Shown here one piece after another: positions 1-64,000 of a DNA stretch of 64,000 nt. Positions within the stretch are counted from its first letter, which is position 1. Each line of letters begins with the position of its first letter. The DNA is from Limnomonas spitsbergensis (lineage: Eukaryota > Chlorophyta > Chlorophyceae > Chlamydomonadales), in contig JAYJMM010000072.1 of NCBI GenBank assembly GCA_037349105.1, positions 248,001 to 312,000 of the forward strand, written 5' to 3'. The notes beneath the pieces were generated by a model. The model was given only the letters and a program-made list of their open reading frames with translations. It was not told where the DNA came from and did no database searches. Both the position numbers and the translations under genes were made by a program.

Positions 1-1856
1 GTGTAAGCTGGGCATGGATAGAGACTAGAGAGCCTGTGCTTGCCTTCATGGTGCTGATTTGTCATGACTGGGCTTCAGTTCATGACTTGGCTACATGTAA
101 CAGTCATGGCTTGGCTACATGCAAGCCAATACAGTCAGTACAGTCCAGTCACGACTTAGCTACATGTAAGCCAATACAGTCAGTACAGTACAGTACAATA
201 CAGTCATGGCTTGGCTACATGTAAGCCAATACAGTCAGTACAGTACAGTACAATACAGTCATGGCTTGGCTACATGTAAGCCAATACAGTCAGTACAGTG
301 CCGTACAGTACAGTCATGATGTGGCTACATGTAAGCCAATACAGCAGTACAGTACAGTACAGTACAGTACAGTACAGTACAGTACAGTACAGTACAGTAC
401 AGTCATGACTTGGCTACATGTAAGCCAATACAGTCAGTACAGTACAGTACAGTACAGTACAGTACAGTACAGTACAGTACAGTACAGTACAGTACAGTAC
501 AGTACAGTACAGTACAGTCATGGCTTGGCTTGGCTGCATGTTAGCCATCTCCCGGCTTCCAGTTAGACTGCCCATGCGCAGCCTGCCATGCTGCTTGGGC
601 CCGAGTCTATAGGGCGGTCAGGTTTAGGCCCTAAACCATAGCCATGAACCAAAGATGGGCTCGTAGCAAAACTAACTGCTCAATCCTGCCCTATACCAAT
701 TGTGGAGTCCCCTAGCTTGCCACTGCTTGCGGAACGAAGGGGTTCTCAGAACTTGTATCATCATGACATCAAATTCTGTGTACACGCCCATTCGGTGTCA
801 GCATCAATGTATCCCCACTGAAAACCCTTTTTGGACATGAATGCAACCAGAAGCCTTTCTGGACATGAATGCAACCAGAAGCCATTAGAGCATCGCTGCA
901 CCCGAAAGCTTTTTGAAAGGGCCAGACAGGGCCACCCGAGACTTTCTCCACATACGTCGCCTCACACGAAATGACCGCTGGCCCTACTCCGCTACAAGAA
1001 TAGCAACACCGGACAGAAATGGGATAATTCCTGAGATGGGAGAGACTGGGGAGGAAGGAGGCCTGGCTAATCCTGAGCTGCCCGGCAGCCTGTCCAGTGC
1101 TTCGGCCGAACAGGTGGCTTCCTTGATCCACGCTTCAGGGTGTGTGCTCTCTATTTACTTTTGAAGGGCCAGTCAGGGCCAACCGGAGAGGCCCCATGCA
1201 AGCTTGATCACGGGTGCGCATGGATAGGATTGCATGGTGATGCACTAGGGAGCGCACGGTGCCGCGCCTGGTGCCGATGCATGGTGCGTCTCCGTGACTA
1301 CAGTACATCTCATCCAGTGTTTGCTCTGGGGGGGGCAGCTACGATCAGGCTGGCCACTGGAGGGGCCTGTTGCAGCAAGCCCTGCTACTTGGGCCAATGG
1401 CAGAAAGGGCGGTAAAGTTTTGGTCCCCATTGGCCCAGGGCTGGCTGCCTGGCTGCCCAAAATCGGCCCAGAGGTGGCTAGCTGGCTGCCCACCATCCCT
1501 CCAAATATGGTCTCCGGCGTACTGATACAAGCACTTGTGTTATCTAGATGCAATATTCCAAATACCCTTCGTTGCATGAGTGCATGTCGTCCGTCACGAT
1601 CTCACGGAGGGAAGAGCGGCATGCATGCTATAAATCTATTATGGCATGAAGGATTGACATGGCAGCTTGCCGCATGGCATGACCCTTGATAATGCTCAGG
1701 TAGGTGGGTAAGGATTCTGAAAAAGGGGGAGAAAACGCCGCAACTTGGCTTCAGGAAAACGGCATGGGAGGGGCAGCTGCACCTCTCATGCCATGCCAGG
1801 GTGCCTACAGCGTAACCAGTCGCAACCCTCGACATGGCGACACTGACTAACCGCAC
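1..1856. other. Intron of the carrier gene, repeat-filled
   Basis: No exon is recognisable here on either strand. The stretch holds the AGTAC-type array (about 70-535), a short direct repeat at 825-885 (a 'ttctggacatgaatgcaaccagaagcc' type unit seen twice), and a copy of the dispersed GC-rich intronic repeat at about 1329-1500 with 'ggctggctgcc' direct repeats. The open frames in this stretch have no recognisable protein similarity. Confidence 0.5.
70..535. repeat. Compound satellite: 40-60-bp unit plus AGTAC pentamer runs
   Basis: A unit reading roughly 'catgacttggctacatg' followed by 'taagccaatacagtcag' recurs about seven times between 80 and 430. Pure cagta/agtac pentamer runs alternate with it (345-400 and 435-515). 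In the carrier gene's sense (minus strand) this is intronic. The parent exon edge, if there is one, is beyond the window. Confidence 0.9.
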
Positions 1857-2132
1857 CTGCAACAATATTTTCGTCCGCTCAAGCGGAGCTACTGACGTCT
1901 TCGCTAATCCTCCAGCAATGCCACCCGCCATTAGCTCCTGTGGCGAGGGTTTACAGGTTAACGCCCATGCAATAATCACTCCGGCGACCAGATAAGCGTG
2001 CGTCAGTGGCGTTAAGTGATTTTCATGGGAGAGATTGATAGAGAGACTCACGCGCACGAACTGCGGCTGGGAAACCAGAAACGCCTGCAGAGCATCCCCC
2101 TGGCTGCTTGAAGAGGAATTGGGCTGTACCAT
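1857..2132 (-). CDS. Mitochondrial carrier family protein, first two coding exons (partial at the left edge)
   Basis: Two exons are visible on the minus strand: 2132-2052 (27 codons, ATG start, Ser-rich N-terminus) and 1937-1857 (27 codons), both phase 0. The intron between them runs from donor GTGAGT to acceptor CCACAG. Exon 2 has the first matrix-helix signature of the SLC25 family: a Gly-rich GGIAGG segment (residues 32-37), then APLERTK (44-50), the canonical PxExxK motif. Family members are six-helix inner-membrane transporters of about 300 aa that exchange metabolites or nucleotides, so most of the gene, including repeats 2 and 3 that would indicate the substrate, lies beyond position 1. 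Exon 2 ends at a clear donor (GCAG then GTGCGG). I found no further exon between 1 and 1857. The substrate cannot be named. The gene is divergent from GUN4 with 322 bp between start codons. Confidence 0.75.
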
Positions 2133-2454
2133 CAAACGTTGTATGCAAGCATAATACAGAGACTATCAATGAGGAAAACTTGTTTATTCGAGCTGCGAGT
2201 GGTTCTCATCCGTGGCTCTCCTCTGCTTCTCATTCTTTATCGGTGTCCATACACGTGTCTCTCGTCTCCGCACCGTTCATACCCCAGTTCATACCGGTTC
2301 TAGTTTGTGTCTGATCACATCGACCTCGATCGTAGCGAGTCGCAGCTCAGGCACACTTCGCCTCGTACCAAAACAAATCCATATCTATACTTGGAACTCG
2401 TTCAACCCTTGATTCACGTTATCTAACGGGTACACCCGCACCCGGAGATCCACC
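2133..2454. promoter_or_regulatory. Divergent (bidirectional) promoter region between carrier gene and GUN4
   Basis: The 322 bp separate the start codon of the minus-strand carrier gene (2132) from that of plus-strand GUN4 (2455). Both 5' UTRs and both core promoters must lie here unless there are upstream non-coding exons. The region is of ordinary composition, free of the tandem repeats that fill the adjacent introns. I see no convincing TATA box. The GUN4 start has a favourable context (CACC before ATG). Confidence 0.5.
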
Positions 2455-5400
2455 ATGCAGTTCCTGAAGGCTCCGTCCGGGCGAATTGCGCACCATAGAC
2501 AGCTCAAGGCCTCCAGCTCGGTTGTTTCCACACCAACATCTTCCAATTGCCACCGGCTGCTTCCAGCACGAGGTCTAATTGTGAGCGCAGCCAAGCTGGG
2601 TGACGCTCCCCTGTTTGGTGACAGCGGATCTAGTAGCTTTCTTGGAGTAGGTGCAGGAGCTAGCGGTACACCTACAGCCGCCGCAGTGAAGCCCAACCTC
2701 GATGAAATTACTTTAGCCTCGGAGGTGAGAGCAGGGGATCGAGCAGCATCTGGATCCGGTGGCTAGATCTAGCATTAGCTCGCCTGGACAGAACCGGAGC
2801 ATGGGGGAGGTGCCTGCCAGCGAGGTGCGCGGGGATCACCAGCGGGAAATGTCGGTAGGGACGCCGAGATCCCCAGTTCCCTTCCATCGAGAAGGATGCA
2901 TTCATATTTTAATGCCTGTCCTCGATTGAAATTGGAATGAATGTGGGAATAATGGTTCAGCAGTGCAGTTCTATCACTAGCCGCAGAATCATCTGGGTCG
3001 GGGACAGACAGACGGATAGATAAGACCCCATGCAGGACAGGGGAGATTTCCCACCAGCGAGGATCATGGGGATAACAAGCAGGGGCGGCTGGATCTTCCA
3101 GACGCAATTTTTTACCTGGACTTAAATTGAAATTATTGGGACGAATGTACCCGTAGCCAAGAGCACTGCCGCGTGCACGCTCCATTGGCTGGGTTGCACT
3201 GCGCTGAGCCAAGGGCCTGCAGAATCGTGGCTGGATTGTAGCTGAATTGTACCTACGTGTCACCTCCCCGGACTGGGCTAGAATGCTGGATTATGAGGGA
3301 TATGTTTGGGGAATCATGGCTGGATTGTAGCTGAATTGTACCTACGTGTCCCCTCCCCAGACTGGGCTAGAATGCTGGATTATGAGGGATATGTCTAAGG
3401 CAGGCTGTTACCGAGTGGCTGGATTGTAGCTGAAGCATATCTTGGATACCGTACATTCCCGTCCAGGCTAGGTTGGATTACAAGAAATCAAGAATGTTGC
3501 TCATAGCTGTCAACTTCTGACAGGCTAGACCGTAGCAGAATTGTACCTGGATTGTAGCTGAATTGTAGCTGAATTGTAGCTGAATCGAAGCTGGATTGTT
3601 GCTGAAGCATCCGCAATACATCTCCCATCCAGACTGGGTGGCAAGAAACTTCCAAGGGAGCTGTTCAAGGCAGGCAATTACTGAATGGCTGAATTGTAGC
3701 TGAATCAGCTCGGGAAGATTCCCCTACCAGACTGGGTTGGATCACACGAAGCTTAAGAGAGCCGCTAAAGGCAATCAAATGCCGAGAGGATAAATTGTAA
3801 CTGACTTGTAGCTGAATCAGCTTTGACATATTCCCCTACCAGACTGGGCTGGATCATACAAAAGAGATCTGCTCACAGAAATCAAATGCTGAGAGGCTGA
3901 ACTGTAACCGAATTGTAGCTGAATTTCAGCTGAAGCCTCTTGAATACATCCTCCACCCAGGCTGGGCTGGATTATACAAAACTAAGAGATCTGCTCAAGG
4001 CAGGCGAATACCGACTAGCTGATGATGAGCAACGTGCACTCCTTATCAAGCTGGCAGGTGAGAGAGCAGGGAGAATGAGGACGGGTGGTGGGTGGGCAGC
4101 ATGAGGATAGGGGAGGGTGGGTGTGAGGTCAAGTGAGAGGGCAGGGAGAATGATGACAATTGGTGGGCGGGCAGCACAAGGATATTTGATTGGTGGGGGT
4201 GGGGGCATGAAGTATGAGGGCAGGCGAGTGGGCGGGAAGTATGAGGGCAGGCGAGTGGGCGGGAAGTATGAGGGCAGGCGAGTGGGCATGAAGTATGAGG
4301 GCAGGCGAGTGGGCGGGAAGTATGAGGGCAGGCGAGTGGGCATGAAGTATGAGGGCAGGCGAGTGGGCGGGAAGTATGAGGGCAGGCGAGTGGGCCGGAA
4401 GTATGAGGGCAGGCGAGTGGGCATGAAGTATGAGGGCAGGCGAGTGGGCCGGAAGTATGAGGGCAGGCGAGTGGGCCGGAAGTATGAGGGCAGGCGAGTG
4501 GGCATGAAGTTTGAGGGCAGGCGAGTGGGCGGGAAGTATGAGGGCAGGCGAGTGGGCGGGAAGTATGAGGGCAGGCGAGTGGGCGGGAAGTATGAGGGCA
4601 GGCGAGTGGGCGGGAAGTATGAGGGCAGGCGAGTGGGCCGGAAGTATGAGGGCAGGCGAGTGGGCCGGAAGTATGAGGGCAGGCGAGTGGGCCGGAAGTA
4701 TGAGGGCAGGCGAGTGGGCGGGAAGTATGAGGGCAGGCGAGTGGGCCGGAAGTATGAGGGCAGGCGAGTGGGCGGGAAGTATGAGGGCAGGCGAGTGGGC
4801 GGGAAGTATGAGGGCAGGCGAGTGGGCATGAAGTATGAGGGCAGGCAAGTGGGCCGGAAGTATGAGGGCAGGCGAGTGGGCATGAAGTATGAGGGCAGGC
4901 GAGTGGGCGGGAAGTATGAGGGCAGGCGAGTGGGCGGGAAGTATGAGGGCAGGCGAGTGGGCATGAAGTATGAGGGCAGGCGAGTGGGCGGGAAGTATGA
5001 GGGCAGGCGAGTGGGCCGGAAGTATGAGGGCAGGCGAGTGGGCGGGAAGTATGAGGGCAGGCGAGTGGGCGGGAAGTATGAGGGCAGGCGAGTGGGCGGG
5101 AAGTATAAGGGCAGGCGAGTGGGCCGGAAGTATGAGGGCAGGCGAGTGGGCGGGAAGTATGAGGGCAGGCGAGTGGGCGGGAAGTATAAGGGCAGGCGAG
5201 TGGGCGGGAAGTATGAGGGCAGGCGAGTGGGCCGGAAGTATGAGGGCAGGCGAGTGGGCCGGAAGTATGAGGGCAGGCGAGTGGGCCGGAAGTATTAGGG
5301 CAGGCAAGTGGGTGGAAAGCAAGAGGGCAGGTGAGTGGGTTGGAAGTATGAGGGCAGGTGGGGGGTGGGGGTGGGGGCATGAAGTATGAGGGCAGGCAAG

Positions 5401-8400
5401 TGGGCGGGAAGCAAGAGGGCAGGTGAGTGGGTGGGAAGTATGAGGGCAGGTGAGACTTGCGTTTCTCAATTACCTGGAAGGTTAGAGGACTCAGGCGTGT
5501 GAGGTGTCTCATCTATGACTTGGCAGAGGGGGCTTCAGAGGGGGCTGGAGGCTGTGGTTTGGGTGGGCAGGGATGGCTGGGTTGGCAGAAGATGTCGAAA
5601 CCAATCATTGTTGAGGGTGGGGGGTTTCGAACTCCTGCAGCTTTTCCTTATGGATGCGGTGGGAAAATGCATGAAGCGCGCTACTCTTTTGGCAGCAATA
5701 CAAGCACATTTCCTGGGCTGCAATCACCGTGCCATGAAAGAGGGAATCTGCACGGAACCTGCATGGAACTTGCATGGAACCTGCATGGAATCTGCATACA
5801 ATCTGCATGGAACCTACATAATAGTTGCATGGAATCTGCATACAATCTGCATGGAACCTACATAATAGTTGCATGGAATCTGCTTATCCCGCCAGCTGGC
5901 AGGACTCTTTGGAATGTTTATTGAAGTGCGCGCTATACCAGTTTGTGGAGAGGGGCCGCCGGGCGGCCACCTCTGGACCGATGGGGACCAAATCTTGACC
6001 AGGCCCACAGCTGGTAGCTCAAACAGCAGGCAGGAGTGGATGTCCCAGTACCCCCTCAGGCCCTCGGGCGGCACTGCGGCAGGTAGGCCATCCCTGGACC
6101 GATGGGGACCAAACCTTGATCGGCCTATGGCCAGAGGCCGGTGCAGATGGGTATCATTGGTCCTGATGCCGTGATGTAGCTGAAAGAGTTGAATGAGCTG
6201 AACAGTAGCTGAAGCTGTAGCTGAAATAATTGTTGTTCCTGACAGGCTCCGAAGCCGTCAAGCGAGGTTGGGTCTACTTCGCTGAGGTCAAGGGCATGCC
6301 CATCGCTGACCTGCGGACCATGGATGCGTTGTGAGTTGCATCCGAAGGGTTGTGTTTGTATTTTAAAAAGTTGTGAGCTGCTTGCGAAGTGTTGGTTCAA
6401 AGTTATAGCACTGCAAGCTGTGTTGTTGGTGAGCCGCCTTCCGAGTCCGTTAGATTGCAATTGTAATTTTGACAATCTGCATTTTAATTTTGCTGTGTGC
6501 TGCACTGCCGCAGATACCTTAAAAATTGCCTGCCATTGTATTTGAATTTATTGTTTGTTATTTTCCCATTTGTTTTCATTCGCGGGATACAGAATGGACG
6601 GGACCCCTCGATTCCGACTGGAAACTGGCGTGGACATTCTGGTATTCTGGTACCGCAAATTTGCTTTGGCCTCGTAATTAACGCTGTTTGGGGATATGAG
6701 GGATCCATGGATTTACTAAATGTCGATTGTCGACGCCAGTTTCCAGTCTGGAATTGAGAGTTTTTGTCGACAGTTTGCCTTGAGGGCAGCATAAAAAAAA
6801 ATGTTTCGATGGCCGAGGGGAGGCAAATCAAATCAAATCTACGGCATTCTGGCATTCTGGTATCCTGATATATTTCACCCCTGAACAACGTTACTAATGA
6901 GGGAGGCAGTATGAGGAACACACCTCATACTCCAGTTTAATTACTGCCATGTGGGTTGACCCTACAACTGTTATCCTCTTTCTGATGGCCACACCACACC
7001 CTCATCCTGTTGCAGGTGGCCACCCTTTACACTCAACCCTCATCCTGTTGTAAGCGGTCACTCTAAACCTTGCAAACCTTATCCTGTCTCAGGTGGAAGA
7101 AAGCCAGTGGTGGCAAGTTCGGGTACAGCGTGCAGAGAGATATGTGGTACCAGCAGCAGAAGCGGTGAGCCAAGGAGGGGAGGGTTACGGGAATGTGCCG
7201 TAAGAGGGTCCTTTTGAGCACAAAGTCAACTTGCGTACATGGAAACATGTGGTGCCAGCAGTAGAAGCGGTGAGCCAAGGAGGGGAGGGTTACGGGAATG
7301 TGCCGTAAGAGGGTCCTTTTGAGCACAAAGTCAACTTGTGTACATGGAAACATGTGGTACCAGCAGTAGAAGCGGTGAGCCAAGGAGGGGAGGGTTACGG
7401 GAATGTGCCGTAAGAGGGTCCTTTCGAGCACAAAGTCAACTTGCGTACATGGAAACATGTGGTACCAGCAGTAGAAGCGGTGAGCCAAGGAGGGGAGGGT
7501 TACGGGAATGTGCCGTAAGAGGGTCCTTTAGAGCACAAACTTTACTTTCTTGTACATGAAGATATGTGGTACAAACGGTAGAAGCGGTGAGCCAAGGAGG
7601 GGGGTTACGGGAATGTGCCGTAAGAGGGTCCTTTTGAGCACAAAGTCAACTTGTGTACATGGAAACATGTGGTGCCAGCAGTAGAAGCGGTGAGCCAAGG
7701 AGGGGAGGGTTACGGGAATGTGCCGTAAGAGGGTCCTTTTGAGCACAAAGTCAACTTGTGTACATGGAAACATGTGGTACCAGCAGTAGAAGCGGTGAGC
7801 CAAGGAGGGGAGGGTTACGGGAATGTGCCGTAAGAGGGTCCTTTTGAGCACAAAGTCAACTTGTGTACATGGAAACATGTGGTACCAGCAGTAGAAGCGG
7901 TGAGCCAAGGAGGGGAGGGTTACGGGAATGTGCCGTAAGAGGGTCCTTTTGAGCACAAAGTCAACTTGTGTACATGGAAACATGTGGTACCAGCAGCAGA
8001 AGCGGTGAGCCAAGGAGGGGAGGGTTACGGGAATGTGCCGTAAGAGGGTCCTTTTGAGCACAAAGTCAACTTGTGTACATGGAAACATGTGGTACCAGCA
8101 GTAGAAGCGGTGAGCCAAGGAGGGGAGGGTTACGGGAATGTGCCGTAAGAGGTCCTTTCGAGCACAAAGTCAACTTGTGTACATGGAAACATGTGGTACC
8201 AGCAGTAGAAGCGGTGAGCCAAGGAGGGGAGGGTTACGGGAATGTGCCGTAAGAGGGTCCTTTTGAGCACAAAGTCAACTTGTGTACATGGAAACATGTG
8301 GTACCAGCAGTAGAAGCGGTGAGCCAAGGAGGGGAGGGTTACGGGAATGTGCCGTAAGAGGTCCTTTCGAGCACAAAGTCAACTTGTGTACATGGAAACA

Positions 8401-11400
8401 TGTGGTACCAGCAGTAGAAGCGGTGAGCCAAGGAGGGGAGGGTTACGGGAATGTGCCGTAAGAGGGTCCTTTTGAGCACAAAGTCAACTTGTGTACATGG
8501 AAACATGTGGTACCAGCAGTAGAAGCGGTGAGCCAAGGAGGGGAGGGTTACGGGAATGTGCCGTAAGAGGTCCTTTCGAGCACAAAGTCAACTTGTGTAC
8601 ATGGAAACATGTGGTACCAGCAGTAGAAGCGGTGAGCCAAGGAGGGGAGGGTTACGGGAATGTGCCGTAAGAGGGTCCTTTTGAGCACAAAGTCAACTTG
8701 TGTACATGGAAACATGTGGTACCAGCAGCAGAAGCGGTGAGCCAAGGAGGGGAGGGTTACGGGAATGTGCCGTAAGAGGGTCCTTTTGAGCACAAAGTCA
8801 ACTTGTGTACATGGAAACATGTGGTACCAGCAGTAGAAGCGGTGAGCCAAGGAGGGGAGGGTTACGGGAATGTGCCGTAAGAGGGTCCTTTTGAGCACAA
8901 AGTCAACTTGTGTACATGGAAACATGTGGTACCAGCAGTAGAAGCGGTGAGCCAAGGAGGGGAGGGTTACGGGAATGTGCCGTAAGAGGTCCTTTCGAGC
9001 ACAAAGTCAACTTGTGTACATGGAAACATGTGGTACCAGCAGTAGAAGCGGTGAGCCAAGGAGGGGAGGGTTACGGGAATGTGCCGTAAGAGGGTCCTTT
9101 TGAGCACAAAGTCAACTTGTGTACATGGAAACATGTGGTACCAGCAGTAGAAGCGGTGAGCCAAGGAGGGGAGGGTTACGGGAATGTGCCGTAAGAGGGT
9201 CCTTTTGAGCACAAAGTCAACTTGCGTACATGGAAACATGTGGTACCAGCAGTAGAAGCGGTGAGCCAAGGAGGGGAGGGTTACGGGAATGTGCCGTAAG
9301 AGGGTCCTTTTGAGCACAAAGTCAACTTGTGTACATGGAAACATGTGGTACCAGCAGTAGAAGCGGTGAGCCAAGGAGGGGAGGGTTACGGGAATGTGCC
9401 GTAAGAGGGTCCTTTTGAGCACAAAGTCAACTTGTGTACATGGAAACATGTGGTACCAGCAGTAGAAGCGGTGAGCCAAGGAGGGGAGGGTTACGGGAAT
9501 GTGCCGTAAGAGGGTCCTTTTGAGCACAAAGTCAACTTGTGTACATGGAAACATGTGGTACCAGCAGTAGAAGCGGTGAGCCAAGGAGGGGAGGGTTACG
9601 GGAATGTGCCGTAAGAGGGTCCTTTTGAGCACAAAGTCAACTTGCGTACATGGAAACATGTGGTACCAGCAGTAGAAGCGGTGAGCCAAGGAGGGGAGGG
9701 TTACGGGAATGTGCCGTAAGAGGGTCCTTTTGAGCACAAAGTCAACTTGTGTACATGGAAACATGTGGTACCAGCAGTAGAAGCGGTGAGCCAAGGAGGG
9801 GAGGGTTACGGGAATGTGCCGTAAGAGGGTCCTTTTGAGCACAAAGTCAACTTGTGTACATGGAAACATGTGGTACCAGCAGTAGAAGCGGTGAGCCAAG
9901 GAGGGGAGGGTTACGGGAATGTGCCGTAAGAGGGTCCTTTTGAGCACAAAGTCAACTTGTGTACATGGAAACATGTGGTACCAGCAGTAGAAGCGGTGAG
10001 CCAAGGAGGGGAGGGTTACGGGAATGTGCCGTAAGAGGGTCCTTTTGAGCACAAAGTCAACTTGTGTACATGGAAACATGTGGTACCAGCAGTAGAAGCG
10101 GTGAGCCAAGGAGGGGAGGGTTACGGGAATGTGCCGTAAGAGGGTCCTTTTGAGCACAAAGTCAACTTGCGTACATGGAAACATGTGGTACCAGCAGTAG
10201 AAGCGGTGAGCCAAGGAGGGGAGGGTTACGGGAATGTGCCGTAAGAGGGTCCTTTTGAGCACAAAGTCAACTTGTGTACATGGAAACATGTGGTACCAGC
10301 AGTAGAAGCGGTGAGCCAAGGAGGGGAGGGTTACGGGAATGTGCCGTAAGAGGGTCCTTTTGAGCACAAAGTCAACTTGTGTACATGGAAACATGTGGTA
10401 CCAGCAGTAGAAGCGGTGAGCCAAGGAGGGGAGGGTTACGGGAATGTGCCGTAAGAGGGTCCTTTTGAGCACAAAGTCAACTTGTGTACATGGAAACATG
10501 TGGTACCAGCAGTAGAAGCGGTGAGCCAAGGAGGGGAGGGTTACGGGAATGTGCCGTAAGAGGGTCCTTTTGAGCACAAAGTCAACTTGCGTACATGGAA
10601 ACATGTGGTACCAGCAGTAGAAGCGGTGAGCCAAGGAGGGGAGGGTTACGGGAATGTGCCGTAAGAGGGTCCTTTTGAGCACAAAGTCAACTTGCGTACA
10701 TGGAAACATGTGGTACCAGCAGTAGAAGCGGTGAGCCAAGGAGGGGAGGGTTACGGGAATGTGCCGTAAGAGGGTCCTTTTGAGCACAAAGTCAACTTGC
10801 GTACATGGAAACATGTGGTACCAGCAGCAGAAGCGGTGAGCCAAGGAGGGGAGGGTTACGGGAATGTGCCGTAAGAGGGTCCTTTTGAGCACAAAGTCAA
10901 CTTGTGTACATGGAAACATGTGGTACCAGCAGTAGAAGCGGTGAGCCAAGGAGGGGAGGGTTACGGGAATGTGCCGTAAGAGGTCCTTTCGAGCACAAAG
11001 TCAACTTGTGTACATGGAAACATGTGGTACCAGCAGTAGAAGCGGTGAGCCAAGGAGGGGAGGGTTTCGGGAATGTGCCGTAAGAGGGTCCTTTTGAGCA
11101 CAAAGTCAACTTGCGTACATGGAAACATGTGGTACCAGCAGTAGAAGCGGTGAGCCAAGGAGGGGAGGGTTACGGGAATGTGCCGTAAGAGGGTCCTTTT
11201 GAGCACAAAGTCAACTTGCGTACATGGAAACATGTGGTACCAGCAGTAGAAGCGGTGAGCCAAGGAGGGGAGGGTTACGGGAATGTGCCGTAAGAGGTCC
11301 TTTTGAGCACAAAGTCAACTTGCGTACATGGAAACATGTGGTACCAGCAGCAGAAGCGGTGAGCCAAGGAGGGGAGGGTTACGGGAATGTGCCGTAAGAG

Positions 11401-14400
11401 GGTCCTTTTGAGCACAAAGTCAACTTGTGTACATGGAAACATGTGGTACCAGCAGTAGAAGCGGTGAGCCAAGGAGGGGAGGGTTACGGGAATGTGCCGT
11501 AAGAGGTCCTTTCGAGCACAAAGTCAACTTGTGTACATGGAAACATGTGGTACCAGCAGTAGAAGCGGTGAGCCAAGGAGGGGAGGGTTACGGGAATGTG
11601 CCGTAAGAGGGTCCTTTTGAGCACAAAGTCAACTTGTGTACATGGAAACATGTGGTACCAGCAGTAGAAGCGGTGAGCCAAGGAGGGGAGGGTTACGGGA
11701 ATGTGCCGTAAGAGGGTCCTTTTGAGCACAAAGTCAACTTGTGTACATGGAAACATGTGGTACCAGCAGCAGAAGCGGTGAGCCAAGGAGGGGAGGGTTA
11801 CGGGAATGTGCCGTAAGAGGTCCTTTTGAGCACAAAGTCAACTTGCGTACATGGAAACATGTGGTACCAGCAGCAGAAGCGGTGAGCCAAGGAGGGGAGG
11901 GTTACGGGAATGTGCCGTAAGAGGGTCCTTTTGAGCACAAAGTCAACTTGTGTACATGGAAACATGTGGTACCAGCAGTAGAAGCGGTGAGCCAAGGAGG
12001 GGAGGGTTACGGGAATGTGCCGTAAGAGGTCCTTTCGAGCACAAAGTCAACTTGTGTACATGGAAACATGTGGTACCAGCAGTAGAAGCGGTGAGCCAAG
12101 GAGGGGAGGGTTACGGGAATGTGCCGTAAGAGGGTCCTTTTGAGCACAAAGTCAACTTGCGTACATGGAAACATGTGGTACCAGCAGTAGAAGCGGTGAG
12201 CCAAGGAGGGGAGGGTTACGGGAATGTGCCGTAAGAGGGTCCTTTTGAGCACAAAGTCAACTTGCGTACATGGAAACATGTGGTACCAGCAGTAGAAGCG
12301 GTGAGCCAAGGAGGGGAGGGTTACGGGAATGTGCCGTAAGAGGTCCTTTTGAGCACAAAGTCAACTTGCGTACATGGAAACATGTGGTACCAGCAGCAGA
12401 AGCGGTGAGCCAAGGAGGGGAGGGTTACGGGAATGTGCCGTAAGAGGGTCCTTTTGAGCACAAAGTCAACTTGTGTACATGGAAACATGTGGTACCAGCA
12501 GTAGAAGCGGTGAGCCAAGGAGGGGAGGGTTACGGGAATGTGCCGTAAGAGGTCCTTTTGAGCACAAAGTCAACTTGTGTACATGGAAACATGTGGTACC
12601 AGCAGTAGAAGCGGTGAGCCAAGGAGGGGAGGGTTACGGGAATGTGCCGTAAGAGGGTCCTTTTGAGCACAAAGTCAACTTGTGTACATGGAAACATGTG
12701 GTACCAGCAGTAGAAGCGGTGAGCCAAGGAGGGGAGGGTTACGGGAATGTGCCGTAAGAGGGTCCTTTTGAGCACAAAGTCAACTTGTGTACATGGAAAC
12801 ATGTGGTACCAGCAGCTAGAAGCGGTGAGCCAAGGAGGGGAGGGTTACGGGAATGTGCCGTAAGAGGTCCTTTTGAGCACAAAGTCAACTTGCGTACATG
12901 GAAACATGTGGTACCAGCAGTAGAAGCGGTGAGCCAAGGAGGGGAGGGTTACGGGAATGTGCCGTAAGAGGGTCCTTTCGAGCACAAAGTCAACTTGTGT
13001 ACATGGAAACATGTGGTACCAGCAGTAGAAGCGGTGAGCCAAGGAGGGGAGGGTTACGGGAATGTGCCGTAAGAGGTCCTTTTGAGCACAAAGTCAACTT
13101 GTGTACATGGAAACATGTGGTACCAGCAGTAGAAGCGGTGAGCCAAGGAGGGGAGGGTTACGGGAATGTGCCGTAAGAGGGTCCTTTTGAGCACAAAGTC
13201 AACTTGTGTACATGGAAACATGTGGTACCAGCAGTAGAAGCGGTGAGCCAAGGAGGGGAGGGTTACGGGAATGTGCCGTAAGAGGGTCCTTTTGAGCACA
13301 AAGTCAACTTGTGTACATGGAAACATGTGGTACCAGCAGTAGAAGCGGTGAGCCAAGGAGGGGAGGGTTACGGGAATGTGCCGTAAGAGGGTCCTTTTGA
13401 GCACAAAGTCAACTTGTGTACATGGAAACATGTGGTACCAGCAGTAGAAGCGGTGAGCCAAGGAGGGGAGGGTTACGGGAATGTGCCGTAAGAGGGTCCT
13501 TTTGAGCACAAAGTCAACTTGTGTACATGGAAACATGTGGTACCAGCAGTAGAAGCGGTGAGCCAAGGAGGGGAGGGTTACGGGAATGTGCCGTAAGAGG
13601 GTCCTTTTGAGCACAAAGTCAACTTGCGTACATGGAAACATGTGGTACCAGCAGTAGAAGCGGTGAGCCAAGGAGGGGAGGGTTACGGGAATGTGCCGTA
13701 AGAGGGTCCTTTTGAGCACAAAGTCAACTTGCGTACATGGAAACATGTGGTACCAGCAGTAGAAGCGGTGAGCCAAGGAGGGGAGGGTTACGGGAATGTG
13801 CCGTAAGAGGGTCCTTTTGAGCACAAAGTCAACTTGTGTACATGGAAACATGTGGTACCAGCAGTAGAAGCGGTGAGCCAAGGAGGGGAGGGTTACGGGA
13901 ATGTGCCGTAAGAGGTCCTTTTGAGCACAAAGTCAACTTGCGTACATGGAAACATGTGGTACCAGCAGTAGAAGCGGTGAGCCAAGGAGGGGAGGGTTAC
14001 GGGAATGTGCCGTAAGAGGGTCCTTTTGAGCACAAAGTCAACTTGTGTACATGGAAACATGTGGTACCAGCAGTAGAAGCGGTGAGCCAAGGAGGGGAGG
14101 GTTACGGGAATGTGCCGTAAGAGGGTCCTTTTGAGCACAAAGTCAACTTGTGTACATGGAAACATGTGGTACCAGCAGTAGAAGCGGTGAGCCAAGGAGG
14201 GGAGGGTTACGGGAATGTGCCGTAAGAGGGTCCTTTTGAGCACAAAGTCAACTTGTGTACATGGAAACATGTGGTACCAGCAGTAGAAGCGGTGAGCCAA
14301 GGAGGGGAGGGTTACGGGAATGTGCCGTAAGAGGGTCCTTTTGAGCACAAAGTCAACTTGTGTACATGGAAACATGTGGTACCAGCAGTAGAAGCGGTGA

Positions 14401-17400
14401 GCCAAGGAGGGGAGGGTTACGGGAATGTGCCGTAAGAGGGTCCTTTTGAGCACAAAGTCAACTTGTGTACATGGAAACATGTGGTACCAGCAGTAGAAGC
14501 GGTGAGCCAAGGAGGGGAGGGTTACGGGAATGTGCCGTAAGAGGGTCCTTTTGAGCACAAAGTCAACTTGTGTACATGGAAACATGTGGTACCAGCAGTA
14601 GAAGCGGTGAGCCAAGGAGGGGAGGGTTACGGGAATGTGCCGTAAGAGGGTCCTTTTGAGCACAAAGTCAACTTGTGTACATGGAAACATGTGGTACCAG
14701 CAGTAGAAGCGGTGAGCCAAGGAGGGGAGGGTTACGGGAATGTGCCGTAAGAGGGTCCTTTTGAGCACAAAGTCAACTTGTGTACATGGAAACATGTGGT
14801 ACCAGCAGTAGAAGCGGTGAGCCAAGGAGGGGAGGGTTACGGGAATGTGCCGTAAGAGGGTCCTTTTGAGCACAAAGTCAACTTGTGTACATGGAAACAT
14901 GTGGTACCAGCAGCAGAAGCGGTGAGCCAAGGAGGGGAGGGTTACGGGAATGTGCCGTAAGAGGGTCCTTTTGAGCACAAAGTCAACTTGCGTACATGGA
15001 AACATGTGGTGCCAGCAGCAGAAGCGGTGAGCCAAGGAGGGGAGGGTTACGGGAATGTGCCGTAAGAGGGTCCTTTTGAGCACAAAGTCAACTTGTGTAC
15101 ATGGAAACATGTGGTACCAGCAGTAGAAGCGGTGAGCCAAGGAGGGGAGGGTTACGGGAATGTGCCGTAAGAGGGTCCTTTTGAGCACAAAGTCAACTTG
15201 TGTACATGGAAACATGTGGTACCAGCAGTAGAAGCGGTGAGCCAAGGAGGGGAGGGTTACGGGAATGTGCCGTAAGAGGGTCCTTTTGAGCACAAAGTCA
15301 ACTTGTGTACATGGAAACATGTGGTACCAGCAGTAGAAGCGGTGAGCCAAGGAGGGGAGGGTTACGGGAATGTGCCGTAAGAGGGTCCTTTTGAGCACAA
15401 AGTCAACTTGTGTACATGGAAACATGTGGTACCAGCAGTAGAAGCGGTGAGCCAAGGAGGGGAGGGTTACGGGAATGTGCCGTAAGAGGGTCCTTTTGAG
15501 CACAAAGTCAACTTGTGTACATGGAAACATGTGGTACCAGCAGTAGAAGCGGTGAGCCAAGGAGGGGAGGGTTACGGGAATGTGCCGTAAGAGGGTCCTT
15601 TTGAGCACAAAGTCAACTTGCGTACATGGAAACATGTGGTGCCAGCAGCAGAAGCGGTGAGCCAAGGAGGGGAGGGTTACGGGAATGTGCCGTAAGAGGG
15701 TCCTTTTGAGCACAAAGTCAACTTGTGTACATGGAAACATGTGGTACCAGCAGTAGAAGCGGTGAGCCAAGGAGGGGAGGGTTACGGGAATGTGCCGTAA
15801 GAGGGTCCTTTTGAGCACAAAGTCAACTTGTGTACATGGAAACATGTGGTACCAGCAGTAGAAGCGGTGAGCCAAGGAGGGGAGGGTTATGGGAATGTGC
15901 CGTAAGAGGGTCCTTTTGAGCACAAAGTCAACTTGCGTACATGGAAACATGTGGTACCAGCAGTAGAAGCGGTGAGCCAAGGAGGGGAGGGTTACGGGAA
16001 TGTGCCGTAAGAGGGTCCTTTTGAGCACAAAGTCAACTTGTGTACATGGAAACATGTGGTACCAGCAGTAGAAGCGGTGAGCCAAGGAGGGGAGGGTTAC
16101 GGGAATGTGCCGTAAGAGGGTCCTTTTGAGCACAAAGTCAACTTGCGTACATGGAAACATGTGGTGCCAGCAGCAGAAGCGGTGAGCCAAGGAGGGGAGG
16201 GTTACGGGAATGTGCCGTAAGAGGGTCCTTTTGAGCACAAAGTCAACTTGTGTACATGGAAAAATGTGGTTCCAGCAGCAGAAGCGGTGAGCCAAGGAGG
16301 GGGGTTACGGGAATGTGCCGTAAGAGGGTCCTTTCGAGCACAAAGTCAACTTGTGTACATGGAAACATGTGATTCCAGCAGCAGAAGCGGTAGCCAAGGA
16401 GGGGTGTTACGGGAATGTGCCGTAAGAGGGTCCTTTCGAGCACAAAGTTTACTTTCTTGTACATGAAGATATGTGGTACCAACAGTAGAAGCGGTGAGCC
16501 AAGGAGGGGAGGGTTTAGGGCTAGACCAAGAGGTTCAGGTGTGAAACATGTTGAGTCGTTTATGAGTATTAGGCATGTGCATTTGTGCAGCATGCCGTGT
16601 GCGGTGCGAGTATTAGAAGCGGTGATCCAAGGTGGGAGGAGGTATAGGGCTAGGCCATCGGAATTGCGTGCGGCACACTTGAAAGTACACCAAGTGCAGG
16701 TTGGAATTGTCTAGTGCAGTTCCTGTTGCTACTGGGGGGGAGTTTATCATGCATGTCCCTCTGATGTACATGAGGTTCCCTGACCTGATAAAATTGCGTG
16801 CGGCACACTTGAAAGTACACAAAATGCAGGTTGGAATTGTCTAATGCAGTTCCTGTTGCTACGGGGGGGGAGTTTGTCGTGCATATCCTCCTGATGTACA
16901 TGAGGATACCTTCAGAAAGTTTATCACCTGTTCACACTTGTGTGCGCACGAGTCACGCTTGCCAGTCTGATACAGGGGGACTGCTACTTACGACAGTACG
17001 CACGCATGTCCTCATTGGTTCAAACCCAGAGGGCCCACTTCCAATAACTGAAGCATGTTAATGACGTCACACCTCTGGGCATCTGATCTGAAGCATGTGT
17101 GCGTTCATGCTCAAGAGGCTCAAATAGTGTATTGGAGGGGGAGATGCTTGGCATGAAGTATTGCCCCCCCTCCCACCCCTCCCTCCCCCCCCTCCCCCTC
17201 CCCCTCCCACCCCCCCCCCTTCCCCCCCTCCCCCTCCCACCCCTCCCCCCCCTCCCCCTCCCACCCCTCCCATCCCCCCCCTTCCCCTCCCTCCCCCCCC
17301 CTTCCCCTCCCTCCCACCCCCCCCCCCCTCCCTCCCATCCCCCCCCCCCTCCCTCCCATCCCTCCCCCTCCCCCCCCCCCATCCCTTCCCCCACTCCCAC

Positions 17401-19276
17401 TCCCCCCCTCCCTCCCCCCCCCCCTCCCTCCCATCCCTCCCCTCCCCCTCATTTCCCCCTTTCCCCCTCCCCCCCCATCCCTCCCCCAGTTTAGTGTATC
17501 AGGGGATGGTTGGATGGAACATGATATAACGCAAGTGGTTGAAACGCTGAACCCTTCACCCTAAACCCATGTCCAGGTGGCCACAGTCCGTCATGCAACT
17601 GGACTAGGTGGTTGGAGAGAACAATATGTAACCAAGGGGTCCAAACCCAATGGGACTTAACTCTTAACCCTTTTTTCCGGGCAGGTGGTCCAAGTTCATT
17701 AAGCAGCTGGACTGGGTGGTTGGAGAGAATAATATCTACCGCAAATGGCCCGGAGAGTTCATCTACTCGATCGATGCGGTTCGTGGCCACTTGCCACTCA
17801 CAAACGCACTTAGAGGGACACAGGTGGGTGGCTGGGTGGACGCACTTAGAGGGACACAGGTGGGTGGCTGGGTGGACGCTCTTAGAGGGACACAGGTGGG
17901 TGGCTGGGTGGACGCACTTAGAGGGACACAGGTGGGTGGCTGGGTGGACGCTCTTAGAGGGACACAGGTGGGTGGCTGGGTGGACGCACTTAGAGGGACA
18001 CAGGTGGGTGGCTGGGTGGACGCACTTAGAGGGACACAGGTGGGTGGCTGGGTGGACGCTCTTAGAGGGACACAGGTGGGTGGCTGGGTGGACGCACTTA
18101 GAGGGACACAGGTGGGTGGCTGGGTGGACGCACTTAAGAGGGACACAGGTGGGTGGCTGGGTGGACGCACTTAAGAGGGACACAGGTGGGTGGCTGGGTG
18201 AACGCACTTAGAGGGACACAGGTGGGTGGCTGGGTGGACGCACTTAGAGGGACACAGGTGGGTGGCTGGGTGGACGCACTTAGAGGGACACAGGTGGGTG
18301 GCTGGGTGGACGCACTTAGAGGGACATAGGTGGGTGGCTGGGTGGACGCACTTAGAGGGACACAGGTGGGTGGCTGGGTGGACGCACTTAGAGGGACACA
18401 GGTGGGCGCAAATGCTATCGTTAACGGTTCTCTACGGTATAACTGTATAAGCAGGGGGTATAAGTTTATGGGCCCTGGGTTGAGTAAGCCACTCAGTGTG
18501 GCCCAAGTGTGAGACCTGGCTACCGTTGTCTTGATGGAAACCGGCTGCCACCGCCTTGCGCTTTTTCTAATGCGTTGAGCCACCCCGTTTAAAATGGGTT
18601 GAGATCGGTTTCACAGCAGGGATGGTTTTTTCTGATGCCCTGTCGTTGGATATCTTCAGCTTGGACTTGACGAGGTGCGCGGCCGGCCGCCCAAACCTAA
18701 ACGCCTGCGGCACAAACACCAACAAAGAACAGCCCGGGTGGCGGGTGCTGTCGGTGGATAGGATTCCCAGTGACCCCATTCCTCCCTGATTTGAAACCTC
18801 TCTCACACTTTCATATCGCTGTGATCTGTTTGAAGCTGTTAGAGGCCCTCCTGGGGCACCCCTGCTTCAGGGTTTAAACCCTGGAGCTGAAACCCGTTCA
18901 TCGTTTTTGAGGCTGTTTGAAGCCATTACGGAGCTCCCCTGCTTTAAGTTTGAAACCCTGGACCATACTGTATGAAGGTTGGGTTTACAGTAAAGCCTAG
19001 CTTTCATACTCTTTAGGGCTGAGGTTGATGTAAACCCCAACCTTCATACTCTTCATTTGAAGCCATCCTAGAGTACCCCAGCTCCGGGTTCTAAAGCTTA
19101 AAATACCTTAACCCTTAAACCATGAAACTATGAAACCATGTGTGCAGCTGTTTGAAGCCGTCCTGGAGCATCCTGCCTTTCAGAAGCCAGCAGCGGCCGG
19201 CAAGACCATTGAGGAATCGGCGAGGGAGAGAGCGACAGCATCGAGCCTGTTGTCAGGCGGGGGTATCATGTCTTGA
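2455..19276 (+). CDS. GUN4: GUN4, tetrapyrrole-binding activator of Mg-chelatase (complete, six exons)
   Basis: Exons: 2455-2724, 3961-4057, 6246-6330, 7093-7164, 17685-17823, 19148-19276. The reading phases join exactly, giving 263 aa with TGA at 19274-19276. Residues 1 to about 80 are Ser/Ala-rich and look like a plastid transit peptide plus linker. The GUN4 domain follows: DYTKLRDLLKAG and DDEQRALLIKLAG (exon 2), RGWVYFAEVKG and DLRTMDALW (exon 3-4), GKFGYSVQRDMW (exon 4), and the hallmark HLPLTNALRGTQ (exon 5). GUN4 proteins bind protoporphyrin IX and Mg-protoporphyrin, stimulate Mg-chelatase through the ChlH subunit, and take part in plastid-to-nucleus signalling; the plant protein has nearly the same length. 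The C-terminus is a short Ser/Ala-rich tail. All introns are GT-AG, and introns 2, 4 and 5 contain arrays built from the preceding exon's donor edge. The gene model is read by eye; family identity is very secure. Confidence 0.93.
3265..3960 (+). repeat. Decayed echoes of the GUN4 exon 2 acceptor junction
   Basis: At least five degraded copies precede exon 2 (3961). Each has 'cagactgggctgga'-like sequence, equivalent to the real 'cagGCTGGGCTGGA' acceptor plus exon start, followed by 'ttataca', 'agagatctgctcaagg' or 'ggcaggcaattac' pieces of the exon. Copies lie near 3280, 3358, 3630, 3728 and 3838. Between them sit GTAGCTGAATT runs. These are acceptor-side duplications of different ages. Confidence 0.8.
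4190..5460 (+). repeat. 27-bp minisatellite in GUN4 intron 2, about 46 units
   Basis: The unit is 'gggaagtatgagggcagg' plus 'cgagtgggc', with M/G/R-coding variants (gcatg, gcggg, gccgg). The array begins about 130 bp after the exon 2 donor (GGCAG then GTGAGA at 4058). Units at the 3' end (5310-5460) carry GGCAGGTGAGT or GGCAGGTGAGA, which match that donor, so the array looks seeded by the 5' splice site. Because 27 is a multiple of three, long open frames exist in several registers; they have no protein similarity and are taken as spurious. Confidence 0.9.
5745..5885 (+). repeat. Short tandem repeat, TGCATGGAA(C/T)C units
   Basis: Twelve-base units reading tgcatggaacc or tgcatggaatc alternate with tgcatacaatc and a 'tacataatagt' spacer, so the last 50 bp form two near-identical blocks. 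The array lies in GUN4 intron 2. Confidence 0.85.
5946..6150 (+). repeat. Two copies of a dispersed intronic repeat (GACCGATGGGGACCAAA family)
   Basis: Two blocks (about 5946-6030 and 6060-6150) share 'ctggaccgatggggacc' followed by aaa(t/c)cttga(c/t)(c/g) and a GGCC-rich tail. Related blocks occur in introns of the carrier gene (1329-1500), RPL31 (27290-27430, 27640-27790, 28165-28275) and HydEF (30890-31060, 33085-33350, 46600-46700 and 48295-48400). Confidence 0.65.
7145..16530. repeat. 105-bp satellite in GUN4 intron 4, about 89 units, seeded by the exon 4 donor
   Basis: Each unit contains 'ggtaccagcagtagaagcgg' then 'tgagccaagg', nearly identical to the last 19 bases of exon 4 plus its donor (AAGCG then GTGAGC at 7165). 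The real exon edge therefore forms the first unit. Most units are 105 bp; fourteen are 104 bp, lacking one G ('gaggtcc' for 'gagggtcc'). Divergence between units is very low (mainly t/c at 'cagtag/cagcag' and 'tgtg/tgcg'), except at both ends (7540-7600, 16250-16500), where older variants sit. Since 105 is a multiple of three, the minus strand shows open frames of 660 and 800 aa made of a 35-residue repeat; no start, homology or codon signal supports them as genes. Confidence 0.97.
16530..17157 (+). other. Non-array part of GUN4 intron 4
   Basis: The stretch contains a direct duplication (about 16660-16760 and 16795-16880: 'ttgcgtgcggcacacttgaa' plus 'agtacac', then 'ggttggaattgtct' and 'gcagttcctgttgctac'). 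A likely solo retroelement 3' tail lies near 17058-17090 ('aatgacgtcacacctctggg'). No exon is seen. Confidence 0.6.
17160..17492 (+). repeat. Extreme polypyrimidine tract (C-rich; G-rich on the minus strand)
   Basis: About 330 bp are almost purely C and T, with C-runs of 3-12 broken by single T and rare A. The complementary strand has dense G-runs compatible with G-quadruplexes. It sits in GUN4 intron 4, about 190 bp before exon 5, so in the pre-mRNA it would be a giant polypyrimidine tract. Confidence 0.95.
17805..18412 (+). repeat. 36-bp minisatellite seeded by the GUN4 exon 5 donor, 17 units
   Basis: The unit is 'gcacttagagggacacag' plus 'gtgggtggctgggtggac'. The first unit overlaps the real end of exon 5, where the ALRGTQ codons are followed by GTGGGT at 17824. 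Two units (near 18140 and 18177) have an extra A that shifts frame. Each unit repeats a CACAG-GTGGGT donor. Confidence 0.97.
18820..19092 (+). repeat. Three acceptor-side echoes of GUN4 exon 6
   Basis: Blocks at about 18829-18876, 18908-18945 and 19056-19085 each resemble the exon 6 start ('ctgtttgaagccgtcctgg' then 'agcatcctgcctttcag') with increasing decay. Each is followed by 'tttgaaaccctgg'-like sequence. Confidence 0.8.
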
Positions 19277-19510
19277 GGGGGCGACAACAGAGCTCGAACG
19301 GAGAACTGTGATTAGACCATTGACGGATCGGACTGAGGGAGGAAGCGACGGCCTCGAGCTTTTTATCGAGCGGGGCAATGTGTGTGAAGACCGTCAGCTT
19401 GCATTTTGTCAAGGGCCAAAACATGTATAAAGCAGAGGCAGCATGCTTGGAAGGGGGCAAAGGGGCTCGACAACCAACCTGGGTATGACTATTGACGCAT
19501 TGGCGTAGGG
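19277..19510 (+). repeat. Copies of the last GUN4 exon in the 3' flank
   Basis: After the stop codon, 19312-19385 and 19440-19510 repeat, with about 25-35% change by eye, the stretch from 'aagaccattgaggaatcgg' to the stop region and 'gagctcgaacggag'. These may be 3' UTR or post-gene sequence. No frame continues. Confidence 0.65.
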
Positions 19511-19539
19511 GGACATGGTGAGTTGCCTTCTGCCAGGAG

Positions 19540-19815
19540 GTGTTACACTTCTTGGTGTACTTCTTAAGCCCGATTTTCCTGACCTTCTGTCTAGTATGTT
19601 TGTTTCCTTTCTCTTTGTTGAGGGCTGGGATCTGGACGGCCTTGGATTTCTTCAGACTTCCTCTCCTTTAAAGGATGGACCGTTTCCTTCTCCCTTTTCC
19701 GTCTGTTCTTTTTCTCTCTCCTCTAGTCTTTATTTTCATTTCCTCCCGACCAGGCAGTTGGGCGCCCATGCGGTCGAGCTTTTTCAGCATGTCCCAGAGG
19801 TGTTGTACCATCGAG
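19540..19815 (+). mobile_element. 3' fragment of the retroelement family (untranslated tail)
   Basis: A pyrimidine-rich stretch ends in the reverse of the family's 3'-terminal signature ('ttgggcgcccatgcggtcg', then agctttttcagca, then cccagaggtg). There is no coding part. It is a severely 5'-truncated plus-strand copy. Confidence 0.55.
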
Positions 19816-19834
19816 TTCTTAAGCCAGGAATTGT

Positions 19835-20335
19835 TTTTAGCGCGGTCTCGGCGCGGTCAGCACAGCCGACATATGAGGACGGCGCAATGATCAGCAACCT
19901 GACACACGCTACTGCCAGCGATGCTGGGCTAGGGGACATGGCGAGCATGTGGAGGATGCGCTCCATGCTTGCTTCATATGCCCTAGCATTAAGAAAACAC
20001 TTAGGGAAGGGGAGTGGGTTGGTCCTCCTAAAGACGCTACTGACTTCCACCAGCTATACTGGGGCTGGCATGGGTGTTAGGCCCTGGCTTTTGTGGAACA
20101 TTTAGTCAATCTTGTTAAAGGCTGGTCTCTTGACGGGCTGGGGATACGGTTTGCCTCCCCTTTTTTGTTGTCCTTGTTGTCTTGATGGTGGACACGCTTT
20201 TCTTTATTTTTCTCTCGTGCCTTCTCTCTTAAGTTTCCTAATGCCTAGCAGTTTTTTTGTTACCGACGTGGGTCACGTGGCCGAGCTTTATTGGAGCAGG
20301 GCTGGGGTGTAACGTCATTCACATGGTGCAATGCG
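19835..20335 (+). pseudogene. Degenerate retroelement fragment, plus strand
   Basis: It aligns by eye with the minus-strand fragment at 24146-24721: 'gcgcggtcagcacagccgac', 'gaggatgcgctccatgcttg', 'actgacttccaccagctata' and 'tactggggctggcatgg' blocks in the same order. A pyrimidine-rich tail follows, ending 'cacgtggccgagctttat' and 'gtgtaacgtcattcac'. The reading frame is broken relative to the 191-aa frame. Confidence 0.6.
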
Positions 20336-20625
20336 ATGATGGGGTCCCTAGGGGAGTTGGAGCGGGGAGCATTCGTCCCCAGACTGTATGTCACGGAGTC
20401 CGTCACATGCAGCCGCTCAGCACCGGGTTCCACGTTCCTGCCCCATAGGAAGATGGCATGGCTGCCTGCAACATGACCCAGGCTGTGCATGGTAGCTGGA
20501 ATTGAGCATTGTCATTCCCTACCAGCCCGAGCGTTCAGCAGGCAGGGCCCAGCGGGTATGCACTGTTCTATACATGCAGTCGCTCCCTGTCTCAAAGGTG
20601 CTTCAGCAAGTCATTCCCTACCAGC

Positions 20626-20713
20626 CCCACGCGGCTGAGCCTTTTTGAGCAGGGCTCAGAGGTGTAACGCCATTGACCTCTGGGCCCCGCTCAAAAAGGC
20701 TCGGCCGCGTGGG
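20626..20713. repeat. 38-bp inverted repeat formed by two head-on retroelement tails
   Basis: The left arm 20626-20663 and right arm 20676-20713 are reverse complements with about three mismatches, separated by 12 bp ('gtaacgccattg'). Each arm is the family's 3' signature. Confidence 0.9.
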
Positions 20714-21300
20714 CGCCTAACTAAAAAGAGTTGGGAGGAAAGATGGAAAGAACTCAAGGGGGCAGGACAAAAGAATGGAGGAAAAAGAGGGAAAGAAGGA
20801 GAAGAACATAAAGGAAAGAATACCCCCCCCCCTTAAAGGAAAAGGCAGCCCGTAGTACCCTTGCCCCTCTCAAGCCTATTCCCCAAGAAGGCAAAGAAAA
20901 GCAACAGCAAGTGGACGCACCATACAAGGATGCACAGGTAGTCGTGTCTATCAGAAGAAACCCTAAAGGCCCTACCACCAAGCATAGGTATGTCAATGAC
21001 GTTACCAAGCATAGGTATGTGGCCGCCTAGCACATCTCGTTCCAGCCAACGGCGGGCGCGTAGGAACTGGCACTTGCCGGGAACCGCACCAACAACAGGG
21101 GTATGCTTGTGTGCGCACCAACTTGACGGTGCATCTCGGTCGGTTGACACGGCTGACACCCTAGGATGACGTAGTGGCCAACGCAGTGAAACACGTTGTT
21201 GCCTACTGTGTTGGGCAAGGAGAGATGGCAAGCTTGTAGACGTTGCGCTGCCGGTGCATGCTTGCTTCTATGGCCCAAGCATCACGGACCACCCCAAACA
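20664..21300 (-). pseudogene. Degenerate retroelement fragment, minus strand
   Basis: The 3' signature lies at 20664-20730 (acctctgggcc, ctcggccgcgtgggcgcc, taaagagttgggagg type), followed upstream (higher coordinates) by purine-rich tail and coding remnants near 21040-21260 ('gtgcgcaccaacttgac', 'ggcaagcttgtagacg'). An internal duplication 'accaagcataggtatgt' is present at about 20978 and 21005. No intact frame. Confidence 0.5.
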
Positions 21301-21546
21301 ACGTTAATTATGAGGAAAGGTAAAGCAAGTCTTCAGTACAGTGCTCTTGCATGTTTACATTTTTAAAAGTCATCTTGTTGCTGAATCATGCTCAAAGTTT
21401 ATGTAATCAATCACTTCAGTATTCATACCATGGCATTGTTTGAATACATCCTAACAAATCTGTTGTTCGACCTGCACAGGGAGGGGAGAAAAAAATCCTT
21501 GAATACCGTATGCAAGTAATAAGACATGACTTGCTCGTGAATTTCT

Positions 21547-21680
21547 CAGCCAATGACTTAACACCTCTGGGCCCTGCTCGAAATGCTCGGCCACGAGGGC
21601 TTGCAAATGTCTGTGGGAGAGAAGGGAATTTAAAGGAGTACGCCACTGACTTCCATCAGGTGTACAGTAGTAGTGGTCTC
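21547..21680 (-). mobile_element. Short retroelement tail fragment, minus strand
   Basis: It carries 'caatgacttaacacctctg' then 'ggccctgctcgaaatgctc', the family's 3' terminus, joined directly to a short 'gccactgacttccatcagg' coding remnant. Confidence 0.5.
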
Positions 21681-21799
21681 AGGTCTTGCTTCTAGGGATC
21701 AGGCTGACCTGATAGGTGGCGTAAGAGGGATCAAGCCTAAGACTGGGACTTGGTTTCTAGGAATGCCCTCCTCTAATCCGGATTACCTGGAATTGCTAA

Positions 21800-22560
21800 G
21801 TCAATGACGTTACACATCTGGGCCCGGCTCAAATGAAAAGGCCCGGCCGCGTGGGCGCCTAAGTAAAGAGTTGGGAGGGAAGAGGGAAACACACACCAAG
21901 GGGCAGGGCAAAGAAAAAGGAGGAAAAGTGGGGAATAAAGCGAAGGGACAAAACGAAAGGCTGGAAAATAAATATGAAGGAAGTTCCAACCGAAGGGGGC
22001 GGAACAAAAATTATGGACCCCATCCCCCCTAATTCTCCAAAAGTCATCCGTTTGACATGGAAGTTGCACCTAAGGATTTTTGGGAGGGTATCTCGGGCTC
22101 TCGGCTTCATGAAAAAAAGCAAACATCTATAGAGCCTTGGACCCCCCCCTCCTAGTTTGACATGCGTTGACCGGGTACTTAACGTTGACCGTTGACCATG
22201 CATAGGGGGTCGTTGGAAAGCCCTTGCCCTACCCTACGAGATCTTCATATTATGTAGTTCTCTCGGGGCTGAGATATTATTCGCAAAATAAGCTTTTGTG
22301 AAATCTACGAAATCCTCATTGTCTTGCTTTCTGTACCTCAGTAACCGTTGGGCCAAAAAGCATTTTAAGACCAGGTAGTATGGAAAGCTCTCGTCAAGCT
22401 CCATACTTTCCGAGGATGGGGTGTTTTTAGTTTCGCCCCCCCCCCTCGGTTCCAACCTCTGAAAACGACTACGCCTCAACGATATCTACCATGTCTTCCA
22501 CAAATGCCAGGGCATCCTACCGAAGCCTGCCCCGGAACAAGTATACAAAAGGCTCTAGCA
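21800..22560 (-). pseudogene. Retroelement fragment, minus strand, with internal unrelated segment
   Basis: The 3' signature at 21800-21880 (gtcaatgacgttacacatc and gcccggccgcgtgggcgcc) and a purine-rich tail reach about 22015. Coding remnant resumes near 22480-22560 ('tatctaccatgtcttccac'). The 22020-22460 segment is not shared with other copies and looks inserted or divergent. Confidence 0.5.
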
Positions 22561-22619
22561 CTGAATGGCTAGGTGAAGTTGTGAAGTTTTTACTTTCCAG
22601 CGGGGCATCACATTTGACT

Positions 22620-23150
22620 TGTGCAGAAGATTAGCCCCAGCCACAAATATGACGTGGGTGCAAAAGAGTGCACCATCCAAGGAAGCACTAGGCTCAGATG
22701 GCGAGCTAATCGAGGATGCGCTACATTTTGCTTTCAATGCCCTAGCAGCGTGAAGGGCACGCATAGGGAGAGGGGTAGGGCCGGCCCCCCAGAGGGCGCC
22801 ACAGACTTTCACCAGTTGCACTGGGGAATGAAGGCATGGGTGGGAGGCCCTGGATTTTGTGAAGGATGTGGCAGGGATTGTAGGGCTAGTTTCTAGAGAG
22901 GCTGGGGAATCAGTTTATTTCCCCTTGGTGGGGGTGGATATTTTCTCTTTCGGTCCTCTTTTGCTTTCTCTCACCTTTTGCCTTTGACTTGTCCAAGGCT
23001 ACATTTAAGAGGGGCTGGGAATCCTCACATGGCCTTTCCTGTGGGGGCGTTATCATCTTTCTTTCTTTCCTTGGCTGGTGGGAATGTGGCAGGGTCAATG
23101 GAAATGGCTGAGAGGGCACCTGCCACCGAGCGGGCCATATGGCGGCCATC
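22620..23150 (+). pseudogene. Degenerate retroelement fragment, plus strand
   Basis: Coding remnants in plus orientation match the family's zinc-knuckle region ('gaggatgcgctacattttgc', 'tttcaatgccctagcag', 'gactttcaccagttgcactg', 'gaaggatgtggcaggg'), followed by a pyrimidine-rich tail. Frames are broken. Confidence 0.55.
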
Positions 23151-23154
23151 TGTT

Positions 23155-23940
23155 CATGACGTTACACCTCTGGGCCATGATGCAATGAAGCTCGGCCACG
23201 TCGGCAAACAAGAAGTCAAGGGAGAATGCACAAGTAGAAAGAAAGGATAGCAAGTTCGCCCACCAAACAACAAGAACACAAAGGTCAGGCAAACCTTATC
23301 CCCTGCCCATGAAGAGAGTAGCCTTCAAAAAGCTCAACTACAAGTAGCACAAAACCTGGTCCTCTCACCCCTGCCAGCGGGCTCTCCGATGTCCTGTCTG
23401 GTCGGGAGGAGAAAGTAAAGGAACTAAGGGCTAGAGGAAAGACAGAGAGGAGCACTAAGGGCAAAGGAAAACACCCCTCCAAAAAACGGAAAGGCAGGCC
23501 GAAGGATCCCCGCCTATGAAAGCAAGAGAGATACAAAAAGAGAAAGAGCCAGTCGCCAGTCGCCAGGCAAAAATAAAAGACAGCAAACTAGCCCTCAACA
23601 AAGTCTACCACGCCCTCAACAATAGCCAGAGCCTCCCACCCATGCCTGCCCTGGTGCAACTGCTGAAAATCCGTGGCGCCCTTAGGGGGGCCTGCCCAAC
23701 CTCTCACCCTCAGCCTCTCTTTCACGCTAGGGTACTGAAAGCACACATGCAGCGTATCCCCCACATGTACACATGCAGCCCATGTCCAGATTTCCGTGGA
23801 GCCCCATGCAGGACATAGTCTGTCGATACATTGATACAGGTATCAGCAATACATGTTGGCCGTGTCCCCTTTTGCTAGTGCGGTTCCTGGCATGTGCTTG
23901 CTCTAGGCTGAAACCAGGCGTGGAAGGCGGCCGCGGACCT
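23155..23940 (-). pseudogene. Degenerate retroelement fragment, minus strand
   Basis: The 3' signature at 23155-23205 (catgacgttacacctctgg) is followed at higher coordinates by a purine-rich tail and coding remnants at 23595-23930 ('caaagtctaccacgccctc', 'ccagagcctcccacccatgc', 'gtgcggttcctggcatg', 'gctgaaaccaggcgtgg'). Confidence 0.55.
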
Positions 23941-23941
23941 G

Positions 23942-24721
23942 TCAATGACCTTATATCTCTGGGCCCTGCTCAAAAAAAGGCTCGGCCGCGTGTGCGCCTA
24001 ACTAAAGAGTTGGGAGGAAAGTTGGAAGGAAACACAGAAGGGGGCAGGACAAAAGAAAGGGGGAAAGTGGGGGGGAAGTGAAGGGATAAAACAAAAGGCT
24101 GGAAAACACAACATACAAAGGAAGTTCCAACCTCGGTTCCAACCTCTAAAAAGTCTTAGCCTTAACAATATTTACGACGTCGTCCACAAAGGCCAGGGCA
24201 TCCCACCCAAACCTGCCCCGGTATAACTCCCAAAAGTCTCTAGCACCGTTCGGAGGACCTGCCCATCCCCGCTCTCTAAGTTGTTCCTGCACGCCGGGGC
24301 ATTGAAAACAAGTATGCAGCGCGTCCTCCACATGGTCGCCGTCTCCCCTAGCCCAACATCGCAGGCAGCACCGCCTGTCACGCTGCTGACCACTGTGCCG
24401 TCCTCTAATGTCAGCCGTGCTGACAGCGCCGAGCCGCAGTCTTAAGTTCGTGCGCACGCAAGCACACTCCTTTCGGCTGGTGAGGACCCTGGCCTGCGCC
24501 AGCACGGTGCCAGCTGTAGACTGAAACCAGGTGCGGATGGCGGCCGCAGACCTGTGTTCAGTGGCAGGATCTCTGGGGTCCCCTATGCCAGCGGCATCCA
24601 TCTGCGCCCGCCCGTCTGCTGCATCTCTAGGGCCTCCCCGGTCGACAACCTCCATCTGCGCCCACTCATAGGCGACCGCCATCTGTGACGAGCGAATAGA
24701 CCTATCAGGGCTGAGCGGCAT
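23942..24721 (-). pseudogene. Longest non-LTR-retrotransposon-like fragment: open 191-codon 3' end plus conserved tail
   Basis: A minus-strand frame 24721-24146 is open for 191 codons. It contains a CLRC...DHVEDALHTCFQCP block, i.e. C-x2-C, then H-x4-C-P, the layout of the zinc-binding region at the C-terminus of many non-LTR retrotransposon reverse transcriptases. An Arg-rich segment with VLTSRKECACVRTNLRLRL precedes it. After the stop, a pyrimidine-rich tail runs to the family's 3' end at 23942 (ggtcattgac). No reverse transcriptase catalytic motif is present, so this is a 5'-truncated copy. Its upstream limit lies two bases beyond the T-run of the permuted tRNA gene. Family assignment rests on the zinc-knuckle pattern and shared 3' ends. 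Confidence 0.6.
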
Positions 24722-24722
24722 G

Positions 24723-24728
24723 AAAAAA
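24723..24728 (-). terminator. Pol III terminator (T6) of the permuted tRNA gene
   Basis: Six consecutive T on the minus strand lie 12 bp after the end of the 5' half of the tRNA. Confidence 0.75.
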
Positions 24729-24739
24729 GAGTCCTGACG

Positions 24740-24818
24740 TATGAGAGCAGTGCTCTAACCAACTGAGCTATGGAGGCTGACATGCCCCCAACCAGTTTCG
24801 AACTGGTGACCCCTGCCT
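24740..24818 (-). tRNA. trnM-CAU: Permuted tRNA-Met (anticodon CAU), 3' half encoded before the 5' half
   Basis: On the minus strand the 3' half comes first (24818-24783, 36 nt, with T-arm ACCAG-TTCGAAA-CTGGT and acceptor TGGGGGC plus A73). A five-base spacer (24782-24778) follows, then the 5' half (24777-24740, 38 nt: acceptor GCCTCCA, D-arm GCTC...GAGC, anticodon stem CTGCT and loop CTCATA). When rejoined, the acceptor stem pairs 7/7 (one G-U), the T stem 5/5, the D stem 4/4 and the anticodon stem CTGCT with GGCAG 5/5 (one G-U). The rejoining point is between positions 37 and 38, the canonical eukaryotic tRNA intron site. The leader GAGT (24823-24820) can pair with the trailer ACTC, as expected for the splicing helix. 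Six T residues at 24728-24723 form a Pol III terminator. The loop CUCAUAA and acceptor start fit elongator Met. Confidence 0.88.
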
Positions 24819-24849
24819 TACTCGATCAATTAACCGGTCACATCACAGG

Positions 24850-26256
24850 ATGTTACAAACTTTCACAAACAATGCTATATCTACGGTCGTTATGCCTCTG
24901 AGTCCCTACGATCAATGGCGTTCCAGCAGCTGGAGGACATCATGATGTTATTTAACAGGCTCGTCCCTACCCCTCAGGCTGGCAGGGCTCACCTCCAGAA
25001 GATGAGCAACAGCGCCGAGCTATGCAACAAAGTCTCATGCCTACTGGCCGCGCCCTGTGGCGTCAGCCGTGCACACTTCCCTTCAGTTGGATCAGCCCCG
25101 CTGCCCCCAGGGAGGTGTCTCCCTTGCTCAGCAGTGTGGCTGCTGCAGCGCCCACCCGGCGTCCATGCCAGAGTATGGGGGTGGTATGTGCCATGGTAGC
25201 ACAATCCGGCTGAAAATGTTACCTGTGCCGTATCTAGCCGTATCGTGCCGTATCGTGGCACTTTGGTAGTACAATGCGGCTGAACTTGTGCCGTATTGCG
25301 TCGTATCATGCCGTATCGGTACCATGGTATGTGCGGCAGCTGTGGAGGCTAAGGAGTATGGACTGGGGGCGTCGCTATCTCTGGGCGCTGGCTCGGGCGC
25401 CGCTATCTCTGGGCGCTGCCTCTTGAAAGCGAGGAGTCAGAAATTAGGCTTAACCCTAACCAGAAATTAGGCTTAACCCTAATGACCAGACTGTCATCAC
25501 CGCCTTCTTCCCAATTACCGGTATCCTAGGATCCTCGCAGCCTCCCTCAATGGAGGATCAGCTGACTGATATTGACACCTAGCATCGTACCGGAATGTGC
25601 TTTAAAATCGTTATTTTGTGTCCAGAAGATTGGAAATGCACTCAACCCATATAGGATGTGCATCACTGCATACCAGGATGTGAGGTCCCATGTGAAGTAG
25701 GTGAACCACTGAACCTGTGGTGGGATGGTGGCATCGAGGGTTCCAGGTGAGCATCGTCAGGAGGGGGCATGGTCAAGCTGGGAGGGACGCCAAGTTTTGG
25801 TTTTTGATGTTGGGCATGCTGAACGTGTAAGTGTTGGTTGAGTGAAACTTGAAAGGCCATTGTGGCACCGACGTCAGCAAGCTCATTTACCAAGACTGAA
25901 ATTGGAAGGAGCGTACGCAGGACAGCATACGCCCGGGTGAGGATAGGGAGACGAATCCGAGGAGAACTTTTCAGGGGGCGTGCCAATTCGGCGTGCCTAC
26001 GGCGCCGTACGTCTTTGACAAAGTGCCTCCTTTGCCTTGGCTCGTTCTTTCTGTTGCGAGGCCGTCTTGCATAAAGTAAGAAAATACGATGTCGAAGCTA
26101 TCAAATGCTGCGGCGGAACGTAGCATGCCCTCATGCATCCTCTCTTCCCGTCTACTCGTCATTTTTAGTCTGAATTGGCTTGGGGATCATTTATGGCCGC
26201 ACTGGATCGTATCCTGACGGGCTCTGTCACCCTGCCTGCCTGCCGTCCTGGCACAG
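24850..26256. other. Intergenic region upstream of RPL31
   Basis: No exon is recognised. It includes a dispersed repeat at 25195-25325 (two 'gccgtatcgtgcc'-type units shared with 40705-40815), a small direct repeat 'cagaaattaggcttaaccct' at 25438 and 25461, and the presumed RPL31 promoter. A pyrimidine-rich stretch ending CCTGGCACAG directly precedes the RPL31 ATG and resembles a 3' splice site, so a 5' UTR intron is possible. Confidence 0.45.
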
Positions 26257-28712
26257 ATGGCAAAGAAGGAGAGCCGCTCCAGGGATGTTGTGTCCAGGGA
26301 GTACACCATCAACGTCCACAAGTGCGTTCACAAGGTCTCCTTCAAGAAGAAGGCACCTCAGGCCGTCAAGCGGATCCGCGCATTCGCCTCAAAGATGATG
26401 GGCACCTCGGACGTGCGTCTGGACGTGAAGCTGAACAAGACGATCTGGAGCAAGGGCGTCAGGCACGTCCCCAACCGTATCCGCATTGTCATCTCCAGGA
26501 GACGCAATGACGACGAGGACGCCAAGGTGCGGTCTCAGGGCTAGGTTGCAGTTTTGCACTGAACGCATTTGTGTAGGAAGGCCCGTGACAATTAAGGGGC
26601 ACTCAGAACTGCCCTAGCATGGCTGTTTGTTGATGCATGGCCGGCTTTGCCATGGCAGCCAAGCTCTTCGGCCAGGAGAGCGACACATGGGTGGGTCTTG
26701 CTGTTGAGAGGAGGGGCATGCCATTTGACAGCCTGTCTGTTGCTGCCATGACCATCAGCATGGCATGTCACACATTGGTATTGCTGTCCAGAGTTCAGAT
26801 GACTCTCTGGCTGTTCTGGCGTTCAAGCTGTGGGGGGGAGAACACAGGCTTCAGATTGGCAGCCAATTTTTTTCTGAACTGCGCATCAGACCCAAACAAA
26901 CCCAAGGCCTGCAGTACCAGCTGTAGGTGTTGTGGCTGAATAAATGACCTGAATGGCAGAATTTTAGCTGAAAACCCTGAAATTTAACTGCTGTGACTTT
27001 GTGTTTGATTTACTGCATACGGCACGATTGCATGGCATGATTGGCAGGTCTTGTAGTTTTTTTCCGGAACAGGCCATAACCTCCAGTCAAATTGTCGTAC
27101 CTCACTCCAAAGGTCCATGTCTGATTCCTAAGATTATGGGACGGGCTTTGATTAGAGCACCATACCCACTAAAGCCACAAATCCCTGGTCGTGATATGGC
27201 CCTGGCTTTGTTGCACCATCTGAAGGAGTCTCTGTCCAGAAAGAGATCGTTTATTGTAGGCACTGTTTACCAAAGTGCTTGCTGGACCATCTTAGGGGGT
27301 GCCAGGCTCGCCAGGCCAGTCTGGGGGGGGGCAGCCTGGCAACCATTGGGCGAATGGGTCCTTCATCGGCCTGCAGCTGGTGGACCTGGCAGCAGGGCTG
27401 GCTGCACCGTATGCCCCTTGGCCGCTGAATTTTAGTTAAAAAGCAGTAGAAGAGCATTTTTAGTTAAGGCAGGAAACGCCAAGATATTTGCTTTTTTGCA
27501 TTCTGGTGTTGCCGACAGCTCCACTGAAAAGATCAGCCCCTCAAGCCTGCCCTTGATTGTGATGTCATGCTGGTTGTGCGTGGGTGTCGGTTCCCTCACT
27601 GGGCAAGACGGGAGGGCTGGTCCAGGACTTCACCAGTGCGTGTCTATTGCAGTAAGCATCAAACAACCTTCATCAGGCTGTTGGGCGACCATCTCAGGGC
27701 GGATGGGGCACAAACCTTGTCCGGCCTAGGGTGGATGGAACTGGCAGCAGTAGGAGGCTTTCTGCACCATGCCCCAGCGATTAAAGGCCGTGATATAGCT
27801 GAGCTGTAGCTTGAACAACCCTTCAGACTCAGAAGTACATCATGGTGGATGGTACCTGGGCCTGGTACAGGCTGCTGGCCAAACAGTACCTATATTATAG
27901 GCATGCAAGGTTGCCGGCCCGGCATGCCCTTTTACGTACTCCATCTCATTGCATTACAGCCATGGATGGGTGAACAGCTGCCAAGCTGTTGTTTTGATTT
28001 CAAAAAGGATTTCATTGTCACCCTCTTGAGGCTGCAACCAAATGCTGAACCCCACTTTTAGAACCCCCCCTCTGGAAATTTGATTCAGAGGCAGAGGCAT
28101 CTTCCTTTATGGTCGTATGTCCACCTTTTTTTACAAGAGTGTTTTCAAATGTACTGCCTCACACCACGGTGGGCTGCTTAGCAACCCCACCACCTGGGAC
28201 CAAATCACTCAACCTTGTCTGGCCCATTGTAGGCGGCCCAAGGAACTGGGCATGCTGCACCAGGCCTCTTGGGTCATGGGCCATGATTATATGTGATGGA
28301 AACACCCAACACTTAACTGTGCTGGTCAGGCTCTGGGGGGCTGAGTTTTTTGATCAAAGGCGTTTCCAGTTGCGCATGCTGGTCAAGTGATTGTCTGTCT
28401 CGCAGGCTTCTGGTGGAGTATCACCCTCCCTGGAAATGCTATTTCCTGCCTTCTGTCCACCTGCTTGCTACTCCGAGGGGGTCTGGGGGAGGGTCCTGAA
28501 CACCTTGTTTGAGAAACGCTTCACATATGGGTTACTCGTCTTTCCCAGCTCCCAATGTTGTCGAGTCCATGACATTTTCGTGTGGAAAGCTCTTGAATCC
28601 TTGGTTCGCCCTCCCTTCCCTGTGCTTGCAGGAGGAGATGTACTCCTTCGTCTCTGTCGCTGAGGACCAGGTCACCAAGGGCAAGGGCACGACCGTTGTG
28701 CAGGACGTTTAA
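26257..28712 (+). CDS. RPL31: 60S ribosomal protein L31 (eL31), two exons, 116 aa
   Basis: Exons are 26257-26526 (90 codons) and 28632-28712 (26 codons plus TAA); the intron is GT-AG in phase 0 (CCAAG then GTGCGG; TTGCAG then GAGGAG). The protein has the family's core in order: [20 protein letters not shown] (residues about 13-32), [38 protein letters not shown] and the [10 protein letters not shown] loop, then a C-terminal strand [11 protein letters not shown]31 sits at the polypeptide exit tunnel of the large ribosomal subunit, where it contacts nascent-chain factors. Length agrees with plant and algal homologues. The ATG follows AG directly, so the first splice acceptor may lie in the 5' UTR. 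The 2.1-kb intron lacks the junction echoes seen in GUN4 and HydEF but holds dispersed GC-rich repeats. Confidence 0.95.
26527..28631 (+). other. RPL31 intron with dispersed repeats, no junction arrays
   Basis: Three loose copies of the GACCGATGGGG-type dispersed repeat lie at about 27290-27430, 27640-27790 and 28165-28275, each with a GGCC-rich tail. I see no tandem array and no second copy of either exon edge. Open frames in this intron show no similarity to known proteins. Confidence 0.5.
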
Positions 28713-29110
28713 GCGCTGTGTGTGTTACGCATTCTAGCTGATCCTGATTTGTACTTTGCAAACTGTTCCCACGAATGCCAAGCTGTTTTAAATGTGCTCC
28801 CGGTATACATACACTTGTCCGATCAGATCAGCGCACTAAAACGTATGACTGTTTGCATCGTCGCTCAATTTCAAATCACACCACCATCAGACCCATGCCG
28901 ATTGTGTCAATAACGTTACACCCATGCTGATTGTGTAAGCTGCCCAGTGTCATGCCGTTTGAGGCATGCTGTCCACAGTGTGCGATCTGGCTGATGCCGT
29001 CTCTTGCAGACTGTAGCCAGCTAACTGACTAAGCCCATGGCAGGCAGTAATCAAAACACGGTGGGTCAACGTCCATCAATTTTGCGAGTCAAGCCTGCCT
29101 CTGTTGACAG
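28713..29110 (+). other. Downstream flank of RPL31
   Basis: This is the presumed 3' UTR and intergenic DNA, with no gene seen. A partial 'caccatcagacccatgc/gattgtgt' direct repeat lies at about 28880-28940. Confidence 0.4.
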
Positions 29111-29111
29111 T

Positions 29112-29650
29112 TGATGATTTTACACCTCCGGGCCCTGCCCAAACAGGCTCAGCTGCGTGGGCGCCTAACTAAAGAGTTGGGAGTTATGGTGGAAGCCAAC
29201 ACAAGGGGGCGGGACAAAGATACGGAGGGAAATAAATTTAAGGGACAAACAAAAGGTCGACTCCTCATCGATATCTACCACGTCTTCTACAAAGACCAGG
29301 GCATCCCACCCAGGGTTGCCCCAGTACAACTCTAAGAAGTTCCTAGCACCATTCGGAGGACCTGCCCATCCCCACTCCCTTACTTGATCCTTCAGGCTGG
29401 GGCATTGAAAGCATGCATGCAGCGCATCCTCTACATGATCGCCGTCCCCCCCTAGCCCAATATCGCTGGCAGCACCGTCTGTCATGCTGCTGACCACTGC
29501 GCAGTCCTCTAGTGTCAGCCGTGCTAACGGCGTCGAGCCGCAGACTTAAGTTCGTGCGCACGCAAGCACACTTCCTTCGGCTGGTACGGCCTCTGCGCCG
29601 AAGTCTAAAACCAGGTGCGGTAGGCGGTTGCAGACCTGTGTTCAGTGGCA
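29112..29650 (-). pseudogene. 5'-truncated retroelement fragment, minus strand
   Basis: It has the same family and order as 23942-24721: 3' signature at 29112-29185 (ttttacacctccgggccctg, cgtgggcgcctaactaaag), purine-rich tail, then coding remnants 29265-29640 including the zinc-knuckle HVEDALHACFQCP (minus frame, 29497-29165). The frame shifts near 29450-29500. This copy is intergenic, between RPL31 and HydEF. Confidence 0.6.
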
Positions 29651-30447
29651 GGATCTCTGGGGTCGCCTCTGCCTCCGTTTACAGTGGAGACAGGAAAAGC
29701 ATCAAGCCATGCAACAGGACGCGTACTTCGCTGGGAGGAGGAACATGAGGATTGGGAAACAATTTAGTCCCAGATTTGCATTTCAATTAGGTCAAAGTGC
29801 CGGGGAGAGGGGGGAGCGTCAAGCCCAGCGTGTCCACCTGGTGCTTCATGTGCACCTGGTGCTTCATCATCTGTGAGGTGGGGCAGAGTTCAGGGAGAGC
29901 CTTAACCTGAGGGAGAAGGGTCTCATGTGCTCTCATTACCACAATTAGACCCAGAGGGTGGATGACGACCCTAGTCTCTGCTGAGCTTGCAAGCCCTGGC
30001 AGACTTTTGCTTTACTCTGGCAGAGTTTGATGAAGCTGTAGCATGGCCATACAGATTTTGCGATTAGTTTGCGATTGTTGATGACAGGTGAGGCTGAGAC
30101 TCACCATTGTGCCCGAGATGGTTGTGCCCAGCAGGTTTCCCAGACCCCGACGCTTCTGTCGGCACAACGATTATAGGATTTTGACTGCTTTATTTTGAGT
30201 TAACTTAAAACAAATTGTACATTTGCCGTTCTTTACTTGCATATGGACTACCTGTCTACCTAGCTACTACTAAACACAGCCAGTTTCGAGTTTTCCGAGA
30301 CCCTCCACACATTTCCGAACAAAATGCATGCGCTTGCTTCCTCGTTCCGGGAATTGATTGTACGCATCCTTCTCAATAAATACATCAACAAAACCTCGGG
30401 GTAGATTTCTTTCACTTCCTATCTCTGCTACTCTCTCGAATCTCAGC
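29651..30447 (+). promoter_or_regulatory. Upstream region of HydEF
   Basis: It contains the presumed promoter and 5' UTR of HydEF. It is of ordinary composition with no tandem arrays apart from a duplicated 'cacctggtgcttcatgtg' motif near 29835. No clear TATA box or known anaerobic-response element was identified by eye. There is no in-frame ATG between the upstream stop and 30448. Confidence 0.4.
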
Positions 30448-33400
30448 ATGCTCCAGATTCCGGCCATGGGCCTGGGTCTGGGGAGCATCCTCCACCCTGG
30501 CGCACTATCTGCCGCTCGCACATTAAGCTCCGACATCAGCAGGATTTGGCAATCGACTTCATACACTGCAGTAGGCGATTCCGTCTCGGCTCAAATCCGA
30601 CATCACACCGGCCACGCCAACGAGTTGGGGCACACCGGCGCAGAATTCAAGGCAGCCCTCGACAACGCGCCTCAGAAGTTTCAGTCGGAAGCCCGAAAGC
30701 GGTTGCAGGTAAAAGCCCAGTACCAGTACACCTGCCACCTGCCAGTACCGCACACGCCCGCGGACGGTTGGAATTGGTGACTCACCCTCCGCCCTCTGTC
30801 GCCAGTTTCCACCCTCCATGCCAGCACACTTGAGCAACCACCACACTATTTCTGTATGGTTGCTTTGGCTACAACTCAGCTAAATTACGGCCTGCCTCAT
30901 ACTGCGTGGGCCTGGTGCGGCATGCCCTTCCTTGAGCCACCGGCCATAAGCCGATCATGAAGGTTAGGTCCCAATTGGTCCAGTAGTGGCCGCATGGTAG
31001 GCCCCCCACCCCATGGAGGTTTAGTGCGCACTGAACACTGGCAGCGGAGACTGCCATGGCCCATCCCTGTCCGTGCCGCAGCTCTCATTCACGTCCTTCA
31101 TGCTACGCCACTCAATGGTCCAGAATCAAAGATGGGGACTAGGGTTTCCACTCCAGCATTATGAACAGTGATTTGCACATGATTTCTCACCAGTCCAGCC
31201 GAGCATCACAAATGAACAAATGATGCATGGGACAGGTACCCTCCGCACACCGGTTAAAGCCCAGAAAACCCGATTTTGTTCACGGAATGAAGTTCAGGAC
31301 AGCGGATGAAGAACAGTGTCCCTACCCTCTCAGCTGGCAGGCAGCCCACAACCCCCGGCATTGTGGCGTGGGAATGATCCCCGTCGTACAGCACGCAGGC
31401 CGTAACAGAAAACTGGACATGGGTGCAAGCCGCAAGACATTTACGTTAAGCAATGCCTAGACACAAATCAGCAAAATCAGAAATGCTCTGAACTTCCGAC
31501 TGCTTCCATTATTATTTTTTCGGTTGCGAGTTTATTTTCAGAGGGCTGACCCGCGGCCGCCAAGCGCCTGCATGGGGCAAAAGACTCGACCGGGCTACAG
31601 GCACGGGCCCAAACAGCATGGCTGGCCGCCATGGGGCTTCCCGCCGGACACCAAGAGATACCTGAAGTGCTCAACCGTTTGCGTGGCCATAAAGAATAAC
31701 GAATACAAATGACAGCATGCTGAATCGTAGCCTCAACATACCAATATCCTCACTTTGTGGAGTACGTGCATGCTGAACCGTGGCCGAGCCATACCAATAT
31801 TGACACTAACTGCATGCAGAGCTATTACCGAGCCATGCAAAAAGTAATACTCACTGCATTCTCACCGCAGAGCTTTGCTAAGCTCCCATGGGAGGTTGCC
31901 ATGTCGGCCGAGGACGCTGCAAAGACCCTGGGCAAGTTCCTTGGCCTTCCTTCGTTGGGGCCTGCCAGCGTCCTCGACTTGGACGTGGAGCAGGTGTGGG
32001 GCATAAGCAGGAAAAGCGGTGAAAGAAACAGATGAATGTGAAATTGTCAGAATTGAGGGGTGTGTGAAACGTTTGAGTGTGAAATAGATCCTGGTATGAA
32101 TAAAAAGGGTAGAAAATTAGGAAACTAGGTACGGTAGTGTGAAACGGACATCAATGGAGGGGGTCGGAAGAAAGCAAATTGTGTGAAAATTGATGTGAAT
32201 ATAAAAGGGGTATGGAAGCAGGCCTGGCTAGCACTACAGGGTTGGGAAGCATTGCTTATTTCGAAGGCTTCAGATACACTACATCACGGCAGTAAGCCGC
32301 ATGGGCCAGGCGCGGAAAGCTCCGCTGCTTGAGACATGGACAGTAAGAAGAGCAAGGCCGGGTTTTCGTCGGCCTAGTGGTCTCACCGCCCACAGGCCTG
32401 CCAAGGGTAGTCCTGGTGCGCACTAAAATGAATACAGGCGGGCTGAGTACTGCTCGTGACGCTGCACCGCTGATGCTCGCCTCGATCAATCTCCACACAG
32501 TGCAGAGATAAGAACTTTCCCTCGGGCAAGGTTGCTGTGCACCGAGGTCTGACACATAATGAGACAAGTGATGGCATCCTGCCCCCCACCTACACCTCTT
32601 CGCATGACCGGCAAAAGAATAAGGACAAGAAAGACCGGACGGGAATCGGGAATTCGAATCAACGAACCCCGTGCCCCGGGCCCACCATCCCGCGTACATT
32701 TACAGTTAACCCTGAGCCCCTAACCCCTAATCCCTAACCCCTAAACCCTGAATAAGGTGCTGGCCATCCTTGAGGAGACTACCCTTCGAGGCAACAAGCA
32801 GCTGGAGGGCGCCCTGTACAGCCACGCTGATGCAGTCACGTAAGCCCAGGGTTGCTGGGTCAGGGTGTAGGACTCAGGGTGTAGAGTGTAGGGTTCATGG
32901 GACAGGGTTCATGAGCTCATGCCACAGGGTTTGTGGCACAGGGCTCGTGGCCGAGGGTCAAGGTTCCGTGGCTCAGGGTGTACGGTTTAGGGTTTAGGGT
33001 CCGTGGCTCAGGGCATAGGGTTTATGGCTCTGGGCGTAGGGTCATTGCTGTGCATTGCTGCTGCAATGTTGCGTGCATGTGTTTGGGCGGTCGGGGCCTG
33101 CCTAGCCACCGGCCCGCCGTGTGCCTCAGCCTGGTGTTTTGCGCTGCAGGATCCACAGCAGTGTTGCAGTGTCTCTTTTTCGTGGCCCCGCTAAATTTCA
33201 GCTACATGTCAGCTACATCTCAGGTACCCCCTGGCCATCGGCCGTAGGCCCCTTTTTCGGCAAGACTTGCGACTCGAGCCACCGGCTCTGGGTCGGTCAA
33301 GAAAGGGCCCCATCGGGCTTTTGGAGGCTGCGAGGCGGCCCGCTGACGGTTGCCTCTTTGCCGGGAAAAGGATCGTTGAGCGTCTGTGCTGCCCTTGATG

Positions 33401-36400
33401 TCTGTCCCTCCCTCTGAGTTTCAGGACTCGTTTCTTTGGGGAGGAGATCTATTACCGAGGCATTGTGGAGTTCAGCAACGTGTGCCAGGTGAGGGTCTGG
33501 TATTCACGACGCAGAGGGGGCATGGCAATTTCAAGCAAGCAACACCACCAGCAGAAAGGAGCTTGAAAATGAAAACTACCAGTAAAAAAGTTACAAAAAA
33601 AACCAAACGAAGATAAATTTAAAATGAAGATATAACCATGAAGACAGAAATAGCGTAGAACCTCTCTGACTCCGCTCGTAATGAAATCATTTTTGGGGTG
33701 CGCGCTAATATTAATTCCAAAATTGCCGCTGCGCGGAGTGTCAGTCAGGTGCCCAAACAATTATTTTGGGGGTGCGCGGTATGAATTGAAAACAGCGCTT
33801 TTTACAAAAATGTGCGCGCTAGCACGCGACTGTTTCATTCGACATCCGTTCAATCATCCTTGTCAAGTGTGCCCAAATAGCCCTGCATAGTAACACTACT
33901 GGTGACTCAGATGAGCACTACCGGTACTCGTAGCTAGCATTACTGCTCAGGTCAGCTTCCATCCACTGGGCTCGCCAGTCGAATCGCCAACGCCTCTCCT
34001 CGGCCTGCTCGGCCTTCCAATCTTCCTCATCCTCCCACGCCTCCCTCGCCTCCTCATCCTCCCTCGCCTCCCTCGCCTCCTCACCCTCCCCCTCCTCCTC
34101 CTCCTTCTCCTCCTTCTTCTCGTCCTCCTTCTTCTCGGCTATCAGGAGCAAGAGGAGCAGGTGGAGGAGGAGGGGGAGGAGGGGGAGGGGGAGGAGGAGG
34201 AGACAGAGGAGGAAGAGGAGACGGAGGAGGAAGAGGAGACGGAGGATGATGATGATGATGATGATGATGACTATGCTGATATTTGCTGCCCGTGTACCGG
34301 AGGAGGAGGACTATGCTGACTTTTTCTGACCGTGCGTGTACAGGAGGTGGATGAATTTGACTACAGTATGATGACGTTTGCTGACCTTGAGGGTTTTAAC
34401 CAAGTTTTACTGTACCGGCTGAAAGTGCTCCGCGGAAGGAAATTTAAATTATTTCCAGTGATGCGCGATGTTAAATTGAATTACCTGCTGCGCGGACGTT
34501 AAATTAAATTAAAATTTCGTCGCTGCATGACGTTTTTTCAAGTCTTTTTTGGGGTGCGTGACGGGGAAAAAAATCTCCTTTTTGGGGGTGCGCAGAGTCT
34601 AAGAGGTTCTACGGTAAGATACAAATAAATAATACCGGTAGAAGATAAGTAAGCTAAAAAAAACGGAGGGGAGACATCAGGGCCTCTCCACGCCAGACAG
34701 GAGGGGGTATTGTTTGGGGAGGAGATCTACTACCGATTAACCTATGTAAGAACAACTACCGAGGCATTCTGGAGCTCAGCAACGTATGCCAGGTGAGGGT
34801 CTGTGGTCACATTGAGGAGGGGGTCGTGGCAGGTTCAGGCAAGCACCCCCACCAGCCAGCCTGGCTGCATGTTTTTGTCCAGCTTCACTGTGCTGCCAGA
34901 ACAGCGGCAGCAGCAGCAGGGGTGGCCACTGCAGAAAATAAAGCTGAACACCTTGGCTTGTTGTTGAGGGATCCCGAGGCAATCTGCCCGGGGTCATGCT
35001 CGACCTGCCTCTGATGCTGCACTCTCCCCACTTGCCTCTGATACGGCCCCCTTTGCCTCTGATACTGCCCCCTCGCCTCTGATACTGCCCCCTCGCCTCT
35101 GATACTGCCCCCTTTGCCTCTGATACGGCCCCCTTTGCCTCTGATACTGCCCCCTCGCCTCTGATACTGCCCCTTGACTCTACCTTCCAAACGTGTGGTG
35201 CAGAATGACTGCGGCTACTGCGGCATCAGGAAGCATGTTGCCGGGGTGAAGAGGTAGGCTAGTGCAGTCTTCTGCACCGATAGGGCTGACCTAAATCTGG
35301 CATGCCGCAGTTCGGAATCGCCCTCGCTCAATGAAGGATATCTGCAGCTACTGCGGCATCAGGAAGCATGTTGCGGAGGCAAAGGAGGCAAGATCTTTTT
35401 TGTCACATTCTGAACTGGTGGAGCTGTCACGTCAATCCGGCCTGCCATGGATTTCAATTGCCTCCCCTCAGGCATGGATGAGGGATGTCTTTGAAGCTGC
35501 CCCCAGGACTGAAATTGACAGAATCAAACCGTGGGTTGACGACAGAAGGTGGCCAAGGTCACGCACAGGGCATTCAACCACAAGATGCAATGAAGCCTGC
35601 CCCCTTGACTGTTGAGCCCAACCCCTAGCCTTCACCCTACCCTGGCGTCAGCCATATTCAAGTTCCCATTTCGACATGTGCAAGTTCAGAGGGTTAATAC
35701 TGGTACAGTATACTTCACGTTATTTTTTTGTATGCAGTACCTAACAGTATTAACAAATGTATCGCTTAATTTATGTACCAGTACCTCTTTACTCAATACT
35801 TAATTTGTTATTGACCTATTAAGTTCATATTTAATTTATTGACTGAATATATGCGTTGACAGGTACACCATGCCCATTGAAGAGGTGGTGGAGGTTACTC
35901 GCTGGGCTTTCAACAACAACTTGGGAAACGTCATGCTGCAGTCGGGCGAGCTGCACACGTCGCAGCGCCTGGCCTACTTGGACAAGCTGGTTCGAGCGGT
36001 GCGGACCGAGACAGTGGCCATGGACCGGGAGAGGAAGGGACCTGCGGCAGAGGTATGGATGGGTGTGAAGTGTGACATGTGTGAGAGGATAGAGGAACAT
36101 GTGTGAATGCTGTAGTGAGGGTGGAGACGATGGCCATGGACCGGGAGAGGAAGGGACCTACGGCAGAGGTATGGAGGGGTGTGAAGTGTGACCTGTCTGA
36201 GAGGATCATGTGTGAATGTTATAGTGAGGGCGGAGATGGAACCCCGACACCCACTGTGTACCGCCTGACACCCACTATGTACCGCCTGACACCCACTGTG
36301 TACCGCCTGACACCCAATGCGTACCGCCTGGCACCAGCTGTGTACCGCCCGGCGTCCACTGTGTACCGCCTGACACCCACTGTGTACTGCCCGGCGTCCA

Positions 36401-39400
36401 CTGAGTACTAAGTACCAATTGAAATCCACTGTGTACCGCACAGGGCCTGCCTGATGCCGAGTTGGGCATGGCAGTATCACTTTCAGTGGGGGAGCTGCCG
36501 CGCCACGAGTACGAACAGCTGTTTGAGGCAGGAACGCGGAGGTGGGTGGTTGAACGATAAGCCGTTTCAGGCAGGAGGTGGGTGGTTGAACGATAAGCCG
36601 TTTCAGGCAGGAGGTGGGTGGTTGAACGATAAGCCGTTTCAGGCAGGAGGTGGGTGGCTGAACGAACAGCTGTTTAAAGCAGGAGGAATGGGGAGGTGGG
36701 TGGTTGGACCCTGGGGCCCGAGTAGGCACTGGTTAACGCGATACTTAGACCTCTGGGGAGGGTGGGCTGGCTTGCACACACAAAGGTAAGAGAACGAGCA
36801 GCTGCTGAAGGTAGGAGGTATGAGGAGGTGGGTGGTTGCACCCTGGGGCCAGGGTAGGTACTGATGAATCGATGATTGGACCCCCGGGAGGGTAGATTGA
36901 CTCGCACGCACAAAGGCAAGAGAATGAGCAGCTGTTGAAGGCAGGAAGACGGAAGTGGGTGGTTGAACGATAAGCTGTTTCAGGCAGTAGGAACGAGGAG
37001 GCGGGTGGTTGGACCTTCGTGATGGTAGAATGATAAGCGCACGCACAGGGGCTGAGTAGGAGCAGCTGTTTCAGGCAGGAACACCTTGTTAAATGCAGGT
37101 GGCCCTTATCCCGTTGACTTCCAAACCCTTGACGCATGAACCCTTGAGCCCTGCTGATATAGGCATCTGCTGCGCACTGAGACGTCAAACCCCCTTATCC
37201 CCCATTGAGCCCCAAACGCCAAAGGTATGAACCCTCAAACCCTGCCCACCCAGGTACCTGCCGTGCATCGAGGCCTCAAACCTCTTTGACTCCAAACTTA
37301 AACGTATAGACCCTTGAGCCCTGCCCACCCAGGTACCTGTTGCGCATTGAGACCTCAAACCCTGACCTGTACGCCACCCTGCACCCCGGGGAGATGAGCT
37401 GGGAGGCGCGGGTCAAATGCTTGCGGGAGCTGAGGGAGGTGAGGAGGGGGAGAGTTGAGGTAGGGAGGAGAGGAGGGTGGAGGGAGGGGAAGAGGGGGGG
37501 GGAGATGGGGTGAGGGGAGGAGGGGAGGGAGGGGAGGAGGGAGATGAGCTGGGAGGCGCGGGTCAAATGCCTGCGGGAGGGCAGGTTGGGGTAGGGTGGT
37601 GAGGTAGGGGGTAGGGAGGGGAGAAGGGAAGGAGGACGGGGTAGAATGAGGTTGGGTAGGGAGGGGAGGAGGGCAGTACAGTGTGTGGGGGGGTGAGGGG
37701 GTGATGAGGGTGGGTTAGTGTGGGGCGGGGTATGGAGGGAACGCAAAAGTGGAAGTGTGGGACGGGTATGGAGGGGAGAAGGGTGGGATGGGCAGGGAAG
37801 TGTGGAATGGGGTAGGGAGGGGAGAAGGGTGGGAGGGGCAGGGAAGTGTGGAATGGGGTAGGGAGGGGAGAAGGGTGGGATGGGCAGGGAAGTGTGAAAT
37901 GGGGTAGGGAGGGGAGAAGGGTGGGAGGGGCAGGGAAGTGTGAAATGGGGTAGGGAGGGGAGAAGGGTGGGATGGGCAGGGAAGTATGAAATGGGGTAGG
38001 GAGGGGGGAAGGGTGGGAGGGGCAGGGAAGTGTGGAATGGGGTAGGGAGGGGAGAAGGGTGGGATGGGCAGGGAAGTGTGGAATGGGGTAGGGAGGGGAG
38101 AAGGGTGGGATGGGCAGGAAAGTGTGAAATGGGGTAGGGAGGGGAGGAAGGGTGGGATGGGCAGGGAAGTGTGAAATGGGGTAGGGAGGAGGGGAGGAAG
38201 GGGGATGAGGGTGAGTATCTGTTCTGGGCGGGAAAGTCAGGGATGGGCAAGAAAGTGTGGGGTGAGGTAGGGAGAGAAAGGTAGCCCTAGAGAGCGGGCT
38301 GCATGCCGTGCGAGGACAGTACTGAAGGGGGTGAGGGTATGCGAGCTGGGGATGGTTTCGAGGCAGGTGGAGGTGAGAGGCAGGGTGTAGCTGAGGGGCA
38401 CAGTGTAGCTGAGAGGCAGGGGGGGGGTAAGAGGCAGGGTGTAAGTGAGAGGCAACTTGTAGCTGAGAGGCAGGATGTAGCTGAGAGGCAACATGTAGCT
38501 GAGAGGCAGGGTGGGAAATCATGGCTTCTTCATTTTGCTTGAAGTCCACCGTCAACGGACAGCCCCGCGGCTGTCACAGGCCCAGTTGGGGCAACACTTT
38601 CACAGGCCCATTGTCAGTGGCAAGGGGGAAATAAATAGAGGGAATACAATAAGGGGAATACAACAAGGGGAAAATAAATAAAGGGAATAAAATAAGGGGG
38701 GAATAAAATAAAACACTACTAAGGCATGGGTTGGTGGAATCTGACACTCGGAGCTCTGTTGTTGTTGATTTCCAGGTGGGGTTCATGATTGGGACTGGTC
38801 TGATAGTGGGCCTGCCAGGAGGTAGCTGAGATGTAGCTGATCCATGATTAAAGGAAAGCATTATGGACTAATGGATTGGGCAAATCTGAAACATGCTGTC
38901 CCCTTGGTTTTGTCCAGGTGGGGTACATGATCGGCACTGGCGTGATGGTGGGCCTGCCAGGCCAGACATTGAGGGACCTCGCAGGCGACATTGTGTTTTT
39001 CAAAGAGGTCGGGGCGAATATGATCGGTGAGAGGGGGGTGGGTTGGAGGGACAAACATGATATGTGAGGGGGTGGGGACTGGGGGTGGGGGGTTGTTTTT
39101 CAAAGAGATTGGGATGAATACGATCAGTGAGGAGGGTGGGGGTGGGGGGGAGGGGGTTCAGAGGTTGGGGCAGACATGATTGGTGAGGGGGGGGAGAGAG
39201 GGGGACAGACGGAAGAAGATTACAGGGGCAAGAGTGTGGCCTCAGTAATTTAGGTGCCCGGGAGCACGACGGAGGGCAGCTGGTCTCGGTTTCCTTTTTT
39301 TTCTGCGCGGCGTACGTAATTTTTAGCACTAGGGCACTTATGCTAGATAGCGCATTCTTCATCTGGCTTGTTGCTTGCAGATGCATCTAGATGCAACCCT

Positions 39401-42400
39401 GGCTGTTTTTTGTGTTAGCGTAGCGTAGGGTCTCAGGTTTTCTAGTTTTGGGCGGCAGGCCTCACGCCTTGTAAAGTCCCAGCAAAGGAAACCAGATTTA
39501 TGATCTAAACCCGTCCTTCCCTCTTGCATGGAGGTCAAGAGGAACGTGTACTTTCTTGTTTCCCCGCTCGCTGGCCGGTGTCTTTGCTTACCGTAAAACC
39601 GGATAGGGTCCGCGCACCCCTGTTGAGAACTAATATATCATATTTGTAGCGCAGGCAAAAGGAACCCTATTCCACGCACGCACAGCTGGATGTTTTTAAT
39701 GTTTGGTCCTGGAAACACAACGCATGCACCCCACAAGTACTTGTTACTTATCATTCTATCGCGCATCAACTCTGCGCACCCCCAACAAAAAATAATTGAT
39801 CGCAGACTCAAACCCGTTCTAATGTTTCAGGTAAATTATGTGTGCTTTGCCAGCCCACATGCTGGCACAGATCAGTGCCGTGACCCTCACGGTCCTTTCG
39901 GTAGCTGAATTGCGTGGCAGAATTTCTGGCATTGTGATTTTAGGGCAAATTCAGCTGATTTTGCCCGCAAGGGACTGTAATTCCTTGCACAATTTCTGAA
40001 TTGTGGCGCCATTGCACAGCACTGGTACAGATCCTTGTATAACGGACCTTTTATGATTCCTGTGTGGCCCAACCGCTGGCATGGGTCCTTACTTGAAAGA
40101 GGGGTTTAAGCTTCAGGATTTTAGATGTCAGGGGGTTTTATCTTAAGGAGGTACATCTTGCATATGTTAGGGCAAGCTTCATTTTTAGAGAGTCCGCAGA
40201 TGCAACATTATGACGTCAGAGATATGACGTTAGTTGGGGCCCCTGGTTGGGGTTTTATAAAAACGAGGATTTGTCATTCACGTGTCACCGTCCGTGCAGG
40301 CATGGGTCCTTACATAACGGAGCCCGGGACGCCGACGGCCGACGCTTGGGATGCCCTGTACGGCCAAGCGGACAAGAAGGCGCACATGAAGAACATGTTC
40401 AACCTTACGACGCGGATGAACGCGCTCGCCCGCGTGACCATCGGCAACGCCAACATCAGCGCGACGACGGCTCTGCAGGTACGAGGCCACCGGATCTAGG
40501 TCACACGGCCAGGGTTGCATCTGGATCTAGATCCTGCAGCTGACGGCGCTGGCCCAACCGCCCAAGTGACCATTTACAAGTTCTATGCTGGACCGGCAAT
40601 TTTGACCCTTTGGAGCATTAGACTGAGGCTTCGCAAAATGTGAACAGGTCTTGATGCTATGATTGCGTGCACAGTGCACAGGCCATGGACCCCGTGGGCA
40701 TGGTAGCACAATCAGGCTGAAGTGCTGAACATATGCCGCATCGAGCCGTATCGAGGCACTTTGGTATTACAATCTGGCTGTACTACTGCGCCGAATCATG
40801 CCGCATCGTGCCACCAATGCCCGTGGGGCGAGGTAGACTGAGACTATGCAGCACGTGAACAGCTCTGGACACCTGGAGATGCATGCATGTGCAGGCCATT
40901 GACCCCATGGGGCGGGAGATCGCTTTACGTCGTGGCTCTAACGTCCTCATGCCCATCCTGACACCCACCAAGTAAGCTGTCAGGCCAGGAGACATCTGCT
41001 AGGCTAATTGCCAGTTGTCAGGCTAGAAGTAAGCTGTCAGGCTAGAAGTAAGCTGTCAGGCTAGACGTAAGCTGTCAGGCTAGAAGTAAGCTGTCAGGCT
41101 AGAAGTGAGCTGTCAGGCTAGAAGTAAGCTGTCAGGCTAGGAGCCAGCTGTCAGGCTAGAAGTAAGCTGTCAGGCTAGTTGCCAGCTGACAGGCTAGAAG
41201 TAAGGTGTGAGGCTAGAAGTAAGCTGTCAGGCTAGGAGCCATCTGTCAGGCTAGTTGCCAGCTGTCAGGCTAGTTGCCAGCTGTCAGGCTACAAGTGAGC
41301 TGTCAGGCTAGTTGCCAGCTGTCAGGCTGGAAGTGAGCTGTCAGGCTAGGAGCCAGCTATTAGGCTAGAAGTGAGCTGTCAGGCTAGTTGCCAGCTGACA
41401 GGATAGAAGTGAGCTGTCAGGCTGGTTGCCAGCTGTTAGGCTGGAAGTGAGCTGTCAGGCTAGTTGCTAGCTGTCAGGATAGAAGTGAGCTGTCAGGCTA
41501 GTTGCCAGCTGTTAGGCTAGAAATGAGCTGTCAGGCTAGTTGTCAGCTGTTAAGCTAGAAGTGAGCTGTCAGGCTAGAAGTGAGCTGTCAGGCTAGTTGC
41601 CAGCTGTTAGGCTATTAGTGAGCTGTCAGGCTAGTTGCCAGCTGTCAGGATAGAAGTGAGCTGTCAGGCTAGTTGCCAGCTGTTAGGCTGGGAGCTGTCT
41701 ATCAGGCTAGTTGCCAGCTGTCAGGCTACAAGTGAGCTGTCAGGCTAGTTGCCAGCTGTCAGGCTGGAAGTGAGCTGTCAGGCTAGTTGCCAGCTATTAG
41801 GCTAGAAGTGAGCTGTCAGGCTAGTTGCCAGCTGACAGGATAGAAGTGAGCTGTCAGGCTGGTTGCCAGCTGTTAGGCTGGAAGTGAGCTGTCAGGCTAG
41901 TTGCTAGCTGTCAGGATAGAAGTGAGCTGTCAGGCTAGTTGCCAGCTGTCAGGCTAGAAGTGAGCTGTCAGGCTAGTTGCCAGCTGTCAGGATAGAAGTG
42001 AGCTGTCAGGCTAATTGCCAGTTGTCCGTCTAAAAGAGTGTTTGTTTGTGTACCTACGGTAGCCTGCCTGTGTTCACGTGTTCTGCGCAGAGGAGAGCCA
42101 GTGGAGGGAGAAAGCCTCGTGTGTGTGTTTATGAGCAGTACTGGTATAAGCAGTACATGCATGTGCTGTACAACTTTGCACAGTACCGAACTACAGGTAT
42201 GTGCAGTACGTGATTGAGGAGTACTGAGTATGTGCAGTACCAGGGTGAGCAATACAGGCACGCCCAGTACCAGGGTGAAGAGTACTGTCATATACAGTAC
42301 GGTGTGACCACTGAGCAGTCAGGTGTAATATGTACTGTCTATACCCCTCCATCTCACCCCATAACCCTCGGGTACATAGTGATATTCTGTTCCTGTACCC

Positions 42401-45400
42401 TAAGCCTTGACCCCAAGCCACAGATACTAAGATACGTACAGCTGCCAAAGCTCAACCCTAAACCCCACCCCTAGGTACCGCGAGATGTACCAATTGTACG
42501 AGGGCAAGCCCTGCATTACTGACACGGCTGAGGAGTGTCGGCGCTGCCTCAACGCTCGCATCACCATGATCGGGAAGAAGGTCAAGGACAGCGTGTGGGG
42601 TGAGTCACTTTGTTTAATGTAAGGGGCCTTCAGCTACAGCTCTGCTACTCCGCTATAATTTGGAAGAAGGTCAAGGACCGTGTATGAAGTGAGTGACCCT
42701 GTTTACTTGAAGGGTGTTTCAGCTACAACTCTGCTACTCCGCAATGATCAGGAAGAAGGTTCAGGAAAGCGTATGAAGTGAGTGTGTCTGTTTACTTGAA
42801 GGGTGCTTCAGCTTAAGTTCAGCTATGTCACCATGATCAGGAAGAGAGTGAAGTACAGCGTATGGGGTCAGCGACTCTTCTGAAGGTTGCTTCAGCTACA
42901 ATTCAGCTACACCACCGTGCAACTAAGCGCTGTCCTACTGATGTGACTGCGCAGGCGACCCACCCAACTTCCTGCGCCCCATCGTGGGCCTGCCAGTGCC
43001 CCACTCGGATCCACCCGGATCCACCCAGACCTCGCAGCAGCCACGCAGCTTCCACAGCGGTGCAGGCAGCTTCCAAAGCGGTACAGGCAGCTTCCGCCGC
43101 TATTCTGCGGAAACCAAGGCGGCAACAGCCTCCTCGGCCACTCTCCGCCTAGAAAAGTCTCCTCCCGCCGCCGCCGCTGCCGCCGCCGCCGCTCCTGGTC
43201 TGTCTTCCTCCACAGATAAAGGCAGCGATGTGCAGCGCACAAACATCGGCGTGTTTGGCGTGATGAACGCGGGCAAGTCGACGCTGATCAACCGGATCAC
43301 GCGGCAGGAGACGTCCATCGTGGACGCAACGCCCGGGACGACCGCCGATGTGAAGGTGGCGCTGATGGAGCTGCATGACGTGGGCCCTGCAAAGTGAGGG
43401 TTTTGGAAGTTCTAGCCCTTCATCCTAACCTGGAAAAACCGAAATCCTAAACCCTGGTTGAATTCCTGAAGCCATCTGATGTTCAGGTGGCACTCATGGA
43501 GCTGCACGACGTGGGCCCGGCGAAGTGAGGATTTTGAAAGGTTTAGCCCATCAACCCTTAACTGAAAACCGAAACCCTAACCCCTGGTTGAAATCCTGAA
43601 CCCTGCCGATGTGAAGGTGGCGCTGATGGAGCTGCACGATGTGGGCCCTGCAAAGTGAGGGTTCAAAGCTTGCCCTTAACCCCTTAACTGGAAAACCGAA
43701 ACCCTCCCACCTGGTTGTAATCCTGAACCCTGCCGACGTTAAGGTGGCGCTGATGGAGCACCACGACGTAGGCCCGGCAAAGTGGGATTCAAAGTGAAAC
43801 CTTGGCCCTGGACCTGAACTGTTGATCCTTAAACCTGTGGGTGTGGAGGTGGCGCTGATGGAGGTGCACGACGTGGGCCCGGTAAAGTGAGGATGTAGTT
43901 GAGTCAACAAAAAATCAAGCGCTGCTCCCCTCTGCCCGCTGCAGGCTGCTTATCACTGCGGGATTCGACGAGCTGGGTAGCTGATATGTAGCTGAGTCAT
44001 GAAAAATAATGTGTAGCTGACATGTAGCTGCCCCTCGCCCCCCCGGGCTATTTGACACCGCAGACATCGACGAATTGGGCGAGCTGACAGGTAGCTGCGT
44101 CACACAAACCGAGTGAAGTTGACATGTAGATAGATCACAAAAACGGAGTGTAGCTGAAATGTAGCTGAAACATAATCACCCCTCCACGCCGCCCCCCCCC
44201 AAGCTATTTTACAACGCAGGAATCGACGAATTGGGTAGCTGACATGTAGCTGACACATAATCACCCCTCCGCACCGCCCCCCCCCGGGCTATTCCACACC
44301 GCAGGAATCAACGAGTTGGGCGAGCTGACATGTAGCTGAGTCACACAAACGGAGTGTAGCTGACATGTATATGAGTCACAATACTGGAGTGTAGCTGACA
44401 TGTAGTCGACACGTAAGCACCCCTCCGCGCCGCCCCCCCAGGCTATTTGACACAGCGGGAATCGACGAATTGGGCGAGCTGGGTGATAAGAAGCGGCGCA
44501 AGACTCTGAGCACGCTCAAGGAGTGTGATGTGGCCCTGCTGGTGCTGGATATGCCGCGACTGATGCCGCACTGTGGAGATGAGGAAGGCCTCAGGCAGCA
44601 GCTGAAATGGGAGCAGAGGATTGTGCAGTCGGCAGTGGAGCATCAGGTGGGCTGAGGGGGGGGGGCGGGCTGGGTGGGGGGGGGGGGGGGGGGGCTGGTT
44701 CTGGATATGTTGCGACTGATGCCGCACTGTAGAGAGGAGGGAGGCCTCGGGCAGCAGCTGAAGTGGGAACAGAAAATCGTGCAGTCGGCAGTGGAGCATC
44801 AGGTGGGCTGAGGGGGGGGGCTGGGTGGGGGGGGGAATCCGTAAGTTTGCTTGGGACCCTTTTTTCCTGCCTCTCACACCGAATATGTTGGTGAATGGGG
44901 TGGGGAGTGGGAGCTGGGTGTGGTGGGGGAGGGGCATCAGGGGGGGTGTAGGGGAGGAGTGAGTGGGACGGAACCTTCGCTATGCCCGGCCCCTTCGGAA
45001 AAGCTTTATGGGTGGTTGCGTCCACTTTGTCGCATCAACCTCCTCCCGGTGGTGCATAGGTGACCCCCATGCTCATGTTCAACGCCAAGGGCCACCACAG
45101 CGGTGCTGCTGACGTGTGTGCCGCTGTCATCGCGGTCCGCAACGTGATCGACCCAGGGAGGCAGCTGCCGGCCATCACCCTCGACCTCAACGCAGCGCCG
45201 GCAGGGGGGGTGGACGTAAGCACTGCAGTGGCTGCGTTCTTGCAGGCAAGCAGAGGAAGGGGGGGGGGGGGCATGGGGTACATGGGGATGGACTTGAGCA
45301 TGGGGCGCATGGATGTGGACGTAGGCACTGCAGTGGCTGCGTTATTGCAGGCAAGCAGAGGAGAGGGGGGGGGGGGGAGCATGGGGTACATGGGGATGGA

Positions 45401-48400
45401 CTTGAGCATGGGGCGCATGGATGTGGACGTAGGCACTGCAGTGGCTGCGTTATTGCAGGCAAGCAGAGGAGAGGGGGGGGGGGAGCATGGGGTACATGGG
45501 GATGGACTTGAGCATGGGGCACATGGATGTGGACGTAAGCACTGCAGTGGCTGCGTTCTTGCAGGCAAGCAGAGGAGAGGGGGGGGGGAGCATGGGGTAC
45601 ATGGGGATGGACTTGAGCATGGGGCGCATGGATGCGGACGTAAGCACTGCAGTGGCTGCGTTCTTGCAGGCAAGCAGGTGGGGGTGGACGTAGTATAGGG
45701 CACATGAAGGGGGGGGACATAAGCATGGGGCACATGGGGGGGCATAAGCTTGGGGCACATGGGGTCGGATTAGTATGGGGTGCATGGGGCGCGTGGGAAT
45801 GGATGTAAGCATTCAGCACAAGGGGCGTGTAAGACAGCATGGGGCACATGGGGGATGGACGCAAGCATGGGGCGCAGGTGCTCATGGCTTCCTCCTTCCC
45901 CCGCAGGAAGGTGTCATGCGTAGCCGCTCCCGTCCCGCCGTGAAGAGCCTGCCAGCTGAGGTGCTGTGTGAGGATGCCATGGTGTTCCTCAATATACCCA
46001 TGGACGCAGAGACACCCAGCATGAGGCTGCTGAAACCACAGGCGCTGGTGCAGGTGGGGGAATGCAAGGGGGAGAGGAGAGGGGGAGAGGGAGCTTAGAG
46101 TGGGGGGGCGCAGAGACACCCCAAACATGAGGCTGCTGAGACCACAGGCGCTGGTGCAGGTGGGGGAAGGCAAGGGGGAGAGGAGAGGGGGGGGGGCGCA
46201 GACACACCCAGCATGAAGCTGCTGAGACCACAGGCGCTGGTGCAGGTGGGGGAAAGCAAGGGGGAGAGGAGAGGGGGAGAGGGAGCTTAGAGTGGGGGGG
46301 CGCAGAGACACCCCAAGCATGAGGCTGCTGAGACCACAGGCGCTGGTGCAGGTGGGGGAAGGCAAGGTGGTGGGGGGAAGCAAGGTAGTGGGGGAAAGCA
46401 AGGCAGTGGTGCATAAATTTAATATCTCCTTACCTGGGCGCTACTACAAGGGCCCCCCCTTGAAGGGGGCGAGGAGAGGGGGCGAGGGACCTTAGAGTGA
46501 GACGGCTGAGACCACAGGCGCTGGTGCAGGTCAGTGTTTCTTCCTTGCGGGACTCAGCTACATATCAGCTACAACCCGGCTTCCCGCAAGAGGCCACAGG
46601 TGTGGCTAGCCCTGCTGCTGGGGCCGCCAGCCGTAGGTCGGTCCGGGTTTGGTCCCGATCGGGCCTCTGACGGCCGCGGGGCGGCCTGCCGATGGTGGCC
46701 TTGTAGCCGGAAAAAGAAACGCTGGTGCAGATGGGGGGAAGCAAGGGGGCGAGGAGAGGGGGCGAGGGACCTTCGAGTGGGGGGACGCGGAGAGGGAATG
46801 TGGGGGCTAAGAGTGGAGGAGCGGGCAGCAAGGGGAGGGGGTGGGCAGGACAGGGGAAGAGTGCAGCCGGGAGGGAGGAGCGGGGGAGCAGGAGTCCAGG
46901 AGCAGGGAAGCGGGAGCAGTGGATTGGTCATATTAGATCAGGAGGAAGGGAAGAGAGCGAGGGACAACGAGGGTGTCTGTCGATGCTCTCTCAGTCAAGA
47001 CAGTAGAATTTAGGTCCTCTTGCCATGTGTTATGATGCATATACTGCAGAGGTACTGGCGTCTGGAAGTTCAGAACAGCAACCTTTCCCTCATCTTTGGC
47101 CACATTAGGAAGAAGCTATCTGCCATTGGGCCAGGACTATCAGCCACCGCATGGATCTCGTCCCTCCCCCTTGCCCTTTTTATCCTTCAGGAAGAGGCTA
47201 TCCGCCATTGGGCCAGTACCATCAGCTACCACATGGACCTTGACCCCCCCACTTGCCCTCCACCCCCTCCCCCACCCCTCCTCCCCCTTCAGGAAGAGGC
47301 TATCCGCCATTGGGCCAGTACCATCAGCTACCGCATGGACCTTTACCCCCTCCCCCACCCCTCCTCCCCCTTCAAGAAGAGGCTATCCGCCATTGGGCCA
47401 GTACCATCAGCTACCGCATGGACCTTGACCCCCCCACTTGCCCTCCACCCCCTCCCCCACCCCTCCTCCCCCTTCAGGAAGAGGCCATCCACTACCGGGC
47501 CAGTACTATCAGCCACCGCATGGACCTTCACCCCCCCTTGCCCTTTACCCCCTCCCCCACCCCTCCTCCCCCTTCAGTAAGAGGCTATCCACTACTGGCC
47601 AGTACTATCAGCCACCGCATGGACCTTCACCCCCCCTTGCCCTTTACCCCCTCCCCCACCCCTCCTCCCCCTTCAGTAAGAGGCCATCCACTACTGGCCA
47701 GTACTATCAGCCACCGCATGGACCTTCACCCCCCCTTGCCCTTTACCCCCTCCCCCACCCCTCCTCCCCCTTCAGTAAGAGGCTATCCACTACTGGCCAG
47801 TACTATCAGCCACCGTATGGACCTTCACCCCCCCTTGCCCTCCCTCCCTCCCCCACCCCTCCTCCCCCTTCAAGAGAGGCCATCCGCGACTGGGTCAGTA
47901 CTATAAGATACCGCATGGCAGTAATGAATGCCCCCCCCCCCTCCTGATCCTCTCTCCTACCACCGCTTCAGGAAGAGGCTATCCGCCACTGGGCCAGTAC
48001 CATCAGCTACCGCATGGACCTCGCCCGCGCTCGCAGCCATAACCCCGAAGAGGTGGCTTCGGAGCGCCGGCGGTTTGAGCGCGCCCTGAAGCCCTTGATG
48101 GACCACCCCGGCCCCAAGCTCTTGGTCACAGACTCGCAGGTGAGCGCTGGCTCGGGTTGGGCCCCCAACCTGGGTGAGGCAAAGTTGTGGCTGCTACTCA
48201 CCTAGCACTAAAACGGGAGAGGGGAGGGGAGGAGGGGTAAGTTTAACTCGCAGTTGAGCGCTGACAAGGGTGCGGGCAAGGTTCCTTTTTTTGCTATGGG
48301 GCACTTTGCACTGTCAGCAGGCCGCCTCGTGGCCGCTGACGGCCCAATCGGGACCAAGCCTGGACCAGCCTACAACCGGTGGCAAAAGCAGCATGTTTGG

Positions 48401-50079
48401 CCGGAAATGGTGTCGCCTGACCTGTAGCTGAGTCACGAAAAAATAAACACGAAGGGTGGGGCAAGGTCATGGGCTCATGGCTGCTAATCACCCAGCACTA
48501 TAGGGGAGGGGGGGGGGGGGGGGCAAGGTCATGGGCTCATGGCTGCTAATCACCCAGCACTATAGGGGAGGGGGGGGGGGGGGGGGGGGGGCAAGTTTGA
48601 GTTGTAAGGATGCAAAGGACGTAGTTGAAGCGGCGCTCTCTTCAGCGTCGCGAAACCTCTTCGTGTAGTGGCCGTCCACAGTGGGTTTCAGAGCTAGTGC
48701 ATGTGGGGTTTCTGCCAGGACTGTCACCCGGGGGCCGAGGACGGAGAGGTGTTTTTCGCTTACGAAATATTTTTGGATCGCCTGTACTTGCAATTCAAAA
48801 TCGCAAGTACAGGCTAGAGACCTGCAATCTGTCTTTTTCAAAATACGAATTTCGAAATATCTCTTTCGGAAACCAGCCCGTCGTCGCAAACAGCACGCTC
48901 CTCCCCATCCCGTGAGTTGGATCTCCGACCGTCCCCCCCCCACACACACACACGAACACACTGGCCGTGCTTTGTTCAGGCTGTGGACATTGTGCATCCT
49001 TGGACGCTCGGCGGCCCGGACGGCCTGCAGCCCTTGGTGCCGTTCACCACGTTCAGCATCTGCATGATCCAGCGCCAATCCAGCGGCCAGCTGCCGCTGT
49101 TTGTGGACGGCCTGCGTGCGCTCAAGGCACTGGCGCCCGGCGACCACGTGCTCATCGCAGAGGCTTGCAACCACAACCGCATCACAGACACGTGCAACGA
49201 CATTGGCATGGTGAGGCAGCTGCCGGGCAGCTTCCAGGCAGCTCCCGGGCAGCTTCCGGGCAGATCCATCACAGGAAGGGAGTGAGCGGGGGGCGACAAA
49301 TGTGCTTTTGGTTTGGCCCCACTCCGCGCTGTGGTCGTACATCATAGTGTCAATGACGTACTGCCGAAACTTCCTGAACGAACACAGCTACCTCATGCCC
49401 CCCCTCAGGTCCAGATCCCCCTAGGGTTTAGGGTTTAGGGGTTAAAACTAGGGTTGAGTGGTTTAGGAGTTTAAAGTAGGGTAAAACCTCAACCCTCAGT
49501 CCGAGGATTATTGTTGCATCTCCCTATACGAACACCACCGCCTCTTGCCCCCCCCACAGGTCCAGATACCCCGCCACCTTGCCCGGCTGCGCGGGGAGAA
49601 TCTGGTTCTGGAGCACTCCTTTGGCCGCGAGTACCCTGAGCTGGACAACGGCACGCTGGGAAAGTACAAGCTGGCGGTACACTGCGGCGGTTGCATGATT
49701 GACTCACAGAAGATGAGGGCGAGGTGAGGGTTTAGGGGGAGGGTTCAGGTTAAAGGATTTCAATCAGGTGAAGAACAAGTGGTCAGGGACATGTCGGACC
49801 CATTCTCCCAACCGACTGGCCTGGGCCTCACTGTTTCCGACTGGCTAGATTTTACTGCTTCCGACCGGCCGAGGCCTTCCTGCCTCCGACCAGCCTCGAC
49901 CTTACTGCTTCCGACCGGCCTTGACCTCTTCCGGCTGCTGCTTCTCCCCGCGTAGGATTTCCGACATGTCGGAGGCTGGCGTCCCCGTAACGAACTACGG
50001 CTTGTTCCTCGCCTACGTCCACTCGCCGCAAGCACTTAAACGAGCCATGGGGCCTTGGGGGCTAAGCCCAGAGATATGA
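30448..50079 (+). CDS. HYDEF: HydEF, fused [FeFe]-hydrogenase maturase (radical-SAM HydE plus GTPase HydF), 20 exons, 1042 aa
   Basis: The protein combines the maturases HydE and HydF, as in Chlamydomonas. Residues 1 to about 100 look like a plastid transit peptide and linker. HydE: radical-SAM CX3CX2C at C176, C180, C183 (split by an intron), RYTMPIEEVVEV, NVMLQSGEL, RIETSNPDLYATLHP, GTGVMVGLPGQT, MGPYITEPGTP, GNANISATTALQ, and the C-terminal cluster C460, C468, C471. A Ser/Ala-rich linker (about 510-575) leads to HydF: P-loop GVMNAGKS (590-597), the ATPGTTAD switch, DTAG (638-641), a degenerate G4 FNAKG, the dimerisation part with NIPMDAETPSMRLL, and Fe-S ligands C933, H935, H988, C989, C992. 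HydE makes a precursor of the diiron site; HydF is the scaffold that delivers it to HydA. The expected site of action is the chloroplast stroma under anoxia. All exon phases join without gaps and the stop is TGA at 50077-50079. Confidence 0.95.
33425..34800 (+). repeat. Duplicated copy of HydEF exon 4 with its donor
   Basis: 34713-34850 repeats E4 plus about 60 bp of the following intron ('tttggggaggagatctacta', 'ctcagcaacgtatgccagg' then tgagggtctg). The copy is interrupted by a short insert ('ttaacctatgtaagaacaac'), so it could not encode E4 correctly. Confidence 0.85.
34000..34275 (+). repeat. CCT/AGG-type simple repeats and (GAT)n
   Basis: Pyrimidine-rich cctcc/cctcgcc repeats (34010-34135) switch to purine-rich gaggagg repeats (34140-34240), then (gat)n at 34245-34270. 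The two halves are nearly complementary, so the intron RNA could fold back on itself here. Confidence 0.85.
35030..35180 (+). repeat. 18-bp repeat upstream of HydEF exon 5, about seven units
   Basis: Units read 'gcctctgatactgcccc' with t/c variants, ending about 25 bp before the E5 acceptor. They would act as a pyrimidine-rich tract. Confidence 0.85.
35325..35395 (+). repeat. Second copy of HydEF exon 5 core
   Basis: 'agctactgcggcatcagg' plus 'aagcatgttgcgg' repeats most of E5 (35204-35253). Its flanks differ and no clean donor follows (GGCAAG). Confidence 0.8.
36003..36235 (+). repeat. Two-copy donor-side duplication at HydEF exon 6
   Basis: The last about 45 bp of E6 ('atggccatggaccgggagag' ... 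'gcggcagag') plus about 45 bp of intron recur at 36122-36215 with the donor GAGGTATGG intact. Confidence 0.9.
36238..36440 (+). repeat. 21-bp repeat upstream of HydEF exon 7
   Basis: About eight units of 'gtgtaccgcctgacaccca' plus 'ct' lead directly into the real acceptor 'gtgtaccgcacag' at 36443, so the array copies the acceptor-proximal intron sequence. Confidence 0.85.
36525..36690 (+). repeat. 39-bp donor-side array at HydEF exon 7 (about four units, with later decayed copies)
   Basis: Units combine the E7 end ('ctgtttgaggcagga' type) with the donor 'ggaggtgggtggttgaac'. Further decayed relatives lie at 36800-37085 ('gagcagctgttgaaggcagg'). Confidence 0.85.
37140..37345 (+). repeat. Acceptor-side echoes of HydEF exon 8
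   Basis: Copies at about 37157-37185, 37245-37280 and the real site (37333) share 'cccacccaggtacctg' and 'gcattgagacctcaaaccc'. The first is the most decayed. Confidence 0.85.
37439..38260 (+). repeat. G-rich minisatellite after HydEF exon 8
   Basis: A second copy of the E8 3' edge lies at 37539-37580 ('gagatgagctgggaggcgcg' then ggtcaaatgcctgcgggag). Then come about nine units of a 48-bp repeat ('tggaatggggtagggagg' plus 'ggagaagggtgggatggg' plus 'cagggaagtg') at 37780-38190. G-runs throughout the plus strand make it G-quadruplex-prone in DNA and RNA. Confidence 0.9.
38370..38520 (+). repeat. GTAGCTGAGAGGCAG tandem units
   Basis: About seven 20-21-bp units carry the GTAGCTGA heptamer-like core that recurs in many introns of this window. 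Confidence 0.85.
38774..38845 (+). repeat. Acceptor-side echo of HydEF exon 9
   Basis: 'tttccaggtggggttcatg' and 'ggcctgccagg' match the real E9 start at 38918 with scattered changes. It carries its own CAG acceptor. Confidence 0.85.
39000..39195 (+). repeat. Donor-side echoes of HydEF exon 9, three copies
   Basis: The E9 end 'tttttcaaagaggtcgggg' plus 'atgatcggtgag' recurs near 39100 (donor changed to CAGTGAGG) and near 39160 (GGTGAGG kept). Confidence 0.85.
40705..40815 (+). repeat. Dispersed repeat with CCGTATCG units
   Basis: It shares 'ggtagcacaatc(a/c)ggctgaa', 'gccgtatcg(a/t)' and 'ggcactttggta(t/g)tacaat' with 25195-25325 (same orientation, same internal two-unit order). It lies in HydEF intron 10. 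Confidence 0.75.
40970..42035 (+). repeat. About 20-bp array seeded by the HydEF exon 11 donor, about 53 units
   Basis: It begins at the real donor: E11 ends ...CACCAA and the intron starts GTAAGCTGTCAGGC. Units read 'agaagtaagctgtcaggct' or 'agttgccagctgtcaggct', so about half retain AAGTAAG or AAGTGAG. A block of about 185 bp is itself duplicated (about 41271-41460 and 41711-41905), showing higher-order copying. Confidence 0.95.
42550..42875 (+). repeat. Donor-side array of HydEF exon 12, four copies
   Basis: The E12 end 'atgatcgggaagaaggtca' plus 'aggacagcgtgtgg' and its donor GTGAGT recur near 42655, 42742 and 42832, about 85-90 bp apart. The first two copies keep a GTGAGTG donor; the last has GTCAGC. 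Confidence 0.9.
43345..43890 (+). repeat. Donor-side array of HydEF exon 13, five copies
   Basis: The E13 end ('gatgtgaaggtggcgctgat' and 'gtgggccctgcaaagtgag') recurs at about 43480, 43605, 43735 and 43845, separated by 'aaccctaaaccctggttga'-like telomere-type sequence. Donor GCAAAGTGAGG is kept in most copies; the fourth copy has GTGGGA. Confidence 0.9.
43935..44470 (+). repeat. Acceptor-side array of HydEF exon 14, five copies
   Basis: Decayed exon starts at about 43945, 44048, 44210 and 44288 precede the real one (44442). Each has a C-run plus 'ggctatttgacaccgcag' and 'atcgacgaattgggcgagct', and each is separated by 'gtagctgacatgtagctga' repeats. Confidence 0.9.
44560..44835 (+). repeat. 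Donor-side duplication of HydEF exon 14 with poly-G runs
   Basis: The last about 95 bp of E14 recur at 44695-44805 ('ctggatatgttgcgactgat', 'gtggagcatcaggtgggctg'), separated by G-runs of up to 18. Confidence 0.9.
45205..45700 (+). repeat. Donor-side array of HydEF exon 15 (GC donor), five copies
   Basis: About 110-bp units contain 'gtggacgtaagcactgcag', 'tggctgcgttcttgcaggc' and G-runs. Each unit repeats both the GC donor (TTGCAG then GCAAGC) and an internal GACGTAAGC that looks like a better GT donor. The exon frame stays open through the first units. Confidence 0.92.
46005..46420 (+). repeat. Donor-side array of HydEF exon 16, four to five copies
   Basis: Units have 'agcatgaggctgctgaaacc' plus 'acaggcgctggtgcaggtgg' and a purine-rich spacer. 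A last partial copy is at 46505-46532. Confidence 0.92.
47100..47990 (+). repeat. Acceptor-side array of HydEF exon 17, about eleven copies
   Basis: Units carry 'cccccttcaggaagaggct', 'atccgccattgggccagt' and 'accatcagctaccgcatgg', i.e. the acceptor plus the first about 50 bp of E17. The real acceptor is the last unit (47971). Earlier units lie at about 47112, 47190, 47290, 47372, 47476, 47576, 47674, 47773 and 47870. Most keep an intact CAG or equivalent. Confidence 0.93.
48480..48600 (+). repeat. Duplicated block with G-runs in HydEF intron 17
   Basis: 'gcaaggtcatgggctcatgg' plus 'ctgctaatcacccagcac' and a G-run occurs twice (about 48463-48520 and 48523-48592), with a relative near 48180-48235. 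Confidence 0.85.
49390..49560 (+). repeat. Acceptor-side echo of HydEF exon 19 with telomere-like sequence
   Basis: 49388-49425 ('cctcatgcccccctcagg' then tccagatccccct) matches the real acceptor and start of E19 (49540-49572). Between them lie degenerate TTTAGGG repeats (49420-49480). Confidence 0.8.
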
Positions 50080-51357
50080 GGCGGGGGCAGAGGGGTGCAG
50101 GCAGACACATTTGAATTCGTGGCAGTGATGGATTATTAAAAGCTGCTTGACAGGCATGCGGGCTCCTTGATTGAAGCATGGGCAACAATCAATGGGTTGT
50201 ACATGAACTGCATTTGCATTTTTTAGCAGAACCGTACCGTATCTGTTTTAGCCCACTGATACAATTACTGATACCCGGATTATGGACATCGGTTCCAGTT
50301 ACAGAGAATTTAATCTACATGTTCGTTAGCGCAAGGCAGTTGCGAGCAGAATGCATAAATACTCTTAAGCCCTTCCCCCTTAGTCTAAGGCCTTTCCCAC
50401 ATAAGTCACAACTACGAGTCTATGGCACGACAGAACCATACCGACCCGGCATTGCCTTTATAAAGATGCATTGTAGCTGATGCCCCCTGACACAAACTGT
50501 GCAATAGTGAAGTTCGGCGTTTATATTACAAATAGTGGCTCATTGCTCCCATGAAGGCAAGCAGCGTAAAATTCAAAAAGTGCTATGTTTTCCTTTGAAC
50601 CATAAAAAGACAGAACCACGACAAAACCGGGGCAAACATCAGATCACCATTCTGTGAAGCATTCTTACAGTCATGGCAAGTACATGCAAATATCCAACAT
50701 CTGCGATTCTTCACAATTCTTCAATTCTACATGCCAATGCTCATTCTCGGAGTCTCAGTCAACTGTTGGGTTCACGCGAAGGTCGCTATCTGATAAAAGG
50801 CGCCTGTGTCCTGCTACAACTCAACTTTACCTGGGGGTTACACGGAGCACCTGGGCTCTGTCTACTCTGTTACTCAGACGCCGCCAAGAGCTAAATTGAA
50901 AGGTGGATAAATGCAATGGGGACAAAACAGTAGAGGCACGGGTGTCCCCCATTGGGTGGCTTACCTGACAGAATCAGTGATCATATTAGGACCTGGTGGA
51001 GAGACCCCCCCAAAATGGAATCCAGTACCGTGTTGAGAACGGTGCATACCCGCTCTAGGCCCTGCTGAACGCTCCGCCGCATGCGGCTGGTAGTAGGGAA
51101 TGACTAGGCTCAAATCCAGCTACCATGCACAGCTTCGACCATGGTGCAGCCATACCATCCGCCAATGTGAGGGGGGCAGGAACATGGAACCCACTCTAAC
51201 CCAGCGCTCGAGACAGGGGGAGAGAGAGGATCCGGTACTGTGTCAAAGCATCTCTTGGTAGGGGAAAGCCCAGCCACTGCAACCTAGCCTTGCCGCAACA
51301 CTAAAAAACCTTCCTCTTCAAAAAGAACAATCATGTACCGTCCCACGCGTCCCCCAA
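50080..51357. other. Convergent intergenic region between HydEF and the FAD oxidoreductase gene
   Basis: It contains both presumed 3' UTRs. No gene is recognised. At 51030-51235 there is a minus-oriented copy of a dispersed repeat also found at about 20425-20580 ('gctgtgcatggtagctgga', 'gtcattccctac', 'gcgttcagcagg'). Confidence 0.5.
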
Positions 51358-54300
51358 TTACGCCGCAGCCATTCCAGGCAGGGGATGACTATCGGCATGA
51401 CCCGGATTCTTGTTGGCAGGCCCCGGATTACTGTTGGCATGCCTCAGATTGCTATCGTCAGGCCCCGGGTGCTGGCGCGGGCGGGACGGATGGTACGCAT
51501 AGTCCATGCCGCTCCCAAAACGCAGGGCTTCCATAAAACGCTGAACCTGCAGGGGGTCCATCACGCAGGACGTCAGGTCCATGACATTACACCTCTGGGT
51601 CATCAGGTCAATGGCATTACACCTCTGGGTCATCAGGTCAATGGCATTACACCTCTGGGTCATCAGGTCAATGACATTACACCTCTGTGTCATCAGGTCA
51701 ATGGCATTACACCTCTGGGTCATCAGGTCAATGGCATTACACCTCTGTGTCATCAGGTCAATGGCATTACACCTCTGGGTCATCAGGTCAATGGCATTAC
51801 ACCTCTGTGTCATCAGGTCAATGGCATTACACCTCTGGGTCATCAGGTCAATGGCATTACACCTCAGGGTCATCAGGTCAATGACATTACACCTCTGTGT
51901 CATCAGGTCAATGGCATTACACCTCTGGGTCATCAGGTCAATGGCATTACACCTCAGGGTCATCAGGTCAATGACATTACACCTCTGTGTCATCAGGTCA
52001 ATGGCATTACACCTCTGGGTCATCAGGTCAATGACATTACACCTCTGTGTCATCAGGTCAATGGCATTACACCTCTGGGTCATCAGGTCAATGGCATTAC
52101 ACCTCTGTGTCATCAGGTCAATGGCATTACACCTCTGGGTCATCAGGTCAATGACATTACACCTCTGTGTCATCAAGTCAATGGCATTACACCTCTGGGT
52201 CATCAGGTCAATGGCATTACACCTCAGGGTCATCAGGTCAATGACATTACACCTCTGGGTCATCAGGTCAATGGCATTACACATCTGGGTCATCAGGTCC
52301 ATGACATTACACCTCTGGGTCATCAGGTCCATGTCATAAGACCTCTGGGCTATGCTGAAAAGGCTCGGCTGCTTTTGCGTCCGACTGTCTGGTCGGGAAA
52401 AAACATTATGACGGCTGCAGAGGAGAAAGGAAAGAAACAGACCGAACATGGAGAAGGAAAAGACCGTCCCCCAAAGTGGACATCATTAGAGTGTCGCAAT
52501 AAACGCTTTGGCTTCAGACGACTTCCTCACATACAGGTGAGTTGGGTAAGGGGACAGCGTCAGACCTTAAACGTGTTGGAGGGTTTCAGGGTTCAGGGTT
52601 TCAGGGTTCGAAGGCGAAGAATTGACAAATAATACCTCTCAATCATCTGCACAAATCCATCTGCCCAACAGTCGTAAGGGTTCCTAGGAACCCTGGGGAC
52701 TCATGAGACAGAGCTTAAAGAGTTTTTTTTGGAACCCTAAATCCTCCAGTAGCCCTGAACCCTCTGTCAGCTCTGTTCCAAACTTCTATTTTAGTTCCAT
52801 GGCATTTTAATTTGGCACGCAAGGGGGTCAAAAGTGACTCACCCGGAAGGACTCTCTCAACACCACGGGTATCTGGACAGAAATGCAAGTTTATACCGTT
52901 TTTTTAACCAACCCTGAACCCTCTGTCAGCTCTGTTCCATGGCATCTTGATTTGGAAGACCAGGGGCATCAGCAGCGCATGCACCCACCCTAAACGCTTT
53001 GCTGCCTTCCTACCCATGTACCTGGGGGAGAGGGAAGCCTGTGAAGGATTTCCCTAAAGGGGGTTCACAGGAGGCCTCAGCGTCTAATGCTCGCCAGAAG
53101 CAGCTGCCGTTTACCTCCGATACCTGCAGATGTTTTTGGTCAAAAGGATGTTTTGTAACCCTTAACCCTAAACCCTTAATTTGGCAGGCGAGGGGCATCA
53201 GAAGCGCATGCACTCACCCGGAAGGACTCTCTCAACACCACGGGCATCAGCCGCACCAGCGGCGTCAGCAGAGCATTCAGCAGCGTGTAGGCAACGAGCG
53301 CGATGTAGTGACGGAACCAAGCAGCCAAGTTGGAAGGGCCGACCTGGGAGCAACAGGGTGACACGGGCCCACGGGGAGGGGGGATCAAGGCGGTTGAAAA
53401 GTGAAGGGTGCAGGGGGGCCTCATGGGGAAATAGCAGATTTTAGGGTCGGGCCGACAGGGTGGCAGGTGGGCGGGGGGGATCAAGGCGGTTGAAAAGTGA
53501 AGGGTGGAGAGGGGGCTCATGGGGAAATAGCAGATTGTATGGGCAGGCTGACCTGGAGGTGACAGGTGGGCGGGGGGGATCAAGGCGGTCGACCAGTGTA
53601 GGGTGCAGGGGGTCTCATGGCGAAATAACAGCTCTAGGTGAAGGGTACAGGGGGGGTCAAGACGCTGCACAGTGAAGGTTGCAGGGGGCGGGGGCCAAGG
53701 GGCCGCAAGATCAAGGGTACAGGGGGAAGAGGGGGGGCAAGGCAATATAACAGGCTCTAGGGCAAAGGGTGTCAAGGCACCTCAACGGGACTAAGTGTGC
53801 AAGCTGCGGGTCATGGCGCAGATTGAGTCACAAATTATCCAATACGGTACGTATTTCCAAGTTTCCTTGCAGGGCATCCTCCGGGCATTGCAGGCCTAAG
53901 TCTCAGCTCAGCATGTGCCAGGAGTTGTTGTTAAAAAGTTTATGCAATCACCCACAGCGCTTTGCGAAAGGGCCAGGCAGAGCGAACTGGGAGTGGTCAG
54001 AGATGAAATCAGCCGAAGCGATAGATTTGCTGGCACATGGCACAAAAAGAACCGCCGAGCAAGGACAGTGCACTTTTGGGCACGAGCATGCTACCATACC
54101 TGACTCAGGACGCGGAAAATTGCCACTGGGTTACGGAGCATCATGCCCGTCATGGTCAGGCTCAGCGGGAGCAGCTGTATAGTATCCTGAGGAGTTGTAA
54201 GGAAAGGAATGGATGGGGATTCAAAATTACATGGTGTTTATTTATTATTTATGTTCCTTTGTTTTTGTTAATTTCTTGTCGGCACATCACATCACAGCAG

Positions 54301-57300
54301 GAGCAGCTGTATGGTGTCCTGCGGAGTTATAAGCTAAGGAATGGATGGGGGTGTCAAAATCAGATGTTATAACTTATGTTTATTTGTTTCTGTCAATTTC
54401 CTTGTAGGCACAATCGTCGGCACATCACAGCAGGAGCAGCTGTGAATATATCCTGAGGAGTCAAAAACAAAGGAATCAATGGAATGTTAAAATCTTTTTT
54501 TGTTTTTGTATTTATTTTTGTTTATTTATTAACGTTTATTTCCCAGGTGGCACATCACAGCGGGAGCAGCTGCACGGTGTCGTGAAGGACGCAACACCAC
54601 TCATCCCCCCCACAGCACAACCGGAGAGACTGGATGGTGTTTTAAGGGGCGAGGCAAAGTAGGAGAGTGTCCTGATTCCCGAATGGCTTTCATTCATTAC
54701 GTGCACAGCCCTGAGGAATGTGCGGAACAGGGTACACTGTTTGTTTAGGGTTTGGGGGGCATGACGCACAGTATAAAAGCTTGCTGTTAGCTATCCTTGC
54801 GGGCCATGTAAGACACCCTATACCCTGAAACCAGCCCCCTCCCTCAACCTTACCTGAAGGAAGGGCTTGAGCACTCGCTCCCCTAAAAGCTCCATCACGG
54901 AGAAATTGACCGCGAGCACTTCGTTTACATGGGAGGCTGGCAGCCGTAACCAGGGATGAATCCTGGACTGGACCTGCAGGGTGAAGGGGGGGGAGGGCTT
55001 TCAATAATTGACTGCAAGCACTTCGTTTACATGGGAGGCCAGAGCCGTAACCAGGGATGAATCCTGGACTGGACCTGCAGGGTGAAGGGGGGGGGGAGGG
55101 CTTTCAATAATTGACTGCAAGCACTTTGTCTACATGGGAGGCCAGAGCTGTAACCAGGGATGAATCCTGGACTGGACCTGCAGGGTGAAGGGGGGGGGAG
55201 GGCTTTCAATAATTGACTGCAAGCACTTCGTTTACATGGGAGGCCAGAGCCGTAACCAGGGATGAATCCTGGACTGGACCTGCAGGGTGAAGGGGGGGGA
55301 GGGCTTTCAATAATTGACTGCAAGCACTTTGTCTACATGGGAGGCCAGAGCCGTAACCAGGGATGAATCCTGGACTGGACCTGCAGGGTGAAGGGGGGGG
55401 GGGGCTTTCAATAATTGACTGCAAGCACTTCGTTTACATGGGAGGCCAGAGCCGTAACCAGGGATGAATCCTGGACTGGACCTGCAGGGTGAAGGGGGGG
55501 GGGAGGGCTTTCAATAATTGACTGCAAGCACTTCGTTTACATGGGAGGCCAGAGCCGTAACCAGGGATGAATCCTGGACTGGACCTGCAGGGTGAAGGGG
55601 GGGGGGGGGGGCTTTCAATAATTGACTGCAAGCACTTTGTCTACATGGGAGGCCAGAGCCGTAACCAGGGATGAATCCTGGACTGGACCTGCAGGGTGAA
55701 GGGGGGGGGGAGGGCTTTCAATAATTGACTGCAAGCACTTTGTCTACATGGGAGGCCAGAGCCGTAACCAGGGATGAATCCTGGACTGGACCTGCAGGGT
55801 GAAGGGGGGGGGGGGGGCTTTCAATAATTGACTGCAAGCACTTCGTTTACATGGGAGGCCAGAGCCGTAACCAGGGATGAATCCTGGACTGGACCTGCAG
55901 GGTGAAGGGGGGGGGGAGGGCTTTCAATAAATGACTGCAAGCACTTTGTCTACATGGGAGGCCAGAGCCGTAACCAGGGATGAATCCTGGACTGGACCTG
56001 CAGGGTGAAGGGGGGGGGGGGGGGCTTTCAATAATTGACTGCAAGCACTTCGTTTACATGGGAGGCCAGAGCCGTAACCAGGGATGAATCCTGGACTGGA
56101 CCTGCAGGGTGAAGGGGGGGGGGAGGGCTTTCAATAATTGACTGCAAGCACTTTGTCTACATGGGAGGCCAGAGCCGTAACCAGGGATGAATCCTGGACT
56201 GGACCTGCAGGGTGAAGGGGGGGGGGAGGGCTTTCAATAATTGACTGCAAGCACTTCGTTTACATGGGAGGCCAGAGCCGTAACCAGGGATGAATCCTGG
56301 ACTGGACCTGCAGGGTGAAGGGGGGGGGGGGGGCTTTCAATAATTGACTGCAAGCACTTCGTTTACATGGGAGGCCAGAGCCGTAACCAGGGATGAATCC
56401 TGGACTGGACCTGCAGGGTGAAGGGGGGGGGGAGGGCTTTCAATAATTGACTGCAAGCACTTTGTTTACATGGGAGGCCAGAGCCGTAACCAGGGATGAA
56501 TCCTGGACTGGACCTGCAGGGTGAAGGGGGGGGGAGGGCTTTCAATAATTGACTGCAAGCACTTCGTTTACATGGGAGGCCAGAGCCGTAACCAGGGATG
56601 AATCCTGGACTGGACCTGCAGGGTGAAGGGGGGGGGGGGGCTTTCAATTATTGACTGCAAGCACTTTGTCAACATGGGAGGCCAGAGCCGTAACCAGGGA
56701 TGAATCCTGGACTGGACCTGCAGGGTGAAGGGGGGGGGGAGGGCTTTCAATTATTGACTGCAAGCACTTTGTCTACATGGGAGGCCAGAGCCGTAACCAG
56801 GGATGAATCCTGGACTGGACCTGCAGGGTGAAGGGGGGGGGGGGGCTTTCAATAATTGACTGCAAGCACTTCGTTTACATGGGAGGCCAGAGCCGTAACC
56901 AGGGATGAATCCTGGACTGGACCTGCAGGGTGAAGGGGGGGGGGAGGGCTTTCAATAATTGACTGCAAGCACTTTGTCTTCATGGGAGGCCAGAGCCGTA
57001 ACCAGGGATGAATCCTGGACTGGACCTGCAGGGTGAAGGGGGGGGGAGGGCTTTCAATAATTGACTGCAAGCACTTTGTCTTCATGGGAGGCCAGAGCCG
57101 TAACCAGGGATGAATCCTGGACTGGACCTGCAGGGTGAAGGGGGGGGGGAGGGCTTTCAATAATTGACTGCAAGCACTTTGTCTACATAGGAGGCCAGAG
57201 CCGTAACCCGGGATGAATCCTGGACTGGACCTGCAGGGTGAAGGGGGGGGGAGGGCTTTCAATTATTGACTGCAAGCACTTTGTCTACATGGGAGGCCAG

Positions 57301-60300
57301 AGCCGTAACCAGGGATGAATCCTGGACTGGACCTGCAGGGTGAAGGGGGGGGGGAGGGCTTTCAATAACTGACTGCAAGCACTTTGTCTACATAGGAGGC
57401 CAGAGCCGTAACCCGGGATGAATCCTGGACTGGACCTGCAGGTTAAGGAGGGAGGCATTTAACTTTTTAATAAGTGGCTGCTTTGTTTACGTGGGAGTAT
57501 GGCAGCCATGACCAGGGCTGAATTCCGGACTGGTTCAGCAGGGTAAAGGAGGGGGGAGGGGGGAGGCATTTTAATAAGTGACCGCAAGCACTTCATTCAC
57601 ATCGGAGGATGGCAGCTGTAACCATGCATTGTTCACGGACTGAGTTCAGGAGAGGGGGGGGGTATGTCATACTTTGTGCACAGAGGAGGGGGGGGGTATG
57701 TCGTACTTTGTGCACAGAGGAGAAGGGGGGGGGTATGTCATACTTTGTGCAAAGAGGAGGGGGGGGGGGGTATGTCATACTTTGTGCACAGAGGAGGGGG
57801 GGGGGGGTATGTCGTACTTTGTGCACAGAGGAGGGGGGGGGGTATGTCATACTTTGTGCAAAGAGGAGAAGGGGGGATAGAGGGGGACGGACGATGTGTA
57901 CTGCGCATCTGTGACAAGCAGGGTGGTGGGGGCAGAGGGAGGGGTTGTTTGTTGGACTATTCGTAGGGCACACGGTGGGGACAGAGGGCATAGGAACTGG
58001 CTACCACAGCCAGTGGTAGCCAGTCCCTCCGGTGGGGTGGATCACGAACATAACAGAACACGGGAGGGGGGGCGCGTCATCAACCAACTGCAGGTTTTTG
58101 GTTCATGTGGTGGCAGGTTGGCAGCTGCAACTGACAGTGGGTCATCGATTGGGCACAGACGGGTGCGAGGGGGAGGCAGATTATAAAACGTTGTCGTCTA
58201 CAATTTGACCTCAGATATTCAGGGCAGGGGCCCGCCTTCACCTGGGGTGGGGTGTGGGTGGGGCAGCGTCCCTCCATGGTCGACTACAATTCAACCTCAG
58301 CGATTCCTGTAAATTGAGCGAGCCTTCACCCAGGGTGGGGTGTGGGTGGGGGGCAGCTTCCCTCCATTGACGGCTGAAATGCAGTCGGGCTATGCCTGTG
58401 TTGAGGGTTGAGGGTTAAGGGTTACGGGTTTTCAGTTTCACCTACACCCCGGTCTAGGGGTCAGGGTCTAGGGTTGAGGGTTTCACCTGCACTCGCTCTA
58501 AATTAAGAGTTCAGGGTTTGACCAGCAACACCGTCAGGGTTTGACCAGCAACACCGTCAGGGTTAAGGGTCACGGGTTTCATCTATATATGCAAAACGTG
58601 GCAGTTGAAAGCCCCATCCCCCCTCCTTCTGCTTTGACGAGCACTCACCTGCCCCCCTGGCCTCGGTAGCACCGCCGCCGCCCCGCTGCTGCTGCCGCCG
58701 CCGCTGTCTCTGATACTGCTGACCTCGGGCTCACAGAGGGAGCGGGTAGTGCTGCTGCCGTTGCGGGCTGGACCACCCTGGCAGTCAAGGCCAGAGCTTC
58801 GGTGACTGGAGGCTGCATCGTCAGCAACAAAGGTACCAAAAGAGGAAGTTTCGGTACCTTGATACCGAAGGCCCTCCTGGTCTGAGAGGACAGGACTGCT
58901 CTCCGGACTGGAGGGGGCAGGGCGTCTACTTTGGCCAGAGGAGACAGGCTTGCCCTCCTGGGCGGGAGAGCCAACAGGGTGCCCGTTTTGACTGGAAGGT
59001 GCTTGGCGTCCATTTTGACTGGAAGAGTCCAGGTCCCCATCTTGGCCAGAAGAGGCCAGAGGTGACGGAGCACTGCTGCTCTCAGGCCTGTTCGGCTGTG
59101 AGCCTCTCTGTTCCAAGGGTGTGGACGGGCGAAATCGTCCTGCGGATGCATCCTCCGGCCTGAGCGCCAGCTGCCCCACGGCGATGCTCATGGCGCGCTG
59201 GAAGAGCCAGGACGCAGACAGCGAGGGCTGCGACACGTACGAAAAGGTGGGAAGCAGGGTTGTGACCGGGGTCAGCCAGATGGCCGGTTTATGCCGGGCC
59301 GGGGTTTATGCTTTTTGGAGGGAGCATTTCAGTCAAAAGGGCGGGAGCATTTCAGGAATGGCGCCTGTTCTTTAGGAGAGATCCTGCCGTGCCGAAGAGA
59401 GATTGTCTGAAAAGGCCAGAAGGGCTAAAAATGCATCGAGGGCTGAGAATGCTAAGTGGGCGTCATTGTTACAGCATCTATACACCCACACAACAACCAT
59501 TGGCTTCACACCATGTTCATACCTGGTAAGGGTGCAGCCATGCCAGGTCACCCTTGCTGAGACGGTCCTCTTTCAGAGCCTTCAAGAAAACGACATAGTG
59601 CAACAATCAAGACACCATTACAGAACAAGATAGAGAGCACGATAAAGGGAAGAGAGAGCCTGCATTACGCCAGGCAGCGAGCAACAAATCGTATCGGAAC
59701 CTGAACTGTAAAGACGGCATGTGGCAATTGGGAAAGCGTTCAACAAACAAGGCAGTGTGTACGATCAAGGGAGAGAGGCGAGCCTGCAACATACAATGCA
59801 GCGAGCAACAACTTGTATCGAAGCCTGCAACAACTTATGTTGGAGCCTGCAGCATTCCATGCAGCGAGCAACATTACTACATTAGGAACAGCTATCACCC
59901 TGAACCTCTTCCTCAGCACTCAAAGCTTGGGGTAGCTGCATCAATGCTAAACCAACAGCGCATTGTGTATTGATCAGCAGGCATGTGGGGAGGGCTTACC
60001 TGGTCAATGGCCACAGTGAGGCGAGGCAGGTGCCGCATAAGGGAGCCAAAGCCGCCAAAGGACAGCGGGCTCTGCGTGGCGCTGGCATCGCCAACCTGGG
60101 AGGCATTCAAATTTAAGCAGCATTGAAATGTACCGGTGGGCAACATTCAAATCTGAAATGTACCGGTGGGCAACATTCAAATCTGAAATGTACCGGTGGG
60201 CAACATTCAAATCCGAAATGTACCGATGGGCAACATTCAAATCTGAAATGTACCGGTGGGCAACATTCAAATCTGAAATGTACCGGTGGGCAACATTCAA

Positions 60301-63300
60301 ATCTGAAATGTACCGGTGGGCAACACTCAAATCTGGAATGTACTGGTGGGCAACATTCAAATCTGGAATGTACCGGTGGGCAGCATTCAAATCTGAAATG
60401 TACCGGTGGGCAACATTCAAATCTGAAATGTACCGGTGGGCAACATTCAAATCTGAAATGTACCGGTGGGCAACATTCAAATCTGAAAGACGCATTTTGT
60501 TTGCTACTAACAGAGTCAGCTGGGATTCATCATGCAAGCATCCATTGTGATTTGCAGCGCTGACACTCCCAACCTGGATAAGGGATTAGGTTGTAGAGTT
60601 TACCTCTAAACCCTAAACTCTTAACACCAAACTCTCTGCAAGCATCCATTGTGATAGGCAGTGCTGGCACTTCCAACCGGGTGGACAGCCGCTGTGAAGC
60701 ACACACTTTTAACTTATGACTGGTATCAGAATCAGACGGGCCGTGTTGCAAACACCCATTGTGATATGAGCAGAGTCCGTCTTGGGGAATGAAATGAGGA
60801 TAACCAGAGAGATCCATCAGTGACTATTTATTTTGCTTGGAGGCACTCCGGCTTGTTTGGGGATCCAAAATTGTAGGTTTGCTACACCGATTTTAAATTC
60901 CTTGATTAAATTACAGGTCTCCATTTAGCAACTATAATTGTTAGCAACTATATTAAGATATGGATCCATTGTCCAAGCTGCTGTAGCGAATGAACATGCA
61001 GTTCACACTTTACAAATTCCAGTGCCACTCATTGAGTCGATGCCACAGTGGCTGTGAGGAAGTGTGGGTGTGGAAGGTGTGGATTAAGGCAGGGATCCAT
61101 CGTCCGAGCTGGTGAATGGTAATGCAGATTACGCGTTCTTCCGGTGAAAGTTCAATGTCAGTGTGGATGGTGCACCTAATAATCTGCTGAAGTGTGGGAA
61201 TGAGTGTGTGGGAGAGAGTGAGAGAGTGATGTCATGAGAGGAAACGAGCAATCAGTTATGGGATGGGCTGGGGAGCCCCAAATCCCAGTAGCCAGATCCA
61301 GATCTGACAAAATATTCTGCCACCCTTGAAAGGCCAGGCCTACCAATGTTGCAGCCCCTCCCCCACACATACCCTCCCACCATCAGACAGCTCCAGAACT
61401 TGCACCATCTTTACACAAATTCCACACTCTTGTTCGCGTATCTACTTGTCATTAATTTCACCCCCCCCCAGAGAGTGCCAGGCGTGGCAGGCTTATGTGG
61501 TCATTACTTTCTGGGGAGGTTCTGGTGTCAACTTCAACAAGAAAGTATTTAACAAGATTGTATTTGAAGTACGGTATTCAACAATACAGTTTTCTTAGTA
61601 CTTAATATGTTGCGGCACACCCACCTGCAGCACCCTGTCCCATGCAGGCTGGAGCGGTCCATTGTTGAAGCACGGGAAAGCGCCAAACAGGACTCTTTGG
61701 AAGGCAAGGGAACCCAACGGCACCTCCTGCACAATCAAGTGAGGGGGGGATCACTCGGGCCTGCACACCTGAGAAACGGGGACAGTGACAAGCAATATGC
61801 TGCAGGGCGACATCCGGGCAATCGGGCCTCCACATTGGAGGGCAAGGGAAATAGAAGATTAGGATCTTCTTGTGCAGGCAAGCGGGGGGGATACACTTAG
61901 ATCTGCAATGCTGGCAAAGGGGGAAAGCGCCGCACAGGTCTCTGCACGAAACTAGGCATGCCCTAGGGGGTGGATGGGGCTAAACCCTAAACAGGCCTCT
62001 CCCTGAGGAAAGAGAAACCAACCAACCAACAGCACACGTCCTGCGTGTGCAAGCGGGATGAAACAGTTGGGTGCTAAGGCAGCCAGCAAACTCCCACCTG
62101 ATGCTTTTGAGACAGACCTCCTAGGATATCAGTCCCTCCTTATATGCCCTGCCTAGAACAGTTCCGCATCATATCCAGCTGGCCAACCCACCTGGCATCA
62201 TATCCAGCTGGCCAACCCACCTGGCATCATATCCAGCTGGCCAACCCACCTGGCATCATATCCAGCTGGCCAACCCACCTGGCATCATATCCAGCTGGCC
62301 AACCCACCTGGCATCATATCCAGCTGGCCAACCCACCTGGCATCATATCCAGCTGGCCAACCCACCTGGCATCCAGGCATGAGTCTCTGAGCTCTTATGC
62401 AGGGAGGGCCGGTCAGGTAGCCAGCAAGCTCCCCCCTGATTCTCAAGAGACAGTCCCCCTTATCCTAAGGCCTCCAAACGCCCAGCCTGAGGCAATGCCG
62501 AGAAGGCCATCCCACCTGGCATGAAGGCATGTGCCCCAAGCTCTTAATCGGCGCTGCTCCCAGGAGGGCCGCTCAGGTAGCCAGCAAGCTCCCCCCTGAT
62601 TCCCAGGAGACAGCCCCCGTTCTATACTAACCCTTCCCAATGTCCAGCCTGAGGCGCTGCCGAGAGGGCCATCCCACCTGAATTAAGGCATGAGTCTACA
62701 GCTCATATCCAGGAGCTGCACCGCGGAGAGCCGGTGCCTTAGCCAGCAAGCTCCCATCTGGGTCCCAACAGGTAGAGGCGCCACGCTCCTCTACCTGTTG
62801 GGTCCTAAATGGACCGCGTGCTAGCCGTCTTGGTGTGGGAGGAGTCCTACACCGGTTGTTTTTGCAGCTCCCCTGATTCCCAGAGATCGTCCCCCTTCTT
62901 TTAACACCTCCCAATGCCCAGCCTGAGGCAATGTCGAGCAGGCCATCGCACCTGGTATTGAGGCATCAATTCGAAGTACTTGTCAAGGAGCTGCTCCAAG
63001 GAGGGCCGCTCGGGATGGGCGTCCGAGTAGGCAAACATGTAGGTGGTACGTGCAGCGCCGCCTTCAGCCGGGAAGGCCTCCCAAAAGAGCTGCGGAAAGG
63101 TCAAGAGAGGGCTGATCAGGGTGGGTGTCCAAGGAGGCAAATGCAGATAGTCTGGTGGTATGAGCGGCACCGCCTTCAGCCGGGAAACCTCCCAGAAGAC
63201 AGGAAGAGAAAGGTAAAGAGCCCGAGAGGGATGCTTATAATGGGTGTCCAAGTAGGCAAATGCAGATAGTCTGGTGTTATGAGCGGCACCACCCTCAGCC

Positions 63301-63873
63301 CGAGAGGCCTCCAAGACAAGCTGCAGATAGTTAAGAGATAGTTAGAGACGGGTGCTCAGGGTGGGCGTCCGTGTAGGCAAATACAGGTGGCCTGGTGGTA
63401 CGTGTGGCACCCCCCCCAGCCAATAAGGCCTCCAAGACGAGCTGCAGAGCGAGGAAGGGAGAGAAGCGTTCCTCAGGTTGGGATGCTTGCACACGCATGT
63501 GGAGTGTGAGCCGAGTTCAAAACAAACCTGCTTCTCTTCTTCCTGTATGTCCTGTATGTTTGCTAGACGGTGCCTAGCATAATCCCTGTCAGGGTGTCAG
63601 GGATCCCGTATATTTAAATACCTAGTCATCGATCAAATATGCCAGCTTTTTTCTTCATTCTACAAACAGTTAGCGGTCAATATTTCGCCCTGGGTGCAGC
63701 CTTCAAGGAAGCCATGCGAGTTCGAACCCGAGTGCAGGCAATCCGAATTGACGGTGGTAGTCTGAGCCTCGAACCGCAGGCCATGTGTCGCCGACCCCGC
63801 ACCTGCATGTCCTGCTCTGCATCTGTGAGTGAGTAGAGCAGGTCCGCCGAGGTATTCCTCTGTTTTGGGAAAC
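51358..63873 (-). CDS. FAD-dependent oxidoreductase of the cyanobacterial/plastid type (3' ten exons; 5' end off the window)
   Basis: Exons in gene order: 63873-63803, 63089-62952, 61726-61625, 60095-60000, 59579-59523, 59227-58649, 54973-54854, 54186-54100, 53343-53218, 51546-51358 (stop). Phases join exactly, giving 520 codons plus stop. From memory the family is a group of FAD/NAD(P)-binding oxidoreductases found in cyanobacteria and plants. Matching blocks include LFWEAFPAEGG, TTYMFAYSDAHPERPSLE, FELMPQYQ, RVLFGAFP, WDRVLQVGDAS, QSPLSFGGFGSLMRHLPRL, SLSASWLFQRAMSIAVGQ, ERVLKPFLQ and the C-terminal RFGSGMDY. QSPLSFGGFG with the preceding GDAS matches the second FAD-contacting segment of this flavoprotein class. 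The N-terminal Rossmann motif must lie beyond 64000. Substrate unknown; plastid location is inferred. Exon 59227-58649 carries a Ser/Pro/Gln-rich insertion. Arrays of its own splice junctions fill its introns. Confidence 0.82.
51570..52345 (-). repeat. 30-bp minisatellite made of the retroelement 3' tail, about 26 units
   Basis: The plus-strand unit is 'catcaggtcaatggcattac' plus 'acctctgggt', matching the retroelement terminus (gtcaatgacgttacacctctggg). The array ends in a genuine element copy: 52320-52375 continues into 'ctgaaaaggctcggctgc' and a purine-rich tail to about 52470. It lies in the last intron of the FAD oxidoreductase gene. Confidence 0.93.
52320..52475 (-). mobile_element. Short retroelement tail adjoining the 30-bp array
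   Basis: The 3' signature plus 'gactgtctggtcggg' and a purine-rich stretch like that at 23390-23480 is seen. No coding part is visible. Confidence 0.6.
52838..52875 (-). repeat. Donor-side echo of the exon at 53343-53218
   Basis: 'actcacccggaaggactctc' plus 'tcaacaccacgggtat' copies the last about 30 bp of the exon and its GTGAGT donor, about 370 bp downstream in gene order. Confidence 0.88.
53380..53740 (-). repeat. Block repeats upstream of the exon at 53343
   Basis: Four 60-90-bp blocks share 'gggggatcaaggcggttga' or 'gcggtcgaccagtg', 'gtgaagggtg' and 'catggggaaatagcagatt'. One end of each resembles the 'ccgacctgg' acceptor region ('gccgacagggtgg', 'gctgacctggagg'). Confidence 0.75.
54290..54650 (-). 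repeat. Acceptor-side echoes of the exon at 54186-54100
   Basis: Four decayed copies (about 54297, 54428, 54558 and 54610) carry 'cagcaggagcagctgtatgg' plus 'tgtcctgcggagt', matching the exon start (GATACTATACAGCTGCTCC in gene sense) and its CAG acceptor. Confidence 0.82.
54940..57460 (-). repeat. About 102-bp acceptor-side array, about 25 units
   Basis: In gene sense each unit is a C-run polypyrimidine tract, 'cttcaccctgcag' acceptor, then about 60 bp of the exon 54973-54854 start ('gtccagtccaggattcatcc', 'ctggttacggc', 'cccatgtaaacgaagtgct') and 'tcaattattgaaagccc'. The real exon is the last unit downstream. Units differ mainly in C-run length and in cgttt/tgtct. Confidence 0.96.
57650..57885 (-). 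repeat. 38-bp array with G-runs, six units
   Basis: Units read 'gtatgtcatactttgtgcac' plus 'agaggagg' and a variable G-run, in the same intron of the FAD gene. No link to an exon edge is seen. Confidence 0.92.
58390..58590 (-). repeat. Degenerate telomere-like tract and duplicated 21-bp unit
   Basis: 'gggttgagggttaagggtt' type sequence is followed by 'gggtttgaccagcaacaccg' twice (58515 and 58537). Confidence 0.8.
60107..60490 (-). repeat. 30-bp array, about twelve units, adjoining the exon at 60095
   Basis: The plus-strand unit is 'aaatgtaccggtgggcaac' plus 'attcaaatctg'. It abuts the real acceptor region 'aacctgggaggcattcaaat', whose 'attcaaat' and 'ggg' elements it shares, so it appears to amplify acceptor-proximal intron. 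Confidence 0.93.
60550..60690 (-). repeat. Two acceptor-side echoes of the exon at 60095-60000
   Basis: 'gcgctgacactcccaacctgg' style and 'gtgctggcacttccaaccgg' style blocks (60557 and 60661) match the exon start plus acceptor 'gctggcatcgccaacctgg'. Confidence 0.78.
60700..61600 (-). other. Non-array part of the FAD gene intron
   Basis: This is mostly unique sequence with a loose duplication ('ggatccattgtccaagctg' near 60962 and 'ggatccatcgtccgagctgg' near 61094). No exon is recognised. Confidence 0.45.
61800..62070 (-). repeat. Acceptor-side echoes of the exon at 61726-61625
   Basis: 'ggagggcaagggaaatagaa' (61837) and the blocks near 61920 and 62000-62060 ('caaccaacagcacacgtcct') resemble 'ggaaggcaagggaacccaac' plus 'ggcacctcctgcac' of the exon start and acceptor. 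Confidence 0.65.
62160..62372 (-). repeat. 29-bp array, seven units
   Basis: The plus-strand unit is 'ccagctggccaacccacct' plus 'ggcatcatat'. In gene sense it carries CCAGGTGGG, resembling the donor of the exon ending at 62952 (CCAG then GTGCGATGG). Confidence 0.92.
62372..62955 (-). repeat. About 165-bp donor-side array of the exon 63089-62952, three to four copies
   Basis: Blocks near 62372, 62510, 62675 and the real site share 'gaggcaatgccgag', 'ggccatcccacctggcatg', 'gcgctgctcccaggagggcc' and 'gctcaggtagccagcaagctc'. That is the exon 3' edge, its donor and downstream intron. Confidence 0.88.
63090..63445 (-). repeat. Acceptor-side array of the exon 63089-62952, three further copies
   Basis: Blocks at about 63112-63205, 63232-63330 and 63355-63450 repeat 'gtgggcgtccgagtaggcaa' and 'gcggcaccgccttcagccgg' plus 'gaggcctccaagacgagctgc', i.e. 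the first about 75 bp of the exon with its acceptor. Confidence 0.9.
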
Positions 63874-63944
63874 CTGCAAGGCATGAGGAGAGACATTCAC
63901 AACTCTCAGGGAAATCATAAACCTTATAATACTACTCGACAGAA

Positions 63945-63969
63945 ACCGAACTGCCTTCTGCAGTTCGGT
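63945..63969. repeat. Perfect 10-bp hairpin followed by GGCC repeats
   Basis: Arms accgaactgc (63945-63954) and gcagttcggt (63960-63969) flank a five-base loop; (ggcc)n follows. It lies in the intron upstream of the exon at 63873. Confidence 0.85.
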
Positions 63970-64000
63970 CGGCCGGCCGGCCGGCAGCCCCAGTCATATA

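Follow-up and report, generated by a model that had tools for sequence, protein, structure and literature searches.

A single intron gain in the potato RdRp gene has been attributed to a tandem duplication across an intron-exon boundary (described in PMC4974935), and small tandem duplications from breaks with overhangs form an established class, in which fill-in by Pol alpha-primase/CST is followed by end joining (as set out in PMC8355091). Conspicuously long introns, with medians of 198–343 bp, are reported for Chlamydomonas, Volvox, and close relatives, and the passages of that study that deal with the driver of this length call it likely ancient and do not name a mechanism (PMC8226300). The published genome of Limnomonas spitsbergensis (260.248 Mb, 124 contigs) has a mean intron length of 788 bp, and neither the abstract and outline nor the examined sections of its description mention arrays at splice junctions (PMC11228838). 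Pervasive copies of exon edges inside the adjacent introns (hereafter echoes) were likewise not found described in the open-licence literature, to the extent that its text was accessible, which is no proof of absence. In L. spitsbergensis intron lengthening is directly readable as recognisable extra tandem copies, and what is notable is that tandem duplication of ~100 bp is frequent and lengthens old introns.

The assembly used here holds 260,226,709 bases in 124 contigs. Gene models were built in one window, i.e., the whole stretch of 64,000 nucleotides that was analyzed, and comprised 25 introns: 5 in GUN4, 12 in HydEF, and 8 in a gene on the minus strand (Table 1). Exons were chained as stop-free frames with GT/GC..AG intron ends; the GUN4 introns rest on this chaining, while spliced alignment to homologous proteins covered HydEF and the minus-strand gene. 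The top named homolog of HydEF was that of Chlamydomonas sp. UWO 241 (62% identity, 100% of the typed protein covered), and 11 of the 12 HydEF introns were recovered with each of two references and all 12 with both combined. Additional HydEF exons are suggested both upstream and downstream of the modelled 35863..49250. For the minus-strand gene, 7 of 8 introns were recovered with each of two references, the intron 58648-54974, which ends at a 24.7-copy array, being the one without exact recovery. This gene had no Pfam match and its homologs carry the names lycopene cyclase CruP or FAD-dependent oxidoreductase; an earlier note on this DNA, made from the sequence alone, had called it an FAD oxidoreductase. 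A Pfam search of 8 of the 323 listed window ORFs, six of them in 19600..33000, returned no match.

To detect echoes, the 60 exon bases flanking each junction were locally aligned with the adjacent intron and nothing else, and the threshold in the window was set at the 99.9% point of 1832 non-cognate pairs. Above this threshold, the 3' edge of the upstream exon was copied in 12 of 25 introns and the 5' edge of the downstream exon also in 12 of 25; with a stricter later cut the counts per edge were 12 and 10, and 16/25 introns had an echo of either edge. Reverse-complemented introns, used as a control, gave 1/25 and 0/25 even at the 99% point. The pattern of exon-edge copies in introns is real and common. 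Whole-exon duplication, as in mutually exclusive exons, was considered and rejected, as the far exon edges in the window had no copies at 99.9% (0/16 and 0/17; one of each at 99%).

The earlier note had listed 24 junctions with copies in the adjacent intron, and 21 of them exceeded the non-cognate null: 12 of its 14 donors, 4057 and 40971 being the failures, and 9 of its 10 acceptors, with 60095 failing. Donor 53218 is among those that pass, on a test against only the next 1500 bases, which possibly hold further exons, and its status as a junction was not confirmed by spliced alignment. Significant junctions missing from that list were donor 37438 and acceptors 17685 and 61726. The highest copy number that it gave, ~89, corresponds to an array of 105 bp × 89.4, and the orientation of the copies and their wide range of ages were both borne out. 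An assembly artefact is an unlikely source of the arrays, because the PacBio read L50 of 32.9 kb in the published assembly (PMC11228838) exceeds the length of the 9.4-kb array and because the copies differ from each other within most arrays.

Table 1. Genes, intronic arrays, and exon-edge copies in the window (positions are those of the whole stretch)
Feature	Position	Strand	Score or support
GUN4 gene, 6 exons and 5 introns	2455..19274	+	stop-free chained exons; Pfam GUN4 PF05419, E=3.8e-50
GUN4 intron 1, acceptor 3961 with exon 5' edge, repeated in degenerate form	2725..3960	+	score 14.5; 4 copies
GUN4 intron 2, 27-bp × 42.6 array; echo of donor 4057 not significant	4209..5358	+	score -0.4
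105-bp × 89.4 array, 23 bp of exon 3' edge with donor 7164	7142..16515	+	98% match; score 13.8
36-bp × 16.7 array, 20 bp of exon 3' edge with donor 17823	17804..18406	+	score 12.0
Comparison stretch, no gene recognised; 2 tandem arrays (period ≥20) in 13.35 kb	19600..33000	.	six ORFs searched in Pfam
HydEF gene, exons modelled, 12 introns	35863..49250	+	homology and spliced alignment
HydEF intron 1, exon edge with donor 36052 present a second time	36053..36443	+	score 29.4
HydEF intron 1, separate internal 21-bp array	within 36053..36443	+	
36-bp and 132-bp arrays, copies of donor 36541	36538..36946	+	score 12.9
HydEF intron 3, edges of donor 37438 and acceptor 38918 both copied	37439..38917	+	scores 29.4, 19.9
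HydEF intron 3, internal 46-bp array	within 37439..38917	+	
HydEF intron 4, donor 39026 copied in decayed form, acceptor 40300 copied weakly	39027..40299	+	scores 10.5, 5.0
38-bp × 26.6 array resembling intron start; exon echo of 40971 not significant	41016..42026	+	score -3.1
89-bp × 3.9 array, 31 bp of exon with donor 42599	42569..42910	+	score 16.0
127-bp × 3.5 array, 50 bp of exon with donor 43393	43344..43789	+	score 36.2
Copies of acceptor 44442 with exon 5' edge	44150..44441	+	score 21.2
Copy of exon edge with donor 44646	44647..45059	+	score 36.9
105-bp × 4.4 array, 36 bp of exon with GC donor (45245, GCAAGC)	45210..45677	+	score 27.5
Array, 49 bp of exon with donor 46053	46005..46367	+	score 33.7
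~99-bp array, acceptor 47972 with exon 5' edge	47107..48021	+	score 38.2
Lycopene cyclase CruP-like gene, 9 exons modelled	53218..63873	-	homolog names; spliced alignment
Intron with copies of acceptor 54186 edge	54187..54853	-	score 8.0
103-bp × 24.7 array, acceptor 54973 with 70 bp of exon	54904..57442	-	score 40.2; acceptor not exactly recovered by spliced alignment
30-bp × 12.2 array close to acceptor 60095, without a significant exon echo	60124..60488	-	score -1.1
Intron with copies of donor 62952 edge	61727..62951	-	score 11.0
29-bp × 7.2 and 160-bp arrays in the intron of donor 62952	within 61727..62951	-	
Intron in which the acceptor 63089 edge recurs three times in degenerate form	63090..63802	-	score 19.5; 3 copies

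A second set of introns was selected blind to repeats, by grouping 89 exon matches to PF12774 into 16 dynein heavy-chain loci, of which spans of 68.5 kb were analyzed. One of these loci supplied the reference for the spliced alignment that yielded the introns, and 78 of 85 were kept, 7 being dropped for weak flanking exons or a length <100 bp. The initial null was inflated by the similarity of the paralogs (99.9% point 22.9), and cross-set non-cognate pairs were used instead; 0 of 1648 such pairs scored as echoes and the reversed-sequence control also gave 0. Echoes were present on the 5' (donor) side in 20/78 introns, on the 3' (acceptor) side in 18/78, and on either side in 32/78, which upholds the suggestion that the phenomenon extends beyond the window. 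Far exon edges were echoed in 0/55 and 0/57 cases, at a threshold inflated by paralog similarity. Donors and acceptors are affected alike in the dyneins, and in our view these near-equal counts speak against any mechanism initiated at the 5' splice site or at the lariat.

Whether junctions are preferred was judged from the profile of copies along introns, the ends of the units, and the number of families and arrays that span a junction. In introns of at least 600 bp, the probability of finding another copy of a 30-mer was 0.50 over the 30 bp that follow the donor and 0.49–0.67 up to +420, while before the acceptor it dipped to 0.18 in the last 30 bp and 0.40 in the next 30, and was 0.44–0.65 beyond. 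Going into the exon in steps of 30 bp, it fell through 0.30, 0.16, 0.04, and 0.02 on the donor side and through 0.29, 0.12, 0.01, and 0.00 on the acceptor side (both sets). The profile of both sets together, near zero ~90 bp into the exons, has no peak at the junction, although it counts the in-intron copies of junction-spanning arrays and could mask a weak one. Its shape is that expected for units of ~100 bp placed anywhere, with the wholly exonic ones lost. The exonic share of junction-spanning units was compatible with a uniform distribution (KS p=0.50, n=49 of 58, the 9 omitted cases having an exonic share above the unit length less 10 bp; donors alone p=0.15, acceptors alone p=0.98), and the units therefore do not start at AGGT or at the junction.

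Counts of junction-spanning families were higher than plain geometry predicts: 54/75 were observed in both sets together vs. 30.2±3.7, 35/52 in the dyneins vs. 19.8±3.1, and 8/11 among the youngest families vs. 4.6. Arrays found by Tandem Repeats Finder spanned a junction in 23/113 cases (14.2±3.2 expected). When arrays were detected from intron sequence alone, the figures were 10/39 vs. 6.5±2.2 in the dyneins (z 1.6), 13/30 vs. 4.0±1.7 in the window, and 23/69 vs. 10.5±2.8 in both sets. Exon-aware detection thus gives a clear junction excess; when detection is exon-blind, the excess is not significant in the dyneins, and it is strong in the window, which had been flagged for the pattern. Since the geometric expectation ignores both frozen exon copies and the merging of families, a simulation passed through the identical pipeline was added.

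In this forward simulation, introns underwent point mutation, deletion, and uniformly placed tandem duplication while exons stayed intact; unit lengths were drawn from the observed families, excluding those >300 bp, settings were chosen by hand, and the resulting introns were somewhat longer than the real ones (median 477 vs. 425). For the dyneins, uniform placement gave 54.0 families (52 observed), a spanning fraction of 0.605 (sd 0.08) vs. 0.673, with 4/24 replicates reaching the observed value, and 32.9 echo introns (sd 4.2) vs. 32; five further uniform settings gave spanning fractions of 0.61–0.71. A twofold junction bias, with the rate lowered by hand, raised the fraction to 0.73 (sd 0.057; 4/16 replicates at or below the observed value) and the echo introns to 38.8, and a threefold bias raised them to 0.805 (sd 0.041; 0/16 replicates as low as observed) and 43.9. 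Uniform placement hence suffices for the dynein data, a mild, approximately twofold bias could also be accommodated, and a junction hot spot of threefold or more is ruled out in the dyneins by the copy profile, the unit ends, and the simulation together. For the window, uniform settings produced 13.2 echo introns (10–18) vs. 16 observed and a spanning fraction of 0.50 (0.32–0.71), and the threefold setting 22.1 (16–25) and 0.61 (0.53–0.72); the observed number of echo introns falls within the uniform range, but the observed fraction of 19/23 is above both simulated ranges and is reproduced by neither. This excess may be due to low-complexity internal arrays being masked in the pipeline, together with the choice of the window for its pattern.

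The age and load of the copies were also compared. In acceptor echoes the exon part was 88.4% identical and the intron part 78.4% (11.6% vs. 21.6% divergence; p=0.0014), which is the expectation for one frozen copy; in donor echoes this difference was absent (84.5% vs. 83.2% identity, 15.5% vs. 16.8% divergence; p=0.45). Dynein introns with an echo were longer than those without (604 vs. 382 bp; p=0.0012), a difference that was not significant among the window introns (p=0.71). Recognisable extra tandem copies made up 30% of the dynein intron bases and 59% of those in the window. Tandem arrays with a period of at least 20 bp were absent from 14.4 kb of dynein exons, whereas the dynein introns, collapsed to 36.7 kb, had 39; the window introns had 30 in a collapsed length of 18.8 kb vs. 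2 in the 13.35 kb of the comparison stretch. Exonic arrays were confined to one of 21 bp × 2.4, which lies in a HydEF exon, plus a few with periods of 12–15.

Taken together, we consider it probable that small tandem duplications are frequent and fall without regard to splice sites, the junction copies being their recognisable trace. What the data show directly is the distribution, sizes, and orientation of the units and the fit of the dyneins to uniform placement; the roles of selection, splicing, and break repair are inferred. Direct duplications with units of mostly ~30–250 bp (median ~100), for which no preferred position was detected, would be tolerated within introns and would sometimes expand to long arrays, so that introns lengthen, while those lying wholly inside exons would mostly be removed by selection. 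A duplication straddling a junction would spare the outer exon together with its splice site, place the extra copy inside the intron, and likewise be tolerated. Such a trace would stay recognisable for longer than two drifting intronic copies because selection holds the exon copy constant, and it is this frozen copy that would give the impression of introns copying their own junctions: with exons acting as frozen templates and exon-internal duplications rare, the junction copies stand out. The polarity would follow from the outermost junction being the only one that borders intact coding sequence. The duplications may originate in the repair of staggered breaks or opposed nicks, with both overhangs filled in before end joining, and slippage or unequal exchange within arrays may account for their expansion. 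Splicing would use the outermost site, presumably because this is the one that pairs, across the real exon, with the splice site at its opposite end (exon definition).

The earlier note had proposed a different reading, in which existing junctions are what is amplified, with breakage at the splice sites through R-loops, reverse-transcribed splicing intermediates, or replication slippage at AGGT as a possible cause. The spanning families and arrays do exceed plain geometry, strongly so in the window, but the copy profile has no junction peak, unit ends do not cluster, the exonic shares of the units are compatible with a uniform distribution, donors and acceptors are used equally, and the threefold simulation overshoots the dyneins in both spanning fraction and echo introns while the uniform one fits them; we regard junction-directed amplification as improbable. 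Even less credible is that selection keeps the decoy junctions, whether as backup splice sites or for use in alternative splicing. Echoed AG was retained more often than neighbouring dinucleotides (0.88 vs. 0.75, p=0.009), with GT at 0.78 vs. 0.70 (p=0.14), but neither splice dinucleotide differed significantly from the identical dinucleotide elsewhere in the copies (donor 0.82 vs. 0.77, p=0.36; acceptor 0.91 vs. 0.74, p=0.16), and judging from sequence the decoy sites appear to be neither visibly purged nor clearly preserved. The lowest probability of all goes to the arrays being introner insertions or intron gains in progress, as in the Rogers/Hellsten model. A boundary-crossing tandem duplication did create the new potato intron (as reported in PMC4974935), but 26 of the 32 dynein echo introns lie at positions shared between paralogs and only the remaining 6 at private ones. 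As echoes are commoner at positions common to at least two paralogs (26/53) than at private positions (6/25), they are for the most part a sign of old introns growing longer and not of new introns. As for introners, a 28-mer of the GUN4 unit, the one unit tested, matches the genome exactly at 71 places, every one of them within a single locus (C72:255354-264083).

Somewhat more plausible, though still doubtful, is that duplication is tied to genes or transcription, through breaks or open chromatin, and not to junctions; this would narrow the explanation by position-blind duplication and is compatible with it. It draws on the array densities in the introns of both sets as compared with the stretch 19600-33000, where no gene was recognised, and the poverty of this stretch in arrays may mean that duplication is not uniform across the whole genome. 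The comparison is, however, with a single stretch, six of whose ORFs were searched. This stretch may be repeat-derived, as diverged matches to 0.9 kb of it occur at other places in the genome, and only 3 of 22 12-kb bins, counted irrespective of gene positions, were array-poor in the 264-kb neighbourhood. A codon-usage exon finder was tried on this neighbourhood and dropped, as it covered only 1292 of 4466 known exon bases. A stronger version, which we think unlikely, would have gene-associated duplication, much denser in introns than between genes and favouring junctions at most about twofold, as the main engine of intron lengthening in this green-algal lineage, with splicing proceeding correctly through dozens of intact decoys.

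The exon edges provide a natural clock, in that every junction duplication should have one frozen copy, and a single genome could therefore be enough to measure duplication rates. The decoys, for their part, amount to a natural test of how the spliceosome chooses the outermost site. For the reading of genomes there is also a caution, in that conserved edges beside drifting DNA make random duplications look targeted.

The arrays of L. spitsbergensis are intronic minisatellites (VNTRs) in the sense of tandem units of at least 10 bp inside an intron, and they share with these the intronic location, units of tens to hundreds of bp, and expansion to tens of copies; unlike them, many of the algal units reach into the exon, and the arrays carry exon edges and splice sites. 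The small, direct, tandem duplications described in PMC8355091 are alike in form, in a system of Cas9-nickase breaks (e.g., with 43-bp overhangs) in mouse embryonic stem cells that can be linked to the alga only by analogy. With introners or introner-like elements (PMC9860276) there is in common the mass production of intron sequence in some eukaryotes; introners, however, copy themselves into many genes and create introns, whereas the algal units look local to their own gene, on the one unit tested. Also comparable is the potato RdRp case of PMC4974935, where a segment with splice signals was likewise tandemly duplicated, the potato unit crossing the boundary so that exon sequence turned intronic; in the alga it is existing introns that lengthen, with no new intron shown, often by many copies, and in 32 of 78 introns.

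HydEF intron 10 is a GC-AG intron, its first bases being GC at window position 45246, and this GC donor recurs within the intron's 105-bp array; a second GC start (CAG|GCAAGC) was found in intron 2 of the dynein locus L038. Acceptors ending in AAG, as opposed to the usual pyrimidine-AG, were observed in the intron at window 59580-59999 (minus strand), as well as in intron 2 of the sequence stretch L029 and intron 3 of the sequence stretch L044.

Tandem repeats upstream of GUN4 and inside a HydEF exon, in window coordinates
Repeat	Position	Location
55-bp-unit array, then 5-bp CAGTA array	100-518	upstream of GUN4
21-bp x 2.4 tandem repeat	43045-43095	inside HydEF exon

The repeated unit in the HydEF exon is a multiple of three in length and is hosted by a serine/alanine-rich insert. 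Spliced alignment suggests that this gene has more exons beyond the modelled ones, both upstream (33120-35863) and downstream (49210-49956).

Between GUN4 and HydEF, tandem arrays are almost absent from window 19600-33000; the introns on either side are full of them. No gene was recognised in this stretch among the six ORFs searched, and a 0.9-kb piece of it (26900-27800) has diverged matches elsewhere in the genome (70-90% identity over short pieces).

On a larger scale, the amounts of coding sequence given by a weak predictor follow a periodicity of ~12 kb along the stretches L023-L025 (~178-208 kb of the contig carrying the window), which suggests a large segmental tandem duplication there.
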